64,000 nt of DNA from Burkholderiales bacterium (lineage in GTDB: Bacteria > Pseudomonadota > Gammaproteobacteria > Burkholderiales > Casimicrobiaceae). Positions 1-64,000 of the stretch are shown piece after piece (position 1 is the stretch's first letter; the number at the start of each line of letters is the position of its first letter). A program made the translations under genes and the position numbers. The notes below the pieces were generated by a model. That model saw only the letters and a program-made list of their open reading frames with translations. It was not told where the DNA came from and did no database searches. The stretch covers positions 1 through 64,000 of the forward strand of contig CAJPFI010000054.1 of the NCBI GenBank assembly GCA_905339295.1. The letters are read 5' to 3'.

Positions 1-1
1 C

Positions 2-193
2 GGGGGGAAGCGAACGCCGTTCGCTTCGGGGGGGATCACACCCGCGCCCGCAGGGCCGCCCCAAGGGCGCGTCACCCCCCGGGGGGAAGCGAACGCCGTT
101 CGCTTCGGGGGGATCACACCCGCGCCCGCAGGGCCGCCCCAAGGGCGCGTCACCCCCCGGGGGGAAGCGAACGCCTTTCGCTTCGGGGGGATC
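2..193. repeat. 78-79 bp tandem repeat, about 2.4 copies
   Basis: Copies begin at 2, 81 and 159. Each contains the perfect inverted repeat GAAGCGAACG-C-CGTTCGCTTC flanked by G-runs, then a C-rich stretch. In the third copy one arm has changed (CGCCTTTCG). The stop codon of the minus-strand acyl-CoA synthetase gene lies at the edge of the third copy. The hairpin could act as a terminator for that gene, but there is no T-run. The repeat may extend beyond the window start. Confidence 0.85.
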
Positions 194-1865
194 ACCCCTC
201 GACCGCGTGCGATGCGTAAGCCGCCTCGATGCGCTCGCTGTAGCGTGCCTGGACGAGCGGGCGCTTGAGCTTCAGCGTCGGCGTGAGGAGCCCGTTGTCG
301 ACGCTCCAGGGCTCGCGCGTCGCGATCACGCGCCGCACGCGCATCCAGCGCGGGAAATCCTTCAGCTTCTCGTTCGCGCGCCTGACCAGCGCCCTCTCGT
401 CGGACTCCTGCGTCACGGCGAGCAGCACGGCGTAGGGCCGGCCCTCCCCGATGAGCATCGCCTGCTCGAACACCGGGTCGTGCAGGATCGCGAACTCGAC
501 GTCCTGCGGCGGCAGCTTCTCGCCGTTCGACAGCACGAGGATGTCCTTCGCGCGCCCGCGGATCCAGATGCGGCGGTCGCGGATCTCGGCGATGTCGCCG
601 GTGTGGAGCCATCCCTCCGCGTCGAGCGCGTCGCGCGTCGCCTCCTCGTCGCGCCAGTAGCCCGGCATGACGTTCGCGCCGCGCACGAGCAGTTCCCCGT
701 TGCCGGCGAGCCTGACCTCGATGCCGTCGAGCGGCCGCCCGACCGAGTCGGGCACGTTGTCGCCGAGGCGGTTGACCGAGATGACAGGCGATGCCTCGGT
801 CATGCCGTAGCCCTGCAACATCGCAAGCCCCAGTCCGATGAACGTGCGCGCGATCGCCGGGTCGAGCGCCGCGCCGCCGACGACCGCGATCCGCAGGCGT
901 CCTCCGAGCCGCGCAAAGATCGGCTTCGCGACCAGGCGCCGCAACGCGCGCAGCGCCAGGCGGTCGGCGAGCGTCCCGTGGCCCCGCTCGACGCGCCAGC
1001 CCGTCGCGACGCACGCCTCGACGAGCCGCCGCCTGCGCGGCGTCGCCGAGAGCGACTGCGCGATGCGTTCAGCGAACTTCTCGAAGATGCGCGGCACCGC
1101 GAACATCACGGTCGGCGACTGCGACACGAGGTCGTCCGGCAGGTGCGCGACGCCGCGCGCGAACGCGACCTGCGCGCCGATCGAGAGCGGCAGGTAGTAG
1201 CCGCCCGTGCGCTCGAACATGTGCGACAGCGGCAGCACCGACAGGAAGCGGTCGTCGGGCCGCGCCATCCCCGTCGCCCGGCACATCTCGACATTCGCGC
1301 CGATGTTGCGGTGGGACAGCATCACGCCCTTCGGTCGCCCCGCGGTGCCCGAGGTGAAGCAGATCGTCGCGAGCGCGTCCGGGTCGACGTCGAGCACCTC
1401 GAACTCGCCGCCGGCGGCGGGAAGGAACTGCTCGGCCGTCGTCCAGCCCTCGACCTCGTCCGCGCGCAGCACGACGACCGGCGGCAACGCGTACTGCGAG
1501 CCGAGCCTGCGCAGCGACGCCGCCATGCGGTTGCCGTCGACGACCAGGAGGCGCGCCTCGGCGTGCGCGGCGCACCACGCGATGCTGTCGGGATTGTCGT
1601 CGACGTAGAGGGGAACGACGACGAGCCCGAGGCCCAGCGCGGCCTGGTCGATCGCGACCCACTGCACGCCGTTGCGCAGTGCGAGCGCGATGCGATCGCC
1701 GGGCGCGAAGCCTTCGCGCCGGAACGCCGCCTGCCATTGCGCCGCGCGCGCGGCCACCTCGCGCGCCGTGACGTCCGCCCAGCGCCCGGCGGCCCAGTGC
1801 CGGTACGGCGCGCGACCGGGCGCGTCCTGCGCCCGGAGCAGCAGATGCGCGAGATTGGCGTTCAT
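192..1865 (-). CDS. AMP-dependent long-chain acyl-CoA synthetase
   Basis: This 557-residue protein is an ANL-superfamily ligase that should adenylate a fatty acid and transfer it to CoA at the cytoplasmic membrane. The ATP-binding loop TSGTAGRPKG is at residues 171-180. It is followed by the GYGMTEASP motif, GWLHTGDI and the C-terminal GRAKDILVLSNGEK segment typical of the long-chain FadD/FAA group. The ATG at 1865 was chosen because the upstream open frame is Arg-rich and unlike the family; no clear ribosome site is visible. It is divergent from the PHA-system gene. It would feed acyl-CoA to the reductase and wax synthase encoded 8-14 kb downstream. Chain-length preference cannot be read from sequence. 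Confidence 0.93.
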   Translation of the reverse strand: MNANLAHLLLRAQDAPGRAPYRHWAAGRWADVTAREVAARAAQWQAAFRREGFAPGDRIALALRNGVQWVAIDQAALGLGLVVVPLYVDDNPDSIAWCAAHAEARLLVVDGNRMAASLRRLGSQYALPPVVVLRADEVEGWTTAEQFLPAAGGEFEVLDVDPDALATICFTSGTAGRPKGVMLSHRNIGANVEMCRATGMARPDDRFLSVLPLSHMFERTGGYYLPLSIGAQVAFARGVAHLPDDLVSQSPTVMFAVPRIFEKFAERIAQSLSATPRRRRLVEACVATGWRVERGHGTLADRLALRALRRLVAKPIFARLGGRLRIAVVGGAALDPAIARTFIGLGLAMLQGYGMTEASPVISVNRLGDNVPDSVGRPLDGIEVRLAGNGELLVRGANVMPGYWRDEEATRDALDAEGWLHTGDIAEIRDRRIWIRGRAKDILVLSNGEKLPPQDVEFAILHDPVFEQAMLIGEGRPYAVLLAVTQESDERALVRRANEKLKDFPRWMRVRRVIATREPWSVDNGLLTPTLKLKRPLVQARYSERIEAAYASHAVEG

Positions 1866-1952
1866 CGGTGCGGCCGCTGTCGGCCGGGGAATTCTGCCGC
1901 ATCGCCGTCGCGCGCGCCACGACGCCCCGTGGGCGCCAGGTGCGCGCCTCGC

Positions 1953-1958
1953 TATACT
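1953..1958 (+). promoter_or_regulatory. Candidate -10 box TATACT
   Basis: The box lies 37 bp before the ATG at 1996, in the context GCTATACTC. Similar GCTACACT boxes occur before the genes at 6070 (box at 5990) and 7444 (box at 7409). No good -35 is visible at 17 bp. Confidence 0.35.
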
Positions 1959-1995
1959 CGTGGCGTCCATTGTCCCCGCGCGAAGGCGCCCGTCC

Positions 1996-2328
1996 ATGGC
2001 CACGATCTCGGTCGTCAAGAAGCACCACCTGCCCCACGCGAAGGCGAAGAGCGTCGCGGAAAGGATGGCGAAGGACCTGCGCAAGCGCTACGACCTCGCC
2101 TGCACGTGGGACGGCGACACCTGCCGCTTCGATCGCGCGGGGCTCAGCGGAAACATGCATGTCGCCGGGGACCGGATCACGCTCGACGTGAAGCTCGGAT
2201 TCCTGCTCTCGGCCGTCGCGCAGTCGATCGAGCGCGCGATCCACACCGAGCTCGACGCGCTCGTCGGCGCGTCCGAGTCGAAGCCGGCCGCCAGGCCCGC
2301 GCCGAAGACCGCGAGAAAGAAGGCCTGA
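1996..2328 (+). CDS. Polyhydroxyalkanoic acid system family protein
   Basis: This 110-residue protein matches the small PHA granule region family (PHA_gran_rgn). It opens with MATISVVKKHHLPHAKAK, then has a WDGDTCRF segment and LDVKLGFLLSAVAQSIE. The tail is Ala/Lys-rich (KPAARPAPKTARKKA). Members are encoded in PHA gene neighbourhoods and are thought to associate with granules, but their biochemical role is unsettled. The start follows the family N-terminus. It is convergent with the FFLEELY-type gene. Confidence 0.85.
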   Translation: MATISVVKKHHLPHAKAKSVAERMAKDLRKRYDLACTWDGDTCRFDRAGLSGNMHVAGDRITLDVKLGFLLSAVAQSIERAIHTELDALVGASESKPAARPAPKTARKKA

Positions 2329-2335
2329 CGCTGCG

Positions 2336-2354
2336 GCGGGGACGGCGTCCCCGC
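2336..2354. terminator. Hairpin between convergent genes
   Basis: GCGGGGAC-GGC-GTCCCCGC forms a perfect 8-bp stem with a 3-base loop. It sits between the stops of the genes at 1996-2328 (+) and 2359-3099 (-), so it could serve both. There is no T-tract. Confidence 0.45.
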
Positions 2355-2358
2355 GACG

Positions 2359-3099
2359 TCACGCCCGCCCGCGCGGACGCGCGGCCGGGTCGTCGAACGG
2401 CGCCGTCGCGCCCGCGAAGATCCGCTCGATCAGCGCGGTTTCGCGCTCGCGGACGGTCGCGAGGAACTCGCCCGCGCCGCCCATCCTGTGGAACGCGGCG
2501 AACCCGCGCTCGAGGAACGCCTGAAGTTCGTCGAGGCCGGCGACGCGCGCGGGTCCGCGCATCAGCGCGAGCGCGCCGCGGATCATCGGCCGCCTGACGT
2601 AGCGGTCGAGCGCGGCGCCGACCTCGCCGATCAGCGCGACCTGCCTCCGGCGATCGGCCTCGCGACCCATGCGCCGGAACGCCCGGCAGTAGTCCTCGAC
2701 CGTGAGCTGGGCGTCCGCGCGCGGCAGGTGGTCGAGCAGCTTCGCGTCCAGCTCGTGCGACAGCGCGTTCAGTTCCATCGCGCGCGCGACGGACATGACC
2801 ACGCCGTCCGGCAGCAGGCGTGTCATCGCGGGCACGATGCGCGCGAGGTCGGCGTCGCGCTTGCTGAAGTCCTGCGGACCGTACAGGTCGGTCTCGAAGA
2901 ACGTGATCGCGTCGGCGTAACGCGGGTCGTGCGCCAGGTCGGCGTAGGTCGCGGCGAGCCGGCGCGCCTGCCAGTCGCCGAGGCGCTGGAGCGCTCCCGC
3001 GAGGATCGGGTTCGCCGCGCGGACGGCGTGCAGCGCGTGCACGCGCTCGAGTTCGCGCACGAGCGCGGCGGCGGCGGACGTGATCGGCGTCGAGGCCAA
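2359..3099 (-). CDS. FFLEELY-motif-like protein of PHA neighbourhoods
   Basis: This is a 246-residue soluble, mostly helical protein. Residues around 66-80 read ITFFETDLYGPQDFSKRD, a variant of the FFLEELYG-(P)-DFS-RD motif that names a family of uncharacterised proteobacterial proteins. The N-terminal helix, with RELERVHALHAV and WQARRLAATYADL, also fits. The only start giving a full-length family N-terminus is TTG at 3099. Its gene lies beside PHA and phasin genes, which is a common context for the family. Function is unknown; a role in granule metabolism is inferred only from the neighbourhood. Confidence 0.75.
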   Translation of the reverse strand: MASTPITSAAAALVRELERVHALHAVRAANPILAGALQRLGDWQARRLAATYADLAHDPRYADAITFFETDLYGPQDFSKRDADLARIVPAMTRLLPDGVVMSVARAMELNALSHELDAKLLDHLPRADAQLTVEDYCRAFRRMGREADRRRQVALIGEVGAALDRYVRRPMIRGALALMRGPARVAGLDELQAFLERGFAAFHRMGGAGEFLATVRERETALIERIFAGATAPFDDPAARPRGRA

Positions 3100-3176
3100 G
3101 GTATCGGGAATCGTGAACGGCGGCGGGTCCGGGCGGTCGAAGTCTAGCGCGCGCGGACATGGCGCCGCCGCGGCGG

Positions 3177-3211
3177 ATTAGGTTGATTCCTCTAGCCACG
3201 GCGACTAGCTT
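3177..3211 (+). promoter_or_regulatory. Shared lipid-island promoter motif, copy 1
   Basis: The element reads TTAGG-TTGATT-C-CTCTA, then 10 bp, then CTAGCTT. A sigma-70-like reading is -35 TTGATT, a 17-bp spacer and -10 TAGCTT (3206-3211). The same layout lies before both phasin-like genes (5430 and 12408). The ATG of the Tat/GMC pair is 43 bp downstream. Confidence 0.65.
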
Positions 3212-3253
3212 GCGCACTGCCTGCCCCCTGCCGACCCCGGGGCGCGTCTCCCG

Positions 3254-3784
3254 ATGATCGACCTCCCGCGCCGACGACTCCTGAAGGCCGGCATTGCCGG
3301 CGGCGCCGCGCTCGCGATCGCCGGCGGTGTCGCCTGGTTCAAGGTGCGTCCGGGTGTCGGCGACTCCGCGCGGGCACTGGACCGCGACGCGGGCGGAATC
3401 GTGCGCGCGATCGTTCCCGCGATGCTTGCGGGTGCCCTGCCCGCGGCGCCGGCGGAGCGGGCAAGCGCCATCGACGAAGCCGTCGCCGGCGTCGACCGCG
3501 CGATCGCCGGGCTCCCGCCCGCATCGCGCGGGGAGCTCGCACAGCTCTTCTCGCTGCTCGCGCTGGGCGTCGGCCGGCGCGTGTTCGCGGGCGTCCCGTC
3601 GCCGTGGCCGGAAGCCACGGTCGCCGAGGTCGAAGGTTTCCTGCGGGCGTGGCAATCGAGCGGCTGGGCGCTCAAGCGCAGCGCGTACGACGCGCTGCAC
3701 CAGCTCGTGATCGCCGCGTGGTACGCCAATCCGCGTTCGTGGCCCGCGATCGGGTACCCGGGTCCGCCGACGCTCTCGGTGTAG
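3254..3784 (+). CDS. Tat-exported small subunit paired with GMC oxidoreductase
   Basis: The 176-residue protein has a twin-arginine leader (RRRLLKAG at residues 6-13, then a hydrophobic Ala/Gly stretch to about 28). The mature part is helical and resembles the gluconate 2-dehydrogenase subunit-3 type that accompanies membrane or periplasmic GMC dehydrogenases. It ends 3 bp before the GMC start, so the two are co-translated. The GMC partner lacks its own leader. By family precedent this subunit could carry it through the Tat pathway, which is an inference. It is transcribed from the shared motif at 3177. Confidence 0.7.
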   Translation: MIDLPRRRLLKAGIAGGAALAIAGGVAWFKVRPGVGDSARALDRDAGGIVRAIVPAMLAGALPAAPAERASAIDEAVAGVDRAIAGLPPASRGELAQLFSLLALGVGRRVFAGVPSPWPEATVAEVEGFLRAWQSSGWALKRSAYDALHQLVIAAWYANPRSWPAIGYPGPPTLSV

Positions 3785-3787
3785 GCG

Positions 3788-5410
3788 ATGAGCAGCGCCC
3801 AGCCCCGCATCCCCGATCCGATCCGCGCCGGCCTCGCCGCCGGATGGGACGTCGTCGACGCCTCGACGCTCGCCGCCGACCTCGCGATCGAGGCCGATGT
3901 CGCGATCGTCGGCAGCGGCGCGGGCGGCGGCGTCGCGGCGGAGACGCTCGCGCTCGCCGGATTGAAGGTCGTCGTGCTGGAGGAAGGGCCGCTGCGTTCG
4001 TCGTCCGACTTCCGGATGCGCGAGTCCGACGCCTACCCGGAGCTCTACCAGGAGTCGGCGGCGCGACGGACGCGGGACAAGGCGATCAACATCATGCAGG
4101 GCCGCTGCGTCGGCGGGGGAACGACCGTCAACTGGACGAGCTCGTTCCGCACGCCGCCGGCGACGCTCGCGCACTGGGCGCGCGCGCACGGCATCCCGGG
4201 CCTCGGCGTCGAGGCGCTGGCGCCGTGGTTCGAGAAGATGGAGGCGCGGCTCGGCATCTCGCCATGGGAGATCGCGCCCAACGCGAACAACGCGGCGCTC
4301 GCGCGCGGCGCGGCGAAGCTCGGCATTCCCAGCGGCGTGATCCGTCGCAACGTCCGCGGCTGCTGGAACCTGGGCTACTGCGGCCTGGGCTGTCCGACCA
4401 ACGCGAAGCAGTCGATGCTGGTCACGACGTTGCCCTCGGCGCTGTCGCGCGGCGCGAAGCTGGTCACGCGCGTTCGTGCGGAGCGCCTCGTCGTCGCCGG
4501 CGAGCGCGTCGACCGGCTGGAAGCGCGCGCGCTCGACGCGTCCGGCACGACGCCGACCGCGCGCCGCGTCGTGGTCCGCGCGCGCAGCTACGTCGCGGCC
4601 GCCGGCGCGATCGGCTCGCCCGCGCTGCTCCTGCGCAGCGGCGTGCCCGATCCGTACGGGCTCGTGGGCAGGCGCACGTTCCTCCATCCGACGATCGTGT
4701 CGGCCGCGCTCATGCCCGACCGCGTCGACGGCCACACGGGAGCGCCGCAGACGATCTACTCGGACCACTGGCTCGACGCGTTTCCGGTCGACGGACGCGC
4801 CGGATTCAAGCTCGAGGCGCCCCCGGTCCATCCGGTGCTCGCGGCGATCACGCTGCCGGGCCACGGCGATGCGCACGCGCACTGGATGGGCCGGATGCCG
4901 AACCTGCAGGTGCTGATCGCGCTGGTGCGCGACGGCTTCCACCCGGACAGCCCGGGCGGAACCGTGATGCTCCGGGACGACGGGACGCCGGTCCTCGACT
5001 ACCCGCTCACCGACTACGTCTTCGACGGGATCCGGCGCGCCTTCCGCGCGATGGCCGACGTGCAGTTCGCGGCGGGCGCGCACACGGTGATGCCGGTCCA
5101 CGGCCGCGGTGAGGCGTTCACCGACGCCGCGGCCGCGCGCCGGGCGGTCGACGGCTTCGCGCTCGCGCCGCTGGTCACGCCGATCGTGTCGGCGCACGTG
5201 ATGGGCGGCTGCCCGCTCGGTCCCGACCCGCGGCGCGCCGTCGTCGACCTCGACGGCCGCCATCACCAGCTCCGCGACCTCCATGTGATCGACGGGTCGC
5301 TGTTCCCGACGTCGATCGGCGCGAACCCCCAGCTGTCGATCTACGCGCTCGGGGCGAAGCTCGCCGACGGACTCGCCGCGACGCTTGGCCGCCGCGTCCC
5401 CGCCGCCTGA
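3788..5410 (+). CDS. GMC-family FAD-dependent oxidoreductase
   Basis: This 540-residue enzyme has an N-terminal FAD-binding Rossmann motif (VGSGAGGGVAAE, residues 41-52). A second flavin segment is GRCVGGGTTVNWTSSFRTP. The C-terminal GMC domain carries the catalytic-type His in AHVMGGCPLG and the Asn in GANPQLSIYALG. GMC enzymes oxidise alcohols, sugars or sterols. Its place among fatty-alcohol and wax genes, and a promoter shared with phasins, suggest a long-chain alcohol substrate, but nothing in the sequence fixes this. It is preceded by a Tat-signal partner subunit at 3-bp spacing. Confidence 0.88.
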   Translation: MSSAQPRIPDPIRAGLAAGWDVVDASTLAADLAIEADVAIVGSGAGGGVAAETLALAGLKVVVLEEGPLRSSSDFRMRESDAYPELYQESAARRTRDKAINIMQGRCVGGGTTVNWTSSFRTPPATLAHWARAHGIPGLGVEALAPWFEKMEARLGISPWEIAPNANNAALARGAAKLGIPSGVIRRNVRGCWNLGYCGLGCPTNAKQSMLVTTLPSALSRGAKLVTRVRAERLVVAGERVDRLEARALDASGTTPTARRVVVRARSYVAAAGAIGSPALLLRSGVPDPYGLVGRRTFLHPTIVSAALMPDRVDGHTGAPQTIYSDHWLDAFPVDGRAGFKLEAPPVHPVLAAITLPGHGDAHAHWMGRMPNLQVLIALVRDGFHPDSPGGTVMLRDDGTPVLDYPLTDYVFDGIRRAFRAMADVQFAAGAHTVMPVHGRGEAFTDAAAARRAVDGFALAPLVTPIVSAHVMGGCPLGPDPRRAVVDLDGRHHQLRDLHVIDGSLFPTSIGANPQLSIYALGAKLADGLAATLGRRVPAA

Positions 5411-5429
5411 ACCCTTCCTCCCGCGCGCC

Positions 5430-5465
5430 TTTAGGGTGATTGCTCTAGGCCCGCCGGGCTAGATT
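5430..5465 (+). promoter_or_regulatory. Shared lipid-island promoter motif, copy 2
   Basis: The element reads TTTAGGGTGATTGCTCTA, then 11 bp, then CTAGATT. The -10 would be TAGATT (5460-5465) and the -35 GTGATT with an 18-bp spacer. The phasin ATG is at 5520. Compare copies at 3177-3211 and 12374-12408. Confidence 0.7.
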
Positions 5466-5519
5466 GAGCCATTGCCGCGGCTTCCGGGCGCGGTTTCTTC
5501 CGACAGACAGGAGATTTCG

Positions 5520-5984
5520 ATGGCATACACGAACACATCCCGCACGGCTCCCGCCGGCGAAGCGCTCTTCGCCGCGTCGCGGCAGGTCTGGCTTGCGAGC
5601 CTCGGCGCCGCGGTCGTCACGCGCGACTGGGCGCAGAACGAGGCCGGCAAGGTCTTCCGCACCCTCGTGAAGGAAGGAACCGCCGTCGAGTCGCGCACGT
5701 TCCGGCTGGTCGGCGACCGCATCGAGACGTCGTTCACGGCCGCGAATTCGCTTTGGCGGCAAGCGCGAAGCACGGTGACGCAAACCGTCAAGCAGGTCGC
5801 CGACACGGCGACGACGCTGGTGCGCGAGACGCTGCCGCGCAACCTGCCGAAGGTCGACCTGCCGGACGCGTTCCAGGCGTCCGCGCGCGGCAAGCGCGCG
5901 GCGAAGGCGCGCGGCGCGCGCGCCGCGAAGGGTGCGAAGCGCGCGGTGAAGCGCGGCGCGAAGCGCGCCACGAAGCGCGCGTAA
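5520..5984 (+). CDS. Phasin (PHA granule-associated protein)
   Basis: This 154-residue phasin should coat the surface of storage granules. The segment ALFAASRQVWLASLGAAVV is the classic N-terminal motif of the TIGR01837-type granule proteins. It is followed by an amphipathic helical region with KVFRTLVKEGTAVE. From about residue 125 the tail is almost purely Ala/Lys/Arg/Gly (KRAAKARGARAAKGAKRA), like the histone-H1-like tail of PhaF, which binds DNA. The ATG at 5520 follows CAGGAGATTTCG. Transcription is probably from the motif at 5430. Confidence 0.9.
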   Translation: MAYTNTSRTAPAGEALFAASRQVWLASLGAAVVTRDWAQNEAGKVFRTLVKEGTAVESRTFRLVGDRIETSFTAANSLWRQARSTVTQTVKQVADTATTLVRETLPRNLPKVDLPDAFQASARGKRAAKARGARAAKGAKRAVKRGAKRATKRA

Positions 5985-6069
5985 GGCGCTACACTCCGGG
6001 CACGGACGGTCGACCGGGACGGCGAAATCCCGGCGATCGCCCGCTTCGATCGGGCCTGCCAGGAGGACC

Positions 6070-7353
6070 ATGCCGAGGAGCACCACGGCGGGCGCGAGCA
6101 GCGCCCGCGATCGCCGTATGCGAGCGCGTCCGCGCATTGGTCTCGCGCTCGCGGGCGGTGGGCCGCTCGGCGGCATCTACGAAGTCGGCGCGCTGCTCGC
6201 ACTCGCCGACTCGCTCGACGGCCTCGACCTGAACGACCTGTACGCCTACGTCGGGGTCTCGTCGGGCGGGTTCGTCGCGGCCGCGCTCGCGAACGGCATC
6301 TCGCCGTCGCAGATGTACCGGCTGTTCATCGAGGACGGCGCCGAGGCCGCGCTCAAGCCCGAGATCTTCCTCAAGCCCGCACTGGGCGAGTTCAGGCGGC
6401 GGCTCGCGTCGCTCCCGTCGCTGGCCTGGCGCGCGGCGGCGCAGTACCTCGGCGATCCGTTCCACCGCGGCGTCATGAGCTCGTTCTCGACGCTCGCGAG
6501 CGCGTTGCCGACCGGCATGTTCGACAACGGCGCGATCGACGCCTTCCTCGCCCGCCTGTTCTCGGCCGACGGTCGCACCAACGATTTCCGCGAGCTGCCC
6601 TGCAAGCTGTTCCTCGTCGCGACCAACCTCGACACCGGCCGCCCGGTGACGTTCGGCGCGCCGGGCCACGACCACGTGCCGATCTCGCGCGCGATCGAGG
6701 CGTCGAGCGCGTTGCCGGGACTCTTCCCGCCGGTCGAGATCGACCGCGAGCACTACGTCGACGGCGCCCTCAACAAGACGCTGCACGCGTCGGTGGCGCT
6801 CGACCAGGGCGTCGGGCTGCTCCTGTGCGTGAACCCGCTCGTGCCGTTCGACGTGTCCGGCGCGGCGCGCCGCGGGCGGCTCACCGTCGAGAAGCTGAAT
6901 CATGGCGGCCTGCCGCTGGTGATGTCGCAGACCTTCCGCGCGATCATCCATTCGCGCATGAAGGTCGGCATGGAGAAGTACCGCCAGCAGTATCCGGACG
7001 CCAGCGTGGTGCTGTTCGAGCCGGACCGCGAGGACGCCGACATGTTCTTCGCGAACATCTTCAGCTACTCGCAGCGCAAGCGGCTGTGCTCGACCGCGTT
7101 CGCGACCACGCGCTACAACCTGCGCGTGCGCGCGCCGATGCTCGCGCCGGTCTTCGCGCGCCACGGCATCTCGATCCGCGAGGACCGGCTCGCCGACTCG
7201 ACGCGCGACGTGCGCTCCGCCCTCGTCGACCCGCGCCCGATCCGCTCCGATCCGCGCGCGCGGCGCAGCATCCGCACGACCGCGCGCGAGCTCGGTCACA
7301 CGCTCGACCACCTCGAACGCTGGGTGCGCCGCGCGAACGCGCAGGCGCGATAG
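6070..7353 (+). CDS. Patatin-like phospholipase
   Basis: The 427-residue protein carries the patatin oxyanion motif GGGPLGG (residues 29-35), the nucleophile elbow GVSSGG with Ser64, and the Asp of the dyad in YVDGALNKT near residue 230. It should hydrolyse acyl ester bonds of phospholipids or neutral lipids in the cytoplasm. AGGAGG lies 3 bp before the ATG. It sits just after the phasin gene, so mobilisation of stored lipid is a reasonable inference. The C-terminal 50 residues are Arg-rich. Confidence 0.9.
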   Translation: MPRSTTAGASSARDRRMRARPRIGLALAGGGPLGGIYEVGALLALADSLDGLDLNDLYAYVGVSSGGFVAAALANGISPSQMYRLFIEDGAEAALKPEIFLKPALGEFRRRLASLPSLAWRAAAQYLGDPFHRGVMSSFSTLASALPTGMFDNGAIDAFLARLFSADGRTNDFRELPCKLFLVATNLDTGRPVTFGAPGHDHVPISRAIEASSALPGLFPPVEIDREHYVDGALNKTLHASVALDQGVGLLLCVNPLVPFDVSGAARRGRLTVEKLNHGGLPLVMSQTFRAIIHSRMKVGMEKYRQQYPDASVVLFEPDREDADMFFANIFSYSQRKRLCSTAFATTRYNLRVRAPMLAPVFARHGISIREDRLADSTRDVRSALVDPRPIRSDPRARRSIRTTARELGHTLDHLERWVRRANAQAR

Positions 7354-7443
7354 GGCCGCCGCGCGGTCGCCGCGCACCGAGGGCCGCGGCCCGCCGCGGC
7401 CGTTGCGCTACACTCGGCAGCACTCGCGACCCGACCGCGCCCC

Positions 7444-8100
7444 ATGGCCGACAAGAAGCGACCGCGCCGCACGCGCGAACGCATCCTCGAAACCGCGCTG
7501 GCGCTGTTCAATCGCCACGGCGAGCCTTCGGTCACGACGGGGCACATCGCCGACGAGATGAACATCAGCCCCGGCAACCTGTACTACCACTTCCGCAACA
7601 AGGACGAGATCATCGGCGAGCTGTACGCCGCGTACGAGACCGGCGTCGTCCCGCTGTTCGCCGCGCCGCCGGACCGCGCACCCGACGTCGAGGACCTGTG
7701 GCTCATGCTCCACCTGCTGTTCGAGCGCATGTGGGCGTACCGGTTCCTGTTCCGCGACCTGGACGAGCTCGCGTCGCGAAACCGGCGGCTCGCCGCACGC
7801 TTCGCCGCGCTCGTCTCGCGAGGCGAAATCACCGTGATAGAGTTGTGCGGAGGCATGGTGCGGGCCGGCGCGATGCGCGCGACCACGCGGGAGATCGCGG
7901 CGCTCGCGAAGAACGTCGCCCTCGTGTCGACCTACTGGGTGTCGTTCCAGCGCCTCGAGTCGCCGGCCGCCGACGCGCAGGAGACCGCGCGGCTCGACCG
8001 CGCCGCGTACCAGGTGATGGCGCTCGTCGCGCCGTTCATGGTGGGCGAGGCGCGCGCGCTGATCGACCGGCTCGGCGGCGAATACCTGCAGGGAGGATGA
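7444..8100 (+). CDS. TetR/AcrR-family transcriptional regulator
   Basis: This 218-residue regulator has an N-terminal helix-turn-helix, with VTTGHIADEMNISPGNLYYHF and KDEII at residues 30-55, the TetR signature. The remaining helical part would form the ligand pocket and dimer face. Its N-terminus resembles PhaD-type regulators of PHA clusters. A box TACACT at 7409-7414 could be its -10. It is followed after 4 bp by the TPR gene. Targets are not known; the lipid genes around it are the natural candidates. Confidence 0.9.
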   Translation: MADKKRPRRTRERILETALALFNRHGEPSVTTGHIADEMNISPGNLYYHFRNKDEIIGELYAAYETGVVPLFAAPPDRAPDVEDLWLMLHLLFERMWAYRFLFRDLDELASRNRRLAARFAALVSRGEITVIELCGGMVRAGAMRATTREIAALAKNVALVSTYWVSFQRLESPAADAQETARLDRAAYQVMALVAPFMVGEARALIDRLGGEYLQGG

Positions 8101-8104
8101 CGCG

Positions 8105-8881
8105 ATGGCGAGGAAGTGGGCGAAGTTCCCCTATCCCGACCGGTCGATCGACCGCGACGACGCCGCCGTGAGGAAGGCGTGGGCGCGGCTGCACCGCGGC
8201 GACGCCGAGCCGCCGCCGGAGGACGCCGCCGTCCTCGCCGCCTGGACCGCGTTCCACGCCGGCCGCTTCGGCGATGCGGTCGACGCGGGGCTCGCTGCCG
8301 GCGGCGCCGGGGTCATCGCCGCGGCGAAGGCGCAGGCGATCTACGCGACCTACCTCGAGACGAACGAGAAGGCGAAGCTGGCGAAGTTCGAGGAGGCCGC
8401 GGGATGGGCGGACGCGCGCCGCGCGAAGTCTCCGAAGGACGCGAACGCGCACTACCTCTACGCGTACGCGCTCGGCCGCTACAGCCAGGGCATCTCGGTG
8501 GCGAAGGCGCTCGCGCAGGGCTACGGCGGCAAGATCAAGGAGGCGCTCACCACCGCGATCAGGCTGGAGCCGAAGCACGCCGACGCGCACATCGCTTACG
8601 GCGCCTACCAGTCCGAGGTGATCGACAAGGTCGGCGGCATCGTCGCAGGCGTGACCTACGGCGCGAAGAAGGACTCGGCGGTCGAGCACTTCGAGAAGGC
8701 GATCAAGCTCAACCCGGATTCCGCGATCGCGCGCATCGAGTACGCGAACGGGCTCCTGATGCTGTACGGGAAGTCGAGGATCGCCGACGCCGAGAAGCTC
8801 TACCAGGCCGCCGCGAAGGTCGCGCCGGCCGACGCGATGGAGCGCCTCGACGTCGAGCACGCCCGCTCCGAGCTGGAGTGA
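8105..8881 (+). CDS. Tetratricopeptide-repeat protein
   Basis: This 258-residue protein has no signal peptide. Two segments match TPR helices: IKEALTTAIRLEPKHADAH at about residues 145-163 and AVEHFEKAIKLNPDSAIAR at about 195-215. A weaker third is ADAEKLYQAAAKVAPADA. The N-terminus (KWAKFPYPDRSIDRDD) is unusual and not recognised. GGAGG lies upstream and the gene follows the TetR stop by 4 bp, so they form an operon. It is probably a scaffold or regulatory partner; the partner is unknown. Confidence 0.75.
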   Translation: MARKWAKFPYPDRSIDRDDAAVRKAWARLHRGDAEPPPEDAAVLAAWTAFHAGRFGDAVDAGLAAGGAGVIAAAKAQAIYATYLETNEKAKLAKFEEAAGWADARRAKSPKDANAHYLYAYALGRYSQGISVAKALAQGYGGKIKEALTTAIRLEPKHADAHIAYGAYQSEVIDKVGGIVAGVTYGAKKDSAVEHFEKAIKLNPDSAIARIEYANGLLMLYGKSRIADAEKLYQAAAKVAPADAMERLDVEHARSELE

Positions 8882-8933
8882 GGGCGCGACCGGTCGCGAC
8901 GACGCACGCCGCCGCGACGCCCGTCCGTGCGGT

Positions 8934-9620
8934 TCAGCCGCGGTAGCGGATCGCGAACTCCGGCGAGTCGACCTGGCAGGCGTAGTCGGCGTAACCCGGC
9001 GCGCGACCGCGGTTCTCGCCGTACCGGTTTCCGGCGTAGGCGCGCTCGACGCGCGTGAAGGGCAGCGTGTGCTCCGCGAACTTCTTCGTCAGCTCGTCGA
9101 GCCCGCGCGCGGCGATCGCCGCCATGTCGTCGAACCGGTCCGCGGCGATGACCTGCAGCCCCGACTCGGCGAAGCCGTAGAGCGGGCACCAGAACGCCGT
9201 CCAGCCGTCCCCGATCGCGTTGATGCGGTCGACGATCCGGCGCGAGAGCAGGAACGCGTCCGATTCGACGTGGACGATGCGCCCGAAGCCGTAGGTCCGC
9301 GCGATCTCGAGCGAGAACAGGAAGCTGCGCCACCAGCCGCGGTGGCCGGCGACGCCGATCCGCCCTTCATGCTCTCCGAACCGGTAGACGAACGCGGCGG
9401 GCCCGGCCGGCAGTTGGGGAGGAAGCGCGTCGAGAACGCGCACGTCGGGATCGTCCGGCACGAACGGCGACGCGTCGTCGATCAGGAACACGGCGTCGCG
9501 CTTGAGCGGGAGCGCGAGGTGGTAATCGAGCCAGCGGCGCTGGCGCGCGCGCCAGGCATGGGCGTCGTACGAGTACGACGTGCAGAAGAGCAGCGTGCGG
9601 GCGGGGGCCGGCGCGGGCAC
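8934..9620 (-). CDS. Conserved hypothetical, possibly glycosyltransferase-like
   Basis: The 228-residue protein begins PAPAPARTLLFCTSYSYD and has a segment IVHVESDAFLLSRRIVDRI. The ESD within it could be the metal-binding DxD-like motif of GT-A glycosyltransferases, and FLIDDAS precedes it. I do not recognise the family. The start is uncertain: GTG at 9620 lies 17 bp after the wax synthase stop, which suggests co-transcription. It has no membrane segments. Confidence 0.5.
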   Translation of the reverse strand: MPAPAPARTLLFCTSYSYDAHAWRARQRRWLDYHLALPLKRDAVFLIDDASPFVPDDPDVRVLDALPPQLPAGPAAFVYRFGEHEGRIGVAGHRGWWRSFLFSLEIARTYGFGRIVHVESDAFLLSRRIVDRINAIGDGWTAFWCPLYGFAESGLQVIAADRFDDMAAIAARGLDELTKKFAEHTLPFTRVERAYAGNRYGENRGRAPGYADYACQVDSPEFAIRYRG

Positions 9621-9637
9621 GGCGTGGCCAGCGGACG

Positions 9638-11104
9638 TCAGGCGGCGCCGACCGCGCTCGCGGCCATCGCCGGATCGAGGTCGCCCTCGAAGCCCCACGG
9701 GCACATCAGCACGGTGAGCACGAGCTTCTCGAACTCGCTGCCGAAGCGCTCGATCACGCGCACGGGATCCGGGCACAGCCCCTTGTCGGCGATCAGCCCG
9801 AACTGGACCTTGCCGTCGTAGGACAGGATCGACACGCCGACGCCGATGTCGCCGGACTGCGGCACCCAGAACATCAGGCTGTCGAGCCGCGCGCCGGCGA
9901 GCCACAGCGGCTGCGTCGGTCCGGGAACGTTGGTCATCACCGCGGTCGCGTTGCGGGCGAGGACCCGCAGCAGCGTCTCCTGCAGGAGCTTCGGCCCCGC
10001 GCCCATCGCCGCCAGGATGCCGAGCGCGAGCACCGGCTGGAAGCTCTCCTTCAGGCTGCTCATGTTCTCGCGCACCGCGTAGAGGCGCTCGACCGGGTTC
10101 TCGATCCCGATCGGCAGGTCGAGGAACACGAGCCCGAACTGGTTGCCGAGCCTGTACGCCTTCTCCATCGAACGCAGGTTGACCGGGACCAGCGCACGCA
10201 TCATGACGCCTGCGGTCTCGTCACCCTTGCCGCGCAGGTAGCGCGCGAGCGCGCCGGCGACGCACGACAGCAGCACGTCGTTCACCGACGCGCCGAGCGC
10301 GCGTCCGACCGCCTTCACCTCGTCGAGCGGAATCGGGTCGGCCCACGCGACGCGCTTCGCCGCGCCGGGCTTGCCCTTGAAGCGCGTCGGCGAGTCCTGC
10401 TCCATCAGCGTCAGGTTCGCGATCTCCGCGGTCAGCGCGGTGCCCTGGCTCGCCAGCGCGGCCGCCTTCGTCGGATCGGTCCACAGTTCGACGCCCTTCC
10501 CGATCAGCGTGCCGCCGATCCTCTTCGCGATGTCGAGTACGCCCGAGAACGGCTGGATCAGCTGCGCCAGCGGATCGTCGGCGGCCGGTGCCGACGCCCG
10601 CGCCGGGGGCTCGAAAGGCATCGCCGGCGGACCGTGCGCCGACGCGTCGGTCATCGACAGCATGACCCGCACGAGCGCGATGCCGTCCGCGTAGCAGTGG
10701 TGGATGCGCGCGACGACCGCGCTGCCGCCGTCGTACCGGTCGACGAGGTGGAACTGCCAGCGCGGCCGCGCCGGATCGAGCGGCGACGTCGCGAGCCGCG
10801 ACACGAGCGCCTGCAGCTCGCGACGTCCGGCGGGGGCGCGCAGCACCGCGTGCACGACGTGGCGGTCGAGGTCGAACTCGGCGTCGGTTTCCCAGAACGA
10901 GATGCCGGCGAGGTCGACCGGCTTCTGCCGGAAGCGCCGGAACACCAGGAAACGCTCTTCGACCAGCCGCCTCAGCCGCGCAAGCTCGACGCGCCCGCGG
11001 AACATCAGCACGCCGGTGATCATCATCAGGTTGTGCGGACGGTCCATCCGCAGCCACGCGGTGTCGACCGCCGAGATCTTCTCGCGCTTCGGGGCAGCGG
11101 CCAT
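9638..11104 (-). CDS. Wax ester synthase / diacylglycerol acyltransferase (WS/DGAT)
   Basis: This 488-residue O-acyltransferase joins acyl-CoA to a fatty alcohol (wax ester) or diacylglycerol (triacylglycerol). The active-site HHxxxDG is HHCYADG at residues 135-141. The N-terminal SAVDTAWLRMDRP, the NDVLLSCVAGAL motif, and the C-terminal TNVPGPTQPLWLAG are all family hallmarks. Length is close to the usual 450-480. Its genomic partners are a fatty acyl-CoA reductase, an acyl-CoA-binding protein and two phasins, which makes wax ester synthesis the likelier role. Actual product specificity cannot be read. Confidence 0.95.
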   Translation of the reverse strand: MAAAPKREKISAVDTAWLRMDRPHNLMMITGVLMFRGRVELARLRRLVEERFLVFRRFRQKPVDLAGISFWETDAEFDLDRHVVHAVLRAPAGRRELQALVSRLATSPLDPARPRWQFHLVDRYDGGSAVVARIHHCYADGIALVRVMLSMTDASAHGPPAMPFEPPARASAPAADDPLAQLIQPFSGVLDIAKRIGGTLIGKGVELWTDPTKAAALASQGTALTAEIANLTLMEQDSPTRFKGKPGAAKRVAWADPIPLDEVKAVGRALGASVNDVLLSCVAGALARYLRGKGDETAGVMMRALVPVNLRSMEKAYRLGNQFGLVFLDLPIGIENPVERLYAVRENMSSLKESFQPVLALGILAAMGAGPKLLQETLLRVLARNATAVMTNVPGPTQPLWLAGARLDSLMFWVPQSGDIGVGVSILSYDGKVQFGLIADKGLCPDPVRVIERFGSEFEKLVLTVLMCPWGFEGDLDPAMAASAVGAA

Positions 11105-11155
11105 CGGGCGGGAACCGGCGCTGTGACGGGGACGGGGGGACGACGTGCCCGTTCG

Positions 11156-11185
11156 TTGCGGGCGCTTTGGCGTCCGCGCTAAAGT
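11156..11185 (+). promoter_or_regulatory. Candidate sigma-70 promoter for the ACBP gene
   Basis: TTGCGG (11156-11161), an 18-bp spacer and TAAAGT (11180-11185) lie in the divergent gap between the WS/DGAT and acyl-CoA-binding protein genes, 53 bp before the ATG at 11239. Confidence 0.4.
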
Positions 11186-11238
11186 AGCACGAAACCCCCG
11201 GGGACCGAGGGGCCCGCGACCAGGACGAAGGAGACACG

Positions 11239-11514
11239 ATGGCCGCCGCGAAGAAGGACGACCTCAAGGCCAGGTTCGACGCCGCCGCCGCCGCGGCCAA
11301 GCAGACGAAGAAGAAGCCGGACAACGCCACGCTGCTCAAGCTGTACGCGTACTACAAGCAGGCGACCGAAGGCGACGTCACGGGCGCGCGCCCCGGCGGG
11401 TTCGACTTCGTCGGCGGCGCGAAGCACGACGCATGGTCCAAGCTCAAGGGCACGGGCAAGGACGACGCGATGACGAACTACATCAAGCAGGTCGAGAAGC
11501 TCAACCGCGACTGA
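11239..11514 (+). CDS. Acyl-CoA-binding protein
   Basis: This 91-residue protein matches the ACBP four-helix fold. LLKLYAYYKQATEGDV and KHDAWSKLKGTGKDDAM hold the conserved Tyr and Lys residues that contact the CoA. ACBPs sequester and shuttle long-chain acyl-CoA in the cytosol. AGGAG lies before the ATG. It is divergent from the wax synthase gene and would supply its substrate. Bacterial ACBPs are sporadic, so finding it here is notable. Confidence 0.92.
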   Translation: MAAAKKDDLKARFDAAAAAAKQTKKKPDNATLLKLYAYYKQATEGDVTGARPGGFDFVGGAKHDAWSKLKGTGKDDAMTNYIKQVEKLNRD

Positions 11515-11567
11515 CGCGCGGGAGCGGACGCGGGAAACCCGGCGGAGGGAGACAGGTGCCGCCCGCC

Positions 11568-11584
11568 TCCCCGCGTCGCGGGGA
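11568..11584. terminator. Hairpin between convergent genes
   Basis: TCCCCGC-GTC-GCGGGGA is a perfect 7-bp stem between the ACBP gene (+) and the phasin-like gene (-). It has no T-tract. Confidence 0.4.
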
Positions 11585-11653
11585 CGGGAGTCGGCGGTCC
11601 GCGGACGCAGGCGTTTCCGGCGTGCGCGATCGGCGCCGCGTCGCCGACGCCGT

Positions 11654-12316
11654 CTAGCCCAACGCGCCCTTCACGACCTTGCGCGCGGTGCGAACCGTGC
11701 GTTTCGCGGTCCGCGTCGCGGCATCCACCGCGCCGCTCGCCGTTCGGACGGTGCGCTTCGCGGTCGAGTGCGCGGACTTGACCGCGCCGGTGGCCGTGCG
11801 CGCCGCGCTCTTGACGGCGCCCTTCATCATCTTCTTCATCGGCGAGGCCGGCGGCCGCCGCTTCGGCTTGATGCCGGTCGCCTTCACGAGTTCGTTGACC
11901 GCCTCGGAGAGCGCATCGACGCGCTCCGCCAGCCGCTCGACGTCGCTCTGCGTGTGCACGCCGAGCTTCGACAGCGCGCGGGCCACGCGGTCCTCGAAGA
12001 CCTGCTCCAGCTTGTCCCAGGTGCCACCGGCCATCTTCTGTACCTCCTTCGCCTTCGCCTGCGCCGCGCCGCGCGCCGCGGCCGCGGTCTCCGCCGCCAT
12101 GTGGCGGGTGCGCTTCTCGAGGACCTCGCCCTGCTCGACGAGGGTATCGAACACCCTCATCCCGCCGGCCTGCGCCTTCGAGAACGCGCCCAGCCCCGCG
12201 AGCCAGATCTGCCGCGACGAGTCGAGCACCGCCTTCGGCAGGTCGGCCATCGTCTCGTGCGACGCCGGTCCCTTGCCGGATTCGGCCCTGGCTTTCGCTT
12301 TCGCCTGCTTCAGCAT
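11654..12316 (-). CDS. Phasin-like granule-associated protein with basic tail
   Basis: This 220-residue protein holds the phasin motif VLDSSRQIWLAGLGAFSKAQ near residues 30-50, then coiled-coil-like sequence. A second helical segment, LAERVDALSEAVNELVKATG, follows. From about residue 150 the tail is basic with TAKRTVRTA-type repeats. I chose ATG at 12316, which has GAGGAG upstream. An ATG at 12364 would lie only 9 bp from the promoter -10. It shares a promoter motif with the other phasin. Whether it coats PHA or wax granules is open. Confidence 0.85.
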   Translation of the reverse strand: MLKQAKAKARAESGKGPASHETMADLPKAVLDSSRQIWLAGLGAFSKAQAGGMRVFDTLVEQGEVLEKRTRHMAAETAAAARGAAQAKAKEVQKMAGGTWDKLEQVFEDRVARALSKLGVHTQSDVERLAERVDALSEAVNELVKATGIKPKRRPPASPMKKMMKGAVKSAARTATGAVKSAHSTAKRTVRTASGAVDAATRTAKRTVRTARKVVKGALG

Positions 12317-12373
12317 CTCTCGCTCCTCGTCTGCGGCTCGCCGTACCGGCGCGGTCGGCGCCATCGACGGATC

Positions 12374-12408
12374 ATTCTAGGGTGCACCGATAGAGCAATC
12401 ATACTAAA
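12374..12408 (-). promoter_or_regulatory. Shared lipid-island promoter motif, copy 3
   Basis: On the minus strand the element reads TTTAGTATGATTGCTCTA, then 10 bp, then CTAGAAT. A -35 of ATGATT, a 17-bp spacer and a -10 of TAGAAT fit sigma-70. The phasin ATG is 57 bp downstream. Confidence 0.7.
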
Positions 12409-12443
12409 CCGGCCCGCGCCGGCGTCGCGCCCGGACCGGCCCG

Positions 12444-12449
12444 TATAAT
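12444..12449 (+). promoter_or_regulatory. Perfect -10 box TATAAT before the acyl-CoA reductase gene
   Basis: TATAAT lies 78 bp before the ATG at 12528. The -35 position holds GGCGTC, a poor match, so an activator may be needed. Confidence 0.45.
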
Positions 12450-12527
12450 CGGCGGCTCGCGTCCGCGACACCGTGACCGCCACGCCGCTTCACGACGACG
12501 CCGGTCGAGCACGCCACAGGAGGATTC

Positions 12528-14513
12528 ATGGCCTATTTCGTCACCGGCGCGACCGGCTTCATCGGCCGCCATCTCGTCCTGAACCTGCTCAAGCGCGGCA
12601 AGCCGGTCTACGCGCTGGTCCGCAAGGGCTCGCAGAAGAAGCTCGACGCACTGCGCGAATCCCTCGGCGCGACCGACAAGACGCTGATCGCGGTCGCGGG
12701 CGACCTCTCGCAGAAGAACCTCGGCGTCTCCGACGCGGACCTGAGGAGGCTCAAAGGGAAGATCGACCACGTCTTCCACCTCGCGGCGATCTACGACCTC
12801 AACGCGTCCGCCGAGGACCAGAAGGTCGCCAACGTCGACGGCACGCGCAACGCGGTGCGGTTCGCGGGGGCGGTGGGCGCCGGCTGCTTCCACCACGTGT
12901 CGTCGATCGCCGCCGCGGGCCTCTACGAAGGCGTGTTCCGCGAGGACATGTTCGAGGAGGCCGAGGAACTCGATCACCCGTACTTCGGCACCAAGCACGA
13001 GTCCGAGGGCATCGTGCGCAAGGAGTGCAAGCGGCCCTTCCGCATCTACCGGCCCGGCTTCGTCGTCGGCCATTCGAAGACTGGCGAGATCGACAAGATC
13101 GACGGTCCGTACTACTTCTTCAAGACGATCCAGAAGATGCGCCAGCTGCTTCCGCCGTGGATGCCGACGATCGGCATCGAGGGCGGCCGCATCAACATCG
13201 TGCCGGTCGACTTCGTCGCGAACGCACTCGACCACCTCGCGCACAAGAAGGGGCTGGACGGCAAGTGCTTCCATCTCACCGATCCCCATCCGCACCGGAT
13301 CGGCGAGGTGCTCAACATCTTCGCGAAGGCCGCGCACGCGCCGCAGATGGCGATGCGCGTCAACGCGAAGATGTTCGGCTTCATACCCGCGCCCGTCGTC
13401 TACGGCCTCGCCTCGCTCTCGCCGGTCAAGCGGGCGATCAAGGTCACGCTGAACGACCTCGGCATCCCGCGCGACGTGTTCCAGTTCGTCAACTGGCCGA
13501 CGCGCTACGACAACCGCGAGGCGACCCGGGCGCTCAGGGGCTCCGGCATCGAGGTGCCGCCGCTCGAGAGCTACGCGAACCGGCTGTGGGACTACTGGGA
13601 GCGCAACCTCGACCCCGACCTCTTCATCGACCGCAGCCTCTCCGGCCGCGTCAAGGGCAAGGTCGCCGTCGTGACCGGCGGCTCGTCGGGCATCGGGCAG
13701 GCGACCGCGCTCAAGCTCGCCGAGGCCGGCGCGAAGGTGGTCATCGTCGCGCGCGACCCGGAGAAGCTCGACGCCACGAAGAGGGAGATCGCGGCGAAGG
13801 GGGGCGTGTGCTTCGCCTACTCGTGCGATCTCGCCGACATGGCCGCCATCGAGGTGCTCGCGAAGCAGATCCTCGCGGACCACGGCAGCGTCGATTTCCT
13901 CGTCAACAACGCCGGCCGCTCGATCCGCCGCGCCGTCATCAACGCTACCGACCGCTTCCACGACTTCGAGCGGACGATGCAGCTGAACTACTTCGGCGCG
14001 GTCAAGCTGGTCCTCGCGTTCCTGCCGGCGATGGCGGCGAAGAAGCGCGGCCACATCATCAACATCAGTTCGATCGGCGTGCTGTCGCGGGCGCCCCGCT
14101 TCTCGGCCTACGTCGCCTCGAAGGCCGCCCTCGACGCGTTCGCCGAGTGCGCGGCCTCCGAACTCCTCGACAAGGGCGTGCATTTCACGAACATCAACAT
14201 GCCGCTGGTCCGCACGCCGATGATCGCGCCGACCAAGATCTACGAGAGCGTGCCCACGCTGTCGCCCGAGGAGGCCGCGGGGCTCGTCGTCGAGGCGATC
14301 GTGCACCGGCCCGTCCGCATCGCCACGCGCCTCGGCATCTTCGGCGCCGTGTGCCACGCGATCGCGCCGAAGCTCACGCAGGTGCTCCTCAACACCGCGT
14401 TCAACATGTTTCCCGACTCGTCGGCCGCGCAGGGCAAGAAGGACGGCGATGCGCAGGCGCTTTCCGCCGAGCAGATGGCGTTCGCGCAGATCACGCGGGG
14501 GATTCACTGGTAA
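12528..14513 (+). CDS. Alcohol-forming fatty acyl-CoA reductase, two-domain
   Basis: The 661-residue protein joins two short-chain dehydrogenase folds. The N-terminal extended SDR begins with GATGFIG (residues 7-13) and has the YFGTK active-site pair near residue 150. The C-terminal classical SDR has GGSSGIG near 385 and YVASK near 530. The length and layout match the Marinobacter enzyme Maqu_2507, which reduces acyl-CoA through aldehyde to fatty alcohol with NADPH; shared stretches recalled include DHVFHLAA and FRIYRPG. AGGAGG precedes the ATG. With WS/DGAT this would complete wax ester synthesis. The older label would be simply SDR family oxidoreductase. Confidence 0.9.
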   Translation: MAYFVTGATGFIGRHLVLNLLKRGKPVYALVRKGSQKKLDALRESLGATDKTLIAVAGDLSQKNLGVSDADLRRLKGKIDHVFHLAAIYDLNASAEDQKVANVDGTRNAVRFAGAVGAGCFHHVSSIAAAGLYEGVFREDMFEEAEELDHPYFGTKHESEGIVRKECKRPFRIYRPGFVVGHSKTGEIDKIDGPYYFFKTIQKMRQLLPPWMPTIGIEGGRINIVPVDFVANALDHLAHKKGLDGKCFHLTDPHPHRIGEVLNIFAKAAHAPQMAMRVNAKMFGFIPAPVVYGLASLSPVKRAIKVTLNDLGIPRDVFQFVNWPTRYDNREATRALRGSGIEVPPLESYANRLWDYWERNLDPDLFIDRSLSGRVKGKVAVVTGGSSGIGQATALKLAEAGAKVVIVARDPEKLDATKREIAAKGGVCFAYSCDLADMAAIEVLAKQILADHGSVDFLVNNAGRSIRRAVINATDRFHDFERTMQLNYFGAVKLVLAFLPAMAAKKRGHIINISSIGVLSRAPRFSAYVASKAALDAFAECAASELLDKGVHFTNINMPLVRTPMIAPTKIYESVPTLSPEEAAGLVVEAIVHRPVRIATRLGIFGAVCHAIAPKLTQVLLNTAFNMFPDSSAAQGKKDGDAQALSAEQMAFAQITRGIHW

Positions 14514-14562
14514 GGCGTTGACGACGGGGAAGCTGAGGGTGCCGCGCACGGGGATGGACCCC

Positions 14563-14778
14563 GTCGGGCTGAAGCCCGACCCACCAAAGGTGGCGCCGCG
14601 CGGGAGTGAAACCCGTCGGGCTCAAGCCCGACCCACCAAAGGTGGCGCCGCGCGCGGGAGTGAAACCCGTCGGGCTGAAGCCCGACCCACCAAAGGTGGC
14701 GCCGCGCGGGAGTGAAACCCGTCGGGCTGAAGCCCGACCCACCAGGCGCAGGTCCGGTGGGTCCGGCTTCAGCCGGAC
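14563..14778. repeat. REP-like palindrome cluster 1
   Basis: Four copies of GTCGGGCT-GA-AGCCCGAC start at 14563, 14615 (one arm base changed), 14669 and 14721, at 52-54 bp spacing. Between them CCACC-AAA-GGTGG makes a second small hairpin. A variant GTCCGGCT-TC-AGCCGGAC closes the array at 14761-14778 and contains the stop codon of the hydrolase gene. The array can terminate transcription from both sides. Confidence 0.9.
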
Positions 14779-15680
14779 ACCGGCCGACGCAACACATCGA
14801 CCACGCGCTTCGCAACCTCGGGGTCCGTGAGGAGGGCGTTGTGGCCGATGCCCGAGAGCTCGACGTTCTCGGCGCCCTCGAGCCGCGCGGAAGTCTGCGG
14901 GGCAACCATCGAGTCGTGCCACGACCACACGGACACGAACGGTGGCGCCGCGTCGGCGCCCGTCGGCGGAAGATCGCCGAGCCACCGGTTCCGGGGCCGC
15001 AATTGCGCGAGCGACGCGCCGGGGAACATCCATGCGTGAACGCTCCCGGCGTGCGGCGCGCCGATCGTCACGACCTGCCTCACGCGATCGCCGCCGTACT
15101 TGCGCAGGTAGGCGCGCGCGACCAGCCCCCCCATGCTGTGGGTCACGATCGCGACCGACGCCGCCCCGGTTTCCGCGAGGATCGCGTCGATCTTCGCCGC
15201 CGTCTGGTCCGCGAACAGTTCGATCGAGGCCAGCGGCGGGCCGTAGGACAGCGCATAGATGGGGCCCAGCCCGGCCGCCTCCAGCCGGGGCTTCATGCTT
15301 GCCCAGACGCCGGCGTTGCAGAGCACGCCGTGGAGCAGCAGCACCGGATGCGTCGCCCGTGCCGGGGCAGGGTCCCTGACCAGCCACCGGTAGAGCATCA
15401 TCCGTGGCGCCGAGCCAGCGATCGTCCAGTATTCGCGCCAGATCAGCCGCCAGGTGCTTCGCCGCGTCAGGCGCGCGCCGGACGGCCGCTTCGACCGCCA
15501 CAGCCAGGCGAGCAGGAAATAGACGAGCGTGAACGCGCCGATCAGCGCGAGGTAGGCGATCGGAGCGGCGACGATCCATTTCCATGCCGCGGCGCCGGCC
15601 GCGACGCTGCGGGCCGCGAAGTAGGCATACACCGCGGCGCCGCCGCCGATGACGATCCAGAGCGTGGCCGCCGTCCACAT
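14769..15680 (-). CDS. Alpha/beta-fold hydrolase (lipase/esterase)
   Basis: This 303-residue protein starts with two hydrophobic segments (about residues 3-20 and 28-55), so it is probably membrane-anchored. The catalytic domain has the HPVLLLHGVLCNAGVW oxyanion region, the nucleophile elbow THSMGGLVARAYL and a C-terminal ELSGIGHNALL that supplies the catalytic His. It resembles triacylglycerol lipases of the EstA/palmitoyl-thioesterase type. The ATG at 15680 gives a sensible N-terminus. Its stop falls inside a REP palindrome. It could release acids from stored esters or act on exogenous lipid. Confidence 0.85.
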   Translation of the reverse strand: MWTAATLWIVIGGGAAVYAYFAARSVAAGAAAWKWIVAAPIAYLALIGAFTLVYFLLAWLWRSKRPSGARLTRRSTWRLIWREYWTIAGSAPRMMLYRWLVRDPAPARATHPVLLLHGVLCNAGVWASMKPRLEAAGLGPIYALSYGPPLASIELFADQTAAKIDAILAETGAASVAIVTHSMGGLVARAYLRKYGGDRVRQVVTIGAPHAGSVHAWMFPGASLAQLRPRNRWLGDLPPTGADAAPPFVSVWSWHDSMVAPQTSARLEGAENVELSGIGHNALLTDPEVAKRVVDVLRRPVSG

Positions 15681-16131
15681 TGGCGATGCGATGGCGATGC
15701 GCGCGCCGCGATCGGCCGCGCGAGGGGTCAGGCCGGCAGCCTGGCGGCCACGGGCGGGGCGAGCGACCTGCGCAAACGGCTGCGGTCCCGCGCCGACGCG
15801 AAGGCCCGCCCGAACAGGTTGCCGGGGGTGTGCAGGATCACGCCGGCGCGCGTCACCCGGCGCGCGTGGAGCGCGGACCACGCCGCGTCGCGGTCCATCG
15901 AGCATCGGACCGGTTCGACGTTGCGGAACACCCCGGAGCGGAGCATCGGGATCCCTGACGTGCCGTTCGTTCGTGTCATTCTAACGGGCCGCGCGGCGTG
16001 AGGCAGCCACGGACCTGCCGCTGCGGCGGTTTCCCCTCATCGCTCCCGCTCCCTGCGGCGGCGTCCCGCCCGCCTCGAGAGTCGGCGGAGGCCATCCGCT
16101 TCCCGGTCGCCTGCCCTCGCGCGACGGCGCG
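15681..16131 (-). other. Mostly intergenic; one weak 83-codon frame
   Basis: The only candidate is a minus-strand frame at 15728-15979 that starts MTRTNGTSGIPMLRSGV. It has no ribosome site and matches nothing I know. The stretch 15980-16131 downstream of the MerR gene shows no clear terminator. Confidence 0.4.
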
Positions 16132-17049
16132 CTAACCCGGCGCGCGATGCGCACGCCAGCTTCGCAGCGCCGGGATCACCGACGCGAGATCCGGGATCAG
16201 CACCGTGCCCGGGATCGTCCTGCGGATGCGCCGGGACATCTCGCCTCCCGCCCAGATCGTCACGTGCGCAGGCAGGTGCGCCCGCAAGGCGTCGAGGCCC
16301 TCGACAGCGAACCGCAACGAGTGCGACCCCGAGAACGACAGCGCGACGATGTTCGCCCGATGCGCGAGCGCCGCGCGGTGGATGTCGTCGACCGGCGTCT
16401 GCGTCCCGAGCGACACGCAGGACGCGCCCTCCGGCACCAGCAGCGCCTCGACCATCAGCAGGCCGACGCCGTGCAGCTCGTCGGGGAACGTCGTCAGCAG
16501 CACGCGCGGCGAGCCTTCGGCGTTGCGCGGGAACGCGCTGATCGCCGCGCGCAGCGCCACCTGCAGGAGCTCGGTATAGAGGTGCTCCTCGAAGACCTGC
16601 AGTTCGCCGCGCATCCAGGCGTCGCCCACCGCGCGATTGAGCGGGGTGACCGTCTCGAGCACGAACTTCTGCAGTCCTTGCCGCAACACCCATTGCACGA
16701 GCATCTGCTGCAGCGACGCCGTGTCGTGCCGGCGCAGCAGGTCGAGGACGTCGGTCTCGAGCGCGGGCGCGAGACCGTCCCTCCGCGAGGCCGTGCGCGC
16801 ATCTGCCAGCGCGACCAGTTCGTTCAACGGGGAGTGAACGATCTTGCCGGGCCGCATGCCTGTGTCCATGAGGCGCTTGACGGCGCGCAGCTTGGCCACC
16901 TCGGCGTTCGAGTACAGGCGTTCGCCTCCGGAATCCCGCGCCGGGCTGGGAAAGCCGTATCGCCGTTCCCACATGCGCAGCAGGTCCTTGGACAAGCCGG
17001 TCTCGCGTTCGACAGCGCTGATGTTGAACCTGGGCGTGTGGGCGGGCAC
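16132..17049 (-). CDS. MerR regulator with B12-binding domain (CarH/LitR-like)
   Basis: The 305-residue protein has an N-terminal MerR helix-turn-helix (RMWERRYGFP, residues 25-34). A helical domain follows with W145 nine residues before E155-H156, the Wx9EH arrangement that caps adenosylcobalamin in CarH. The Rossmann domain has ExHxxG at 191-196, with His193 as lower axial ligand, and a later AGGEMSRR. In CarH/LitR, B12 in the dark holds a DNA-bound tetramer and light releases it. It is divergent from a glutathione peroxidase gene. Light sensing is inferred from these residues only. Confidence 0.85.
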   Translation of the reverse strand: MPAHTPRFNISAVERETGLSKDLLRMWERRYGFPSPARDSGGERLYSNAEVAKLRAVKRLMDTGMRPGKIVHSPLNELVALADARTASRRDGLAPALETDVLDLLRRHDTASLQQMLVQWVLRQGLQKFVLETVTPLNRAVGDAWMRGELQVFEEHLYTELLQVALRAAISAFPRNAEGSPRVLLTTFPDELHGVGLLMVEALLVPEGASCVSLGTQTPVDDIHRAALAHRANIVALSFSGSHSLRFAVEGLDALRAHLPAHVTIWAGGEMSRRIRRTIPGTVLIPDLASVIPALRSWRAHRAPG

Positions 17050-17059
17050 GGTCGAAATT

Positions 17060-17160
17060 TTGTCTTGGACGAAGTGTTGACATTACTGCAAAGAGGCCTT
17101 ATTGTCTCGCCTTGAGTCGTATTTGTCCTGGACAATGAATAGACAATTCACCTTCGACAA
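17060..17160. promoter_or_regulatory. Divergent regulatory region with TTGTC/GACAA half-sites
   Basis: TTGTC occurs at 17060, 17102 and 17123, and GACAA at 17131, 17142 and 17156. Two make a perfect palindrome TTGTCC-T-GGACAA (17123-17135); 17060-17072 is an imperfect copy. A strong sigma-70 promoter, TTGACA (17077-17082), 17 bp, TATTGT (17100-17105), reads toward the peroxidase gene, and its -10 overlaps a half-site. This is a likely operator of the adjacent MerR/B12 regulator. Confidence 0.6.
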
Positions 17161-18097
17161 TGGGCCTGCGAGCCGGCCCCGGACCGCCGGGCTGGCCGTC
17201 GTCCTGGCCATCGCGTGGGCGGCTGCCGGGGTGTCCCCGGCCTCGGCCGAGGTACTGTCCGGCCGCTATTTCGATACGGTCTCGATGGAAGCCGCGCTCG
17301 CGCCGGTGGCGCCGGCCGCCAGCCGGGTACCCGACGCGCGGGACGATTCAGCGCGCTGGACGGCGATCGACGTCGCCGCGCCGGTCCTCGACGCATCGCT
17401 CGTCGCCGCCGCCGGATTCGCGCCGATCCCCTCGCCCGATCCACGCCACGGCGCCGGATCTGCGGCTTCCGCTCCCGTGCCGGCGAGCCTGATCGACGCC
17501 GACATCGTCGACGCGGCGCTCGCGCCGATCGTGCGGCTCGACGGAGTCGCGACGGCCGGGACGCCGTGGCTGGCCGCGAGCGGCGCGGTCGACGAGTGTC
17601 CGGCGTTGCTCGACCACAGCTACCGGCGGCTGCAGGGCGGACAGACGCAGTCGCTGTGCGACTACCGCGGCAAGGTGCTGCTCGTCGTCAATACCGCGAG
17701 CTACTGCGGCTACACGCATCAGTACGAGGGGCTCGAGGCCCTCCACCGCAAGTACGCTGACCGCGGCCTCGTCGTCGTCGGCTTCCCGTCGAACGATTTC
17801 GGCGCGCAGGAGCCGGGCACCAACAAGGAGATCGCCGAGTTCTGCCGCACGACCTACGGTGTGCAGTTCCCGATGTTCGAGAAGTCGTCGGTGGCCGGCG
17901 TCGCGACCAATCCGTTGTTCGCGGAGCTCGCCGCACGCACGGGCGAGCGCCCGCAGTGGAACTTCCACAAGTACCTGATCGACCGCCGCGGGCAGAAGGT
18001 CGCGAGCTTCAGGAGCACGGTGGCGCCCGACAGCCGCGAGCTCGTCCGCATGATCGAGCAACTGCTGGCCGAGCCGGCCGGCGTAGCGCGCGGATGA
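17135..18097 (+). CDS. Exported glutathione peroxidase-like protein
   Basis: This 320-residue protein has a signal peptide (hydrophobic residues 18-33, likely cleavage after ASA at 38). An Ala/Pro-rich region of about 120 residues of unknown function follows. The C-terminal half is a thioredoxin-fold peroxidase with Cys191 in VNTASYCGYT, the GFPSNDFGAQEPG loop and WNFHKYLIDR, so it is the cysteine type. It should reduce peroxides, probably in the periplasm. The ATG at 17135 is the last base of the palindromic operator, so binding there would also cover the start. Divergence from a CarH-like gene suggests light or oxidative control. Confidence 0.87.
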   Translation: MNRQFTFDNGPASRPRTAGLAVVLAIAWAAAGVSPASAEVLSGRYFDTVSMEAALAPVAPAASRVPDARDDSARWTAIDVAAPVLDASLVAAAGFAPIPSPDPRHGAGSAASAPVPASLIDADIVDAALAPIVRLDGVATAGTPWLAASGAVDECPALLDHSYRRLQGGQTQSLCDYRGKVLLVVNTASYCGYTHQYEGLEALHRKYADRGLVVVGFPSNDFGAQEPGTNKEIAEFCRTTYGVQFPMFEKSSVAGVATNPLFAELAARTGERPQWNFHKYLIDRRGQKVASFRSTVAPDSRELVRMIEQLLAEPAGVARG

Positions 18098-18502
18098 TGC
18101 AGGGCGCGCACCGCCGCGCCGCGACCGGCATCGCGCGCGCATCCATCCCGCCGCCTGTCGCGTAAGTCGACGCGAGGGCGACGGCGCAAGTCGCCGCGGC
18201 CGCCGCAGGCACGGATTCTCCGCCGGCCGCGGGCCGCCTGAACGGCGGACCCTCGAATTGCGCGGCGTGGCCGCGCGGGCCGGCTGCGCGAATCGTCAGG
18301 CGACGGCGCGCTCCCGGCCGCGCGGGCCGGCAGGCGTCGTCACCGGGGGCGCGCCGGCGCGGGCGACGCGATCCGCGCCCGGCGCGGCCCCCTCGTCGCG
18401 GCAACGGTGCGCGAGCGAGCGAGCCGCGGCGGCGCGAGCGAACTCGTCGTCGGCGCTACGCTCGTAGCCGGAATCGCGCAGATGTGGCATGGCCCGGAGA
18501 AG
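18098..18502. other. Intergenic stretch with no recognised gene
   Basis: About 400 bp of very GC-rich DNA after the peroxidase gene. Arg/Ala-rich open frames on both strands look like composition artefacts. I see no promoter or RNA gene. Confidence 0.5.
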
Positions 18503-18526
18503 CGGGTCCCGCGCACGCGGGACCCG
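18503..18526 (-). terminator. Hairpin after the small secreted-peptide gene
   Basis: CGGGTCCCGC-GCAC-GCGGGACCCG is a perfect 10-bp stem, 20 bp beyond the stop of the minus-strand gene at 18547. No T-tract follows. Confidence 0.45.
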
Positions 18527-18546
18527 TCAGGAGGTTCGGGAGTGAC

Positions 18547-18735
18547 TCAGTTGACGCGGGTCGCGCGCTCGTACGAGACGAAGATCGTCTGGACGTGCGG
18601 CTGCAGCTTCGCGGTCAGCGCCGACTGGTCGGCGTTCGCCGGCGCGACGGTCGCGGCGGCAAGCGTGATCGCGGACAGCGCGACCGCGACGGCCGCGATG
18701 ACGGAGCGCTCGAGCTTCGTGATCAGGGTCTTCAT
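18547..18735 (-). CDS. Small secreted peptide of unknown function
   Basis: The gene encodes 62 residues. A Lys/Arg N-terminus (MKTLITKLER) and a hydrophobic Ala/Val core run to ATVAPANA, a standard signal peptide cleaved after residue 35. The mature peptide would be only about 27 residues (DQSALTAKLQPHVQTIFVSY and a short tail). GAGGAGAG sits 6 bp before the ATG at 18735; an ATG two codons earlier is too close to it. No neighbour explains it. Confidence 0.65.
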   Translation of the reverse strand: MKTLITKLERSVIAAVAVALSAITLAAATVAPANADQSALTAKLQPHVQTIFVSYERATRVN

Positions 18736-19138
18736 GGGCATCTCTCCTCGGTTCTTCTCGTTCGTGTTCGGTGACGATGCTTCTTGGATGCGGAGTGTCC
18801 GGGTTTGGGATTCATCGGGCGAGACGGTCGCGACGAACCCGCCGGAGCGCCGGACGAAATGCGCGGAGCGGGGATGGACGGGCGGCGGGGAGTGGCCCCC
18901 GGCACTTCGGGGGGAGGGCCGGGCCGGTGCAGGTGGGCGCCGCCGGCGAGGGGTAGGCGTCCCGCGACTCATCCGGCAGGCCGGCGAGCCCCCCACCGGC
19001 CGCGTCCGGCCAGCCGAAGCCCGGCTCCCAACGCCATTCCGACGTCGCACGGATCCTGCCGGTCGGGCCTCGGTGGGTGGGGCGACCGCGGGCGAAGCCC
19101 GCGCCGGACCCATGGAATGAGCGGCACCGTACGCCGGT
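18736..19138. other. Intergenic stretch upstream of tRNA and peptide genes
   Basis: It contains a perfect 7-bp hairpin CGCGGGC-GAA-GCCCGCG at 19087-19103. No gene is recognised. Confidence 0.5.
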
Positions 19139-19168
19139 TTGACGCCCCGCCCCCGGCCGGGCGATAAT
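19139..19168 (+). promoter_or_regulatory. tRNA promoter
   Basis: TTGACG (19139-19144), an 18-bp spacer and GATAAT (19163-19168) end 10 bp before the mature tRNA start. Confidence 0.6.
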
Positions 19169-19178
19169 TCAAGGCTTT

Positions 19179-19255
19179 GGCGAGCTAGCTCAGCTGGTTA
19201 GAGCAGAGGAATCATAATCCTTTGGTCCGGGGTTCGAGTCCCTGGCTCGCCACCA
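19179..19255 (+). tRNA. tRNA-Met (anticodon CAT)
   Basis: The cloverleaf closes with acceptor GGCGAGC/GCTCGCC. The D-arm is GCTC/GAGC and the anticodon stem GAGGA/TCCTT with loop ATCATAA. The T-arm contains GGTTCGAGTCC. CCA is encoded. Anticodon CAT fits elongator Met, and the mismatch-free acceptor rules out initiator. A tRNA-Ile2 with modified C34 is possible but less like this sequence. Confidence 0.9.
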
Positions 19256-19262
19256 TTCCCCG

Positions 19263-19295
19263 AGGGCCCGCCCCGTGCGCGGGCCTTCGCCTTTT
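19263..19295 (+). terminator. Intrinsic terminator of the tRNA
   Basis: GGCCCGC (19265-19271) pairs with GCGGGCC (19279-19285), followed by TTCGCCTTTT. Confidence 0.6.
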
Positions 19296-19315
19296 CGCCC
19301 CCCCGGAACGCCGCG

Positions 19316-21166
19316 TCAGCGCCCGCCCGCCTTCGCCGCCGCCGCCTTGTCCTCGAGCGCGGCCCAGCGCTCGAACCTTTCGGCGAGCAACCGCTCGACC
19401 TCGACCGCGCGCTCGCGGTCCCGCTTCGCGACCTCCGGCCCCTGCCGGTGGTAGTCGGGCGCGCAGATCCGCGCCGTGATCTCGTGCTGCTCGCGCTCGA
19501 GGGACTCCAGCTCGGCGGGCAGCGACTCGAGCTCGCGCTGCTCCTTGAACGAGAGCTTCACGCGTGACGGCGGCGACGCGGGCGATAGCAGGGTCAGACC
19601 CGACTTTCCTCGTTCCCTCGTCGGACCTGGCGCCGCGCTTTCCGGAAAGTCGGATCCGAGCCTGCTTCCACGTTGCACGACCCAGTCGCTGTACCCGCCG
19701 ACGTACTCCTGCCACTTGCCGCCGCCTTCCGCCACCAGCGTCTGCGTGACGACGTTGTCGAGGAACGCGCGGTCGTGGCTCACCAGCAGCAGCGTCCCCG
19801 CGTAGCCCTGCAGCGTGTCCTCGAGCAGCTCGAGCGACTCGATGTCGAGGTCGTTGGTCGGCTCGTCGAGCACGAGCAGGTTCGCGGGCTTCGCGAACAG
19901 CCGCGCGAGCAGCAACCGGTTGCGCTCGCCGCCCGAGAGCGTCCTGACCGGCGCGTTGACGCGCTCCGGCGGGAACAGGAATTCGCCCAGGTACGTGAGC
20001 ACGTGCCGCCGCTGCCCGCCGATCTCGATCCAGTCGGAACCCGGGCTGATCGTGTCGCCCAGCGTGCGCTCGGGGTCGAGCTGCTCGCGCATCTGGTCGA
20101 AGTACGCGATCTCCAGATTCGTTCCGAGCCGCACCCGGCCCGCGTCCGGCGCGAGTGCGCCGAGGATCAGCCTGATCAGCGTCGTCTTGCCCGCGCCGTT
20201 CGGGCCGATCAGCCCGACGCGGTCGCCGCGCATGATCACCATCGACAGGTCGCGCACGATCGTGCGGTCGCCGAACGACTTGCCGACGCCCTCCAGCTCC
20301 GCGACGAGCTTGCCGGAGCGCGCGCCCGCGTCGAGCGAGAGCCTGACGTTGCCGAGTCGCTCGCGACGCGCGGCGCGCTCGTCGCGCAGGCGATCGAGCC
20401 GGCGCACGCGGCCCTCGTTGCGCGTGCGCCGCGCCTCGACGCCCTTGCGGATCCACGCCTCCTCCTGCGCCCAGAACTTGTCGAACTTGCGCCTCGTCAC
20501 CTCCTCCGCCGCGAGCTCGTCCGCCCGGCGCGAAACGTACGCGGCGAAGTTTCCCGGGTACGAACGCAGCAGGCCGCGGTCCAGCTCGACGATTCGCGTG
20601 GCGACCGCGTCGAGGAACGCGCGGTCGTGCGTGATCACGATCGACGCGGGCGCGCGCCGCACGAATTCCTCGAGCTCCCCGATCGCGTCGATGTCGAGGT
20701 GGTTGGTCGGCTCGTCGAGCAGGAGCAGGTCGGGCGCCTGCGCGAACGCGAGCGCGAGCGCCGCGCGCTTGCGTTCGCCGCCGGACGCCGACCGCGGGTC
20801 GGCCGCCTCGTCCAGCCCGAACCGGTGCAGGAACTCGTTGAGCCGCGCCTCGATCCGCCAGCGGTCGCGCTCGTCGGCGATGCGTTCCAGACGACCGCGC
20901 TGCGCGAGGCTTTCGCGCAGCGACGACGCGTCAGGCAGCGCCGGCTCCTGCTCGACCAGGACCACGCGCAGGCCGTCGCGCCGCCGGATCGCTCCGTCGT
21001 CGAGGTCGATCGTTCCGGCGATCGCGGCGAGCAGCGACGACTTCCCGGTGCCGTTGCGGCCGATGAGCCCGATCCGCTCGCCGTCCAGGACGGTCAGGTT
21101 GGCGCGATCGAGCAGCGGGTGCAGGCCGTAGGCGAGCTCGGCATCCTGCAGCGTGACGAGGGACAT
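19316..21166 (-). CDS. uup: ABC-F ATPase Uup-like
   Basis: This 616-residue protein has two ABC ATPase domains and no membrane segments. Walker A motifs are GRNGTGKSS (about residue 37) and GPNGAGKTT (about 322); signatures are SGGERKRAAL and LSGGERNRLLLARL. A C-terminal coiled coil is rich in Glu/Arg. Uup-type ABC-F factors act on ribosomes and DNA-linked processes rather than transport. Between the second ABC domain and the coiled coil about 26 residues are encoded by a palindromic element (19588-19666) that keeps frame. The gene lies downstream of the tRNA on the opposite strand. Confidence 0.93.
   Translation of the reverse strand: MSLVTLQDAELAYGLHPLLDRANLTVLDGERIGLIGRNGTGKSSLLAAIAGTIDLDDGAIRRRDGLRVVLVEQEPALPDASSLRESLAQRGRLERIADERDRWRIEARLNEFLHRFGLDEAADPRSASGGERKRAALALAFAQAPDLLLLDEPTNHLDIDAIGELEEFVRRAPASIVITHDRAFLDAVATRIVELDRGLLRSYPGNFAAYVSRRADELAAEEVTRRKFDKFWAQEEAWIRKGVEARRTRNEGRVRRLDRLRDERAARRERLGNVRLSLDAGARSGKLVAELEGVGKSFGDRTIVRDLSMVIMRGDRVGLIGPNGAGKTTLIRLILGALAPDAGRVRLGTNLEIAYFDQMREQLDPERTLGDTISPGSDWIEIGGQRRHVLTYLGEFLFPPERVNAPVRTLSGGERNRLLLARLFAKPANLLVLDEPTNDLDIESLELLEDTLQGYAGTLLLVSHDRAFLDNVVTQTLVAEGGGKWQEYVGGYSDWVVQRGSRLGSDFPESAAPGPTRERGKSGLTLLSPASPPSRVKLSFKEQRELESLPAELESLEREQHEITARICAPDYHRQGPEVAKRDRERAVEVERLLAERFERWAALEDKAAAAKAGGR
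19588..19666. mobile_element. Palindromic mini-element inserted in frame in uup
   Basis: A 22-nt arm, GCAGG-GTCAGA-CCCGACTTTCC at the left, matches the reverse complement of the right arm (GCAGG-CTCGGA-TCCGACTTTCC) at 19 of 22 positions. About 78 bp lie between the outer ends, divisible by three. It encodes SRLGSDFPES and ERGKSGLTLLSP in the uup frame. It looks like a MITE or REP relative; no transposase is present. Confidence 0.65.
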
Positions 21167-21235
21167 CCGCCAAGGATAGCCGCATCGCCCCGGGTACCGC
21201 GTGCGTGGGACGTGCGTGCTGCCGGCGGCCGGCGG

Positions 21236-21673
21236 TCAGCAGCGGTCCTCTTTCAGCTTGCGTTCCTGGACGCCGATCTCGCGCACCGCCGACTGTCGCG
21301 CGCTCTCGGTGGCCGCGCCGAGGAGCACGCGCTGGCGATCGATCGAGTCGCCGTAGCTGCGGCATCGGTCGCGGCGCTGGGCCTCCTCGCGCTCGGCAAT
21401 GGCACGCGACTGCGCATCGCGCGTGTCCCGGATGGCCGGGGCGCCGCTCGACGTCGATCCGCTCCGTTTGGGCGCACCCGATCGGGTCTCCGCATGGCCG
21501 AACGGCAGGGACATGCGCACCTGCTGCTCCTTCGCGCCGCCCTGGCAGGGCCCGGCCTGGAAGGCGACGGTGCCGTCGGCCCACGTGCACTTGAACATGG
21601 CGGCGTGACCCGCCTGGAACGGCAGCATTACCGCCGCAACGACGAGAAGGGGAACGAAAGGAACCGCACGCAT
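21236..21673 (-). CDS. DUF4124 domain-containing secreted protein
   Basis: The 145-residue protein has a signal peptide (FVPLLVVAAVMLPF, cleavage after GHA near 24). The DUF4124 motif MFKCTWADGTVAFQAGPC follows. The C-terminal half is charged and helical with Cys104 and Cys145 left to pair. These periplasmic proteins are common in beta- and gammaproteobacteria and have no known activity. The ATG at 21673 gives the complete leader. It is divergent from the lipoprotein pair. Confidence 0.85.
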   Translation of the reverse strand: MRAVPFVPLLVVAAVMLPFQAGHAAMFKCTWADGTVAFQAGPCQGGAKEQQVRMSLPFGHAETRSGAPKRSGSTSSGAPAIRDTRDAQSRAIAEREEAQRRDRCRSYGDSIDRQRVLLGAATESARQSAVREIGVQERKLKEDRC

Positions 21674-22050
21674 CGTAAAGTCCGGGGAGGTCGACCACCG
21701 GGAAGGACGCAACGGCCGTGCCAGTCGAACGCCGTGCCGGCGCGCGGCGCAACCGCGCAGACGAACGGCGAACCTGGTGCCGGTTTCGGCCCGCCCGGGA
21801 TGGTCGCCGCGGAATTTCGCACCTCGCGCAACCGGCGCCGGTCGCATCCTCGCGGCGCGACGCGCGACCTCCGGGAAGGAAAGCCAGACCGCCGACGGCG
21901 TCAATCTGTTGCGTACAAAAGAATTTCGCGCCAGACTGCGTCGCGTCGACGGGCCCGTCGATTCGCCATCGAAGCGCGCAGGCGATCGGCGGACCCCGTG
22001 CATCACCACGGAGGTCTCCCGCAACGCTCGCCACGACATGGGACACGACG
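21674..22050. other. Divergent intergenic region
   Basis: It separates the DUF4124 gene and the lipoprotein gene at 22051. I find no convincing promoter hexamers or repeats. An AT-richer patch at 21905-21930 is the likeliest promoter area. Confidence 0.35.
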
Positions 22051-22569
22051 ATGAGCATCCGACTGATTCTGGCGGCAACCACCCTCGCAGCGGCGCTGGC
22101 CGGCTGCGCGCACTTCGGCGTCGGCGTTCCCGTCGATGCGCGATGGATAGCCTGCGACACGTCGCCCCCGGGCGCCCGATGCGACGTCAGGATCAGCCGC
22201 GACGCGGGCGGCGCCTACAGTTGCGCCCTCGGGCGCTTCCGGGTCGACCCGGACTACCTCGAGCTGCGTGGCGGGCGCCCGGTGAACATCCAGTGGGAGC
22301 TGCCCGACGGCTTCGTGTTCTGCGACGGCGACGGCATCGCGCTCAAGCAGACCTGGGGCGGCGGCCCGGCGCAGGTGTTCGAGAACTACGGATCCGACCG
22401 CAAGGACGGCGCGCGGTCCGGCTTCGAGACGAGCGCGCAATGCAGGCCGTTCCGCAACTGGCGCTGGGGCAACACGACGCCCGGCGGGACCTACGCGTAC
22501 GAGATCCGCTTCCGCAACCGGACCACCGGGGAGCGTTGCACGATCGACCCGTGGATCAGGAACCTCTGA
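22051..22569 (+). CDS. Lipoprotein of unknown function, paralogue A
   Basis: The 172-residue protein has a lipobox LAAALAGC with the lipidated Cys at residue 19. The body contains VNIQWELPDGFVFC and ends YEIRFRNRTTGERCTIDPWIRN. The gene at 22703 encodes a relative with the same two blocks, so they arose by duplication. Four to six further cysteines could form disulfides in the periplasm. No known family is recognised. Confidence 0.75.
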   Translation: MSIRLILAATTLAAALAGCAHFGVGVPVDARWIACDTSPPGARCDVRISRDAGGAYSCALGRFRVDPDYLELRGGRPVNIQWELPDGFVFCDGDGIALKQTWGGGPAQVFENYGSDRKDGARSGFETSAQCRPFRNWRWGNTTPGGTYAYEIRFRNRTTGERCTIDPWIRNL

Positions 22570-22702
22570 TCTGCGCGGCCGGCGCGACGGACCGCCGGAC
22601 CGACGCGCCTTGTCGAGCACAGCGGAGTGCGATCGACGCCGGCATCCGACCGGCGCGCCGCCTCCCGCGATACCGGCATGACGACCGCAAGAGGGGACTC
22701 GC

Positions 22703-23215
22703 GTGAAGACGACGAATGTCGCAGTGGCAATTCTGCTCGGGCTGGGCGTATCGGCGTGCGGCAGCATGGAGATGGCGCGCCACCACGACTCCACCCGTTC
22801 GGCACGGATCATCGCCAAGTCGCCGCCCGCGGGCGATCCGGTCGAGTGCGCCGAGAGTTCCGGAAACCGGTGCGTCGTCGCGATCGCCGTCACGCCGAGC
22901 GCCGATGGCGGGTGCTCGGGGTCGGCGGTGACGGTGCCGGATTTCCTCGCGCTGGGCGACCTGCGCAAGCACAGGAAGATCGAATGGCAGCTCCCGCGCG
23001 GCTACATGTTCTGCCCGCGCGCGGGTGATGGAGCCTTCTTCGACGACGTCGGCGCTCCCGACGACCTGTTCGACCTGGACGCGAACGTCAGGTGCTCGCA
23101 GACGCTCGACTGGAAGCGCAAGAAGCAGGACCGCAACAAGTACTCGTACACGCTGCGCTTCCGCAACAGCGCGAACACGATCGCGTGCGTCAAGGATCCC
23201 TGGATCAGGAACTGA
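22703..23215 (+). CDS. Lipoprotein of unknown function, paralogue B
   Basis: The 170-residue protein starts at GTG with AAGAGGGG upstream. The lipobox is LGVSAC (Cys19). It shares with its neighbour IEWQLPRGYMFC and a C-terminus YTLRFRNSANTIACVKDPWIRN-like block, here split by spacing. It follows paralogue A by 133 bp and is convergent with the cyclase gene. Function unknown. Confidence 0.75.
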   Translation: MKTTNVAVAILLGLGVSACGSMEMARHHDSTRSARIIAKSPPAGDPVECAESSGNRCVVAIAVTPSADGGCSGSAVTVPDFLALGDLRKHRKIEWQLPRGYMFCPRAGDGAFFDDVGAPDDLFDLDANVRCSQTLDWKRKKQDRNKYSYTLRFRNSANTIACVKDPWIRN

Positions 23216-23224
23216 CGGACGGCG

Positions 23225-25861
23225 TCAGGGGGCGCACACGAGCCACGCGCGCGCCTCGGCGATGCCCTGCTCGTAGCTGAGCGCGCGGCCCGCCCGCGCG
23301 AGCCGCTCGAACGCCTCGGCGCCGAGCGCCTCGCGCGCGCGCGCGATCAGCGGCAGCAGGAACGCCTCGTCGGTGGGGTCGCGCTGCAGTCCGATCTCGA
23401 CCGCCTGCCCCTCCGCGGCGCCGTAGATGCGCGCCGCGCGCTCCCACTCGTTGAGCCACGCGCCGTAGCCGGCCGACACGTCGAGCGCGCTCTGTCCCAC
23501 CGGCTTCGAGCCGATCTCCGTCGCGATCGTCACGATCTCGACGAGCATCGGGCGCGCCCGGTCGCCCGTGCCGCGGCCGATCGAGACCATCGCGAGGTTG
23601 AGGAGACCGATCGCGACGCTCTCGCGATCGCCGATCTCGCGCGCGAGCGCGACGGCACGGACATAGAGCGGCTCGGCGGAATCGAGCTCGCCCTCGACGC
23701 GATGCAGCTGCGCGAGCCCGGTGAGCGCCCCGGCAAGGTCGCGCTTGTCTCCGGTCTCGCGCGCGAGCTCTACGGCCTCGCGCAAGTGCGCGCGCGCCGC
23801 ACCGCGATCGCCGCGTCCGAATGCCGCCATGCCGAGCGGCTGCAGCACCCTTGCCGAGTGCCTGCGATCGCCAAGCTCGCGCGCGATCGCGAGGCTCTCC
23901 TCAAGGAGCGAATGCGCGTCGTCGTAGCGGCCGACGTGACAGCAATGCCATCCTGCGTCGAACAGCGCGAGCGCGCGGGCGAGACTGCGCTGCTGCGCGC
24001 CGGGGCGCGCGAGCGCTTCCGCGCTGAGCCGCAGTCCCAGCCCCGGCTGCCCGCGAACGAACCAGTAGTTGCCGACCGCGTAGGCGAGACGCAGCCCCAC
24101 CTCGCCGCCGTCCTGCGCGCGCGCGGCCCACGCGTGCGCCGCGAGCAGGTTCTCGCGCTCGAGGTCGAGCCGCGCGAGCCAGGTTCCCTGATCCGGTCCG
24201 CTCAGTCGCGGCAGCGCAGCCTCGGCCAGCGCCACGAAGTGGCGCAGGTGGCTGGTGCGCGCCGCGTCCCCGTCGCCGGACTCGTCGAGTCGTGCAAGCG
24301 CGTACTCGCGCACGGTCTCCAGCAGCCGGTAGCGAGACGCGTCGGCGTCCATCGCGACGAGCGACTTGTCGACCAGGTGCGTCAGCAGGTCGAGCACGTC
24401 CGCGGCGGCGATCTCGCCGCCGGCGCCGACCGCCTCGGCCGCGTCGAGCGTCCAGCCGCCGACGAACACCGACAGCCGGCGCAGCAACGCGCGCTCCGGC
24501 CCCGACAGCAGGTCGTGGCTCCAGTCGATCAGCGCGCGCAGCGTCTGCTGGCGGGGAAGCGCGGTCTGGTCGCCGCCGGCAAGCAGCCGGAAGCGATCCG
24601 ACAGCCGCGCGGCGATCGCCTCGACCGGGAGCGCCCGGACGCGCGCGGCCGCGAGCTCGATCGCGAGCGGGATGCCGTCGAGCCTGCGGCAGATGTCGGC
24701 GACCGCGGCGGCGTTCGCGTGCGTGACGCGGAACGACCGGTGCGCCGCGGTCGCGCGCTCGACGAACAACCGCGTCGCCTCGTATTGAGCGAGCTGCTCG
24801 GGCGTGAATTCGCCCTGCGGATCGGGCACCGCGAGCGCCGGGACCGGGTAATTCGTCTCGCCGGCGACGCGCAGCGGCTCGCGGCTCGCCGCGAGGATCT
24901 TGAGCTGCGCGCCGGCGCGCAGGAGATGCGTCGCGATCTCGGCGCACGCGTGCAGCAGGTGCTCGCAGTTGTCGAGCACGAGCAGGATGCGCTTGTCCTT
25001 CACGTATCCGGCGAGCGCGTCGACGACCGTGTGGCCGGCCTCCTCCTTGACGCCCAGCACCGACGCGATCGTCTGCGGCACGAGCCGCGCGTCCGACAGC
25101 GGCGCGAGGTCTACGAACCACACGCCGTCGGGATAGTCGCCCATCACGTCGGCCGCGACGTGCATCGCCAGGCGCGTCTTGCCGATGCCGCCCGCGCCGA
25201 CGAGCGTGATGAGCCGAGTCGTGCCGAGCAGCCGCGTCACCTCGGCCAGCTCGCGCTCGCGCCCGACGAACGACGTCACCTGCTGCGCGAGGTTGTTCGG
25301 CGTCGCCTCGAGCGAGCGCAGCGCCGGGAAATCCTGCCTCAGCCGCGGATGCAGGACCTGGAAGATGTGCTCGGGACTCGTCAGGTCGCGCAGCCGCACG
25401 TGCCCCAGGTCGCGCAACGCTACCTCTTTCGGCAGGCGATCCGTGACGAGCGCGACGACCGACCGCGACAGCAGCACCTGACCGCCGTGCGCGACGCTCA
25501 TGATGCGCGCCGCGCGGTTGACCGCGCTGCCGAAGAAGTCGCCGTCGCGCCGCTCGACCGCGCCGCAGTTGAGGCCGCTGCGCACGCGCAATGCCAGCCC
25601 GCCGTCGGGCGGCGGCTCCGCGAGCGCGAGCTGCAGCTCGAGGATCGCCGCGATCGCGTCGAGCGGATCGTCGAACGCGGCGTGCACGCCGTCTCCCAGC
25701 ATCTTGACGACGGTTCCGTTGTGCCGAGCGACCGCGCCGCGGATCAGCGCGTCGTGGCGCGCGAGCGCCGGGCGCATTCGCTCCGGCTCCTGTTCCCAGA
25801 GCCGGCTGCTGCCCTCGATGTCCGTGAACAGGAACGTGACGAGGCCGGCGGGGGCGGTCAT
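23225..25861 (-). CDS. Class III adenylate cyclase fused to NB-ARC-like ATPase and TPR
   Basis: This 878-residue regulator begins with a class III cyclase domain. Metal-binding Asp residues are in FTDIEGSSRLW and MLGDGVHAAF, and VNRAARI holds the transition-state Asn/Arg. The ATPase follows, with Walker A GAGGIGKTRLA, Walker B LLVLDNCEHL and GIPLAIELAAARV, as in STAND/NB-ARC proteins. The C-terminal half is TPR-like (LEESLAIARELGDRR, VALAREIGDRESVA). It probably senses a ligand and makes cAMP. ATG at 25861 is preferred to GTG at 25894 because homologues start near TFLFTDIEG. Confidence 0.88.
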   Translation of the reverse strand: MTAPAGLVTFLFTDIEGSSRLWEQEPERMRPALARHDALIRGAVARHNGTVVKMLGDGVHAAFDDPLDAIAAILELQLALAEPPPDGGLALRVRSGLNCGAVERRDGDFFGSAVNRAARIMSVAHGGQVLLSRSVVALVTDRLPKEVALRDLGHVRLRDLTSPEHIFQVLHPRLRQDFPALRSLEATPNNLAQQVTSFVGRERELAEVTRLLGTTRLITLVGAGGIGKTRLAMHVAADVMGDYPDGVWFVDLAPLSDARLVPQTIASVLGVKEEAGHTVVDALAGYVKDKRILLVLDNCEHLLHACAEIATHLLRAGAQLKILAASREPLRVAGETNYPVPALAVPDPQGEFTPEQLAQYEATRLFVERATAAHRSFRVTHANAAAVADICRRLDGIPLAIELAAARVRALPVEAIAARLSDRFRLLAGGDQTALPRQQTLRALIDWSHDLLSGPERALLRRLSVFVGGWTLDAAEAVGAGGEIAAADVLDLLTHLVDKSLVAMDADASRYRLLETVREYALARLDESGDGDAARTSHLRHFVALAEAALPRLSGPDQGTWLARLDLERENLLAAHAWAARAQDGGEVGLRLAYAVGNYWFVRGQPGLGLRLSAEALARPGAQQRSLARALALFDAGWHCCHVGRYDDAHSLLEESLAIARELGDRRHSARVLQPLGMAAFGRGDRGAARAHLREAVELARETGDKRDLAGALTGLAQLHRVEGELDSAEPLYVRAVALAREIGDRESVAIGLLNLAMVSIGRGTGDRARPMLVEIVTIATEIGSKPVGQSALDVSAGYGAWLNEWERAARIYGAAEGQAVEIGLQRDPTDEAFLLPLIARAREALGAEAFERLARAGRALSYEQGIAEARAWLVCAP

Positions 25862-26265
25862 GGGCGGCGCGCGAACGCGGGCGGACCCGGACACTCGGCC
25901 GAATGGCCGGAGGCGGGCCCTTGCGTTGCGAAGTATAGATTGCCAGGGGAGCCGGCGACCGGGCGCCGCGGGTTCGCGGCCGGGCGCGACATTCGTCGAC
26001 GAGCACGCCGTCGACCCGAGGCGGCACCGCTCCGGACGCGCGACGGAACCCGACCTCCGCGCGCCGTTCCGGGACGCGCCGCATCACGTCGAGCCAGGCG
26101 CGGTTCCGGTGCGACAGCGCCAACGATTGCGCGCAGGTGCTGCCATCGGGCGGACGTCGCGGACCGACGAGTCCGGGAATGAATGCTGCGTCCGGGAGAC
26201 GACTACGCAGTCGCCCTGTCGGCTCAGCGCTGCGCGCCGCAGCCGACAGGCGACAGCGCGCGCGA
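25862..26265. other. Intergenic stretch with no recognised gene
   Basis: It lies upstream of the cyclase and downstream of the Gly/Trp-rich protein gene. No convincing frame, hairpin or promoter was found. Confidence 0.45.
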
Positions 26266-27177
26266 CTACTGCGCCGCCAACGCCACCGTCGCCGGCGCCT
26301 CCGCCCTGCGCGGCAACTCCGCGCGCGGCGCGGCAACCAGACGGATCGATGCGACCTGCGCCCGGGCGGTGTCGCGTGCAGCGATCGACGCCGTCGGTGC
26401 CGGCGACATCGCCGTGTCGCGGTCGTCGACGCGTGCGCCCGTGCGCGCATACGGCGAATCGAGCGACGCGCCGACGTCGTAGCCGCGCGATCCCGACGGC
26501 CAGCTCGGCCTCACCGCGGGCGGCGTCGTGTACGGCTGCGACGGCGGCACGGGCGGCGGCAGCGATTCGGGCGCGGACTGCGGTTGCGACGGCGCCGCGG
26601 GCGTCGGGGAAGGCTCCGCGATCACCTTGAGCCATTGCTGCGAGCACTGGAGCACGTCCGGGTAGAACGCGCTCGTCGCCGGGCAGTAGAGGCGGTACAT
26701 CGGCTCGTAGGATCCTGCCGCCGGCTCGGGAGCGGAGCGGTAGATCACCGTGCCGACCGGCGCACCGTACGAATAGGCGTAGGGTTCCGCCCACGCGCCG
26801 GACCACCAGGGCCATGTCGCCGCGAGGCCGATGGTCGCGCCCCAGGCCGGCCAGCCCCACCAGCCCCAGCCGCCGTACCAGCGACTGCCACGCCACCCGT
26901 CGTGGCCGCCGTACCGGCGGCCGCCGCGCCACCCGTCGTGGCCGCCTCGCCAGCCGCCTCGCCAGCCGGACCCGTCGTGCCGGCCGCTCCACGATCCGCC
27001 GCGCGCGCCCGGAGCGCTCGTGACCTGCCCACCGGCAACGCGGCCGAACGAGTGTCCGCTGCCGGCGCTGGCGCCGCTCGCGCTCGCCGACCGGCCGCTG
27101 CCACCGGCGTCGGCGACACTCGCGACAGCGAAGCCGGCCGAAAGAGCAAGGACATTCAACGCGATCGTGAGCTTCAT
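26266..27177 (-). CDS. Gly/Trp-rich secreted protein
   Basis: The 303-residue protein has a signal peptide (TIALNVLALSAGFAVASVA, cleaved after ADA near 24). A Ser/Gly region follows. Residues 72-110 hold tandem WRGG-HDGWRGG-type repeats and then WYGGWGWWGWPAWG. A conserved block YRLYCPATSAFYPDVLQC and QQWLKV is found in many betaproteobacterial secreted proteins. A Pro-rich then Ala-rich tail follows. GGAGG lies 5 bp before the ATG at 27177. It is likely outer-surface or periplasmic; function unknown. Confidence 0.75.
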   Translation of the reverse strand: MKLTIALNVLALSAGFAVASVADAGGSGRSASASGASAGSGHSFGRVAGGQVTSAPGARGGSWSGRHDGSGWRGGWRGGHDGWRGGRRYGGHDGWRGSRWYGGWGWWGWPAWGATIGLAATWPWWSGAWAEPYAYSYGAPVGTVIYRSAPEPAAGSYEPMYRLYCPATSAFYPDVLQCSQQWLKVIAEPSPTPAAPSQPQSAPESLPPPVPPSQPYTTPPAVRPSWPSGSRGYDVGASLDSPYARTGARVDDRDTAMSPAPTASIAARDTARAQVASIRLVAAPRAELPRRAEAPATVALAAQ

Positions 27178-27600
27178 CGGAACCTCCCTGCGGACGGCCT
27201 GGGTGGGCGTGCAACGCTGCCGCCGGCCCCCTGCGACGGGATCTCCGGCGACCTCGGCCGCTGCGTCTGCGGCGCTCGCGTCGCTGTAGCCGGTGAGCCG
27301 CGCCACTCGGCCCGGCAACGTCTGCAAACGTCCATTGCCGGAAAAGCGTTGACGCGTTTCAGTGACGCCGCCACGCGCCTGCCCGGCAGGAACTGCGCGG
27401 GGCACCGGAAAGCGCGCAGCCGCGTTCCGGCCCCGCTGTCCCCGCAGGGGCGGAGACCGCGGCCGGTCGGGCGTCGCCGGTTGCCGCTCTCGCGGACACG
27501 ACACCGGCCCATCCCGGCTGTCACCGGGCGAAGAGCGCTCCGTGGTCGCCGGGCCCGGTTGGCGTCGGCCGGTCCCGAAGCGATGGCCGCCACCCGAAGC
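27178..27600. other. Intergenic stretch with no recognised gene
   Basis: About 420 bp between two minus-strand genes. Open frames here are Arg-rich artefacts. No repeat or promoter was found. Confidence 0.45.
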
Positions 27601-28605
27601 TCAGGTGCTCGCCCCCGCATTGACGAGCTCCATCGCCCGACCCTTCACGCGATTCCCTTCGCCGAAAAGCGCGTGCGCGTATCGCGCGCCCTTCGCCTGC
27701 TGCACGTGGTCGACCCAGCCGGTGACGGCGTTGAGCGCTCCCCACCAGTTCGCCGGTTCGGGCGGCACGCGGCATTCGGGGATGCCCTCGCGACGCACCC
27801 GGACGATCCGATCGCGCGAGGCACGGATGTTCGCGATTCGCGTCGCGTGCGCCTTCGCCGTCGCGCTGCCGCTCGGCACCCCGGCGGGGGGCGCGGGCTC
27901 GGGCAGGAGCGCGACGAGGAAGCGGCGGAACGAATCGTCGTCGCAGGGCCTCGTGCGCAGCCTCTCGAAAAGCACCTTCGTGGCCGAGATGCTCGCGCGC
28001 AACGCCTCGAAGAACGCCTTCGCCTCGGTCTCGATGCGCCTGGACGACAGGCGATGCGCGCGCTGGAACGCGTTTCGCGCACCCTGGCTCAGCGCAAGCG
28101 AGAGCGTGTTGCGGCAGACGACGCGAATGGTCGTGAGCCGGATGTCGATCGGCAGCGAGCCGTCGTGGCTGTTCGACCAGAGCGCGTAGGTCTCGACGCG
28201 GTCGCCGTCGCCGACGACGATCTCGTCCGGCAGGCGCGCGAGCAGCCAGACGACCTCGCCGCTGCGCAGGTACCCGCCGGTGTGGTAGCGGCGCTCGTCG
28301 AGGTCGAGCAGCCGGTGGAAGATCCCGGCACCCTCGCGGTTCTGCAGCGGCACGAAGCGCGGGTGGACCACGCCGACGACGCGGCCACGGTCACCCGGCT
28401 TGCGATCGCCGCGCACGACCGCCACGCGATGCGCGACCGCGCTCCGCGGTTCCTCGTCGACGCACACCGGACTGAGACTCACCGTCCAGTCGAGGCCGCC
28501 GTGCGCGAGCGCCTCGTCGAGCGTGGCGGGCTGGTCGAGCCGCGCGCCGAGGTCGTGCCACGGCCTCTCGCCGACCCAGAACATCTCCCCGATCTCGTGC
28601 GGCAC
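27601..28605 (-). CDS. DUF932 domain protein (phage/plasmid-like)
   Basis: The 334-residue protein matches the DUF932 / TIGR03299 phage-plasmid-like family. Recognisable blocks are GERPWHDLGARLDQPATLDEAL near the N-terminus, FHRLLDLDERRYHTGGYLR, IRLTTIRVVCRNTLSLAL and ANWWGALNAVTGWVDHVQ. The role of the family is unknown; genes are typical of plasmids, phages and accessory islands. GGGGAGG precedes the GTG at 28605, which is 2 bp after the stop of the upstream gene, so the two are translationally coupled. Confidence 0.85.
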   Translation of the reverse strand: MPHEIGEMFWVGERPWHDLGARLDQPATLDEALAHGGLDWTVSLSPVCVDEEPRSAVAHRVAVVRGDRKPGDRGRVVGVVHPRFVPLQNREGAGIFHRLLDLDERRYHTGGYLRSGEVVWLLARLPDEIVVGDGDRVETYALWSNSHDGSLPIDIRLTTIRVVCRNTLSLALSQGARNAFQRAHRLSSRRIETEAKAFFEALRASISATKVLFERLRTRPCDDDSFRRFLVALLPEPAPPAGVPSGSATAKAHATRIANIRASRDRIVRVRREGIPECRVPPEPANWWGALNAVTGWVDHVQQAKGARYAHALFGEGNRVKGRAMELVNAGAST

Positions 28606-28607
28606 GG

Positions 28608-28997
28608 TCAGGCCTCCCCGAAGAAGAACTGCCAGTCCTCGACGTCGAGCGGCAGCCGCGCCTCGGGATTGGCCGAGAGCATCGCGAGCCAGCCCTGGTA
28701 GTCGCGCAGCAGCTCGGTGTGCGCCCGGAGCTTCGAGAGGCATTCGTCCAGGTGCTCGCGCAGGTCGTCGCGCACGGTGACGCGGTTGGCGCGCGACCAG
28801 TCCTGCGCCTTGGGGGTGGGGTAGGCCATCACGATCTTCTCGTCGATCTCGAGACCCTCGGAGCGGATCTTCGCGAGCACCTCCTCGCGCTTGCCGCGCC
28901 AGAAGGCGAGACGTTCCTCGTGGTGCGCGATCCTCGTTCGCGCGGCCTCCGCGAGACGTGCGGCCGTGTAGTCGAACTTCCAGTCCTTTCGTTGCAT
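28608..28997 (-). CDS. Uncharacterised partner of the DUF932 gene
   Basis: This 129-residue charged helical protein begins MQRKDWKFDYTAARLAEAA. Later segments are AFWRGKREEVLAKIRSEGLE and WLAMLSANPEARLPLDVEDW. AAAGGAG sits 4 bp before the ATG at 28997, and the promoter element at 29027 sits 29 bp upstream. A second ATG at 29033 would fall inside that element. It is first in a two-gene operon with DUF932. I do not recognise its family. Confidence 0.7.
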   Translation of the reverse strand: MQRKDWKFDYTAARLAEAARTRIAHHEERLAFWRGKREEVLAKIRSEGLEIDEKIVMAYPTPKAQDWSRANRVTVRDDLREHLDECLSKLRAHTELLRDYQGWLAMLSANPEARLPLDVEDWQFFFGEA

Positions 28998-29026
28998 GTG
29001 ACTCCTTTCCGTCGTTGCCGACGAAG

Positions 29027-29065
29027 CCATCATGCGGCGCGCGGTGGCTCAGGGGATGAGCCTGG
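29027..29065 (-). promoter_or_regulatory. Palindrome plus GCATGAT promoter element, copy 1
   Basis: Read on the minus strand: CCAGGCTCA, 5 bp, TGAGCCACC, 7 bp, GCATGATGG, then 29 bp to the ATG at 28997. CATGAT could be a -10; the palindrome covers the -35 position. Identical layout occurs at 30385-30423 and 46833-46871. Confidence 0.75.
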
Positions 29066-29172
29066 GGAACGGAGGGACACTCCGCGAACCGCGACGTCCC
29101 GCGAACGACCGTTCGCGCCATCGTCGCGGAACGCAACGGACTGCGACGCGCTCGACCGGGTGGCTCGAACCG

Positions 29173-29654
29173 ATGCGCATGACGATCCCTCCCGACGAGA
29201 AGCCGCTCGCGGCGGCGGGGAGGATTTCCGGGATGACCGGGCGCACGGCACTGATCCGCGAGGGGCGTCGGGCGCCGATCCCGCGCGAGAGCGCGCCGAG
29301 GTCCTGGCCGATACGTCGGTGTGGATCGACCATCTGCGACAAAGCGAACGTGGGCTGGCGGAAGCGCTCGACGCCGGGCGCGCGCTCGCGCACCCGGCGG
29401 TGCCGGGCGAACTCGCGTGCGCAAGCACGAAGCGCCGCGACGAGGTCCTGTCGCCGATGCGCGACCTCCCGCCGTCGCCGGTCGCGACCGGCGACGAGGC
29501 GCTGGCGTTCGTCGAGCGGGGCAGGCCGATGGCGCACGGGATCGGCTGCGCGGACGCCCGCCTGCCGGCGTCGCTCACGCTCGACGGAGCGGAGCGGCCG
29601 TGGACGCGCGATCGGCTACTCGCGAGCGCCGCGGGCGCGACGAAGCTCGCGTTC
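29173..29654 (+). pseudogene. Decayed vapBC toxin-antitoxin module
   Basis: The antitoxin remnant starts at 29173 (MRMTIPPDEK, ISGMTGRTALIREG), a recognisable VapB N-terminus. It runs into IPRESAP and then loses its C-terminus. In the +1 frame from 29301 a VapC PIN domain appears (DTSVWIDHLRQSERGL, VPGELACA, CADARL, TRDRLL) with all four acidic positions kept. But there is no start codon, it is joined directly to vapB by a deletion, and the normal stop after KLAF is lost. The module cannot be expressed as in the intact family. Confidence 0.7.
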
Positions 29655-29836
29655 GGCGCGGGGAATGGAAGGCGCGCCGGGCCGCGACCGGAGATCCGGT
29701 TCCGGCCGCGCTCAGGCGCGGCACGGGTTCCGAAGCAGTTCCGCTCGACTGTATCGAGACGGACGTTCGGCCTTCGCCGCCGCGACGTGCGCCTTCGAAG
29801 GCGCCGGATGCTTGCGGCGATTCGCGCCGCCGGCGC

Positions 29837-30355
29837 CTACTGCATGCCTTCGCCGCGACGAGCGGGAACCGGCAGCATCGATCCGGTCCCGGTCGTCGGA
29901 GCGCTGACCGCCTGCGCGGTGGCGGGCGACGCGCCAGCGGCGCTCGAAGGGGCGGATGTCGTGGCGGCGTCGGGCGCGGTCCTGACCGGCGGCGCCTCGC
30001 AGTCGGCGTCGCGCATCTGCTTTCGAATCGCCTGCTCCTCGCCCTTCAGGCGCGCGACGTCGCCTTCGAGCCCCGCGTTGTTGCCGAGCGCGAACAGCAC
30101 CGGCCAGAACAGGATCACGCCCACGCCGGTGACGACCGCGTCCTGCGTCGCCTTGTCGTTCAGCTTCGCGGATTGGGCGCGCAGCGCGTCCTGCACCTCC
30201 TCGAGCTCGCGCACCAGGCTCTTGCACGTGCGATCGGCGTAGCGGCTCGTCGAGACGTGGCTGGCGACGACGTTGTCCGGACGCGTCGCGCAACCCGGAA
30301 GCAGCAGCGCCGCGATCGTCAGCGCGGCGACGGTCCTCTTCGTGTTCATCGACAT
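29837..30355 (-). CDS. Lipoprotein with coiled coil and membrane segment
   Basis: The 172-residue protein has the lipobox LLLPGC (Cys22). The next segment is helical with charged heptads (RTCKSLVRELEEVQDALRAQ), then a hydrophobic stretch AVVTGVGVILFWPVLFALG, then LKGEEQAIRKQMRDADC. The tail is Ala/Thr/Pro-rich. GGAGG lies 8 bp before the ATG at 30355. The promoter element at 30385 lies 29 bp upstream, exactly as for the DUF932 operon. Function unknown; envelope location is likely. Confidence 0.75.
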   Translation of the reverse strand: MSMNTKRTVAALTIAALLLPGCATRPDNVVASHVSTSRYADRTCKSLVRELEEVQDALRAQSAKLNDKATQDAVVTGVGVILFWPVLFALGNNAGLEGDVARLKGEEQAIRKQMRDADCEAPPVRTAPDAATTSAPSSAAGASPATAQAVSAPTTGTGSMLPVPARRGEGMQ

Positions 30356-30384
30356 GACGGCTTCCTCCATCGCTTGTGATGGAG

Positions 30385-30423
30385 CCATCATGCTCAGCGA
30401 GGTGGCTCAGGAAATGATCCCGC
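30385..30423 (-). promoter_or_regulatory. Palindrome plus GCATGAT promoter element, copy 2
   Basis: On the minus strand: GCGGGATCA, 5 bp, TGAGCCACC, 7 bp, GCATGATGG, then 29 bp to the ATG at 30355. The first half-site is degenerate; the second and the GCATGAT box are the same as in copy 1. Confidence 0.72.
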
Positions 30424-30460
30424 CTCGACCGTTCGTCGGCGCGACAGCGCAGCAGCGCAC

Positions 30461-30492
30461 GCCGGGGCGCGAACGTTCGTTCGCGCCCCGGC
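30461..30492 (-). terminator. Strong hairpin after the VIT-VWA gene
   Basis: GCCGGGGCGCGAAC-GTTC-GTTCGCGCCCCGGC is a perfect 14-bp stem, 24 bp beyond the stop at 30517. No T-tract. Confidence 0.55.
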
Positions 30493-30516
30493 GTAACGCG
30501 GATGCCTGACGGGAAG

Positions 30517-32817
30517 TCAGCCGTGCTGCTCGTCGTGCGCGGTCATCGCCGATGCATGCCACTCGAGCACGATGTCGACTGACTCCGTCCGCAAACCCGT
30601 GCACTGCTCGGGAGTCGCGAACAGGTGCAGCATGGCGCGCAGGAGGTGGCGAGGCATCGACTTCAGCGCGCCGATGCTGGCGGCGCACTTTGCGAGAGCC
30701 TCGAGGAACGCGTCGACGGCCTCGCGTTCGACGGTTCCGTTCGCGACCCACGCGCGCAGGCGATCGGCGATGTCGCGAGGCATGCCGAGTCGCTCGAGCT
30801 CGGCGATCGAGCGCGGCAGATGTCCGGCACCGCGTGCCTGCAGGGCGCGCGCGAACGCTTCAATCGGGACTCCGCTCGCTCCGGGCGCGCTTCCCGTCTG
30901 GCCGGAGCTGCGCAACCGCGCGGACGGAGCGCCGACAGCCGGAACGCTCTCCAAATCGCCCTGACCGGGCGATTCGCCGGCCGAGAACCGGGGTCCGAAA
31001 TCGGCGTCGGCGTCGAGATCCTCGCATCGCAAGGCTTTCGCAGCGCGCGACGCCAGCGGCGCATGCCGGTCGAAGTCGAATTTAGCGCACATGGCGACGA
31101 CGCTCCCCATTCCATGCCATCCCGCCGCGTGCATCTGCGGGACGTGCGCGAGCCTGGGCATGTCGGTCGCCTTCTCGCCCGCCGCGCGCTCGTGCACGAC
31201 GATCAGGTTCGTCCGGTCGGTGAGCAGCTCGTAGTCGAGCGCGACCTGGAGCTTTTCGTCCTCGCCGGCGGCCTCGATCCGCCGTGCGGCCGCGATGCGC
31301 GCGAGCGTTCGGCCCTCGACGACCTCCGCGTCGAACTGCGCTGCGGCCGTGAGCGGCGGCGCGCCGTCCTTCGCGCGGAGCGCGAGGCTGACGGCTCCCG
31401 ACGGCGCCACATCGAAACCGGCGAACGCGTGGATCGTCTCGCCGCCGAAGAGTCCCTCCGGCAGCGGGGTAGTCCATGCGGGCGACGCGGGCCACGCGAT
31501 GTCGGCGCGCTCGACGCGCGGCGCGCGCAACCGGGCGAACATCCGCAGGATCGCCGCCTCGGCGTCCTCGTTGGGCGCGACGAACTCGCACGCGCCTCCG
31601 GTGGCTTCGGCCAGGCGGCGCAGCACGCCTTCCGCGGGCGCGCTGCCGATGCCGACCGCGAACACCCGCTGCCGCGAGCCGCGCGCCTCGGCGATCAGGT
31701 GGTCGGCATCCCAGACCTCGCCGTCGGTCAGGATCAGCACGTCGGCCGCGCCGTCCCTGCCCCCGATCGCGAACACGGACTTCAGTGCACCCGCCATTTC
31801 GGTTCCGCCGAGATCGGCGTCCATGCACCCGACCCGCTCGGCCGTCGTGCGCACGCGCCCCGCGTCGGCTGTCGACAGGCCGTCCGTTTCGTGCACGACG
31901 TGGCTGCCGAAGCGGGAGAACGAGAACCGGTCGGCCGGCTCGAGACTCGCGAGAATGCGATGCAGCGCGCGGCGCGCCGCATCGATGCTGTCGCCGCCCA
32001 TCGAGCCGGAACAGTCGACCAGGAGCTTGAGCCGCAGCGGGCGCTCGTCGGCCGACTTCGGCACGGCGGCGCAGAAGCTCGCGAGTGCGACGAACCTGTC
32101 CCCGTCCTTCGCGACGACGGCGAGCGAGCGCCCCGACAAGCCTCCGACCGCCAGCACGAAGTCCCGGTCGAGGAAGGCGTCGCGGGCAAGGGCGACGCGC
32201 ATGCCTTTCGCGGTCGCTTTCGTTGCGATGGCATGCGAAGGCGAGGCAATGGTCCCCCGCGCGATCTCGCCCTCGAGGTCGATGGCCAGCGAAAACGGGT
32301 ACGCGACGGCGAGGTCGTTCGTCGGGATCTGGTGCGCTTCGAGATGCGCCGCCTCCGGATCGCCGTAGCGCGGCGCGATCACGGTCGGGATCGCGAGGCG
32401 CACGGTGCCGTGCTCGAAGCGCAGCAGTTGCGCGTAGCGGTAGCGGATCGTCGCCGACTCACCGGCCATCAGGTTGCCGAGGTTGAGCGTGCACAGGCCG
32501 TCGCCCGCGCGCTCGAGCATGATCGCGGTGTCGCCCTTGTCGATCGCCTCCTCGTAGTCGCGCTCGGCCTGCTTTTTCTCGACGACGGTCGCGACGAGCC
32601 TGCGCTCGCCCAGCGTGATCTCGAGGTCGAGCAGCACCGCCTCGATCGGCAGCGGGAACGTGTAGACCGCCTCGACGTTCGCGTCCTGCGCGTTGCGGTA
32701 GCGCTGCAGGACGGCGAGCTCGAACAGCAGTCCGCGGACGGTGCCGCGAGCGTCGACGCGCTCGAGCGCCATCGACTCGCCGGTGGTGGTACGGAGCATT
32801 GCGGGTTGATCTCTCAT
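30517..32817 (-). CDS. VIT and VWA domain protein
   Basis: The 766-residue protein starts with a VIT domain (about 1-130; YTFPLPIEAVLLDLEI, EKKQAERDYEEAIDKG). A VWA domain follows at about 260-430 with the metal-site motif DCSGSMGG, GGTEM and ILTDGEVWD. The C-terminal 250 residues are less typical and end in a helical region. No signal peptide is present, so it is probably cytoplasmic. AAGGAG precedes the ATG at 32817. That ATG overlaps the stop of the upstream MerR gene (ATGA), so the two are coupled. Homologues bind metal-dependent partners, but the bacterial role is unknown. Confidence 0.85.
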   Translation of the reverse strand: MRDQPAMLRTTTGESMALERVDARGTVRGLLFELAVLQRYRNAQDANVEAVYTFPLPIEAVLLDLEITLGERRLVATVVEKKQAERDYEEAIDKGDTAIMLERAGDGLCTLNLGNLMAGESATIRYRYAQLLRFEHGTVRLAIPTVIAPRYGDPEAAHLEAHQIPTNDLAVAYPFSLAIDLEGEIARGTIASPSHAIATKATAKGMRVALARDAFLDRDFVLAVGGLSGRSLAVVAKDGDRFVALASFCAAVPKSADERPLRLKLLVDCSGSMGGDSIDAARRALHRILASLEPADRFSFSRFGSHVVHETDGLSTADAGRVRTTAERVGCMDADLGGTEMAGALKSVFAIGGRDGAADVLILTDGEVWDADHLIAEARGSRQRVFAVGIGSAPAEGVLRRLAEATGGACEFVAPNEDAEAAILRMFARLRAPRVERADIAWPASPAWTTPLPEGLFGGETIHAFAGFDVAPSGAVSLALRAKDGAPPLTAAAQFDAEVVEGRTLARIAAARRIEAAGEDEKLQVALDYELLTDRTNLIVVHERAAGEKATDMPRLAHVPQMHAAGWHGMGSVVAMCAKFDFDRHAPLASRAAKALRCEDLDADADFGPRFSAGESPGQGDLESVPAVGAPSARLRSSGQTGSAPGASGVPIEAFARALQARGAGHLPRSIAELERLGMPRDIADRLRAWVANGTVEREAVDAFLEALAKCAASIGALKSMPRHLLRAMLHLFATPEQCTGLRTESVDIVLEWHASAMTAHDEQHG

Positions 32818-33239
32818 GGTCCGGACTCCTTGTTCCTGATGTCGCGATAGAGCGCCTGCACGCCATTGAAGAACTCGCGCGCGTCCTCGGGAGAGAGGCC
32901 GGCGCGAGCGGGCTCCAGCGTGAGTTCGAGCCCGTCCGCGACCACCAGGTGACTCCACACCTCGACCGTGCCGGCCGCGCGGGGACGGGGAGGAACGGGC
33001 GGCGCCTCGCCCGACATCAACTCGCGGACGCGCTCGAGCGCCACGCCGGCGCCGGTCCACTTGCGGACCTCGAGCAGCTGCTCGACGTGGCGCGATCCGT
33101 AGCGGGCGGCGCGCGTCTCGCCGTCCGGGCGGTCGACCAGACCGAGCTGGATGTAGTAGCGGACCGTCCGCTTGGGCAGGTCGACCAGCGCGGCCAGCTC
33201 GTCCAGCGTGTGCGTCCGGGGGGCGTCGTCGGGCTTCAT
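32814..33239 (-). CDS. MerR-family regulator coupled to VIT-VWA
   Basis: This 141-residue protein has a MerR-type helix-turn-helix (TLDELAALVDLPKRTVRYYI, then QLGLVDRPDG). A region RYGSRHVEQLLEVRKW follows and the helical continuation VALERVRELMSG. It lacks the usual metal-binding cysteines. The C-terminal part (EVWSHLVVADGLELTLEP) may bind its partner. It is the first gene of an operon with the VIT-VWA protein and overlaps it by 4 bp. Its promoter lies almost at the start codon, so the mRNA may be leaderless. Confidence 0.85.
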   Translation of the reverse strand: MKPDDAPRTHTLDELAALVDLPKRTVRYYIQLGLVDRPDGETRAARYGSRHVEQLLEVRKWTGAGVALERVRELMSGEAPPVPPRPRAAGTVEVWSHLVVADGLELTLEPARAGLSPEDAREFFNGVQALYRDIRNKESGP

Positions 33240-33244
33240 GCAGC

Positions 33245-33274
33245 ATATTATGCCAGTTCTGGTGTCGCAATCAA
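33245..33274 (-). promoter_or_regulatory. Promoter of the MerR/VIT-VWA operon
   Basis: On the minus strand TTGATT (33274-33269) is followed at 16-18 bp by CATAAT/TAATAT (to 33245). The spacer holds the palindrome CCAG-AA-CTGG (33253-33262), a possible autoregulatory site. The ATG at 33239 is 5 bp beyond the -10, which predicts a leaderless transcript. Confidence 0.55.
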
Positions 33275-33520
33275 GGTCCGTTCGTCGGCCACACCGGGCA
33301 GGATCCTGCGCCGGGGGATGGGTCAGGGCGCGAGCCTGCCCAGGTGCAGCCAGGCCGGGATGCACCGCCCGGACGACGCCGTTGGCCGGCCGGCACGGGG
33401 TCGCAGCCTATAATCGTCGCGGCGATCGGGCGTTCGCCTTCCCGGCGAACGGGCCGCGGCGACGGCACGATGCCGACGGCGGTCCTGACCCGGCCGGACC
33501 GTCGACCCCCCACGCCATCG

Positions 33521-33793
33521 ATGAAACCCACCGACCTCCAGAAGCAGCAGGGCAAGAAGACCGTCGGCGCGATGAAGCGCGAGCCGACACCCGAGCGCTA
33601 CGGCGCCAACTCCGCGGCTCCCGCCGACAGGCGCGACCAGCGCGAGAAGGACAAGGCCGCGGGTCTCGTCCCGTTCGCGATCAAGCTGCCCCAGGAGCTG
33701 GTCGGCTCGCTGCAGGCGCTCGCGCAGTCGCGCGGCGTATCGCTCAACGAGGTCGCTGCCGACCTGCTGCGCAAGGGCATGGCGAAGAAGTAG
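33521..33793 (+). CDS. Small conserved hypothetical protein
   Basis: The 90-residue protein starts MKPTDLQKQQGKKTVGAMKR, is charged, and ends with a helical segment LVGSLQALAQSRGVSLNEV and ADLLRKGMAKK that could form a ribbon-helix-helix-like fold. A perfect TATAAT lies at 33409-33414, about 107 bp upstream. Similar small proteins occur in Burkholderiales, without known function. The ATG at 33521 was chosen over a Pro/Arg-rich upstream extension. Confidence 0.65.
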   Translation: MKPTDLQKQQGKKTVGAMKREPTPERYGANSAAPADRRDQREKDKAAGLVPFAIKLPQELVGSLQALAQSRGVSLNEVAADLLRKGMAKK

Positions 33794-33920
33794 CGTGCAT
33801 CCACGACGGATGCGTCGTGCGTTTCCCGTCGGGCGATCCGGCCCTGACGCGGCCCTCCGGTCCCCATCGGGCCCCGCACGGGCTACCATCGCTGCTGTCG
33901 GGGGGGCGAAGGAGACTGCC

Positions 33921-34850
33921 ATGACCAACGGAAACCCACCGGACCTCACTTATTCCGAACCCGACCTGCGCGCGCTGCCGCCGGACGATCCCGACGCGCG
34001 CGAGGATCCGCGCCCCGAACGCCCGTCGGCCGGCGGAAGGACGATCCTGCTGCTCGGCCTGGCGCTGCTCGCCGCGGGCGCGGGCTGGTACCTGTGGTCG
34101 ACGTGGTTCGCGCCGGCGCCCGCGCCGGTGATCGCCGAGACCGCGCCCGCGACTCCACCGCCGGACGCGCCGGCCGCGGCCGCGGAGCCCGAGATCCAGT
34201 ATCCGATCGACTCGAGTGCGACCACCGAGCCGATGCCCGAGCTCGCCAACAGCGACGAGCCGCTGGGCCTGGGGCTCGCGACGGCGATGGAGTCCGACGC
34301 GATCGCGCGCTACATGGTGTCGCAGGACTTCGCGCGGCGCTTCGTGATCACCGTCGACAACCTGGCGCGCAAGACCTACTCGCAGCGCCTGTCTCCGTTC
34401 AAGCCCGCGCCGGGAGCGTTCGCGGTCGCCGGCACCGGCGACCGGATGACGATCTCGGCGCAGAACCCGGCGCGCTACACGCCGCTCGTGCGCGTGTTCG
34501 AGGCGGTGAACTCCGAGAAGCTCGTCGCGCTCTACGTGCGCTTCTATCCGCTGTTCCAGGAGGCGTACCGCGAGCAGGGGTACCCGAACGCGTACTTCAA
34601 CGACCGCCTCGTCCAGGTGCTCGACATGATGATCGCGACGCGCGAGATGCCCGGCCAGCTCGCGCTCACGCAGCCCAAGGTGCTCTACGAGTTCGCCGAT
34701 CCCGCACTCGAGGCGCTGCCCGCGGGGCAGAAGATCCTGCTGCGCATCGGCCCCGAGAACGCGGCGCGCGTGAAGTCGAAGCTTCGCGAGATCCGCGCAC
34801 TCGTCGCGCAGGAGGTCAACGTGGTGAAGGGCACGGCGAAGGCGCCGTAG
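33921..34850 (+). CDS. DUF3014 domain-containing membrane protein
   Basis: The 309-residue protein has a cytoplasmic acidic N-terminus, one membrane segment (ILLLGLALLAAGAGWYLW, about 42-59), and a Pro/Ala linker. The DUF3014 domain follows, recognised by FARRFVITVDNLARKTYSQR and KLVALYVRFYPLFQEAY. The domain would face the periplasm. GAAGGAG lies 6 bp before the ATG. No function is known. It is followed by a REP cluster. Confidence 0.88.
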   Translation: MTNGNPPDLTYSEPDLRALPPDDPDAREDPRPERPSAGGRTILLLGLALLAAGAGWYLWSTWFAPAPAPVIAETAPATPPPDAPAAAAEPEIQYPIDSSATTEPMPELANSDEPLGLGLATAMESDAIARYMVSQDFARRFVITVDNLARKTYSQRLSPFKPAPGAFAVAGTGDRMTISAQNPARYTPLVRVFEAVNSEKLVALYVRFYPLFQEAYREQGYPNAYFNDRLVQVLDMMIATREMPGQLALTQPKVLYEFADPALEALPAGQKILLRIGPENAARVKSKLREIRALVAQEVNVVKGTAKAP

Positions 34851-34883
34851 CTTCGGGGCGCCGCACGCCCGACTTCGTGCGCT

Positions 34884-35044
34884 GTGGGTCGGGCTGAAGC
34901 CCGACGATCGGGCGAAGCCGATCTCGCGAAGCCCGTCGGGCTGAAGCCCGACCCACGACAGCGTCCCATGTCGGGCTGAAGCCCGACCCACGACGGCGTC
35001 CCGCGGACGCCGCGCGGCACTTGTGGGTCCGGCTTCAGCCGGAC
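34884..35044. repeat. REP-like palindrome cluster 2
   Basis: GTCGGGCT-GA-AGCCCGAC occurs at 34888-34905, 34935-34952 and 34970-34987; the variant GTCCGGCT-TC-AGCCGGAC closes it at 35027-35044. Most are extended by GTGGGT or ACCCAC, as in clusters 1 and 3. Confidence 0.9.
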
Positions 35045-35105
35045 GAATCGCGGTCAGCCGATCGGCCGAAGGCGGCCGCGGGGCACCACGGCGGAGACTC
35101 GCCCG

Positions 35106-35694
35106 GTGGCCCGCAATCGCTCTCGCCGTGACAGCCGTTTGCCGACGGATTCCTCGCGCGGTGCGCGCTGCGCCGCCCTGCGCCCGTCGCGCCGGCGCGT
35201 TCCGTCCATCGCGGAATCGCCCGGACATCCGGTCCCCGCGGCGCTGCTCCGCGCCGCGGCGCTCGATCCGCTGCGAACCACGGTCGCAATCAACGTCCGC
35301 GGCACCGTGACGATTCCCGCGGCGCTGCGCCGCGCGCTCGCGCTCGAGCCCGGCGGGCGGTTGATCGCGGAGGCGACGCCGGAAGGTGTGCTGCTCCGCC
35401 CCGCCATCACGTTTCCGCGTGACCGGTCCAGCGTGCGCGAGTTCCGGGCGGCGATCGAAGCGGGAGAGGAGCTGGAGGTGTCCCTGCGCAGGCGGAGACG
35501 GCGGGCGGCGGGGTGAGGGAAGTCGCTCGCGCATCGCGGGAGCGTTGGACGGTCGATGGGTCGCCGATGCGTTGGCCGCGCTGGAGCACGGGCCTCACGC
35601 CGCCGTTGCACTCCATGTCGCGAGCGGCCGCAATGCCACGCGCTCCGTCACGTTCGACCGTCGAGTGGTTACGCGCGCGCGTTCGCCCGCGTGA
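35106..35694 (+). pseudogene. Remnant of an AbrB-antitoxin / PIN-toxin module
   Basis: The frame 35106-35516 contains a SpoVT/AbrB-like segment, TVAINVRGTVTIPAALRRAL and LEPGGRLIAEATPEGVLLRP, near its middle, with an atypical Arg-rich N-terminus. Immediately after, in another frame up to 35694, comes the end of a PIN domain (ALHVASGRNATRSVTFDRRV). The first two-thirds of that toxin are missing. The antitoxin half might still be expressed; the toxin is not functional. Confidence 0.55.
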
Positions 35695-35784
35695 ATGCCG
35701 GAGCAGCCTGACCTTCCGCCGGACGGGCACCGGCTCGCGTCGCGAGGCGTGCCGGCGCTCGCGCTCGAGGCTGCGACCTAGGCC

Positions 35785-35827
35785 TTTCGGATGATTGCGC
35801 GGAGGCGTAACGTTTCCGATGATTCCG
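35785..35827 (+). promoter_or_regulatory. Direct repeats before the lipoprotein-RTX unit
   Basis: TTTCGGATGATTGCG (35785-35799) and TTTCCGATGATTCCG (35813-35827) match at 13 of 15 positions, 28 bp apart, about 100 bp before the start at 35923. A regulator could bind both on nearly the same face of the helix. No clear sigma-70 pair was found. Confidence 0.45.
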
Positions 35828-35922
35828 TCACATCGAAGTGCCGTTGGAACGTTGCCCGGGGTGTGGCGCGAATCGTCTGTCGACCCGCGTCGTCGAGTCG
35901 ACGCTGTCCAGCGGAGGTGACC

Positions 35923-36378
35923 TTGAATCGTTGCTTCTTGGCCGGCGCATTTGCATGTGCGGCGCTGCTGGCTGGCTGCGGCCTCGATGTGATGTACGCC
36001 GACTGGAAGGTCGACAGGCTTTGCAGGAACGATGGCGGGGTCAAGGTCTTCATCACAGACAAACCGCCCGTGGAATTCAAGATGCCGGACGGGAATGTTG
36101 ACTTAGGGGCCCTTCAACGAGCGAAGCCGGGACAGTCGTACTACTTGGTAAGAAACTGGACACGGATTCAGGAGCACGATCCCGAGATCACGCGGCTTGA
36201 ACTGCGGCTCATTCGAGGTCGTGATGAGGCTCTACTTGGCAAATCAGTTGTTTACATTCGCCCGATACAAAATGTTGGCGTCCCGGTCCTTTCACGCGCA
36301 GCGCATTCCTGCCCAGGTCCCGGGGATTTGGCGCAGCTTGTTGCAGAGGCGTTCTATACGTCGCCGAGCATGAAGTGA
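35923..36378 (+). CDS. Lipoprotein preceding the RTX lipase
   Basis: The 151-residue protein starts at TTG, 5 bp after a strong GGAGG; the next in-frame options cut the leader. The lipobox is AALLAGC (Cys18). The body includes VKVFITDKPPVEFKMPDG and ITRLELRLIRGRDEALLGKS and has no recognised domain. It is separated from the giant lipase gene by 7 bp, so they are an operon. DNA here is visibly richer in A/T than its surroundings. A chaperone, anchor or immunity role toward the lipase is possible but unproven. Confidence 0.75.
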   Translation: MNRCFLAGAFACAALLAGCGLDVMYADWKVDRLCRNDGGVKVFITDKPPVEFKMPDGNVDLGALQRAKPGQSYYLVRNWTRIQEHDPEITRLELRLIRGRDEALLGKSVVYIRPIQNVGVPVLSRAAHSCPGPGDLAQLVAEAFYTSPSMK

Positions 36379-36385
36379 CAAAACC

Positions 36386-39300
36386 GTGTCCGTATTAGCT
36401 ACGTTTCTCCATTCGGAGTTGGCATTCGCTGCCTACGCGGCGAATCTCTCAACTCAGGTGCAGGATCGAGATCTAACGGCGACGGGATTCGCAGCAGCTC
36501 ACGCAACTCGATTCGCGTCCGAATGGCTAGTTGTCGATTATTACGAGCACGGCTCGGAACCGTACTGGGTGTATGACCCCAACACCGGCCAGCCAGACGG
36601 TCCATATACAGAGAGCAACGGACTCGCCGCAACCGTATTCCAGAATATTGCCACCGGCGAGCGCGTTCTTGCGATCCGCGGGACCAACGATATTCACGAC
36701 GTTGGCACGGACGTTGTGTCGATCGCGGCACTGGGCTCCAGCAAGAACCAGGGGCAGTACCAGTCGCTTCGCCTCAAGGTCCAGGAATGGGTCACGAACG
36801 GCGTCCTGCCGTCGCAATTCGCCGTCACCGGCCACTCGCTGGGCGGATTCCTCGCCATCGGGCTTGCGCTCGAGTTTCCGCACGTCGTCGACCACGCGTA
36901 CCTCTACAACGCGCCGGGCCTGGGCGGTCTGACGAACCGCACGGTCCTCGACCAGATCGCCCGCATCTATCACATCACCGGCGGGAGCTACGACCCCGCG
37001 AAGTTCTCGAATGTTCGCGCGAAGCCGGGCACATCGCTGGTCGCCGGCCTTGGGACGCATCCGGCGTCGCCAATCCTCATCGAGGGCGAGGACCACGGCG
37101 GGCTCCTTATCGGGACCGACAACCATTCGATCAAGTATCTGGTCGATTCGCTCGCGATCCACGACGCCTTCGGCAGGCTGTCGCGCGACGACGCCTTCGC
37201 CACGATCGGCCGGCTCATTGCGGGATCGAGCGATCGGGCGCTCGGCAAGCTCGAGGGCGCGCTCGATGCGCTGCGCGCCACGTTGCTCGGAGGATCGGTG
37301 GCGCGAACCCCGGAGGAGAACCGGGACGCGCTGTTCCAGAACCTCCATGACCTGGCTGATGCCACCGGCTACCAGGCGCTGCTCTCTCGCGTGAACCTGA
37401 GGTCCGTCGGGGAGCTCGACCACGAGTCGCTCGCCTCGAACGCCAACGGCAGCCTCGGCGCCCTCGTCGCCCTGCGCCTCCTCGCCCCCTTTCAGCTGGG
37501 CAATGCGGACGCGCAGCTCGCCAGCGCGCACCCGGCGCTCGCCGCCGCGCTCCAGCACGATGCCGCGCTCGCTCCGTTCCGGCGAGACGCGGACGCCTAC
37601 TACTCCGGGGCCTGGCGGGCCGAGCGGGCGCGCCTGCTCGCGACGGTCGTCGCGCGTAACGAGGTGAACGGCGCTCCGGATCGCGCGCGCCGGTCGCCCA
37701 TGCTGCGCATGTATCGCGACCTCGAAGCCGGGCTCGCGCTCGACCCGCGTCCGCCGGATCGCCGGACCGCGCCGATCACGCAGGTCGCGTTCGGGCGCGA
37801 GGACGCAGGCAACACGATCGCCGGATCGCCGCTCGCGGACATCCTGTTCGGGGGCGCGCAGTCGGACAGCCTGAGCGGCGGCGGCGGCGCCGACCACCTC
37901 GAAGGGCGCCAGGGCGGCGACGTGCTGCGGGGAGGAGACGATGGCGACCGGCTGTTCGGGGGCGAAGGCGTCGACCTCCTCTACGGCGACGCCAGCGACG
38001 ATCGACTGTTCGGCGGCGAAGGCGCCGACGCGCTCGAGGGAGGCGCGGCCGACGATCTGCTCGACGGCGGCCGCGGCATCGACCAGCTTCGCGGTGGAGA
38101 AGGCTTCGACACCTACCGGATCCGCAGCGGCGACGGCAAGGACACGATCCTGGACTCGGATGCGCGCGGTCGCATCACCCAGGTCGACGCGAGCGGAGGC
38201 ACGATCGCGATCGCCGGCGTCGCAATGGCGGACCGCTCGGCCGCCAATCGCTGGTCGGTGCTCCTGGGCAGCGGCGTCGACGTCGTCGCGACGCGCAATT
38301 CCCCGCTCACGCTCACGATGCCCGACGGCACGCAGGTCGTCGTGGACGACGACCGCGAGGGCGCGCTCGGCATCACGCTGCTTCCGGACATTCCCGACCA
38401 GGCGACGACGAACACGATCCTCGGCGACCGCAATGCGGACCGTCGCGACACCCTTGCCGGCACGGCGTCGAACGACCTGATCGACGCGGGTGCGGACACG
38501 GACGCCGTGCTCGCGGGCCCCGGCGCGGATCGGGTGAAGGGCGGCGCAGGCCGCGACCGGCTCGACGGCGAGGCGGGCGACGACGTCCTTGAGGGCGGCA
38601 GCGAGGCGGACATCCTTGAGGGGGGCGCAGGTCGCGACCGTCTGTTCGCGGACGCCGCGTCGACGCTCGACCCGCTCGCTGCAGTCCGGGCCGCTGTCGC
38701 GTCAGCCGGATCGCCGACGGGTGCGCAGGGCGACTGGCTCTCCGGAAACGACGACGCCGACGTCCTGATCGGAGGTCTCGGGAACGACGGACTCGCCGGC
38801 GGGCAGGGCACGGACGTCCTCGTGGGCGGTGCCGGCGACGATTCGCTTCTCGGCGACGCGGACATCGCGCCCGTGTCGGGGACATGGGGGTTCAGCGACG
38901 TCGACGTGAACGGCGTGCTCACGCGCACGTTCACCGGCATGGACGACGGCGCCGGCGATCCCGTTGGCGGAGGCGGCGACAGCCTCTACGGCGGAACGGG
39001 AGCGGATTTCGCGTGGGGCGGCCGCGGAGACGATGCGATCTTCGGCGAAGCCGGGCACGACTTCCTGCAAGGCGACGCAGGCGCCGACGTGCTGGTCGGC
39101 GGCGACGGCAATGACCGGCTCGCGGGAGACGGCTCGGCGACGACGACGGGAGCCGATCAGGGCAACGACTTTCTCGACGGCGGCGCGGGCGACGACCGGC
39201 TCACGGGAGGAGGAGGAAGCGACGACCTCCTCGGCGGAGACGGCGACGACATCCTCGTCGGCGACGACACGACCGATCGCGTACCCGCCACGTTCCACGG

Positions 39301-42300
39301 CGCGGACCGGCTCGACGGCGGCGACGGCGACGACATCCTGAGCGGCGGGTTCGGCGCCGACGAGCTCATCGGCGGCGCAGGCAACGACACGATCGCGGCC
39401 GACCTGGCAGGCGTGGCGGGCGGCGGGGACGACATCGTCGACGCAGGCGACGGTGACGACATCGTCGATGCCGGCACGGGCAACGATCGCGTCGCCGGCG
39501 GCAGCGGTGCAGACCACCTCGACGGCGGCGACGGCCACGACGAGATCGCCGGCGACGACGGCGCGGACATCCTTGCAGGCGCCGCCGGCGACGACCTGCT
39601 CGAAGGCGGGTCCGACGACGACGAACTGTTCGGCGGCGACGGGCTCGACACGCTCGACGGCGGCGATGGCGACGACGCCCTGTCCGGCGGCGGCGGAGAC
39701 GACGACCTGCTCGGCGCGTCCGGCGACGACGGGCTGCACGGTGACGTCGGCGACGACCGGCTGTCCGGCGAGGACGGCGAGGACTATCTCGACGGCGGCG
39801 CAGGCAACGACGACCTCCACGGCGGCGACGGTACCGACGCGCTCGCCGGCGGCGCGGGAGACGACGTCCTCGACGGTGGCGGCGGCAAGGACCTGCTGAT
39901 GGGGGGTGCGGGCACGGATCGCTATCTGCTTGCGACCGACGGCCAACCCGACTTCCTCGCCGAGCTCGACGCGAGCGACGTCATCGTCGTTCCCGACGGC
40001 ATCGGAGCCTCGGCGCTCGACTTCCAGCGTGCATCCGACGAGTTCGGCAACGCCGGGCATCTCGCGATCCTCTCCGGCAATCAGCTGCTCGCGATAGCGC
40101 TGGACTGCCCGGACGACGGACGCCCGGAGATCCGGCTCGCCGACGGCACGATCATCGCCAGGACCGACATCGATTCCGCACTCGCCCGGCATCCGACGCT
40201 GGTCGTTCCGATCACGCTTCCGTCGTACCGCGGCGCGGGATCCGCCGCGATCGACGTCATGAGCTCGGCAGGCGGCGACTCCCGGCTCTCGGGCGGCGGC
40301 GGCGACGACACGCTGACCGGCAGCGTGTCGAGCGACGCGCTCGACGGCGGCGAGGGCGACGACGTTCTCGCCGGCGCCGGAGGCAGCGACACGCTGACCG
40401 GCGGCGCGGGCAACGACACGCTCGACGCCGGCGAGGGCGACGACACGCTCGATGGCGACGACGGCGACGACCGCCTCGCGGCGGGCGCAGGTGACGACGA
40501 GGTGAGCGGGGGCGCGGGCAACGACACGATTCTCGGCGACGCGGGCGCGGATCGGCTCGCGGGTGGCGATGGCGACGACACGATCGACGGCGGCATCGGG
40601 CGCGACACGATCGCGGGCAACGCGGGCAACGATGCCCTCGCCGGCGGCGACGGTAACGACAACCTCGACGGTGGCGGCGGCAACGACACGCTGAACGCGG
40701 GCGCCGGCAACGACACGCTGACCGGTGGCCCGGGCGACGACCTGCTCGACGGAGGCGAGGGCGACGACTCGTTCGTCGTCGACGGCCTCGGCAACGATCG
40801 CGTGCGCGACGCGGAAGGCGTGTCGACGGTGCGGTTCTCGGCCGGAATCGCTGCCGCGTCGCTCACGCTCGCCCGCGGCGCCGCCGGCTCCGCTGACGAG
40901 CACGCATTGATCGTCGACTTCGGCGGCGACAATCGCGTGACGATCGAGAATGGCCTGCGCGGCGGTCCCTCGCGCTACGTGTTCGACGACGGCACCGTCC
41001 TGGCACGCGCGCAGCTTCTCGACCTGCGGTGGTCCTCCGCGCTCACGCTGTCGGCCGACACGGCGCACCGCCAGGTCGCGGGTGGCGGGGGCGCGGATAC
41101 GCTGTCGGCCGGCAGCGCGATGTCGGTCGATCTCCGTGGCGGCGGCGGCAACGACTCGATCGCCGGCAGCCCGCTCGCCGACCTGCTCTCGGGCGATGGC
41201 GGCAGCGACCGGCTTACCGGCGACGCGGGCGACGATACGCTTCGGGGCGGCGCAGGCGGCGACACCCTCGACGCCGGGACGGGCGCCGACACCCTGTGGG
41301 GCGACGACGGCGACGACACGCTCGCCGGCGGCGACGGCGACGACCAGCTCGTGGGCGGGGCCGGCAACGACACGTTCGCGTCCGACGCCGGCAACGACGT
41401 TGCGCTCGGCGGCATGGGCGACGACATCTACCGCTTCGGTGCGGGCGCCGGCTACGACGTCGTCGTCGACACCGAGGGCGCGAACCGCGTGCGCTTCGCC
41501 GCCGGCCTGCGTTCGTCCGATGTCGCGTTTCGCGCCAGCGGCGACGACCTGATCGCGGCACTGGCGGATGGCAGCCGTCTGCTCATGCGTTACGCGATAT
41601 CTCCGCTGGGCGAAGTCACGCCGACGCGAATCGACACGTTCGAGTTCGACGGCGAGACGCTCACGCTCGCGCAGGCGCGGGCACGGGCGACCGCGTTCGT
41701 TGCGGGCGACCCGCTGCCGTCGGCCGTGGCCATTCCGACGATCGGCACCGGCGGCGACGACACGCTCGGCGGGGCGATCGCCTGGGGCCTGGACGGCGAC
41801 GACCGGCTCATCGGCGCGCGCCAGATCGGCGGGCCGGGCGACGACACGCTCGAGGGCGGCCGGGCGTTCGTCTTCGGCCGTGGCGACGGCCACGACACCG
41901 TGCAGGTCTGGAATCCGTGGTCGAAACAAACGGCCGCGACGCTGCCGTCGTGGATCGAGATGCAGCCCGGCGTCTCGGCGACCGACCTCGCGTTCGGCAT
42001 GGACGGGCGCGATCTCGTCGTCACGATCCGCGACACGGGCGACTCGGTCAGGGTACTCGGCCATTTCGAGCGCTCCGGCGCCTACCCGGCGTTCTCGTAT
42101 CCGTCGGCGATCGCAGGCATCCGGTTCGCCGACGGCACCACGACCGGCTTCGACGCGATGGCGTTCGCGATCGGTGTCGGCACCGACGGCGACGATCGCC
42201 TCGGCAGCGTTTCGGTGCTGCTCGACGACATCCGTGCCGGCGACGGCGACGACACGGTGACGCTGCACGAAACGATCGCATACGTCTACGGCGGCGACGG

Positions 42301-45300
42301 CGACGACACGCTCGCGGCCGACCCGTACCTGCCGGGCGACCGTTCGCGCCTGCACGGAGAAGGCGGCAACGACACGCTGGTCGCGGGATCCGCGAACGAC
42401 GCGCGCACCGAGCTCTACGGCGGCGACGGGAGCGACCGGCTGGTCGGCCATCCCGGCGCGCGGCTCGACGGCGGTCCCGGCGACGACCGACACGAACTGT
42501 GGGGCGGCGCGACCGGCGGCGCGATCGGCGTGCTGTTCGCGCGCGGCAGCGGACGCGACTCGATCACGTTCGGCGCGGACGAGTCGACGACTGCAAGCGG
42601 CCTGCGCTTCGAGATCCGCCTGCCGCAGGGCGACTACCGCGATCTTCTCGTCGAGCGCGACGACGACGACCTCGTGCTGCGCATCCGCGACCGCGACGAC
42701 AGGGTCGCCGTGCCGGATTTCTTCGCGGATGGCGCGCAACGCTCCGGGATGACGCAGCTCGCGCTCCTGCAGGCGGGAACCGGGTTCGTGCTGGCGGGCT
42801 CGCCTGACGCGGAGGCCCTCGCCGCACGCGCCGTCGTCGCGACTGCCATCGCGCAGACATGGTCGGGCGACGAAACTTCGGAGCTCCGCGTCGCCGCGGG
42901 CGGCAGCGATTCGCTCGATGGCGGCGGCGGCGACGACGAGATCGACGGCATGTCCGGCGACGACACGCTGTCGGGCGGTGCGGGCGACGACCTGATCCTC
43001 GGCCGGGGCGGCAACGACACGATCGACGGCGGCGACGGCGACGACGGGATCGCCGGCGGGCGCGGAGACGACGTGCTTCGGGGCGGCGCGGGGCACGACC
43101 GCATCGTCGACGCCTACGGCGACAACGTCGCCGACGGCGGCGAGGGCGATGACCTGGTCCGCCTCGAAGGCGCGTCCGGGCTCGCGCGCGGAGGCGCCGG
43201 GAACGATTCGCTCATCGCCTTGAACGGCAATCACCTGCTGATGGGCGACGACGGCGACGACACGCTCGCCGCCACGTCGGGAACGGTCGAGCTCGACGGC
43301 GGCGCGGGCGACGACATGCTCTCGATCGGCACCGCCGCGAGCGCGGTTGTGCACGTCGGGCGCGGGAGCGGCAACGACATCGCGGGCATCGGGGCATTCC
43401 GTGAGGGTGCGATCCGCGAGATTCGCATCGGCGCGGGCATCGCCCCGTCGCATGTCGCGATTCACCGCGAGAACGGGGATCTCGTCCTGTCGCTTGTCGG
43501 GTCCGGTGACACGTTGCGCGTGCGCTCCGGCTTCTCCGGCGAGCAATCCGCCGTCGACCGGATCCTGTTCGCCGACGGAGGGTCGCTCGACGTCGGGATG
43601 ATCCTGGCGCTCGCACGCCAGGGCTCCGGATTCGACGACGAGCTGATCGGCACGCCCGGCGACGACACGCTGTCGGGACTCGACGGCAACGACGTCGTCG
43701 ATGGCCGCGCAGGGAACGACTCCCTCTCCGGCGGCGCGGGCGACGACTCGCTCATCGGCGGCCTCGGCAACGACTTCCTCGACGGCGGCGCCGGTGCCGA
43801 CCGCATGACCGGCGGCTCGGGCGACGACGTGTACGCCTCCGACGACGCGGGCGACACGATCCTCGAACTCGCAGGCGAGGGCACCGACGAGCTCCGCACG
43901 TCGATCACGCGCGCAATGCCCGCCAACGTCGAACGTCTCCGGCTCACCGGCAGTGCCGACATCGGGGCCTACGGCACCGCGGGCAACGACGACCTCGTCG
44001 GAAACCCGGGACGCAACCTCCTTGTGGGCTATGGAGGCATCGACCGGCTCGCGGGCGGCGCCGGCGACGACACCTATTCGGTCACCGACAATGGCGACAC
44101 GATCGTCGAGCTCGCGAACGAGGGCGTCGACTCCGTGCAGGCGACGTTCACGTCCGCGCTCGGAGCGAACCTCGAGAATCTGCAGCTCGTCACGACCGCC
44201 GCCGTCGACGGCACCGGCAATGCGCTCGACAACGTGCTGACCGGCGGCGCGGGCGCGAACGTGCTGACCGGCCTTTCCGGCGACGACACGCTCGACGGGG
44301 GCGCGGGCGCCGACCGCCTGGTCGGCGGCGCCGGCAACGACACCTACACGATCGACCAAACCGGCGACATCGTCGTCGAGGTCGCGGGCGAGGGCGTCGA
44401 CACCGTGCGGGCATCGCTCTCGTTCGTGTTGCCCTCCGACCTCGAGAACCTCGTGCTGCTCGGCAGCGCGGCGCTCAACGCGACCGGCAATGCGGCCGCG
44501 AACCGGCTGACAGGGAATGCCGGCGCGAACGTCCTGGACGGCAAGGCGGGGGCCGATGCGATGGCGGGTGGCAAGGGCAATGACACCTATGTCGTCGACG
44601 CCGCCGCGGACGCGGTCTCCGAGCTCGCGAGCGAAGGGACCGACCTCGTGCAGTCGTCGGTGAGCTTCGTTCTCGCCGCCAACGTCGAGAACCTGACGCT
44701 CGCCGGCAGCGCGGCAATCGACGCGACCGGCAACGCCATGGTCAACACGCTCGTCGGGAATGCCGGCGCGAACACGCTCGACGGCGGCGCCGGCGCCGAT
44801 GCGATGCGCGGCGCCGCCGGCGACGACACGTATGTCGTCGACTCGTCCGGCGACATCGTCACCGAGAACGCTTCCGAAGGCGCCGACACGATTCGCTCAA
44901 CGATCGGCTGGACGCTGGGCAACAACCTCGAACGCCTCGAACTGACGGGTTCGGCGGCCGTCAACGCGACCGGCAATGCGCTCGCCAACGCGCTCACCGG
45001 CAACGCCGCGAACAACGTCCTCGACGGCAAGGCGGGCGTCGACACGATGCGCGGCGGCGCCGGCAACGACACCTACGTCGTCGACGCGACCGGCGACATC
45101 GTCACCGAGAACGCGAACGAGGGCATCGACCTTGTCCGGTCGTCGGTCACCTGCACGCTCGCCGCGAACGTCGAGAACCTGACGCTCACCGGAACCGCGG
45201 CGATCAACGCGACCGGCAACGCGTTGACCAACGTGCTCACCGGCAACGCCGCGGGCAACGTCCTCGACGGCAAGGCGGGCGCCGACACGATGCGCGGCGG

Positions 45301-46555
45301 CGCCGGCAACGACACCTACGTCGTCGACGCGACCGGCGATATCGTCACCGAGAACGCGAGCGGGGGCGTCGATCTCGTGCAGTCGTCGGTCGGGTATGCG
45401 CTCGGCGCCAACGTCGAGAACCTGACGCTCACCGGGAACGCGGCGATCAACGCCACCGGGAACTCGCTGGCCAATGGGCTCGCCGGCAATGCCTCGGACA
45501 ACGTCCTCGACGGCAAGGCCGGCGTGGACACGATGCGCGGCGGCGCGGGCAACGACACCTATGTCGTCGACGCGACGGGTGACGTCGCCGTGGAGAACGC
45601 CGGCGAAGGCAACGATCGCGTGCAATCGTCGGTCACGTTCACGCTCGGCGCGAACGTCGAGGAACTCACGCTCACCGGCACGTCGACGATCAGCGGCACC
45701 GGCAACGCCCTGTCGAACGCGCTCACGGGCAACGCGGCGGCGAACGCGCTCGTCGGCGGCGACGGCAATGATCTCGTGTGGGGCGCGGGCGGCAACGACA
45801 CGCTTTCCGGCGGCTACGGCAACGACGTGCTGCAAGGCGGCGACGGCAACGACGCGGTCGGCGACACCGCGGGCGGCAACCTCGTCGACGGCGGGCTCGG
45901 AGCGGACACGCTCGCCGGCGGCGCGGGGCGCGAGCTGTTCATCGGCGGCAGCGGTGACGACACGATCACGGCGGGCAGCGGCGCCGACGTGTTCGCACTG
46001 AACAAGGGCGACGGCAAGGACACGATCGTCGCGACGGCGGGCGCCGACGACACGCTGTCGCTGGGCGGGGGGATCCGTTACGCGGACCTCGGCCTGCGCA
46101 GGGTCGGCAACGACCTCGTGCTCGACGCCGGCGTCGACCAGGTTTCGCTGAAGGACTGGTACCTCGCGACCGGGAATCGTCGAATCGCGCAGCTGCAGTT
46201 CGTCACGGACGCCTCGCCGGATTACCTGTCGTCGTCCGCCGATCCGATGCGCAATGCCCGCGTGACGCGGTTCGATTTCGCCGAGGTGGTCGGGACATTC
46301 GACGTGGCGCTCGCAGCGAATCCGGCGCTGACGCGGTGGACGGTCGCCGACGCGCTCGCGGGTGCCTTCATCGCCGGCGCCGACTCGGCCGCGCTCGGCG
46401 GCGACCTCGCGTACCGGTACGGTCACGGAGGAAGTCTCGCCGGCATCGGATTCGATGCCGCCGCCTCGATCCTCGGCGACACGAGCTTCGGGCTCGCGCC
46501 GCAGACGTTCATCGCGCCTGCGACGCTGACCGCCGGCCCGCGGCTGCTGCGCTGA
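36386..46555 (+). CDS. Giant RTX protein with N-terminal class-3 lipase domain
   Basis: The 3389-residue protein starts at GTG. Residues about 1-470 form an alpha/beta lipase with the elbow TGHSLGG (Ser151), RGTNDIHDVGTD ahead of it and YNAPGLGG after it. From about 475 there are at least ten blocks of GGxGxDxLx nonapeptides that bind calcium and fold outside the cell. At least five HCBP-like spacers are interleaved, such as DLVVTIRDTGDSVRVL. Eight 81-residue repeats follow (43826-45796). The C-terminus after DASPDYLSSSADPMRNARV is the kind seen on T1SS-secreted proteins. No transporter genes are nearby. Confidence 0.9.
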   Translation: MSVLATFLHSELAFAAYAANLSTQVQDRDLTATGFAAAHATRFASEWLVVDYYEHGSEPYWVYDPNTGQPDGPYTESNGLAATVFQNIATGERVLAIRGTNDIHDVGTDVVSIAALGSSKNQGQYQSLRLKVQEWVTNGVLPSQFAVTGHSLGGFLAIGLALEFPHVVDHAYLYNAPGLGGLTNRTVLDQIARIYHITGGSYDPAKFSNVRAKPGTSLVAGLGTHPASPILIEGEDHGGLLIGTDNHSIKYLVDSLAIHDAFGRLSRDDAFATIGRLIAGSSDRALGKLEGALDALRATLLGGSVARTPEENRDALFQNLHDLADATGYQALLSRVNLRSVGELDHESLASNANGSLGALVALRLLAPFQLGNADAQLASAHPALAAALQHDAALAPFRRDADAYYSGAWRAERARLLATVVARNEVNGAPDRARRSPMLRMYRDLEAGLALDPRPPDRRTAPITQVAFGREDAGNTIAGSPLADILFGGAQSDSLSGGGGADHLEGRQGGDVLRGGDDGDRLFGGEGVDLLYGDASDDRLFGGEGADALEGGAADDLLDGGRGIDQLRGGEGFDTYRIRSGDGKDTILDSDARGRITQVDASGGTIAIAGVAMADRSAANRWSVLLGSGVDVVATRNSPLTLTMPDGTQVVVDDDREGALGITLLPDIPDQATTNTILGDRNADRRDTLAGTASNDLIDAGADTDAVLAGPGADRVKGGAGRDRLDGEAGDDVLEGGSEADILEGGAGRDRLFADAASTLDPLAAVRAAVASAGSPTGAQGDWLSGNDDADVLIGGLGNDGLAGGQGTDVLVGGAGDDSLLGDADIAPVSGTWGFSDVDVNGVLTRTFTGMDDGAGDPVGGGGDSLYGGTGADFAWGGRGDDAIFGEAGHDFLQGDAGADVLVGGDGNDRLAGDGSATTTGADQGNDFLDGGAGDDRLTGGGGSDDLLGGDGDDILVGDDTTDRVPATFHGADRLDGGDGDDILSGGFGADELIGGAGNDTIAADLAGVAGGGDDIVDAGDGDDIVDAGTGNDRVAGGSGADHLDGGDGHDEIAGDDGADILAGAAGDDLLEGGSDDDELFGGDGLDTLDGGDGDDALSGGGGDDDLLGASGDDGLHGDVGDDRLSGEDGEDYLDGGAGNDDLHGGDGTDALAGGAGDDVLDGGGGKDLLMGGAGTDRYLLATDGQPDFLAELDASDVIVVPDGIGASALDFQRASDEFGNAGHLAILSGNQLLAIALDCPDDGRPEIRLADGTIIARTDIDSALARHPTLVVPITLPSYRGAGSAAIDVMSSAGGDSRLSGGGGDDTLTGSVSSDALDGGEGDDVLAGAGGSDTLTGGAGNDTLDAGEGDDTLDGDDGDDRLAAGAGDDEVSGGAGNDTILGDAGADRLAGGDGDDTIDGGIGRDTIAGNAGNDALAGGDGNDNLDGGGGNDTLNAGAGNDTLTGGPGDDLLDGGEGDDSFVVDGLGNDRVRDAEGVSTVRFSAGIAAASLTLARGAAGSADEHALIVDFGGDNRVTIENGLRGGPSRYVFDDGTVLARAQLLDLRWSSALTLSADTAHRQVAGGGGADTLSAGSAMSVDLRGGGGNDSIAGSPLADLLSGDGGSDRLTGDAGDDTLRGGAGGDTLDAGTGADTLWGDDGDDTLAGGDGDDQLVGGAGNDTFASDAGNDVALGGMGDDIYRFGAGAGYDVVVDTEGANRVRFAAGLRSSDVAFRASGDDLIAALADGSRLLMRYAISPLGEVTPTRIDTFEFDGETLTLAQARARATAFVAGDPLPSAVAIPTIGTGGDDTLGGAIAWGLDGDDRLIGARQIGGPGDDTLEGGRAFVFGRGDGHDTVQVWNPWSKQTAATLPSWIEMQPGVSATDLAFGMDGRDLVVTIRDTGDSVRVLGHFERSGAYPAFSYPSAIAGIRFADGTTTGFDAMAFAIGVGTDGDDRLGSVSVLLDDIRAGDGDDTVTLHETIAYVYGGDGDDTLAADPYLPGDRSRLHGEGGNDTLVAGSANDARTELYGGDGSDRLVGHPGARLDGGPGDDRHELWGGATGGAIGVLFARGSGRDSITFGADESTTASGLRFEIRLPQGDYRDLLVERDDDDLVLRIRDRDDRVAVPDFFADGAQRSGMTQLALLQAGTGFVLAGSPDAEALAARAVVATAIAQTWSGDETSELRVAAGGSDSLDGGGGDDEIDGMSGDDTLSGGAGDDLILGRGGNDTIDGGDGDDGIAGGRGDDVLRGGAGHDRIVDAYGDNVADGGEGDDLVRLEGASGLARGGAGNDSLIALNGNHLLMGDDGDDTLAATSGTVELDGGAGDDMLSIGTAASAVVHVGRGSGNDIAGIGAFREGAIREIRIGAGIAPSHVAIHRENGDLVLSLVGSGDTLRVRSGFSGEQSAVDRILFADGGSLDVGMILALARQGSGFDDELIGTPGDDTLSGLDGNDVVDGRAGNDSLSGGAGDDSLIGGLGNDFLDGGAGADRMTGGSGDDVYASDDAGDTILELAGEGTDELRTSITRAMPANVERLRLTGSADIGAYGTAGNDDLVGNPGRNLLVGYGGIDRLAGGAGDDTYSVTDNGDTIVELANEGVDSVQATFTSALGANLENLQLVTTAAVDGTGNALDNVLTGGAGANVLTGLSGDDTLDGGAGADRLVGGAGNDTYTIDQTGDIVVEVAGEGVDTVRASLSFVLPSDLENLVLLGSAALNATGNAAANRLTGNAGANVLDGKAGADAMAGGKGNDTYVVDAAADAVSELASEGTDLVQSSVSFVLAANVENLTLAGSAAIDATGNAMVNTLVGNAGANTLDGGAGADAMRGAAGDDTYVVDSSGDIVTENASEGADTIRSTIGWTLGNNLERLELTGSAAVNATGNALANALTGNAANNVLDGKAGVDTMRGGAGNDTYVVDATGDIVTENANEGIDLVRSSVTCTLAANVENLTLTGTAAINATGNALTNVLTGNAAGNVLDGKAGADTMRGGAGNDTYVVDATGDIVTENASGGVDLVQSSVGYALGANVENLTLTGNAAINATGNSLANGLAGNASDNVLDGKAGVDTMRGGAGNDTYVVDATGDVAVENAGEGNDRVQSSVTFTLGANVEELTLTGTSTISGTGNALSNALTGNAAANALVGGDGNDLVWGAGGNDTLSGGYGNDVLQGGDGNDAVGDTAGGNLVDGGLGADTLAGGAGRELFIGGSGDDTITAGSGADVFALNKGDGKDTIVATAGADDTLSLGGGIRYADLGLRRVGNDLVLDAGVDQVSLKDWYLATGNRRIAQLQFVTDASPDYLSSSADPMRNARVTRFDFAEVVGTFDVALAANPALTRWTVADALAGAFIAGADSAALGGDLAYRYGHGGSLAGIGFDAAASILGDTSFGLAPQTFIAPATLTAGPRLLR
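43826..45796 (+). repeat. 243-bp tandem repeat in the RTX gene, eight units
   Basis: Units start at 43826, 44069, 44339, 44582, 44825, 45068, 45311 and 45554. All are 243 bp except the second, which is 270 bp because it gained one nonapeptide-sized piece. Each encodes DTYVVDATGDIVTENA-type sequence, VENLTLTG and LDGKAGADTMRGGAGN. Units from 44825 to 45311 are nearly identical in DNA. The first two are more diverged. Confidence 0.9.
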
Positions 46556-46832
46556 CGCCAGAGGGCGTGGCCCCTGACCGGGGCGCGAACCGGACGCCGA
46601 ACGGCGCGCCGCCGTCTCGGGCGCGGTCGTGCCACCCGGGGAGGACGGCCTCGAGGGTAACTCTCCGCCCATCGGTCTCGAGGGCGACCCGCGGACATCG
46701 CCGACCTCGCCCGGCCCCTACCGGCCCGGACTCGCACGATCCACCGACCGGACCGGCGTCCTGCCCTGCACGGCCCCGCCGCGCCGGCTCCTCGCGGCCT
46801 CCAGGGGGTGACGACTCCCGGCCCGGCGCCGG
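46556..46832. other. Gap after the RTX gene
   Basis: No gene or clear terminator was recognised in these 277 bp. Confidence 0.4.
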
Positions 46833-46871
46833 GGTGGCTCACGTACTGAGCTACCAGCCGCCGCATGATCC
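46833..46871 (+). promoter_or_regulatory. Palindrome plus GCATGAT promoter element, copy 3
   Basis: GGTGGCTCA, 5 bp, TGAGCTACC, 7 bp, GCATGATCC, then 32 bp to the ATG at 46904. This copy has the most complete palindrome and is on the opposite strand from the other two. Confidence 0.75.
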
Positions 46872-46903
46872 GGCCTCGTCCCCCGCACGAAGGCGAGGCC
46901 GCC

Positions 46904-47194
46904 ATGTCCCGACCGCCGGATCTACCCTGCACTCGCCACGCCCGCGCACGAATGCAGCAGCGCGGCATCCCGCCGATGCTGGTCGACCGCGTGCTGCGAT
47001 ACGGGCGCGAGGTCCACGATCATCACGGTGCGACGGTCTACCTGATCGACCGGGCGGCCCGGGCCCGGATCTCGCGCGAGGGCGAGGCGCGCGGCCCCGA
47101 GCTCGAGCGCCTGCGCGGCGTCTACGTGGTCGTCGCGACCGATGGCGCGATCCGCACCGTCGGTCATCGCACGCGGCGGCTGCGCCGCCATTGA
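46904..47194 (+). CDS. DUF4258 domain-containing protein
   Basis: The 96-residue protein has the DUF4258 pattern: H-R-RMQQRGIPPMLVDRVL near the N-terminus and GREVHDHHGATVYLID. The end, YVVVATDGAIRTVGHRTRRL, gives the typical beta strand. The family is related to mRNA-interferase-like folds but has no known role here. The ATG at 46904 fits the promoter distance. It precedes the WYL regulator gene by 234 bp. Confidence 0.78.
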   Translation: MSRPPDLPCTRHARARMQQRGIPPMLVDRVLRYGREVHDHHGATVYLIDRAARARISREGEARGPELERLRGVYVVVATDGAIRTVGHRTRRLRRH

Positions 47195-47428
47195 GGCGCC
47201 GGACTCGCCGTGACGGCCGCGCGAGCCGACGCGACCGGGCCGGTCGTTCCGTCGTCGGAGACGGGTACCGGTCGAGCCGCCGACCGCGGCCCTGGGCGCG
47301 ACCCCGCGAGCGGCGCCGCACTGTCGGCAACCCGTGAGCCGGAAGCCTCGAACTCCCCTGCCGCCTCGGGCACGGAATGTGCAGCCGCTGGAGAATTGCG
47401 ACCCGACGACCCGATCCGACACACGCGC

Positions 47429-48409
47429 ATGGACCGCACCGAACGCTTCCACCTGATCGACCGGCTGCTGGCCCAGCACCGGCTCGTCACCCGGCAGCAG
47501 TTCGTCGAGGCGCTCGAGGTCTCGCACGCGACGTTCAAGCGCGACATCGAGTACATGCGCGATCGCCTGCACGCGCCGATCGAGTGGAACCGCGAACGAA
47601 ACGGCTACGAGTACCGCGGCAAGCCCGGCGCGCCGCCGTTCCAGCTCCCGGGACTCTGGTTCAACCCGTCCGAGATCGAGGCGCTGCTGACGATGCACGC
47701 GATGCTCGACCAGGTGCAGCCGGGCCTGCTCGGCCCGCACATCGAGCCGCTGCGCGCGCGTCTCGAGGCGCTGCTCGAGGAAGGCAAGGTCGAGGCCGGC
47801 GAGGTTCACAAGCGAGTGAAGATGCTGCCCCAGGCGGCGCGCACGCTCGCCGAGGGCGTGTTCGAGACGGTCGCGGCGGCCACGCTCAAGGGCAGGCGCC
47901 TCGCGATCCGCTACCGCGCGCGCAGCACCGGCGAGGTCACCGACCGCACGATCTCGCCGCAGCGGCTCGTCCACTACCGCGACAACTGGTACGTCGACGC
48001 GTGGTGCCACGTCCGCAACGGCCTGCGCAAGTTCTCGGTCGACGCGATCGTCGACGCGCGCCTCACCGACGAGCGCGCGAAGCCGGTCGACCTGCGCGAC
48101 GTCGAGCGCGAGTTCAACAGCGGCTACGGCATCTTCGGCGGAACGAAGGTGAGCTGGGCGAAGCTGCGCTTCGCGCCGACGCGCGCGCGCTGGGTCGCGC
48201 AGGAGCGCTGGCATCCGGAGCAGCGCGGGCGCGCCGAGGTGGACGGCAGCTATCTCCTCGAGGTCCCGTACACCGACCCGCGCGAGCTCATGATGGACAT
48301 CCTGAAGTACGGCTCCGAGGTCGAGGTGCTCGGCCCGGCGGCGCTCGTCGCGACCGTCGGCGACGAGGTGCGCAGGATGGCCGAAGCGCTCGCGCGGACG
48401 AAATCCTGA
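47429..48409 (+). CDS. WYL-domain transcriptional regulator
   Basis: The 326-residue protein has an N-terminal helix-turn-helix (RLVTRQQFVEALEVSHATFK). A WYL domain at about 150-240 contains the sequence RLVHYRDNWYVDAWCHVR and SVDAI, and the conserved WCX-type C-terminal region follows. WYL domains bind nucleic acids or nucleotide ligands. ATG at 47429 was chosen because the preceding open frame is low-complexity. Its location makes it the prime candidate to read the palindromic elements at 29043, 30401 and 46833; that is inference. Confidence 0.87.
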   Translation: MDRTERFHLIDRLLAQHRLVTRQQFVEALEVSHATFKRDIEYMRDRLHAPIEWNRERNGYEYRGKPGAPPFQLPGLWFNPSEIEALLTMHAMLDQVQPGLLGPHIEPLRARLEALLEEGKVEAGEVHKRVKMLPQAARTLAEGVFETVAAATLKGRRLAIRYRARSTGEVTDRTISPQRLVHYRDNWYVDAWCHVRNGLRKFSVDAIVDARLTDERAKPVDLRDVEREFNSGYGIFGGTKVSWAKLRFAPTRARWVAQERWHPEQRGRAEVDGSYLLEVPYTDPRELMMDILKYGSEVEVLGPAALVATVGDEVRRMAEALARTKS

Positions 48410-48978
48410 GCTTCGCGGCGGCCGGGCTCGCGGTCCGCGGGCCGTCGACGCGCCGTCGGTCCTCGAATCCGCCCGCGGCGCGCAACGCGGAGCCGCGTGC
48501 GCGCGTGAACCAGGGACGATGGACGACACCGGGTGCCAGGGAACGCGTCCGACGCATGAACGGAGTCCGGAATTCGCCGGTTTGGGCAATGCGCCCACGG
48601 CGGGTCGTGGGCGCAACGAGTAACAGCCATCGCGCCTCGCCGGGCGAGCGGATGGGGACGCGCCGTTTCCGCCGCGACGGATGCAAGGCACGGCCGGGAG
48701 GGCGTGACACCCCGCCACGCGCGCCGCGTCGCCGGAACGGCAAAGCCGGGTCGACGCGCGGCGGTCCGGCTCGTCGGCGACGGTTCGCACCCGCGCGCGG
48801 AGCGACGCCGCCTCGCATTCCTCCGATGTCTTCCGGGTGGCGTCCGGGTCGAACCGTCTCGTCGCCACGGCGGCGCCGCCCGCGTGCCTGCCCGCGTTCT
48901 TCGCGCAGTCTGACTCCGCTCCGCGTGCAGTGCACCGCCGACTGGACTACCATCCTGTCGACGACCGCGCCGAACCCG
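48410..48978. other. Intergenic stretch with no recognised gene
   Basis: About 570 bp between the WYL and sigma-factor genes. Frames are Arg/Pro-rich and match nothing. I see no hairpin or clear promoter. Confidence 0.45.
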
Positions 48979-49566
48979 ATGGACGCCACCGCCTTCGCCA
49001 CCGAGATCGAGTCCCATCGCCGCTACCTGATGCGCGTCGCGCAACTGCAGCTGCGCGACGGCGACCTGGCGCAGGACGTCGTCCAGGACACGCTCGTGGC
49101 CGCGCTCACCGGCGGGAGCGGCTTCGACGGACGGTCGAGTCTCAAGACGTGGCTCACCGGCATCCTCAAGCACAAGATCGTCGACGCGATCCGCCGCAAG
49201 CAGAGGGCGCCGGTGCCGCTCTCCGCGCTCGACGACGAGGGCTCGCTCGACGACTACGACGCGCTGTTCAAGCCGAACGGCGCGTGGGAGGCGCCGCCGG
49301 CGGACTGGGGCGATCCCGAGGCGTCGCTTGCGCAGCGCGAGTTCTTCGACGTGATGGAGTTCTGCCTCGAGAAGCTGCCGCCGCAGACCGGCCGGGTGTT
49401 CGTGATGCGGGAGGTCATGGAGCTCGAGACCGACGAGATCTGTAAGGAATTGGCGATTACCGCGAACAATCTCTGGGTGATCCTGTACCGGGCGAGGATG
49501 GCGTTGCGCGCCTGCCTCGAGCAGCGCTGGTTCGCCGAAGGCGGACACCGTCCGCGGACGGCCTGA
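48979..49566 (+). CDS. ECF-type RNA polymerase sigma factor
   Basis: The 195-residue protein has region 2 (LQLRDGDLAQDVVQDTLVAA, then LKTWLTGILKHKIVDAIRR) and region 4 (LPPQTGRVFVMREVMELETD and TANNLWVILYRARMALR). It is an extracytoplasmic-function sigma-70 member. The gene is followed after 20 bp by a zinc-finger protein of anti-sigma type. Its target promoters cannot be assigned; the odd promoter elements in this window are possible. Confidence 0.9.
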   Translation: MDATAFATEIESHRRYLMRVAQLQLRDGDLAQDVVQDTLVAALTGGSGFDGRSSLKTWLTGILKHKIVDAIRRKQRAPVPLSALDDEGSLDDYDALFKPNGAWEAPPADWGDPEASLAQREFFDVMEFCLEKLPPQTGRVFVMREVMELETDEICKELAITANNLWVILYRARMALRACLEQRWFAEGGHRPRTA

Positions 49567-49586
49567 CCGGGTCCCCTGCCACGCCC

Positions 49587-49775
49587 ATGAACTGGTTCGG
49601 CGAAAAACTGATGTGCCGGGACGTCACGCGGCTGCTGTCGCAATCGCAGGACGCCCGGCTGCCGCTCGTCCGGCGGATCAGGCTGCGTGCGCACCTCGTG
49701 GTGTGCGGCGCGTGCGCCCGGTTCGACGCGCAGCTCCGCTTCCTGCGCGACGCGATGCAACGTTATCGGTCCTGA
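49587..49775 (+). CDS. Zinc-finger (zf-HC2-like) anti-sigma factor
   Basis: The 62-residue cytoplasmic protein has Cys10 and then His36-x3-Cys40-x2-Cys43, the zinc-binding ZAS arrangement, and no membrane segment. It follows the sigma-factor gene by 20 bp and would sequester that factor. ZAS proteins of this size release sigma on oxidation of the cysteines or through a partner; here that is an inference. Confidence 0.8.
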   Translation: MNWFGEKLMCRDVTRLLSQSQDARLPLVRRIRLRAHLVVCGACARFDAQLRFLRDAMQRYRS

Positions 49776-49798
49776 CCCGCTCTTCCATTCCGCCGGCC

Positions 49799-50002
49799 AT
49801 GGCCACGATCAGCGTAAACGGCGCGCCGCGACCCCTCGCGCGCGAGGCGTCCCTCGCCGACCTCGTGCGCGACCTCGCGCTCGAAGGCCGGCGGATCGCG
49901 GTCGAGGTGAACGGCGAGATCGTGCCGCGCAGCCGCTACGCCGAGACGCGGCTCGCCGCCGGCGACCGGATCGAGATCGTCGGCGCGGTGGGCGGCGGCT
50001 GA
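49799..50002 (+). CDS. thiS: ThiS sulfur-carrier protein
   Basis: The 67-residue ubiquitin-fold protein begins MATISVNGAPRPLAREASLA and ends with the Gly-Gly tail (IVGAVGGG) that is thiocarboxylated to donate sulfur for thiazole synthesis. ThiG is encoded 48 bp downstream. No TPP riboswitch is visible upstream; the preceding 23 bp are too short. Confidence 0.93.
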   Translation: MATISVNGAPRPLAREASLADLVRDLALEGRRIAVEVNGEIVPRSRYAETRLAAGDRIEIVGAVGGG

Positions 50003-50038
50003 CGCGGCCCGCGCCCGGCCCGCCCCGGGCCGCAGGCG

Positions 50039-50044
50039 TACAAT
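50039..50044 (+). promoter_or_regulatory. Candidate -10 box TACAAT very close to thiG
   Basis: TACAAT ends 6 bp before the ATG at 50051. If used, transcripts would be nearly leaderless. A -35 match is poor. Confidence 0.3.
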
Positions 50045-50050
50045 TCACGC

Positions 50051-50857
50051 ATGAACGCCCCGCAACGCGACGCGCTGGACGATCCGCTGGTGATCGCGGG
50101 CCGCGCCTACCGGTCGCGGCTCCTGGTCGGCACCGGCAAGTACCGCGACTTCGGCCAGACGCGGGAGGCGGTCGTGGCGTCGGGCGCGCAGATCGTCACC
50201 GTCGCGATCCGTCGCACCAACATCGGCCAGGATGCGAATGCGCCGTCGCTCATCGACGCGCTGCCGCCGTCCGAGTTCACCTACCTCCCGAACACGGCGG
50301 GCTGCTACACGGCCGACGATGCGGTGCGCACGCTCAAGCTCGCGCGCGAACTGCTCGACGGCCACAAGCTCGTCAAGCTCGAGGTGCTGGGCGACGCGAG
50401 CACGCTGTTCCCGGACGTGCGGCAGACGCTCGTCGCCGCGCAGGCGCTGGTGCGCGACGGCTTCGACGTGATGGTCTACACGTCCGACGACCCGATCGTC
50501 GCACGCGAGCTCGAGGCGATCGGCTGCGTCGCGATCATGCCGCTCGCGTCGCTGATCGGCTCGGGCATGGGCATTCTCAATCCCTGGAACCTCCGGCTCG
50601 TCCTCGAGCAGGCGAAGGTTCCCGTGATCGTCGACGCGGGTGTCGGCACCGCGTCCGACGCGGCCGTCGCGATGGAGCTGGGCTGCGCCGGCGTGCTGAT
50701 GAACACCGCGATCGCGCAGGCGCGCGAGCCGGTGCGCATGGCGCGCGCGATGAAGCTGGCGGTCGAGGCCGGGCGCGAGGCGTTCCTGGCCGGCCGCATG
50801 CCGCGCAAGCTCTACGCGGGCAGCCCGAGCTCGCCCACCTCCGGCCTGATCGGTTGA
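50051..50857 (+). CDS. thiG: Thiazole synthase ThiG
   Basis: The 268-residue TIM-barrel enzyme makes the thiazole phosphate of thiamin from deoxyxylulose phosphate, dehydroglycine and ThiS-thiocarboxylate. Family blocks are [48 protein letters not shown] with the Schiff-base Lys, and [14 protein letters not shown]. The stop shares a base with the ATG of the next gene (TGATG). Confidence 0.96.
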
Positions 50858-51501
50858 TGCGTCGCTTCGCCGCCGCCGCCGCGCTCGCGGCGTTCGCGCT
50901 GCCCGCCGCCTCGGTGCCGCCCACGCGCGCGGAGCTCGAGCAATGGTGCACCGGGGCCGAGGACATGGCGCACTGCGGTCGCCTGATCGAGCAGCAGCAG
51001 TTGAGGCGCCTGCCCGGGCTCGCGAAGCGCGAGGGCGTCAACCTGCGCGTCGCGCTCTTCCCGAGCGGCAGCGCGACCTTCACCGACGTCGAGAACCCGG
51101 TCCAGCCGCTTTCGTACAGCCTGTTCGACTCGATCGACCCGATCAACGCGGTGCTGCTGCTCAAGTCCGACGGCGAACGCGTCACGTTCGTGCTGCTGCA
51201 GCGCGCGGGCAACCACGTCACCGAGCTTCCGTCCGAGCCGTCGCTGTCGCCGGACCGCCAGCGCCTCGCGACCGCGGACTTCTGCTCGTCGGGCTGCAGC
51301 AACGAGCTCGTCGTCTGGCGCGTGACGCGCGAGGGTGTCGCCCGCGAGCTCGCGTGGCGTTCCGCCGAGGACTGGGCCGACGCGACACCGCAGTGGAAGG
51401 ACGCCGAGACCGTCGTCGTCGACTACACGCCCGCGAGCGACGGCACGCCGCGCACGCTCGAGCGCAAACTCGGGCAGGGCGGCTGGACCCGGCCGCGCTG
51501 A
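50857..51501 (+). CDS. Secreted protein of unknown function
   Basis: The 214-residue protein has a short signal peptide ([18 protein letters not shown]) and an Ala/Leu-rich mature part with paired cysteines ([11 protein letters not shown] and [12 protein letters not shown]). No family is recognised. It overlaps thiG by one base, so it is co-translated. It separates thiG from trmB. Confidence 0.7.
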
Positions 51502-51508
51502 CCCGTCC

Positions 51509-52204
51509 ATGCCCGCGCGCGGCACGCCGGAGGAGACCGTTCGCCGTCCGGTGAGGAGCTACGTGCTGCGCCAGGGACGGCTGTCCCCCGCACAGGCGCG
51601 CGCGCTCGACACGCTCGCGCCGCGCTACTGCCTGCCGTACTCGCGTGAACCGGTCGATTTCGCCCGCGTGTTCGGGCGACGTGCGCCGGTCGTCCTCGAG
51701 ATCGGCTGCGGGATGGGCGAGACGACCGCTGCGATCGCGCATGCGCACCCGGAAACCGATTTCGTCGGCATCGAGGTGCACGGGCCGGGCGTGGGGGCGA
51801 TCCTGAATCGCATCGAGCAGGCGCCGCTCGCCAACCTGCGCGTGATCCAGCACGACGCGGTCGAGGTCGTCGACGCGATGATTCCGCCCGGATCGCTCGC
51901 CGGCATCCACGTGTACTTCCCCGATCCGTGGCCCAAGAAGCGGCACCACAAGCGCCGGCTGCTCAAGCCCGGCTTCGTGCACGCGCTCGCTTCGCGCCTC
52001 GCGCCCGGCGGATACCTGCACGCGGCGACCGACTGGGCGCCCTACGCCGGGGAGATCCTCGCGGTCTTCGAGAGCGAACCCCTGCTCGCGAACACCGCGC
52101 AGCGCTACGCGCCGCGCCCCGCGTGGCGGCCTCTGACGAAGTTCGAGGCGCGCGGCCTCGCGCTCGGCCACGAGGTGGTCGACATCCTGTTCCGCAGGGC
52201 GTGA
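51509..52204 (+). CDS. trmB: tRNA (guanine-N7-)-methyltransferase TrmB
   Basis: The 231-residue enzyme methylates G46 of tRNA using S-adenosylmethionine. The SAM motif is [15 protein letters not shown]. The TrmB signature [15 protein letters not shown] follows near residue 135, and [11 protein letters not shown] later. The ATG at 51509 is 7 bp after the preceding stop. Confidence 0.95.
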
Positions 52205-52253
52205 ACGCCCCGAAGCGAACGTCGCCCGCCGGGGGTCGCCGTGCGCGCTCTAG

Positions 52254-55200
52254 CTAGCGCGGCAGGTCGAGTCCCAGCGCCCGGGCAAGCGCGCGCCTGG
52301 CCGCGTCGCGCGAGAAGTGGCGCCTGATGTTGTCCACGCCGGCCCGGGACAGGCGATTCCACAGCGCCTCGTCGCCGTAGGCGCGCACGATCGCATCGGC
52401 GAACGCCTGCGGATCGTCGGCGACGAGGACGTCCGTGCCGTTCGCGAGGTGCATGCCTTCGACCGCGGCCGCCGTCGCGACGACCGGCACGCCGTAGCTC
52501 ATCGCGAGATTGACCTTGCCCTTGACTCCCGCGCCATAGCGCAACGGCGCGATCGACACGCGCGAAGACGCGAACAGCGGGCCGATGTCCTCGACGTGGC
52601 CCGCGACCGCGAAGTCGGGCCCGGCGAGCGCGCGGACGGCGGCGGGCGGTTCTGCGCCGACGACCGTCGTGACCGCCCCGTGCAGCCGCCCGCGCACGAG
52701 CGGCAGCACTTCACGCGCGTACCACAGCACGCCGTCGGTGTTCGGCGGATGGCGGAACCCGCCGATGAACACGATGCCCGCGCGTCCGGCGTAGGGCTTG
52801 CCGCCGGGCATCGGCTCGTGGACGTTGGACAGCACGTCGACATGCGACGCCGGCACGAGCCCGGAGAGGAGGTCGCGCTCGACATGCGACACGACGAGCG
52901 TGGCGTCGGCGCGGCGCACGAGATCGAGCTCCTGTTCCCGCTCGCGCCCGGCGACCCCCGGCGCGCCGCCGGCGCCGAGCGCCGCCTGCCGCTCGGCGCG
53001 CAGGAAGTGAAGGTCGACCGTGTCGAAGACGACGCGCGCCTGCGGCGCGAAGCGGCGCACCGCGTTCAGGTGCTTCGCGGCGACGTAGTGGCGCGACAGC
53101 AGGACGACGTCGAGCTCGCGGCCGCGTCTCGCGAGCAGCGTCGCGATCGAGGTGAACCACGGACGGTAGAGCACCTCGATGCCGCGTTCCTGCAGTGCGG
53201 CCACGTACGGCTCCCGGTACTCGAGGTTGTCCGCGACGAACGTCGCCTTTCCCCCCAGATCGCCGATGAGCTCGAGGATCGCCTGCATCCGCATCGAACC
53301 CGAGTCGCGGTCGGGCGTCAGCATGCACGCGTCGACGACCAGCACGCGCCTCGTCGCCAGGCGATCTGCCTCGAGCTGCGGCGCGTCGCCGTTGCTCCGG
53401 TGCGTCGCCAGCTCGACCGCCCAGCGCCGCGCGAACGTCTCGCGGTTGATCGCCTGGTGCTTCTTGACGCCGGTGGTCACGTCGGTGCCCGCCGTCGTGC
53501 CCTCGAAGTGCACGACGGTGGCCGCCGGCTGATACCACACCGAGCGCCCCGCCGCGCGGACCGCGAACGCGAGGTCGGTGTCCTCGTAGTACGCGGGCGC
53601 GTAGCGCGAGTCGAAGCCGCCGAGCGACACGAACAGCTCGCGGGGAATCGCGAGGCACGCGCCCGAGCAGTAGTCGACGCGGCGCGCGTAGTTGTACTCC
53701 GGACGGTCGGGATCGTCGCCGCGGCCGACGTTCCACGCCGATCCGTCCCGCCACACGATGCCGCCGGCCTCCTGCAGCCTCCCGTCCGGATACACGAGCT
53801 TCGCGCCGACGAGCCCCGCGTCCGGATGGCGCTCGAACACGCGCTCGATCGCGTCGAGCCAGCCCGTCGTCACGAGCGTGTCGTTGTTGAGGAACACGAG
53901 CGTACGGCCGCGAGCGCGCGACGCGCCGAGGTTGCACGCCGCGATGAAGCCGCCGTTGCGCTCGGTGCGCTCGAACCGGACGCCGGACACGCCGGCGAGC
54001 GCGCCCGCGAGCGGCTCGGGCGACGCGTCGTCGACGAGGATCACCTCGACGGCGTCATGGCGCACGGTCGCGTGCACGCTCTTCAGGCACGTGAACGTCG
54101 CGAGCGCCTGCCCGTAGGCGGGTATGACGATCGACACGCGAGGCGAGGCCGCCGCGGCGAACGCGAGCGGCGTGATCGAGGCTTCCGCCGTCCACGTGCG
54201 CCGATTCGCCGCCGCCACGAATGCGCGCCCGCGCAGCTTGTCGCGAACGCGGCGCGCGAGCGCTGCCGGCCCCTGCTCGCGCAGGATCGTGAGCGCGACG
54301 GACGCCTGGCGCGGCAACTGGCGCACGGCGGCGGGAATCGACGCGAGCCGGGCCTGCGAGACGCGCGCCCGGTTCATCGCTCGGCGCAGCGGCGCGGTTG
54401 CCTTCCAGCCGGTCGCCGACTCGTGCGTCGCGGTGCGGTCACGGGACCGCGCTGACTCGCGATCGCGCGTCGCGGCAGCGAGCGCCGCATCGGTCCGCGC
54501 CGCCCGGCTCACGAGCTCGCCGAGCGCTTCGCGCTCGCCGCACAGCGCGCCCGCGCGCACCAGCGCGGCGAGCGGCAGGTCCGCAGCGGGCGGCGGCGGC
54601 GTGAAGTGCCGGGACGGGAGCGGCGGCAGCGGCGGGCGTGCGCTCGCGCCGACGCGCCAGTCCGACGCCAGCGCGTCGACATACTCGCGCCAAGCCGGAA
54701 GCGCCGTGGCGGGCGGCGCGACCGCCAGCGGCGACGCGCCGCAGGCGGCCATGAGCGCATCGTTCCACGCGACCGCAGGCGCATCCCACCCGACGACGCG
54801 CGCGCGCGCGACGCCTTCCAGCCGCTCCGGCAGCGCGCCGAGCGACGACGCGACGATCGGTCGCCCGGTCGCGAGGGCGGCGGACAGCGTGTACGACCAG
54901 GTCTCGGGCCACTGGTTCGGGAACAGCCACACGTCGATGGCCTCGACGGCGATCAGCCGCGGCAGGTCGGCTTCGGCGTAGGCGCCGGTCATCGAGATCG
55001 TGCCGGCGGAAAGCGGCGGGAGCGGCGCGCCGGTCGGCCCGAGGATGCGGAACGCGAGCGGCAATCCGCGCGCCTCCGCGTCGCGCGCGCACGCGACCGC
55101 GACGTCGAATCCCTTGTCGACGGCCAGCTTGCCGAGCAACCCCACGCGGTGCAGGCGCGCGGCTGGCGCGAATCCGGGCTCGGGATGCGCGCGCACGTCG

Positions 55201-55805
55201 ACCGCAAGGGCGGGGAAGTGTCGCCGGAAGCGCGTCGCGATGTCGTGCGACGGCGCGATGATCCTGCTCGCCCCCGCCAGCCAGGCGGCGAACGTCGCGC
55301 GCCAGCCGGCGATGTCGAGCGGCCACTGGGCGGGCCGTCGCGCGAGGCAAAGGTTGCAGCCGTCGTTGTCGGGTTCGCCGCAATAGCGCCCTTCGCCCCG
55401 GTCGAGGTGGTAGCGCGGGCAGAACGGATACGCGTCGTGGAGCGTGACGGCGAACGGCGCGCCGACCGCCGCCGGCAGGTCGAGCACGCCGCGGGGCAAG
55501 CCGTCGACGTGGTGATAATGCAGCCACGAAACGCCCAGGCCTGCCAGCAGCGCGGCGAGCGTCTCGCCGTCCGCGGGATACGTGAACCACGCCTCGAAGC
55601 GATCCGTGTCGCGCGACCACGAGAGCCGCACGACGTCGCGGCCCGCGGGAACGAGATGCAGGACTTCGGCTCGATCGGATAGCGCGCCGGCGAGCTCGTC
55701 CACGTGCCGCCGCACGCCGCCGCCCCATCCATGGCTCGTGAGCACGATCCGGGCTCGCGTCGAGCCCGCAAGACGGGAGAGCGTGCCGGAAGGGTCGTCG
55801 GACAT
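52254..55805 (-). CDS. Three-domain glycosyltransferase fusion
   Basis: The 1183-residue protein joins three catalytic units. The N-terminal ~400 residues are GT-B-like ([20 protein letters not shown]-type Cys cluster [18 protein letters not shown]). The centre at about 570-790 is a GT2 enzyme ([41 protein letters not shown]). The C-terminal ~330 residues are GT4-like ([27 protein letters not shown]). It probably builds a surface glycan such as O-antigen. ATG at 55805 avoids a long Arg-rich extension. It lies alone, without other surface-polysaccharide genes nearby. Confidence 0.85.
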
Positions 55806-55882
55806 GGCGTTCGGCCGGGCGGGCACGGGATCGAGGCGCCGCGGGCACGCATTGTATCCGGCGCCCGGTCCGCGCCCCGCTT

Positions 55883-56746
55883 TCAGGCGTCGAACGTCAC
55901 GACCACCGGCTGATGATCGGACAGCCGGGTGTCGCCGTCGACGTCGACCGAGAGGACGTGCGCGGCCAGTTCCTCGCTGACGAACACGAAGTCGCATGCG
56001 ACCGGCTTCGAGTCGGCCGAGAAGCGCTCGTGCGCGCAGAACGTCGGCGGCTGCGGCCGTTCGCCGCGCGCAAGCTTCCACGCATCGTGGAGGCGCGGCG
56101 TGCCGTCCGCGAAAGGCTCGATCATCTGCGCATGACCCGGGTCGTCGGGCCCGAAGTTGAAGTCGCCGGTGACGACCGTCGCGAACGGGTGCGGGAAGGC
56201 GTGGAACGGCCCGCCGTCGTCGCGTTCGGCCGCGCCGAGCCGCGCGTGGCCGTGGCCCTCGGCGTGAATCTCGCGCAACCGCTGCACCTGCGCCATGCGC
56301 TGCCTGCGCGACCAGTACTCGAGATGCGTCGTGACGATCCGCACGAGCCCGCCCGGCGCCACGACGACGGCCTCGACCGCGACGCGAGGCATCGAGGCCA
56401 CGCCGGGATCCGCGGGCCAGGGCAACGCATGCAGGCGCACCTGCCGCACGGGAAGGCGCGACGCGATGGCGTTTCCGAAGCGCCGCCGCCGCCCGTCGCC
56501 CGCCGGATGGTCGGCGCCGATGCCGTGGACGACGGTGTGACCGGGCAGCAGCGCCGCGAGGCCCGCGAACTGGTCACGCTCGTCGTTGCCCTCGAGGTGC
56601 GGAGCCGGGAAGTTGTCGGCCACTTCCTGCACGCACAGCACGTCGAAGTCCACGAGCGAGCGTGCGTGCGCGATCACGCGCGCCGGGTCGACGCGTCCGT
56701 CGAGACCGCGGAACCACTGGACGTTCCAGGTGACGAGCCGGATCAC
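55883..56746 (-). CDS. Endonuclease/exonuclease/phosphatase family protein
   Basis: The 287-residue protein has the EEP fold hallmarks: TWNVQWFRG at the N-terminus, CVQEVADN with the metal-binding Glu, [20 protein letters not shown] and the C-terminal LSDHQPVV. The family includes nucleases and phosphodiesterases acting on DNA, sphingomyelin or inositol phosphates; the substrate cannot be read here. The GTG at 56746 gives the typical N-terminus. It lies downstream of the ABC importer genes. Confidence 0.85.
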
Positions 56747-56936
56747 GCCGGTGCTGTCCCGGAAGCGCGTTGCGCAAGGGCGGACGAGAAATGATGCATC
56801 GTTCAGTCGCCGATCCTGCGGGCACTCCCGACACCCGCTGCGAGCGGCTTCGCGCCCTGCGCCGTTTTCGCCGCCTTTGCATGCGGTACCCGCGATCCCG
56901 GGCACGCGCTCGGCAAGTTACCGCCGGGACGGGACA

Positions 56937-57764
56937 CTAGCGAATGCCGGCGCGCATGAACGACGCGACGAACTGGCGCTGGAACAGCAGGAAGCCGACC
57001 AGGAGCGGGGCGGTGGTGAGAAGCGTCGCGGCGGTGATGATCGACCAGTCGATGCCCTGGTCGGTCGACGCGAACACCTGGAGGCCGACGGTCACCGGCC
57101 GCGACTCGACCGAGTTGGTGATGATGAGCGGCCACAGGAAATTGTTCCAGTGGTAGCTCACCGACACGAGCGCATAGGCGAGGTAGGTGGGCCGGGCGAG
57201 CGGCACGTAGACCCTCCAGAGCACCTGCAGCGGCGAGCACCCCTCGACGCGCGCGGCCTCGTCAAGCTCGCGCGGGATGGTCTTGAACGTCTGGCGCAGG
57301 AGGAAGATGCCGAACGCGCTGGCCATGTACGGCAGCCCGATCGCGAGGATCGTGTCCTTGATGCCGAGGAACGTCATCGTCCGGTAGTTCTCGACGATCA
57401 GCACGTCGGGCATGATCATCAGCTGCACCAGCACGAGCGCGAACAGCACGCCGCGGCCCGGGAACTCGAAGCGCGCGAACGCGTACGCGGCGAGCGTCAC
57501 GAGCACGAGCTGCGCCGCCAGCACCATCGTGACCAGGATCACGGTGTTGATGAAGTAGCGCGCGAAAGGCGCCGCGTGCCAGGCCTTGACGAAGTTCTCG
57601 AGCGTGAGCGGCGCGTCGAGCGCGAGCCGCGTCGAGAACTCGGCCGGATGGAACGCCGTCCAGAACGCGTAGAGCAGCGGCAGCACCCACAGGAAGCCGA
57701 GCAGCCACGCCGCGACGGTCTCGAGGCCGCGGACCCAGCCGGTCGAGTCGTAGACGTGCGTCAC
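56937..57764 (-). CDS. CUT1 ABC importer permease (UgpE-like)
   Basis: This 275-residue inner-membrane protein has about six membrane segments, beginning LETVAAWLLGFLWVLPLLYAF. The EAA loop that contacts the ATPase is ELDEAARVEGCSPLQVLWRV. It resembles the second permease of carbohydrate or glycerol-3-phosphate importers. It follows the first permease by 97 bp in the same orientation. Confidence 0.88.
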   Translation of the reverse strand: MTHVYDSTGWVRGLETVAAWLLGFLWVLPLLYAFWTAFHPAEFSTRLALDAPLTLENFVKAWHAAPFARYFINTVILVTMVLAAQLVLVTLAAYAFARFEFPGRGVLFALVLVQLMIMPDVLIVENYRTMTFLGIKDTILAIGLPYMASAFGIFLLRQTFKTIPRELDEAARVEGCSPLQVLWRVYVPLARPTYLAYALVSVSYHWNNFLWPLIITNSVESRPVTVGLQVFASTDQGIDWSIITAATLLTTAPLLVGFLLFQRQFVASFMRAGIR

Positions 57765-57861
57765 CGGAGGCCCCCCGGACGCCCGCTGCGCGAGCCTCCG
57801 CCCAAGGGGCGGCGCGCCCCTGCGTGGGCCCGGCGGCCGCGAGCGAGCGGGGTCGCGAGCG

Positions 57862-58737
57862 TCACTGGTAGTGCGTCCGGCGCTCGAGCACGAGGAACTG
57901 GAGCAGCGCCGCCAGCCCCAGAATCGCGAGCAGCACCATCGTGAGCGCCGCCGCGTAGGCCGAGTCCCAGAAGCGGAACCCGATCTCGTAGATGTAGTAG
58001 AGGAGCAGCGCGGTCGCGTTGTCCGGGCCGCCGCGCGTCATCACGACGATGTGGTCGACCAGCCTGAACGCGTTGATCACGGCGTTCACCAGCACGAAGA
58101 GCGTCACGGGCATCAGGAGCGGAAACGTCACGCGCCGGAAGAAGGTCCAGCGCGACGCGCCCTCGATCGCCGCGGCCTCGGCAAGATGCGGGGACATCGA
58201 CTGCAGCGCCGCCAGGTAGAAGACCATGAAGAACCCGGCCTCCTTCCAAATCGTCACGACCATCAGGCAGACGAGCGCGGTGGACTTGCTGCCGAGCCAG
58301 TTGTGGCTCGCGAAGCCCATGCCCTTCGTCACCTGCTCGAGCAGCCCGTACTCGGGCGTGTAGAAGAACAGCCAGATGTTCGCCACCGCGATCATCGGCA
58401 GGACCGTCGGCGTGAAGTAGGCGAGTCGCAGGAAGCCGCGTCCGGCGACCTTGCCGTGCACCCACGCGGCCATCAGCAGCGCGAGCGCGATGGATACCGG
58501 GATCGTGCCAAGCGCGTACCAGAGATTGTTCGAGAGCGCCTGCCAGAAGATCGGATCCTCGGCGAGCTGCGCGTAGTTGTCCGTACCGACCCAGACCGCC
58601 GGGCGGCTTCCCTTCGGCGTCGACAGGAAGCTGTGCCACAGGTTCGCGATCACCGGATAGTGCGTGAACAGCACGAGCAACGCCATCGACGGCAACAGCA
58701 GCAGCCATGCGTAGAGCCATTGCGTCGTGCGGGTCAT
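57862..58737 (-). CDS. CUT1 ABC importer permease (UgpA-like)
   Basis: The 291-residue protein has six membrane segments and the EAA loop LAEAAAIEGASRWTFFRRVT. The N-terminus WLYAWLLLLPSMALLVLF is typical of the UgpA/MalF-type partner. A 358-bp stretch with REP palindromes separates it from the substrate-binding protein gene, so its expression may be reduced or independent. Confidence 0.88.
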   Translation of the reverse strand: MTRTTQWLYAWLLLLPSMALLVLFTHYPVIANLWHSFLSTPKGSRPAVWVGTDNYAQLAEDPIFWQALSNNLWYALGTIPVSIALALLMAAWVHGKVAGRGFLRLAYFTPTVLPMIAVANIWLFFYTPEYGLLEQVTKGMGFASHNWLGSKSTALVCLMVVTIWKEAGFFMVFYLAALQSMSPHLAEAAAIEGASRWTFFRRVTFPLLMPVTLFVLVNAVINAFRLVDHIVVMTRGGPDNATALLLYYIYEIGFRFWDSAYAAALTMVLLAILGLAALLQFLVLERRTHYQ

Positions 58738-58900
58738 CCGGCGATGCCTTTCGTCCTCACTCCACGCTTGCCCGGCGAACGTGCGACGCGCTGCAAGGCG
58801 GGTCCGCCTTCATCCGGACGGGCCGGTCCGACAGGTCGAGAGCCCTGTGCCCGGTCGCGAACGGGTTTGCGACTTCGGGGGTCGACTTCGCGGACCGAAG

Positions 58901-58970
58901 GTCGGGATGAAGCCTGACCCACAAGCGTCGGGCTGAAGCCCGACCCACGAGCGTCGGGCTGAAGCCCGAC
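58901..58970. repeat. REP-like palindrome cluster 3
   Basis: GTCGGGAT-GA-AGCCTGAC (58901-58918, diverged) and two exact GTCGGGCT-GA-AGCCCGAC copies (58927-58944, 58953-58970), each followed by CCACA or CCACG, lie inside the 358-bp gap of the importer operon. Degenerate pieces follow to 59005. Confidence 0.88.
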
Positions 58971-59095
58971 CCACAAGCCGGACCCCCACAAGCCCGACCC
59001 CCACAAGCGCCGCATCGCCCATTCGGGCCATCGACCGGCGCGCCGCGAGGGGCGCGTCCGGTCCGAAGGCGCACGACACCACGCCCATCCGAGTG

Positions 59096-60379
59096 CTACC
59101 TGTAGGTACGCAGCAGCCGCTCCGCCTCGCGCTGCGCGTCCTTCATGGCGGCTTCCGGCGTCTTCGTGCCGGTGAGCGCCGCCTGCAGCCCGTCGTTGAG
59201 CGCCTTGGTCACGCGCTGGTTGTCGTGCGTCGACAGCTCCGCCTTCGCGTACGGGAGCTGGTCGCGCGCAACCGCCGCGGCGGGGAAGCCGGCGACGTAC
59301 TGCTTCATCACCGGCGTCTCCCACGCGTCGGCGCGCACGGCGACGTAGCCGGTGTCGATCCCCCATTGCGCGGCGCGCGCCGGCGTGGTCACCCACTTGA
59401 TGAACTTGAACGCGGCCTCGCGCTGCGCCGGCGTCGACTTCTTGAACAGGTAGAAGTTTCCGCCGCCGGTCGGGCTGCCGCGCTGCTTGCCTGCGGGCAG
59501 CATCGCCACGCCGAAGTCGAACTTCGCGTTGTTCTTGACGTTGGTGAGGTTGCCGGTCGTCGTCCACACCATCGCGACCTTCCGCTCGAAGAAGTCCTTC
59601 GGCGTCGTGCCCCACTCGACGATGCCCTCCGGATGCACCTTCGCCTTCTTCACCAGGTCGACCCAGTAGGTCAGCCCCTCGATGACCTCCGGGCGGTCGT
59701 AGTAGGTCTGCGTGCCGGTCGCGTTCATCAGGTTGGTCCCGGCCTGGATCGCCAGCGCCTGGAACAGCCAGTACGGGAAGCCCGACGACGGAATCTGCAG
59801 GCCCCACTGCGTGACGTTGCCGGACGCGTCGCGCTTGGTGAGCTTCTGCGCGTACTCGACCTGCTCGCGCCAGTTCTGCGGCGGGCGGTTGGGATCGAGG
59901 CCCGCCTCGCGGAACAGTTCCTTGTTGTAGTAAAGGACGATGGTCGAGCGCTGGAACGGGATGCCCCAGGTCTTGCCGCCGGTCTGGCTGTTCTCCATGA
60001 ACGCCGGATAGAAGCTCCTGAGCCAGGCGCGATCGGCGTCGGTCCTGATGAGGTCGTCGAACGGCACGATCGCGTCCTCGTCGATCAGCGTGAACATGTC
60101 GGTCGACAGCAGGATCGACGTGACCGGCGGCTCGCCGCTCTTCACCGCGGTCAGCGCCTTGGTGATCGAGTCCTGGTAGGTGCCGGTGTAGATCGGCTTG
60201 ACCTTGATCCCGGGGTTCTCCTTCTCGAACTCGGCGGCCATGCCGTCGATGATCCTGGTGATCGGTCCGCCGACGGCGACCGGGTAGAAGAACGGAACCT
60301 CGACCTGCGCGCCGGCGAGCGCGGGCACGAGCGCGGCGAGGACGGCGAGCGTCCAGAGCCGGAAGCGACGCATCATCAT
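59096..60379 (-). CDS. Extracellular solute-binding protein (UgpB-like, CUT1)
   Basis: The 427-residue periplasmic protein starts with a signal peptide (RLWTLAVLAALVPALAGA) and then EVPFFYPVAVGGPI. Blocks such as YTGTYQDSITKALTA, GIPFQRSTIVLYYNKELF and GGGNFYLFKKSTPAQREAAF match type-1 carbohydrate/glycerol-phosphate binding proteins. AAGGAGGAG precedes ATG at 60379, the first of three in a row. It follows the ATPase gene by 41 bp. The ligand is not certain. Confidence 0.88.
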   Translation of the reverse strand: MMMRRFRLWTLAVLAALVPALAGAQVEVPFFYPVAVGGPITRIIDGMAAEFEKENPGIKVKPIYTGTYQDSITKALTAVKSGEPPVTSILLSTDMFTLIDEDAIVPFDDLIRTDADRAWLRSFYPAFMENSQTGGKTWGIPFQRSTIVLYYNKELFREAGLDPNRPPQNWREQVEYAQKLTKRDASGNVTQWGLQIPSSGFPYWLFQALAIQAGTNLMNATGTQTYYDRPEVIEGLTYWVDLVKKAKVHPEGIVEWGTTPKDFFERKVAMVWTTTGNLTNVKNNAKFDFGVAMLPAGKQRGSPTGGGNFYLFKKSTPAQREAAFKFIKWVTTPARAAQWGIDTGYVAVRADAWETPVMKQYVAGFPAAAVARDQLPYAKAELSTHDNQRVTKALNDGLQAALTGTKTPEAAMKDAQREAERLLRTYR

Positions 60380-60420
60380 GATCTCCTCCTTGGGATGTTC
60401 GACTGGGGGAAAGGCTGCAT

Positions 60421-61512
<1,092 letters not shown>

Positions 61513-61656
61513 GGAAGCGGACTCGGGAGTGAATCGGGGGCGGGACGCGCACGCCGGGACCGTTCCTCGCGAGCGCGCCCGAATGGTACAACGCGCGCGG
61601 GCAGCGCGTCACCGGGCCGACGCCGCCCGGGCCGGGCCGGCGGGCGGCGCGGCCGG

Positions 61657-62457
61657 CTAGCCGAACAGTGCGGTGAGGCCCGCCCCGGGGTCGGGAACGC
61701 GCATGAACGCCTCGCCGACGAGGAACGCCTGCACGCCGCGGCTGCGCATCAGTGCGACGTCCTTCGGCAGCGAGATGCCGCTCTCGGTGACGACGCGCCG
61801 TCCCGGCGGAATCCTCGGCAGCAGGTCGAGCGTCGCCGACAGCGAGACGTTGAAGGTCTTCAGGTTGCGGTTGTTGATGCCGATCAGCGGCGTGTCCAGC
61901 GCGAGCGCGCGGTCGAGCTCGCCGGCGTCGTGCACCTCGACCAGCACCGCGAGCCCGAACTCGCGCGCGCGAAGCTCGAACCGGCGCAACTGCCCGTCGT
62001 CCAGCGCGCCGACGATGAGCAGGATCGCGTCGGCGCCGAGCGCCCGCGACTCGGCGACCTGGTACTCGTCGACGATGAACTCCTTCCGCAGCACCGGCAG
62101 CGAGCACGCCGTGCGCGCGTCGACGAGGAAGTCGTTCGAACCGTGGAAGTACTTCGCGTCGGTGAGCACGGACAGGCACGTCGCGCCGGCGCGCTCGTAC
62201 GACGCGGCGATCGCCGCCGGATCGAACGACTCGCGCAGCACGCCCTTGCTGGGCGACGCGCGCTTGATCTCCGCGATCACCGCCGGCCGGCCCGCGGCGA
62301 TGACGCGCTCGATCGCGCCGGCGAAATCGCGCGGCCGCGGCGCCGCCCGCGCCGCGGCGGCCACCTCCTCGTAGGGCCGGGCGAGCTGCGCGGCGATGAC
62401 CTCCTCGGCCTTGTCCGCGACGATGCGCGAGAGGAAGTCGGTACGCTTCGCGTCCAT
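61657..62457 (-). CDS. trpC: Indole-3-glycerol phosphate synthase
   Basis: The 266-residue TIM-barrel enzyme closes the indole ring in tryptophan synthesis. It has [11 protein letters not shown] with the substrate-binding Lys, [35 protein letters not shown] and [12 protein letters not shown]. It follows trpD by 14 bp and is transcribed with it. It is a separate enzyme, not fused to trpF. Confidence 0.97.
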
Positions 62458-62471
62458 CGGGCCGTCCGCGC

Positions 62472-63509
62472 TCAGGTCTTCGTTCCGAGGCGCTGCGTCG
62501 TCGCGACGAACGCGTCCAGCTTGCGGCGCGCCGCGCCCGAGGCGATCGCCGCTCGCGCTCGCTCGATGCCCTCGCCGATCGAGCTGGCGATCCCCGCCGT
62601 GTAGAGCGCCGTACCGGCGTTGAGCGCGACGATCTCCCGCGGCGTCCCCTCGACGTTGCCCAGCGCCTCGAGCACCATCTCGCGCGACTCCATCGCGTCG
62701 ACGACCCTGAGGCCGCGGTTCGACTTCATCGCGAGCCCGTAATCCTCGGGGTGGATTTCGTACTCGCGGACCTCCCCGTCCTTCAGCTCGCCCACCATCG
62801 TCGCGGCGCCGAGCGACACCTCGTCCATTCCGTCGCGCCCGTAGACGACCATCACGTGCCTGCCGCCCAGGCGCTGCAGCACGCGCACGTGAATGCCGAC
62901 GAGATCGGGATGGAACACGCCGATCAACTGGTTCGGCGCGCCCGCGGGATTCGTGAGCGGCCCCAGGATGTTGAAGATCGTGCGCACGCCGAGCTCGCGG
63001 CGCACCGGCGCGGCGTGCTTCATCGCGGCATGGTGCGACGGCGCGAACATGAAGCCGACGCCGGTCTCGCCGATGCACTGCGCGACGGCCGCGGGCGTGA
63101 GCATGATGTCCGCGCCGAGCGCCTCGAGAACGTCGGCGCTGCCCGACTTCGACGACACGGAGCGGCCGCCGTGCTTCGCGACGCGCGCGCCGGCCGCGGC
63201 CGCGACGAACATCGACGCGGTCGAGATGTTGAACGTGTGCGATGCGTCGCCGCCCGTGCCGACGATGTCGACCAGGTGCTCGGCGTCGGGGACCTCGACC
63301 TTCGTCGCGAACTCGCGCATCACCTGCGCGGCCGCGGCGATCTCGCCGACCGTCTCCTTCTTGACGCGCAGCCCGACGGTGAGTGCCGCGATCATCACCG
63401 GCGTGACCTCGCCGCTCATGATCCGGCGCATGATCGACAGCATCTCGTCGTGGAAGATCTCGCGGTGCTCGATCGTGCGCTGGAGCGCGTCCTGAAGCGT
63501 GATGGACAT
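62472..63509 (-). CDS. trpD: Anthranilate phosphoribosyltransferase
   Basis: The 345-residue enzyme transfers phosphoribose to anthranilate. The PRPP-binding motif [14 protein letters not shown] is near residues 85-98, followed by [34 protein letters not shown] is also typical. It is located between trpG and trpC. Confidence 0.97.
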
Positions 63510-63534
63510 CGTGCTCTCCGGTTCTGTTGGCGCG

Positions 63535-64000
63535 CTACGCGGCCGCGCGCCCGAGGAAGTTGGCGAGCAGGCGCATGCCGTGCTCGGTGAGGATCGCCTC
63601 GGGGTGGAACTGGACGCCCTCGACCGGGAGCGAGCGGTGCCGCACGCCCATGATCTCCCCGTCGTCCGCGCGCGCGCTCACCTCGAGCTCCGGCGGCAGG
63701 CTCGACGGCTCGATCGCGAGCGAGTGGTAGCGCGTCGCCAGGAACGGCGAGGGCAGGCCGGCGAACACGCCGCGCGAGTCGTGCTCGACCGGCGAGAGCT
63801 TCCCGTGCATCACGCGCTGCGCGCGCACGACCCTGCCGCCGAACGCCTGGCCGATCGACTGGTGGCCGAGGCACACGCCGAGGATCGGCACGCGGCCCGC
63901 AAAGCGCCGGATCAGCGGCACCGAGATGCCGGCCTCGTTCGGCGTGCACGGCCCCGGCGACACGACGATCCGCTCGGGCTGCCAGGCTTCCACCTGCTCG
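63535..64000 (-). CDS. trpG: Anthranilate synthase glutamine amidotransferase (partial)
   Basis: The visible 154 codons cover the C-terminal part of TrpG/PabA, class I amidotransferase. The nucleophile is in [10 protein letters not shown] and the catalytic His-Glu in [10 protein letters not shown]. The start lies beyond the window edge. It releases ammonia for anthranilate or aminodeoxychorismate synthesis. It is 25 bp upstream of trpD, so it belongs to the trpGDC unit. Confidence 0.95.

Follow-up and report, generated by a model that had tools for sequence, protein, structure and literature searches.

Three copies of one element and the genes behind them

The window analysed here is a stretch of 64,000 nucleotides from a bacterium of the Burkholderiales (contig CAJPFI010000054.1). 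Three sites in it, S1 to S3, match the pattern TGAGCYACC-N7-GCATGATSS without a mismatch, at 29027-29051 (-), 30385-30409 (-) and 46847-46871 (+), where the first-pass annotation of the sequence had placed a shared promoter element; when up to three mismatches were allowed, the pattern search of the window gave four matches against 0.29 expected. The fourth, at 33301-33325, was discarded as chance, having three mismatches and no intact palindrome. The features under discussion are as follows.

27601-28605, minus strand: second gene behind S1, with a GTG start, encoding a DUF932 / TIGR03299 protein
28608-28997, minus strand: first gene behind S1, encoding a protein of 129 aa that has no Pfam or NCBIfam match
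29029-29034, minus strand: -10-like hexamer CATGAT of S1, 8 bp after TGAGCCACC, assigned in part from the positional enrichment of [TC]ANNNT
29043-29065, minus strand: site S1, putative operator CCAGGCTCA-N5-TGAGCCACC, with the palindrome core at 29046-29062
29837-30355, minus strand: gene behind S2, encoding a lipoprotein of 172 aa that has no Pfam match
30387-30392, minus strand: -10-like hexamer CATGAT of S2
30401-30423, minus strand: site S2, putative operator GCGGGATCA-N5-TGAGCCACC, with the palindrome core, one mismatch, at 30404-30420
46833-46855, plus strand: site S3, putative operator GGTGGCTCA-N5-TGAGCTACC, with the palindrome core at 46836-46852
46864-46869, plus strand: -10-like hexamer CATGAT of S3
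46904-47194, plus strand: gene behind S3, encoding a DUF4258 protein
47429-48409, plus strand: WYL regulator of 326 aa (HTH_11-WYL-WCX), the proposed reader of S1-S3

Checked against the sequence, the distances from element to ATG were indeed those of the annotation, 29 bp for S1, 29 bp for S2 and 32 bp for S3. Its further claim of a mirrored half-site 5 bp before the shared half holds in full for S3 only, which has the complete half GGTGGCTCA; those of S1 (CCAGGCTCA) and S2 (GCGGGATCA) are incomplete. The spacing of 7 bp between TGAGCYACC and GCATGATSS, described there as fixed, is identical in the three window sites, but relatives have either 7 or 8 bp to the -10-like box. The annotation had also suggested a search of the genome and its relatives: the exact element was found three times in the 4,028,452-base genome, always inside the window, and further copies were found in other genomes. 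The 25 other matches in the genome carry two or three mismatches, and a reversed-pattern control gave 16; many matches of this quality, here and in relatives, were set aside as chance because their palindrome is not intact.

No homologue of the 129-aa protein encoded by the first gene behind S1 turned up in a search of 149 loci, a set that includes some duplicates. A homologue of the DUF932 protein, in L182, has a site with one mismatch upstream, and so does a homologue of the lipoprotein in a genome of the same genus (L159 of G004; 88% identity over 123 aa). DUF4258, which according to PMC11980606 belongs to the RelE/ParE superfamily and is of unknown activity, was found in 16 of the loci; in seven a site with at most one mismatch lies directly upstream (6 of 13 when duplicate loci are removed), and in several others there is a small gene between the site and DUF4258.

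Other features of the window may be recorded here. The stretch 36386-46555 is an open frame of 3389 aa whose first 538 residues match a model of RTX calcium-binding repeats; from antisense frames spaced 243 bases apart (44344-45801) it seems to contain an 81-codon unit repeated in tandem. Stretches of the form GAACG-NN-CGTTC occur upstream of both S1 and S2 (29103-29114 and 30471-30482); judged by eye, they lie within hairpin-like inverted repeats, which are possibly the terminators of neighbouring transcripts. A suspicion that they represent an alternative LexA box was dropped, since by eye they resemble hairpin stems.

Association of the palindrome with a WYL regulator gene

The core of the element is the palindrome GGCTCA-N5-TGAGCC with softer GT/AC flanks, followed 7-8 bp after TGAGCCACC by a -10-like YANNNT. 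At two mismatches or fewer the element is matched in 26 of 399 genomes of the order, and in many of these the differences fall outside GGCTCA-N5-TGAGCC. Among 20 element neighbourhoods fetched from other genomes, eight encode a regulator beginning M[DN]RTERFY; these eight proteins and the WYL protein of the window, at 52-73% identity to the first row, make up alignment A1. To avoid circularity, test loci were collected by this alignment alone, the best 80 being kept. Two of them (L113 and L151), which overlap genomes of the training set, were dropped, giving 78 loci and 828,282 bases, and L131, with a partial WYL gene, was also left out of the counts of site density, of the tree and of [TC]ANNNT boxes. 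L159, which was kept, comes from G004, a genome in which the site had been noticed beforehand.

Among the 4096 6-mer palindromes with a 5-bp spacer, GGCTCA-N5-TGAGCC ranks first in these loci, with 38 sites in 27 of the 78; the runner-up occurs in seven. At 0, 1 and 2 mismatches it gives 38, 48 and 38 sites respectively, against 0, 0-7 and 38-71 for six control palindromes. Sites with at most one mismatch gather around the WYL gene: in 77 loci, 31 lie in the 250 bp before it, 26 in the 250 bp after it, none within the gene and 29 in the rest of the sequence, corresponding to densities of 1.62, 1.38, 0 and 0.041 per kb, and near-exact copies are about 37-fold denser beside the gene than elsewhere. 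Such a site is found near the WYL gene in 46 of the 77 loci and is absent in 31. Symmetric variants of the palindrome also adjoin WYL genes, GTGTCTCA-N5-TGAGACAC in L117 and AGTAGCTCA-N5-TGAGCTACT in L176, L184 and L189, as would be expected of the operator of a dimer. At a spacer of 8 the top palindrome is CTGCGC-N8-GCGCAG, in 19 of the 78 loci, which may lie in coding sequence.

The 399 genomes sampled from the order were also scored for a WYL profile match at E<=1e-90 and for exact GGCTCA-N5-TGAGCYAC. Both were found in 50, the WYL gene only in 80, the exact element only in nine and neither in 260 (Fisher p=2.5e-19), or 40, 80, 9 and 260 without the training genomes (p=3.9e-15), both p values ignoring shared ancestry. 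The WYL gene is therefore present in 130 genomes, 80 of them without the exact element, and nine of the 59 element-positive genomes have no WYL match at this threshold. In at least one of these nine (G061) the site stands directly before the start of a WYL-like HTH that falls below the cut-off; the others may reflect chance, other paralogues or assembly gaps. In the window's genus the WYL gene occurs in 7 of 22 genomes, and the four genomes in which the pattern search of the genus gave an intact palindrome are all among those seven. Site presence does not follow clades in a tree of 78 WYL proteins, with 21 changes against a shuffled mean of 24.3 (56 of 500 shuffles as low), and no clade-specific origin of the link was found in it. 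At the level of sequence, it is strongly supported that the neighbouring WYL-type regulator reads the element.

The window protein has the architecture of a WYL-domain transcription factor (N-terminal HTH, WYL, WCX), with Pfam matches to WYL (4.3e-21) and WCX (9.4e-16); HTH_11, at 4e-5 and 23.8 bits, falls just under the cut-off of 25. Its AlphaFold model has a pLDDT of 82.9 and a pTM of 0.59, so that the orientation of the domains in it is unsure. The top Foldseek matches are structures of DriD (8tp8, 8tpk and 9pfv; E 5.5e-17 to 8e-16, TM about 0.6), the best being 8tp8 (E 5.5e-17, 21% identity, TM 0.61), followed by PafBC, CapW and BrxR; in sequence as in fold comparison the activators PafBC and DriD rank above BrxR and CapW. 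The arginine pair F-R-x-D-R-[IM] (W-R-L-D-R-M in DriD) is absent from the window protein, which has S203 and A206 instead, and a 36-sequence profile reads f-a-v-d-a-i opposite R201/R204 of PafC and both arginines of the DriD chains. This pair is reported to bind ssDNA in PafBC (PMC11804915); given its absence, the signal here may not be ssDNA.

Promoter architecture and mode of control

The 77 protein-selected loci contain 86 distinct palindromes, in whose selection neither box nor orientation was used. On their 172 sides, [TC]ANNNT occurs at offset 27 in 44 cases and at offset 28 in 25, against a mean of 3.5 (range 0-8) at the 21 other offsets from 17 to 39, and 67 of the 86 palindromes carry a -10-like box on at least one side. 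The flanks are biased too: A comes first after TGAGCC on 99 of the 172 sides and G or C second on 147, and flanking letters played no part in the selection of protein-chosen loci. For 53 oriented sites with a Shine-Dalgarno-like start, the box lies at offset 27 in 14 and at offset 28 in 21, against a background of 0.84 per offset, though these figures and the flank figures of the same sites are partly circular, since some of the loci were found with a pattern that includes GCATSAT or TGAGCYAC; the 28 that come from protein-selected loci give 10 and 6 respectively. When GGCTCA-N5-TGAGCYAC was the sole criterion and each genome contributed one locus, 20 of 30 showed the box at offset 27 or 28. 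Within the offset-28 class of oriented sites, G precedes the hexamer in 17 of 21.

The palindrome has its centre near -32 or -31, and the start codon follows that centre by 48-67 bp in 39 of the 53 oriented sites. No good sigma-70 -35 hexamer was found there, the best match being at most 3/6 in 34 of 35 sites. The view of the first-pass annotation that a dedicated factor reads a palindrome taking the place of the -35 gains support, its binding being what we infer.

Quite probably, S1-S3 are sites of a homodimeric WYL-family activator, the product of 47429-48409, and each is coupled to its -10 box; that the protein would be a dimer, bind here and activate rather than repress is likewise what we infer. 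The two winged helices of the dimer would grip GGCTCA and TGAGCC, flanking a -35 position without a good sigma-70 hexamer, and, in the manner of Caulobacter DriD, the dimer would hold housekeeping RNA polymerase on the weak -10 (YANNNT) that lies 7-8 bp further on. In the window it would drive the DUF932 operon, the lipoprotein gene and DUF4258, with the regulator gene itself downstream.

It is improbable that the same WYL protein is instead a repressor, like BrxR and CapW, blocking the promoters until a ligand frees it. According to PMC9122601, the inverted repeat bound by BrxR does share the 5-bp spacer seen here, and the many sites immediately upstream of the WYL gene (31 within 250 bp) would suit autorepression. 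A repressor, however, needs neither a preferred distance of 7-8 bp to the -10 nor a missing -35 hexamer, both of which an activator would be expected to show, and the ranking of PafBC and DriD above BrxR and CapW also favours activation.

Two candidate readers had been named in the annotation, this WYL regulator and an ECF sigma factor encoded at 48979. The first is strongly supported by the rank of its palindrome, by site density and by co-occurrence. The second, encoded 2 kb downstream of S3, would have to read the element as a dedicated -35/-10 pair, which is very hard to credit and was rejected: a tblastn search (E<=1e-4) of the 149 loci surrounding the element or the WYL gene gave no homologue, what is conserved is a symmetric palindrome, ill-suited to an ECF promoter, and the downstream box looks like a sigma-70 -10. 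Scarcely any weight falls on RNA hairpins (terminators or attenuators) in place of operators: GTGGCTCA-N5-TGAGCCAC could form an 8-bp stem and 26 sites fall in the 250 bp that follow the WYL gene, but the enrichment is of one letter sequence and not of any pairing stem, the -10-like box and the start codons keep their preferred distances, and by eye no T-run stands behind the window copies. 

Target genes and relation to known WYL systems

Genes behind the sites were picked by a heuristic based on start codon, Shine-Dalgarno-like sequence and codon-position GC, and not by a trained gene finder. Two runs of a search of the window's genome with the -10 pattern (controls 2 and 0) gave further sites outside the window. 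That at C33:53166 precedes an open frame, cut by the end of the stretch, to which TIGR03623 ('probable DNA repair protein') gave a match of 3e-84 with 283.8 bits against a cut-off of 299.6; that at C4:53411 precedes hsdM, with one palindrome mismatch and the imperfect box GAACAT; and that at C5:150114 precedes the gene for a beta-propeller protein. No site at one mismatch or fewer was present in the recA stretch of this genome that was examined.

In other genomes, by Pfam and NCBIfam, RecA is encoded behind a site in G097 and in G002, the latter of the window's genus, where it starts 188 bp from the palindrome centre; some other genes are also more than 100 bp off. RecC is encoded behind sites in L106 and L127, and in G018, again of the same genus, a site precedes DUF4258 with RecC next. 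Other repair-type genes behind sites specify SSB and a helicase with an MrfA zinc-binding domain (MZB), and two metallophosphoesterases resemble, on our reading, Mre11/SbcD. PD-(D/E)XK and NucS-like nucleases are found as well as HIRAN, and defence-type genes are those for Cas1 of type I-F, Cas3 and DNA methylases. Sir2, ribonucleotide reductase, 5'-nucleotidase, ARPP-1 and an SbmA/BacA-like transporter also occur, DUF932 and DUF4258 recur, and at least eight of the proteins scanned have no Pfam match (those of L237, L095, L099, L101, L212, L160, L162 and L262). The site before Cas3 of L189 has two mismatches; given this and the starts more than 100 bp off, single target assignments are less sure than the whole. 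The presence of repair genes among the targets (RecA, RecC, SSB, Mre11/SbcD-like, MZB helicase, NucS-like and TIGR03623-like) is a trait of a DNA-damage regulon. The small regulon of accessory genes envisaged in the first-pass annotation is too narrow a description, since the element elsewhere precedes core DNA-repair, CRISPR-Cas and DNA-modification genes, and the window's own genome has extra sites before the TIGR03623-like gene and hsdM.

Several side observations concern these neighbourhoods. The WYL gene and/or the palindrome adjoins CRISPR-Cas genes (Cas3, Cas1 of type I-F) in L097, L189, L207 and L180, and by eye in L219, neighbourhoods that come from several unrelated families. A protein family of about 350 aa beginning MGEIV[NS]P, whose genes start 53-54 bp after the palindrome centre, is found in L237 (the same gene as in L213), L137 (as in L214) and L211; L237, the one tested, has no Pfam or NCBIfam match. 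Another, of about 60 aa (...NGLKLM.AIRRIC.RAAAEGKT.VRPATLR), follows the element in Sulfuricella relatives (L105, L104, L114, L115 and L117), with DUF4258 nearby. In G412 the palindrome occurs 20 times, and in the three contigs fetched (L234-L236) it lies near a contig end as part of one repeated stretch (GGCTCTTTTCGCAAACCGTGTT...) that may be the end of an insertion sequence. G200 (L082 and L085) has four copies of one site; the copy that was read precedes a gene for an IS1595-type zinc-ribbon transposase, suggesting that the element promoter may have been captured by transposons.

Outside the window the regulator would drive the TIGR03623-like DNA-repair gene and probably hsdM. Judging from the sequences compared, genes for DNA repair, CRISPR, DNA modification and stress in Betaproteobacteria appear to be under a WYL-type regulator that acts in parallel to SOS, and with accessory effectors these would form a LexA-parallel regulon. 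LexA is encoded in the window's genome (7.2e-69) and was found in all ten genomes tested, above the family cut-off in nine, so that the WYL system would run alongside SOS. The LexA operator is CTGT-N8-ACAG; LexA, though present, was rejected as reader because GGCTCA-N5-TGAGCC differs from that sequence. The signal would be DNA damage or foreign DNA, damage being read from the targets alone since the arginine pair is replaced in the window's WYL family. More tentatively, one WYL activator branch with its own operator could constitute a second, LexA-independent SOS-like system of Betaproteobacteria. It would place homologous recombination (RecA, RecC, SSB, SbcD-like), the adaptation and interference steps of CRISPR (Cas1, Cas3), restriction-modification and RelE-like effectors of the DUF4258 type under a signal sensed unlike ssDNA in PafBC/DriD, and its promoter would have been captured by transposons.

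The element is taken to be a real and widespread operator-promoter that belongs most probably to a DriD-like WYL activator, and its operator sequence appears to be new: among the matches listed in a search of the WYL-regulator literature, neither this operator nor a described regulon for this WYL group was found. A large group of WYL regulators (130 of 399 genomes sampled from the order) would thereby gain an operator, a promoter layout and a list of targets, DNA repair and CRISPR-Cas would be tied to one regulator, DUF4258 and DUF932 proteins would gain a regulatory context, and promoters would be at hand for probing what is sensed by a WYL domain that lacks the known ssDNA arginines.

Among known systems, PafBC of mycobacteria acts at the promoter TTGTCRGTG-N8-TANNNT and has recA as a target. 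It is likewise a WYL activator that opens its own class of promoters to the housekeeping polymerase, and the layout of a 9-mer, N8 and a TANNNT-like box resembles that found here; it differs in being a heterodimer, whereas the window protein is a single gene product with a palindromic site, and in the R201/R204 pair of PafC, which is not conserved. BrxR and CapW, WYL regulators of BREX and CBASS, share the WYL domain and the link to defence genes, and BrxR the inverted repeat with a 5-bp spacer, but BrxR is a repressor whose repeat lies downstream of the -10, and both give weaker fold and sequence matches. SiwR of Mycobacterium smegmatis is described in PMC10693628 as a homodimeric WYL activator tied to genotoxic stress, whose site, an imperfect palindrome of 19 bp, lies in the region from -35 to -10; it governs a neighbouring dinB-like operon in Actinobacteria.

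The closest parallel is DriD of Caulobacter crescentus, the best structural match, of 327 against 326 aa and with the same HTH-WYL-WCX order. According to PMC12340889, DriD sites overlap the -35 at a constant distance to weak -10 elements, sigma region 4 is sandwiched between two DNA-binding domains in cryo-EM, and the site at driD also serves a divergent operon. Here, too, a pseudo-palindromic site is centred on a poor -35 at constant distance to a weak -10, with two spacings instead of one, the targets include DNA repair, and in some loci the regulator's site is common to a divergent operon. The differences are the 21% identity in the fold alignment, the absence of the ssDNA arginine pair, and the operator, which is given for DriD as ATACGAC-N7-GTCGTAT and is here GGCTCA-N5-TGAGCC, or GTGGCTCA-N5-TGAGCYAC with its flanks; and the targets here reach beyond those of DriD to CRISPR, DNA methylases, recC and DUF4258.
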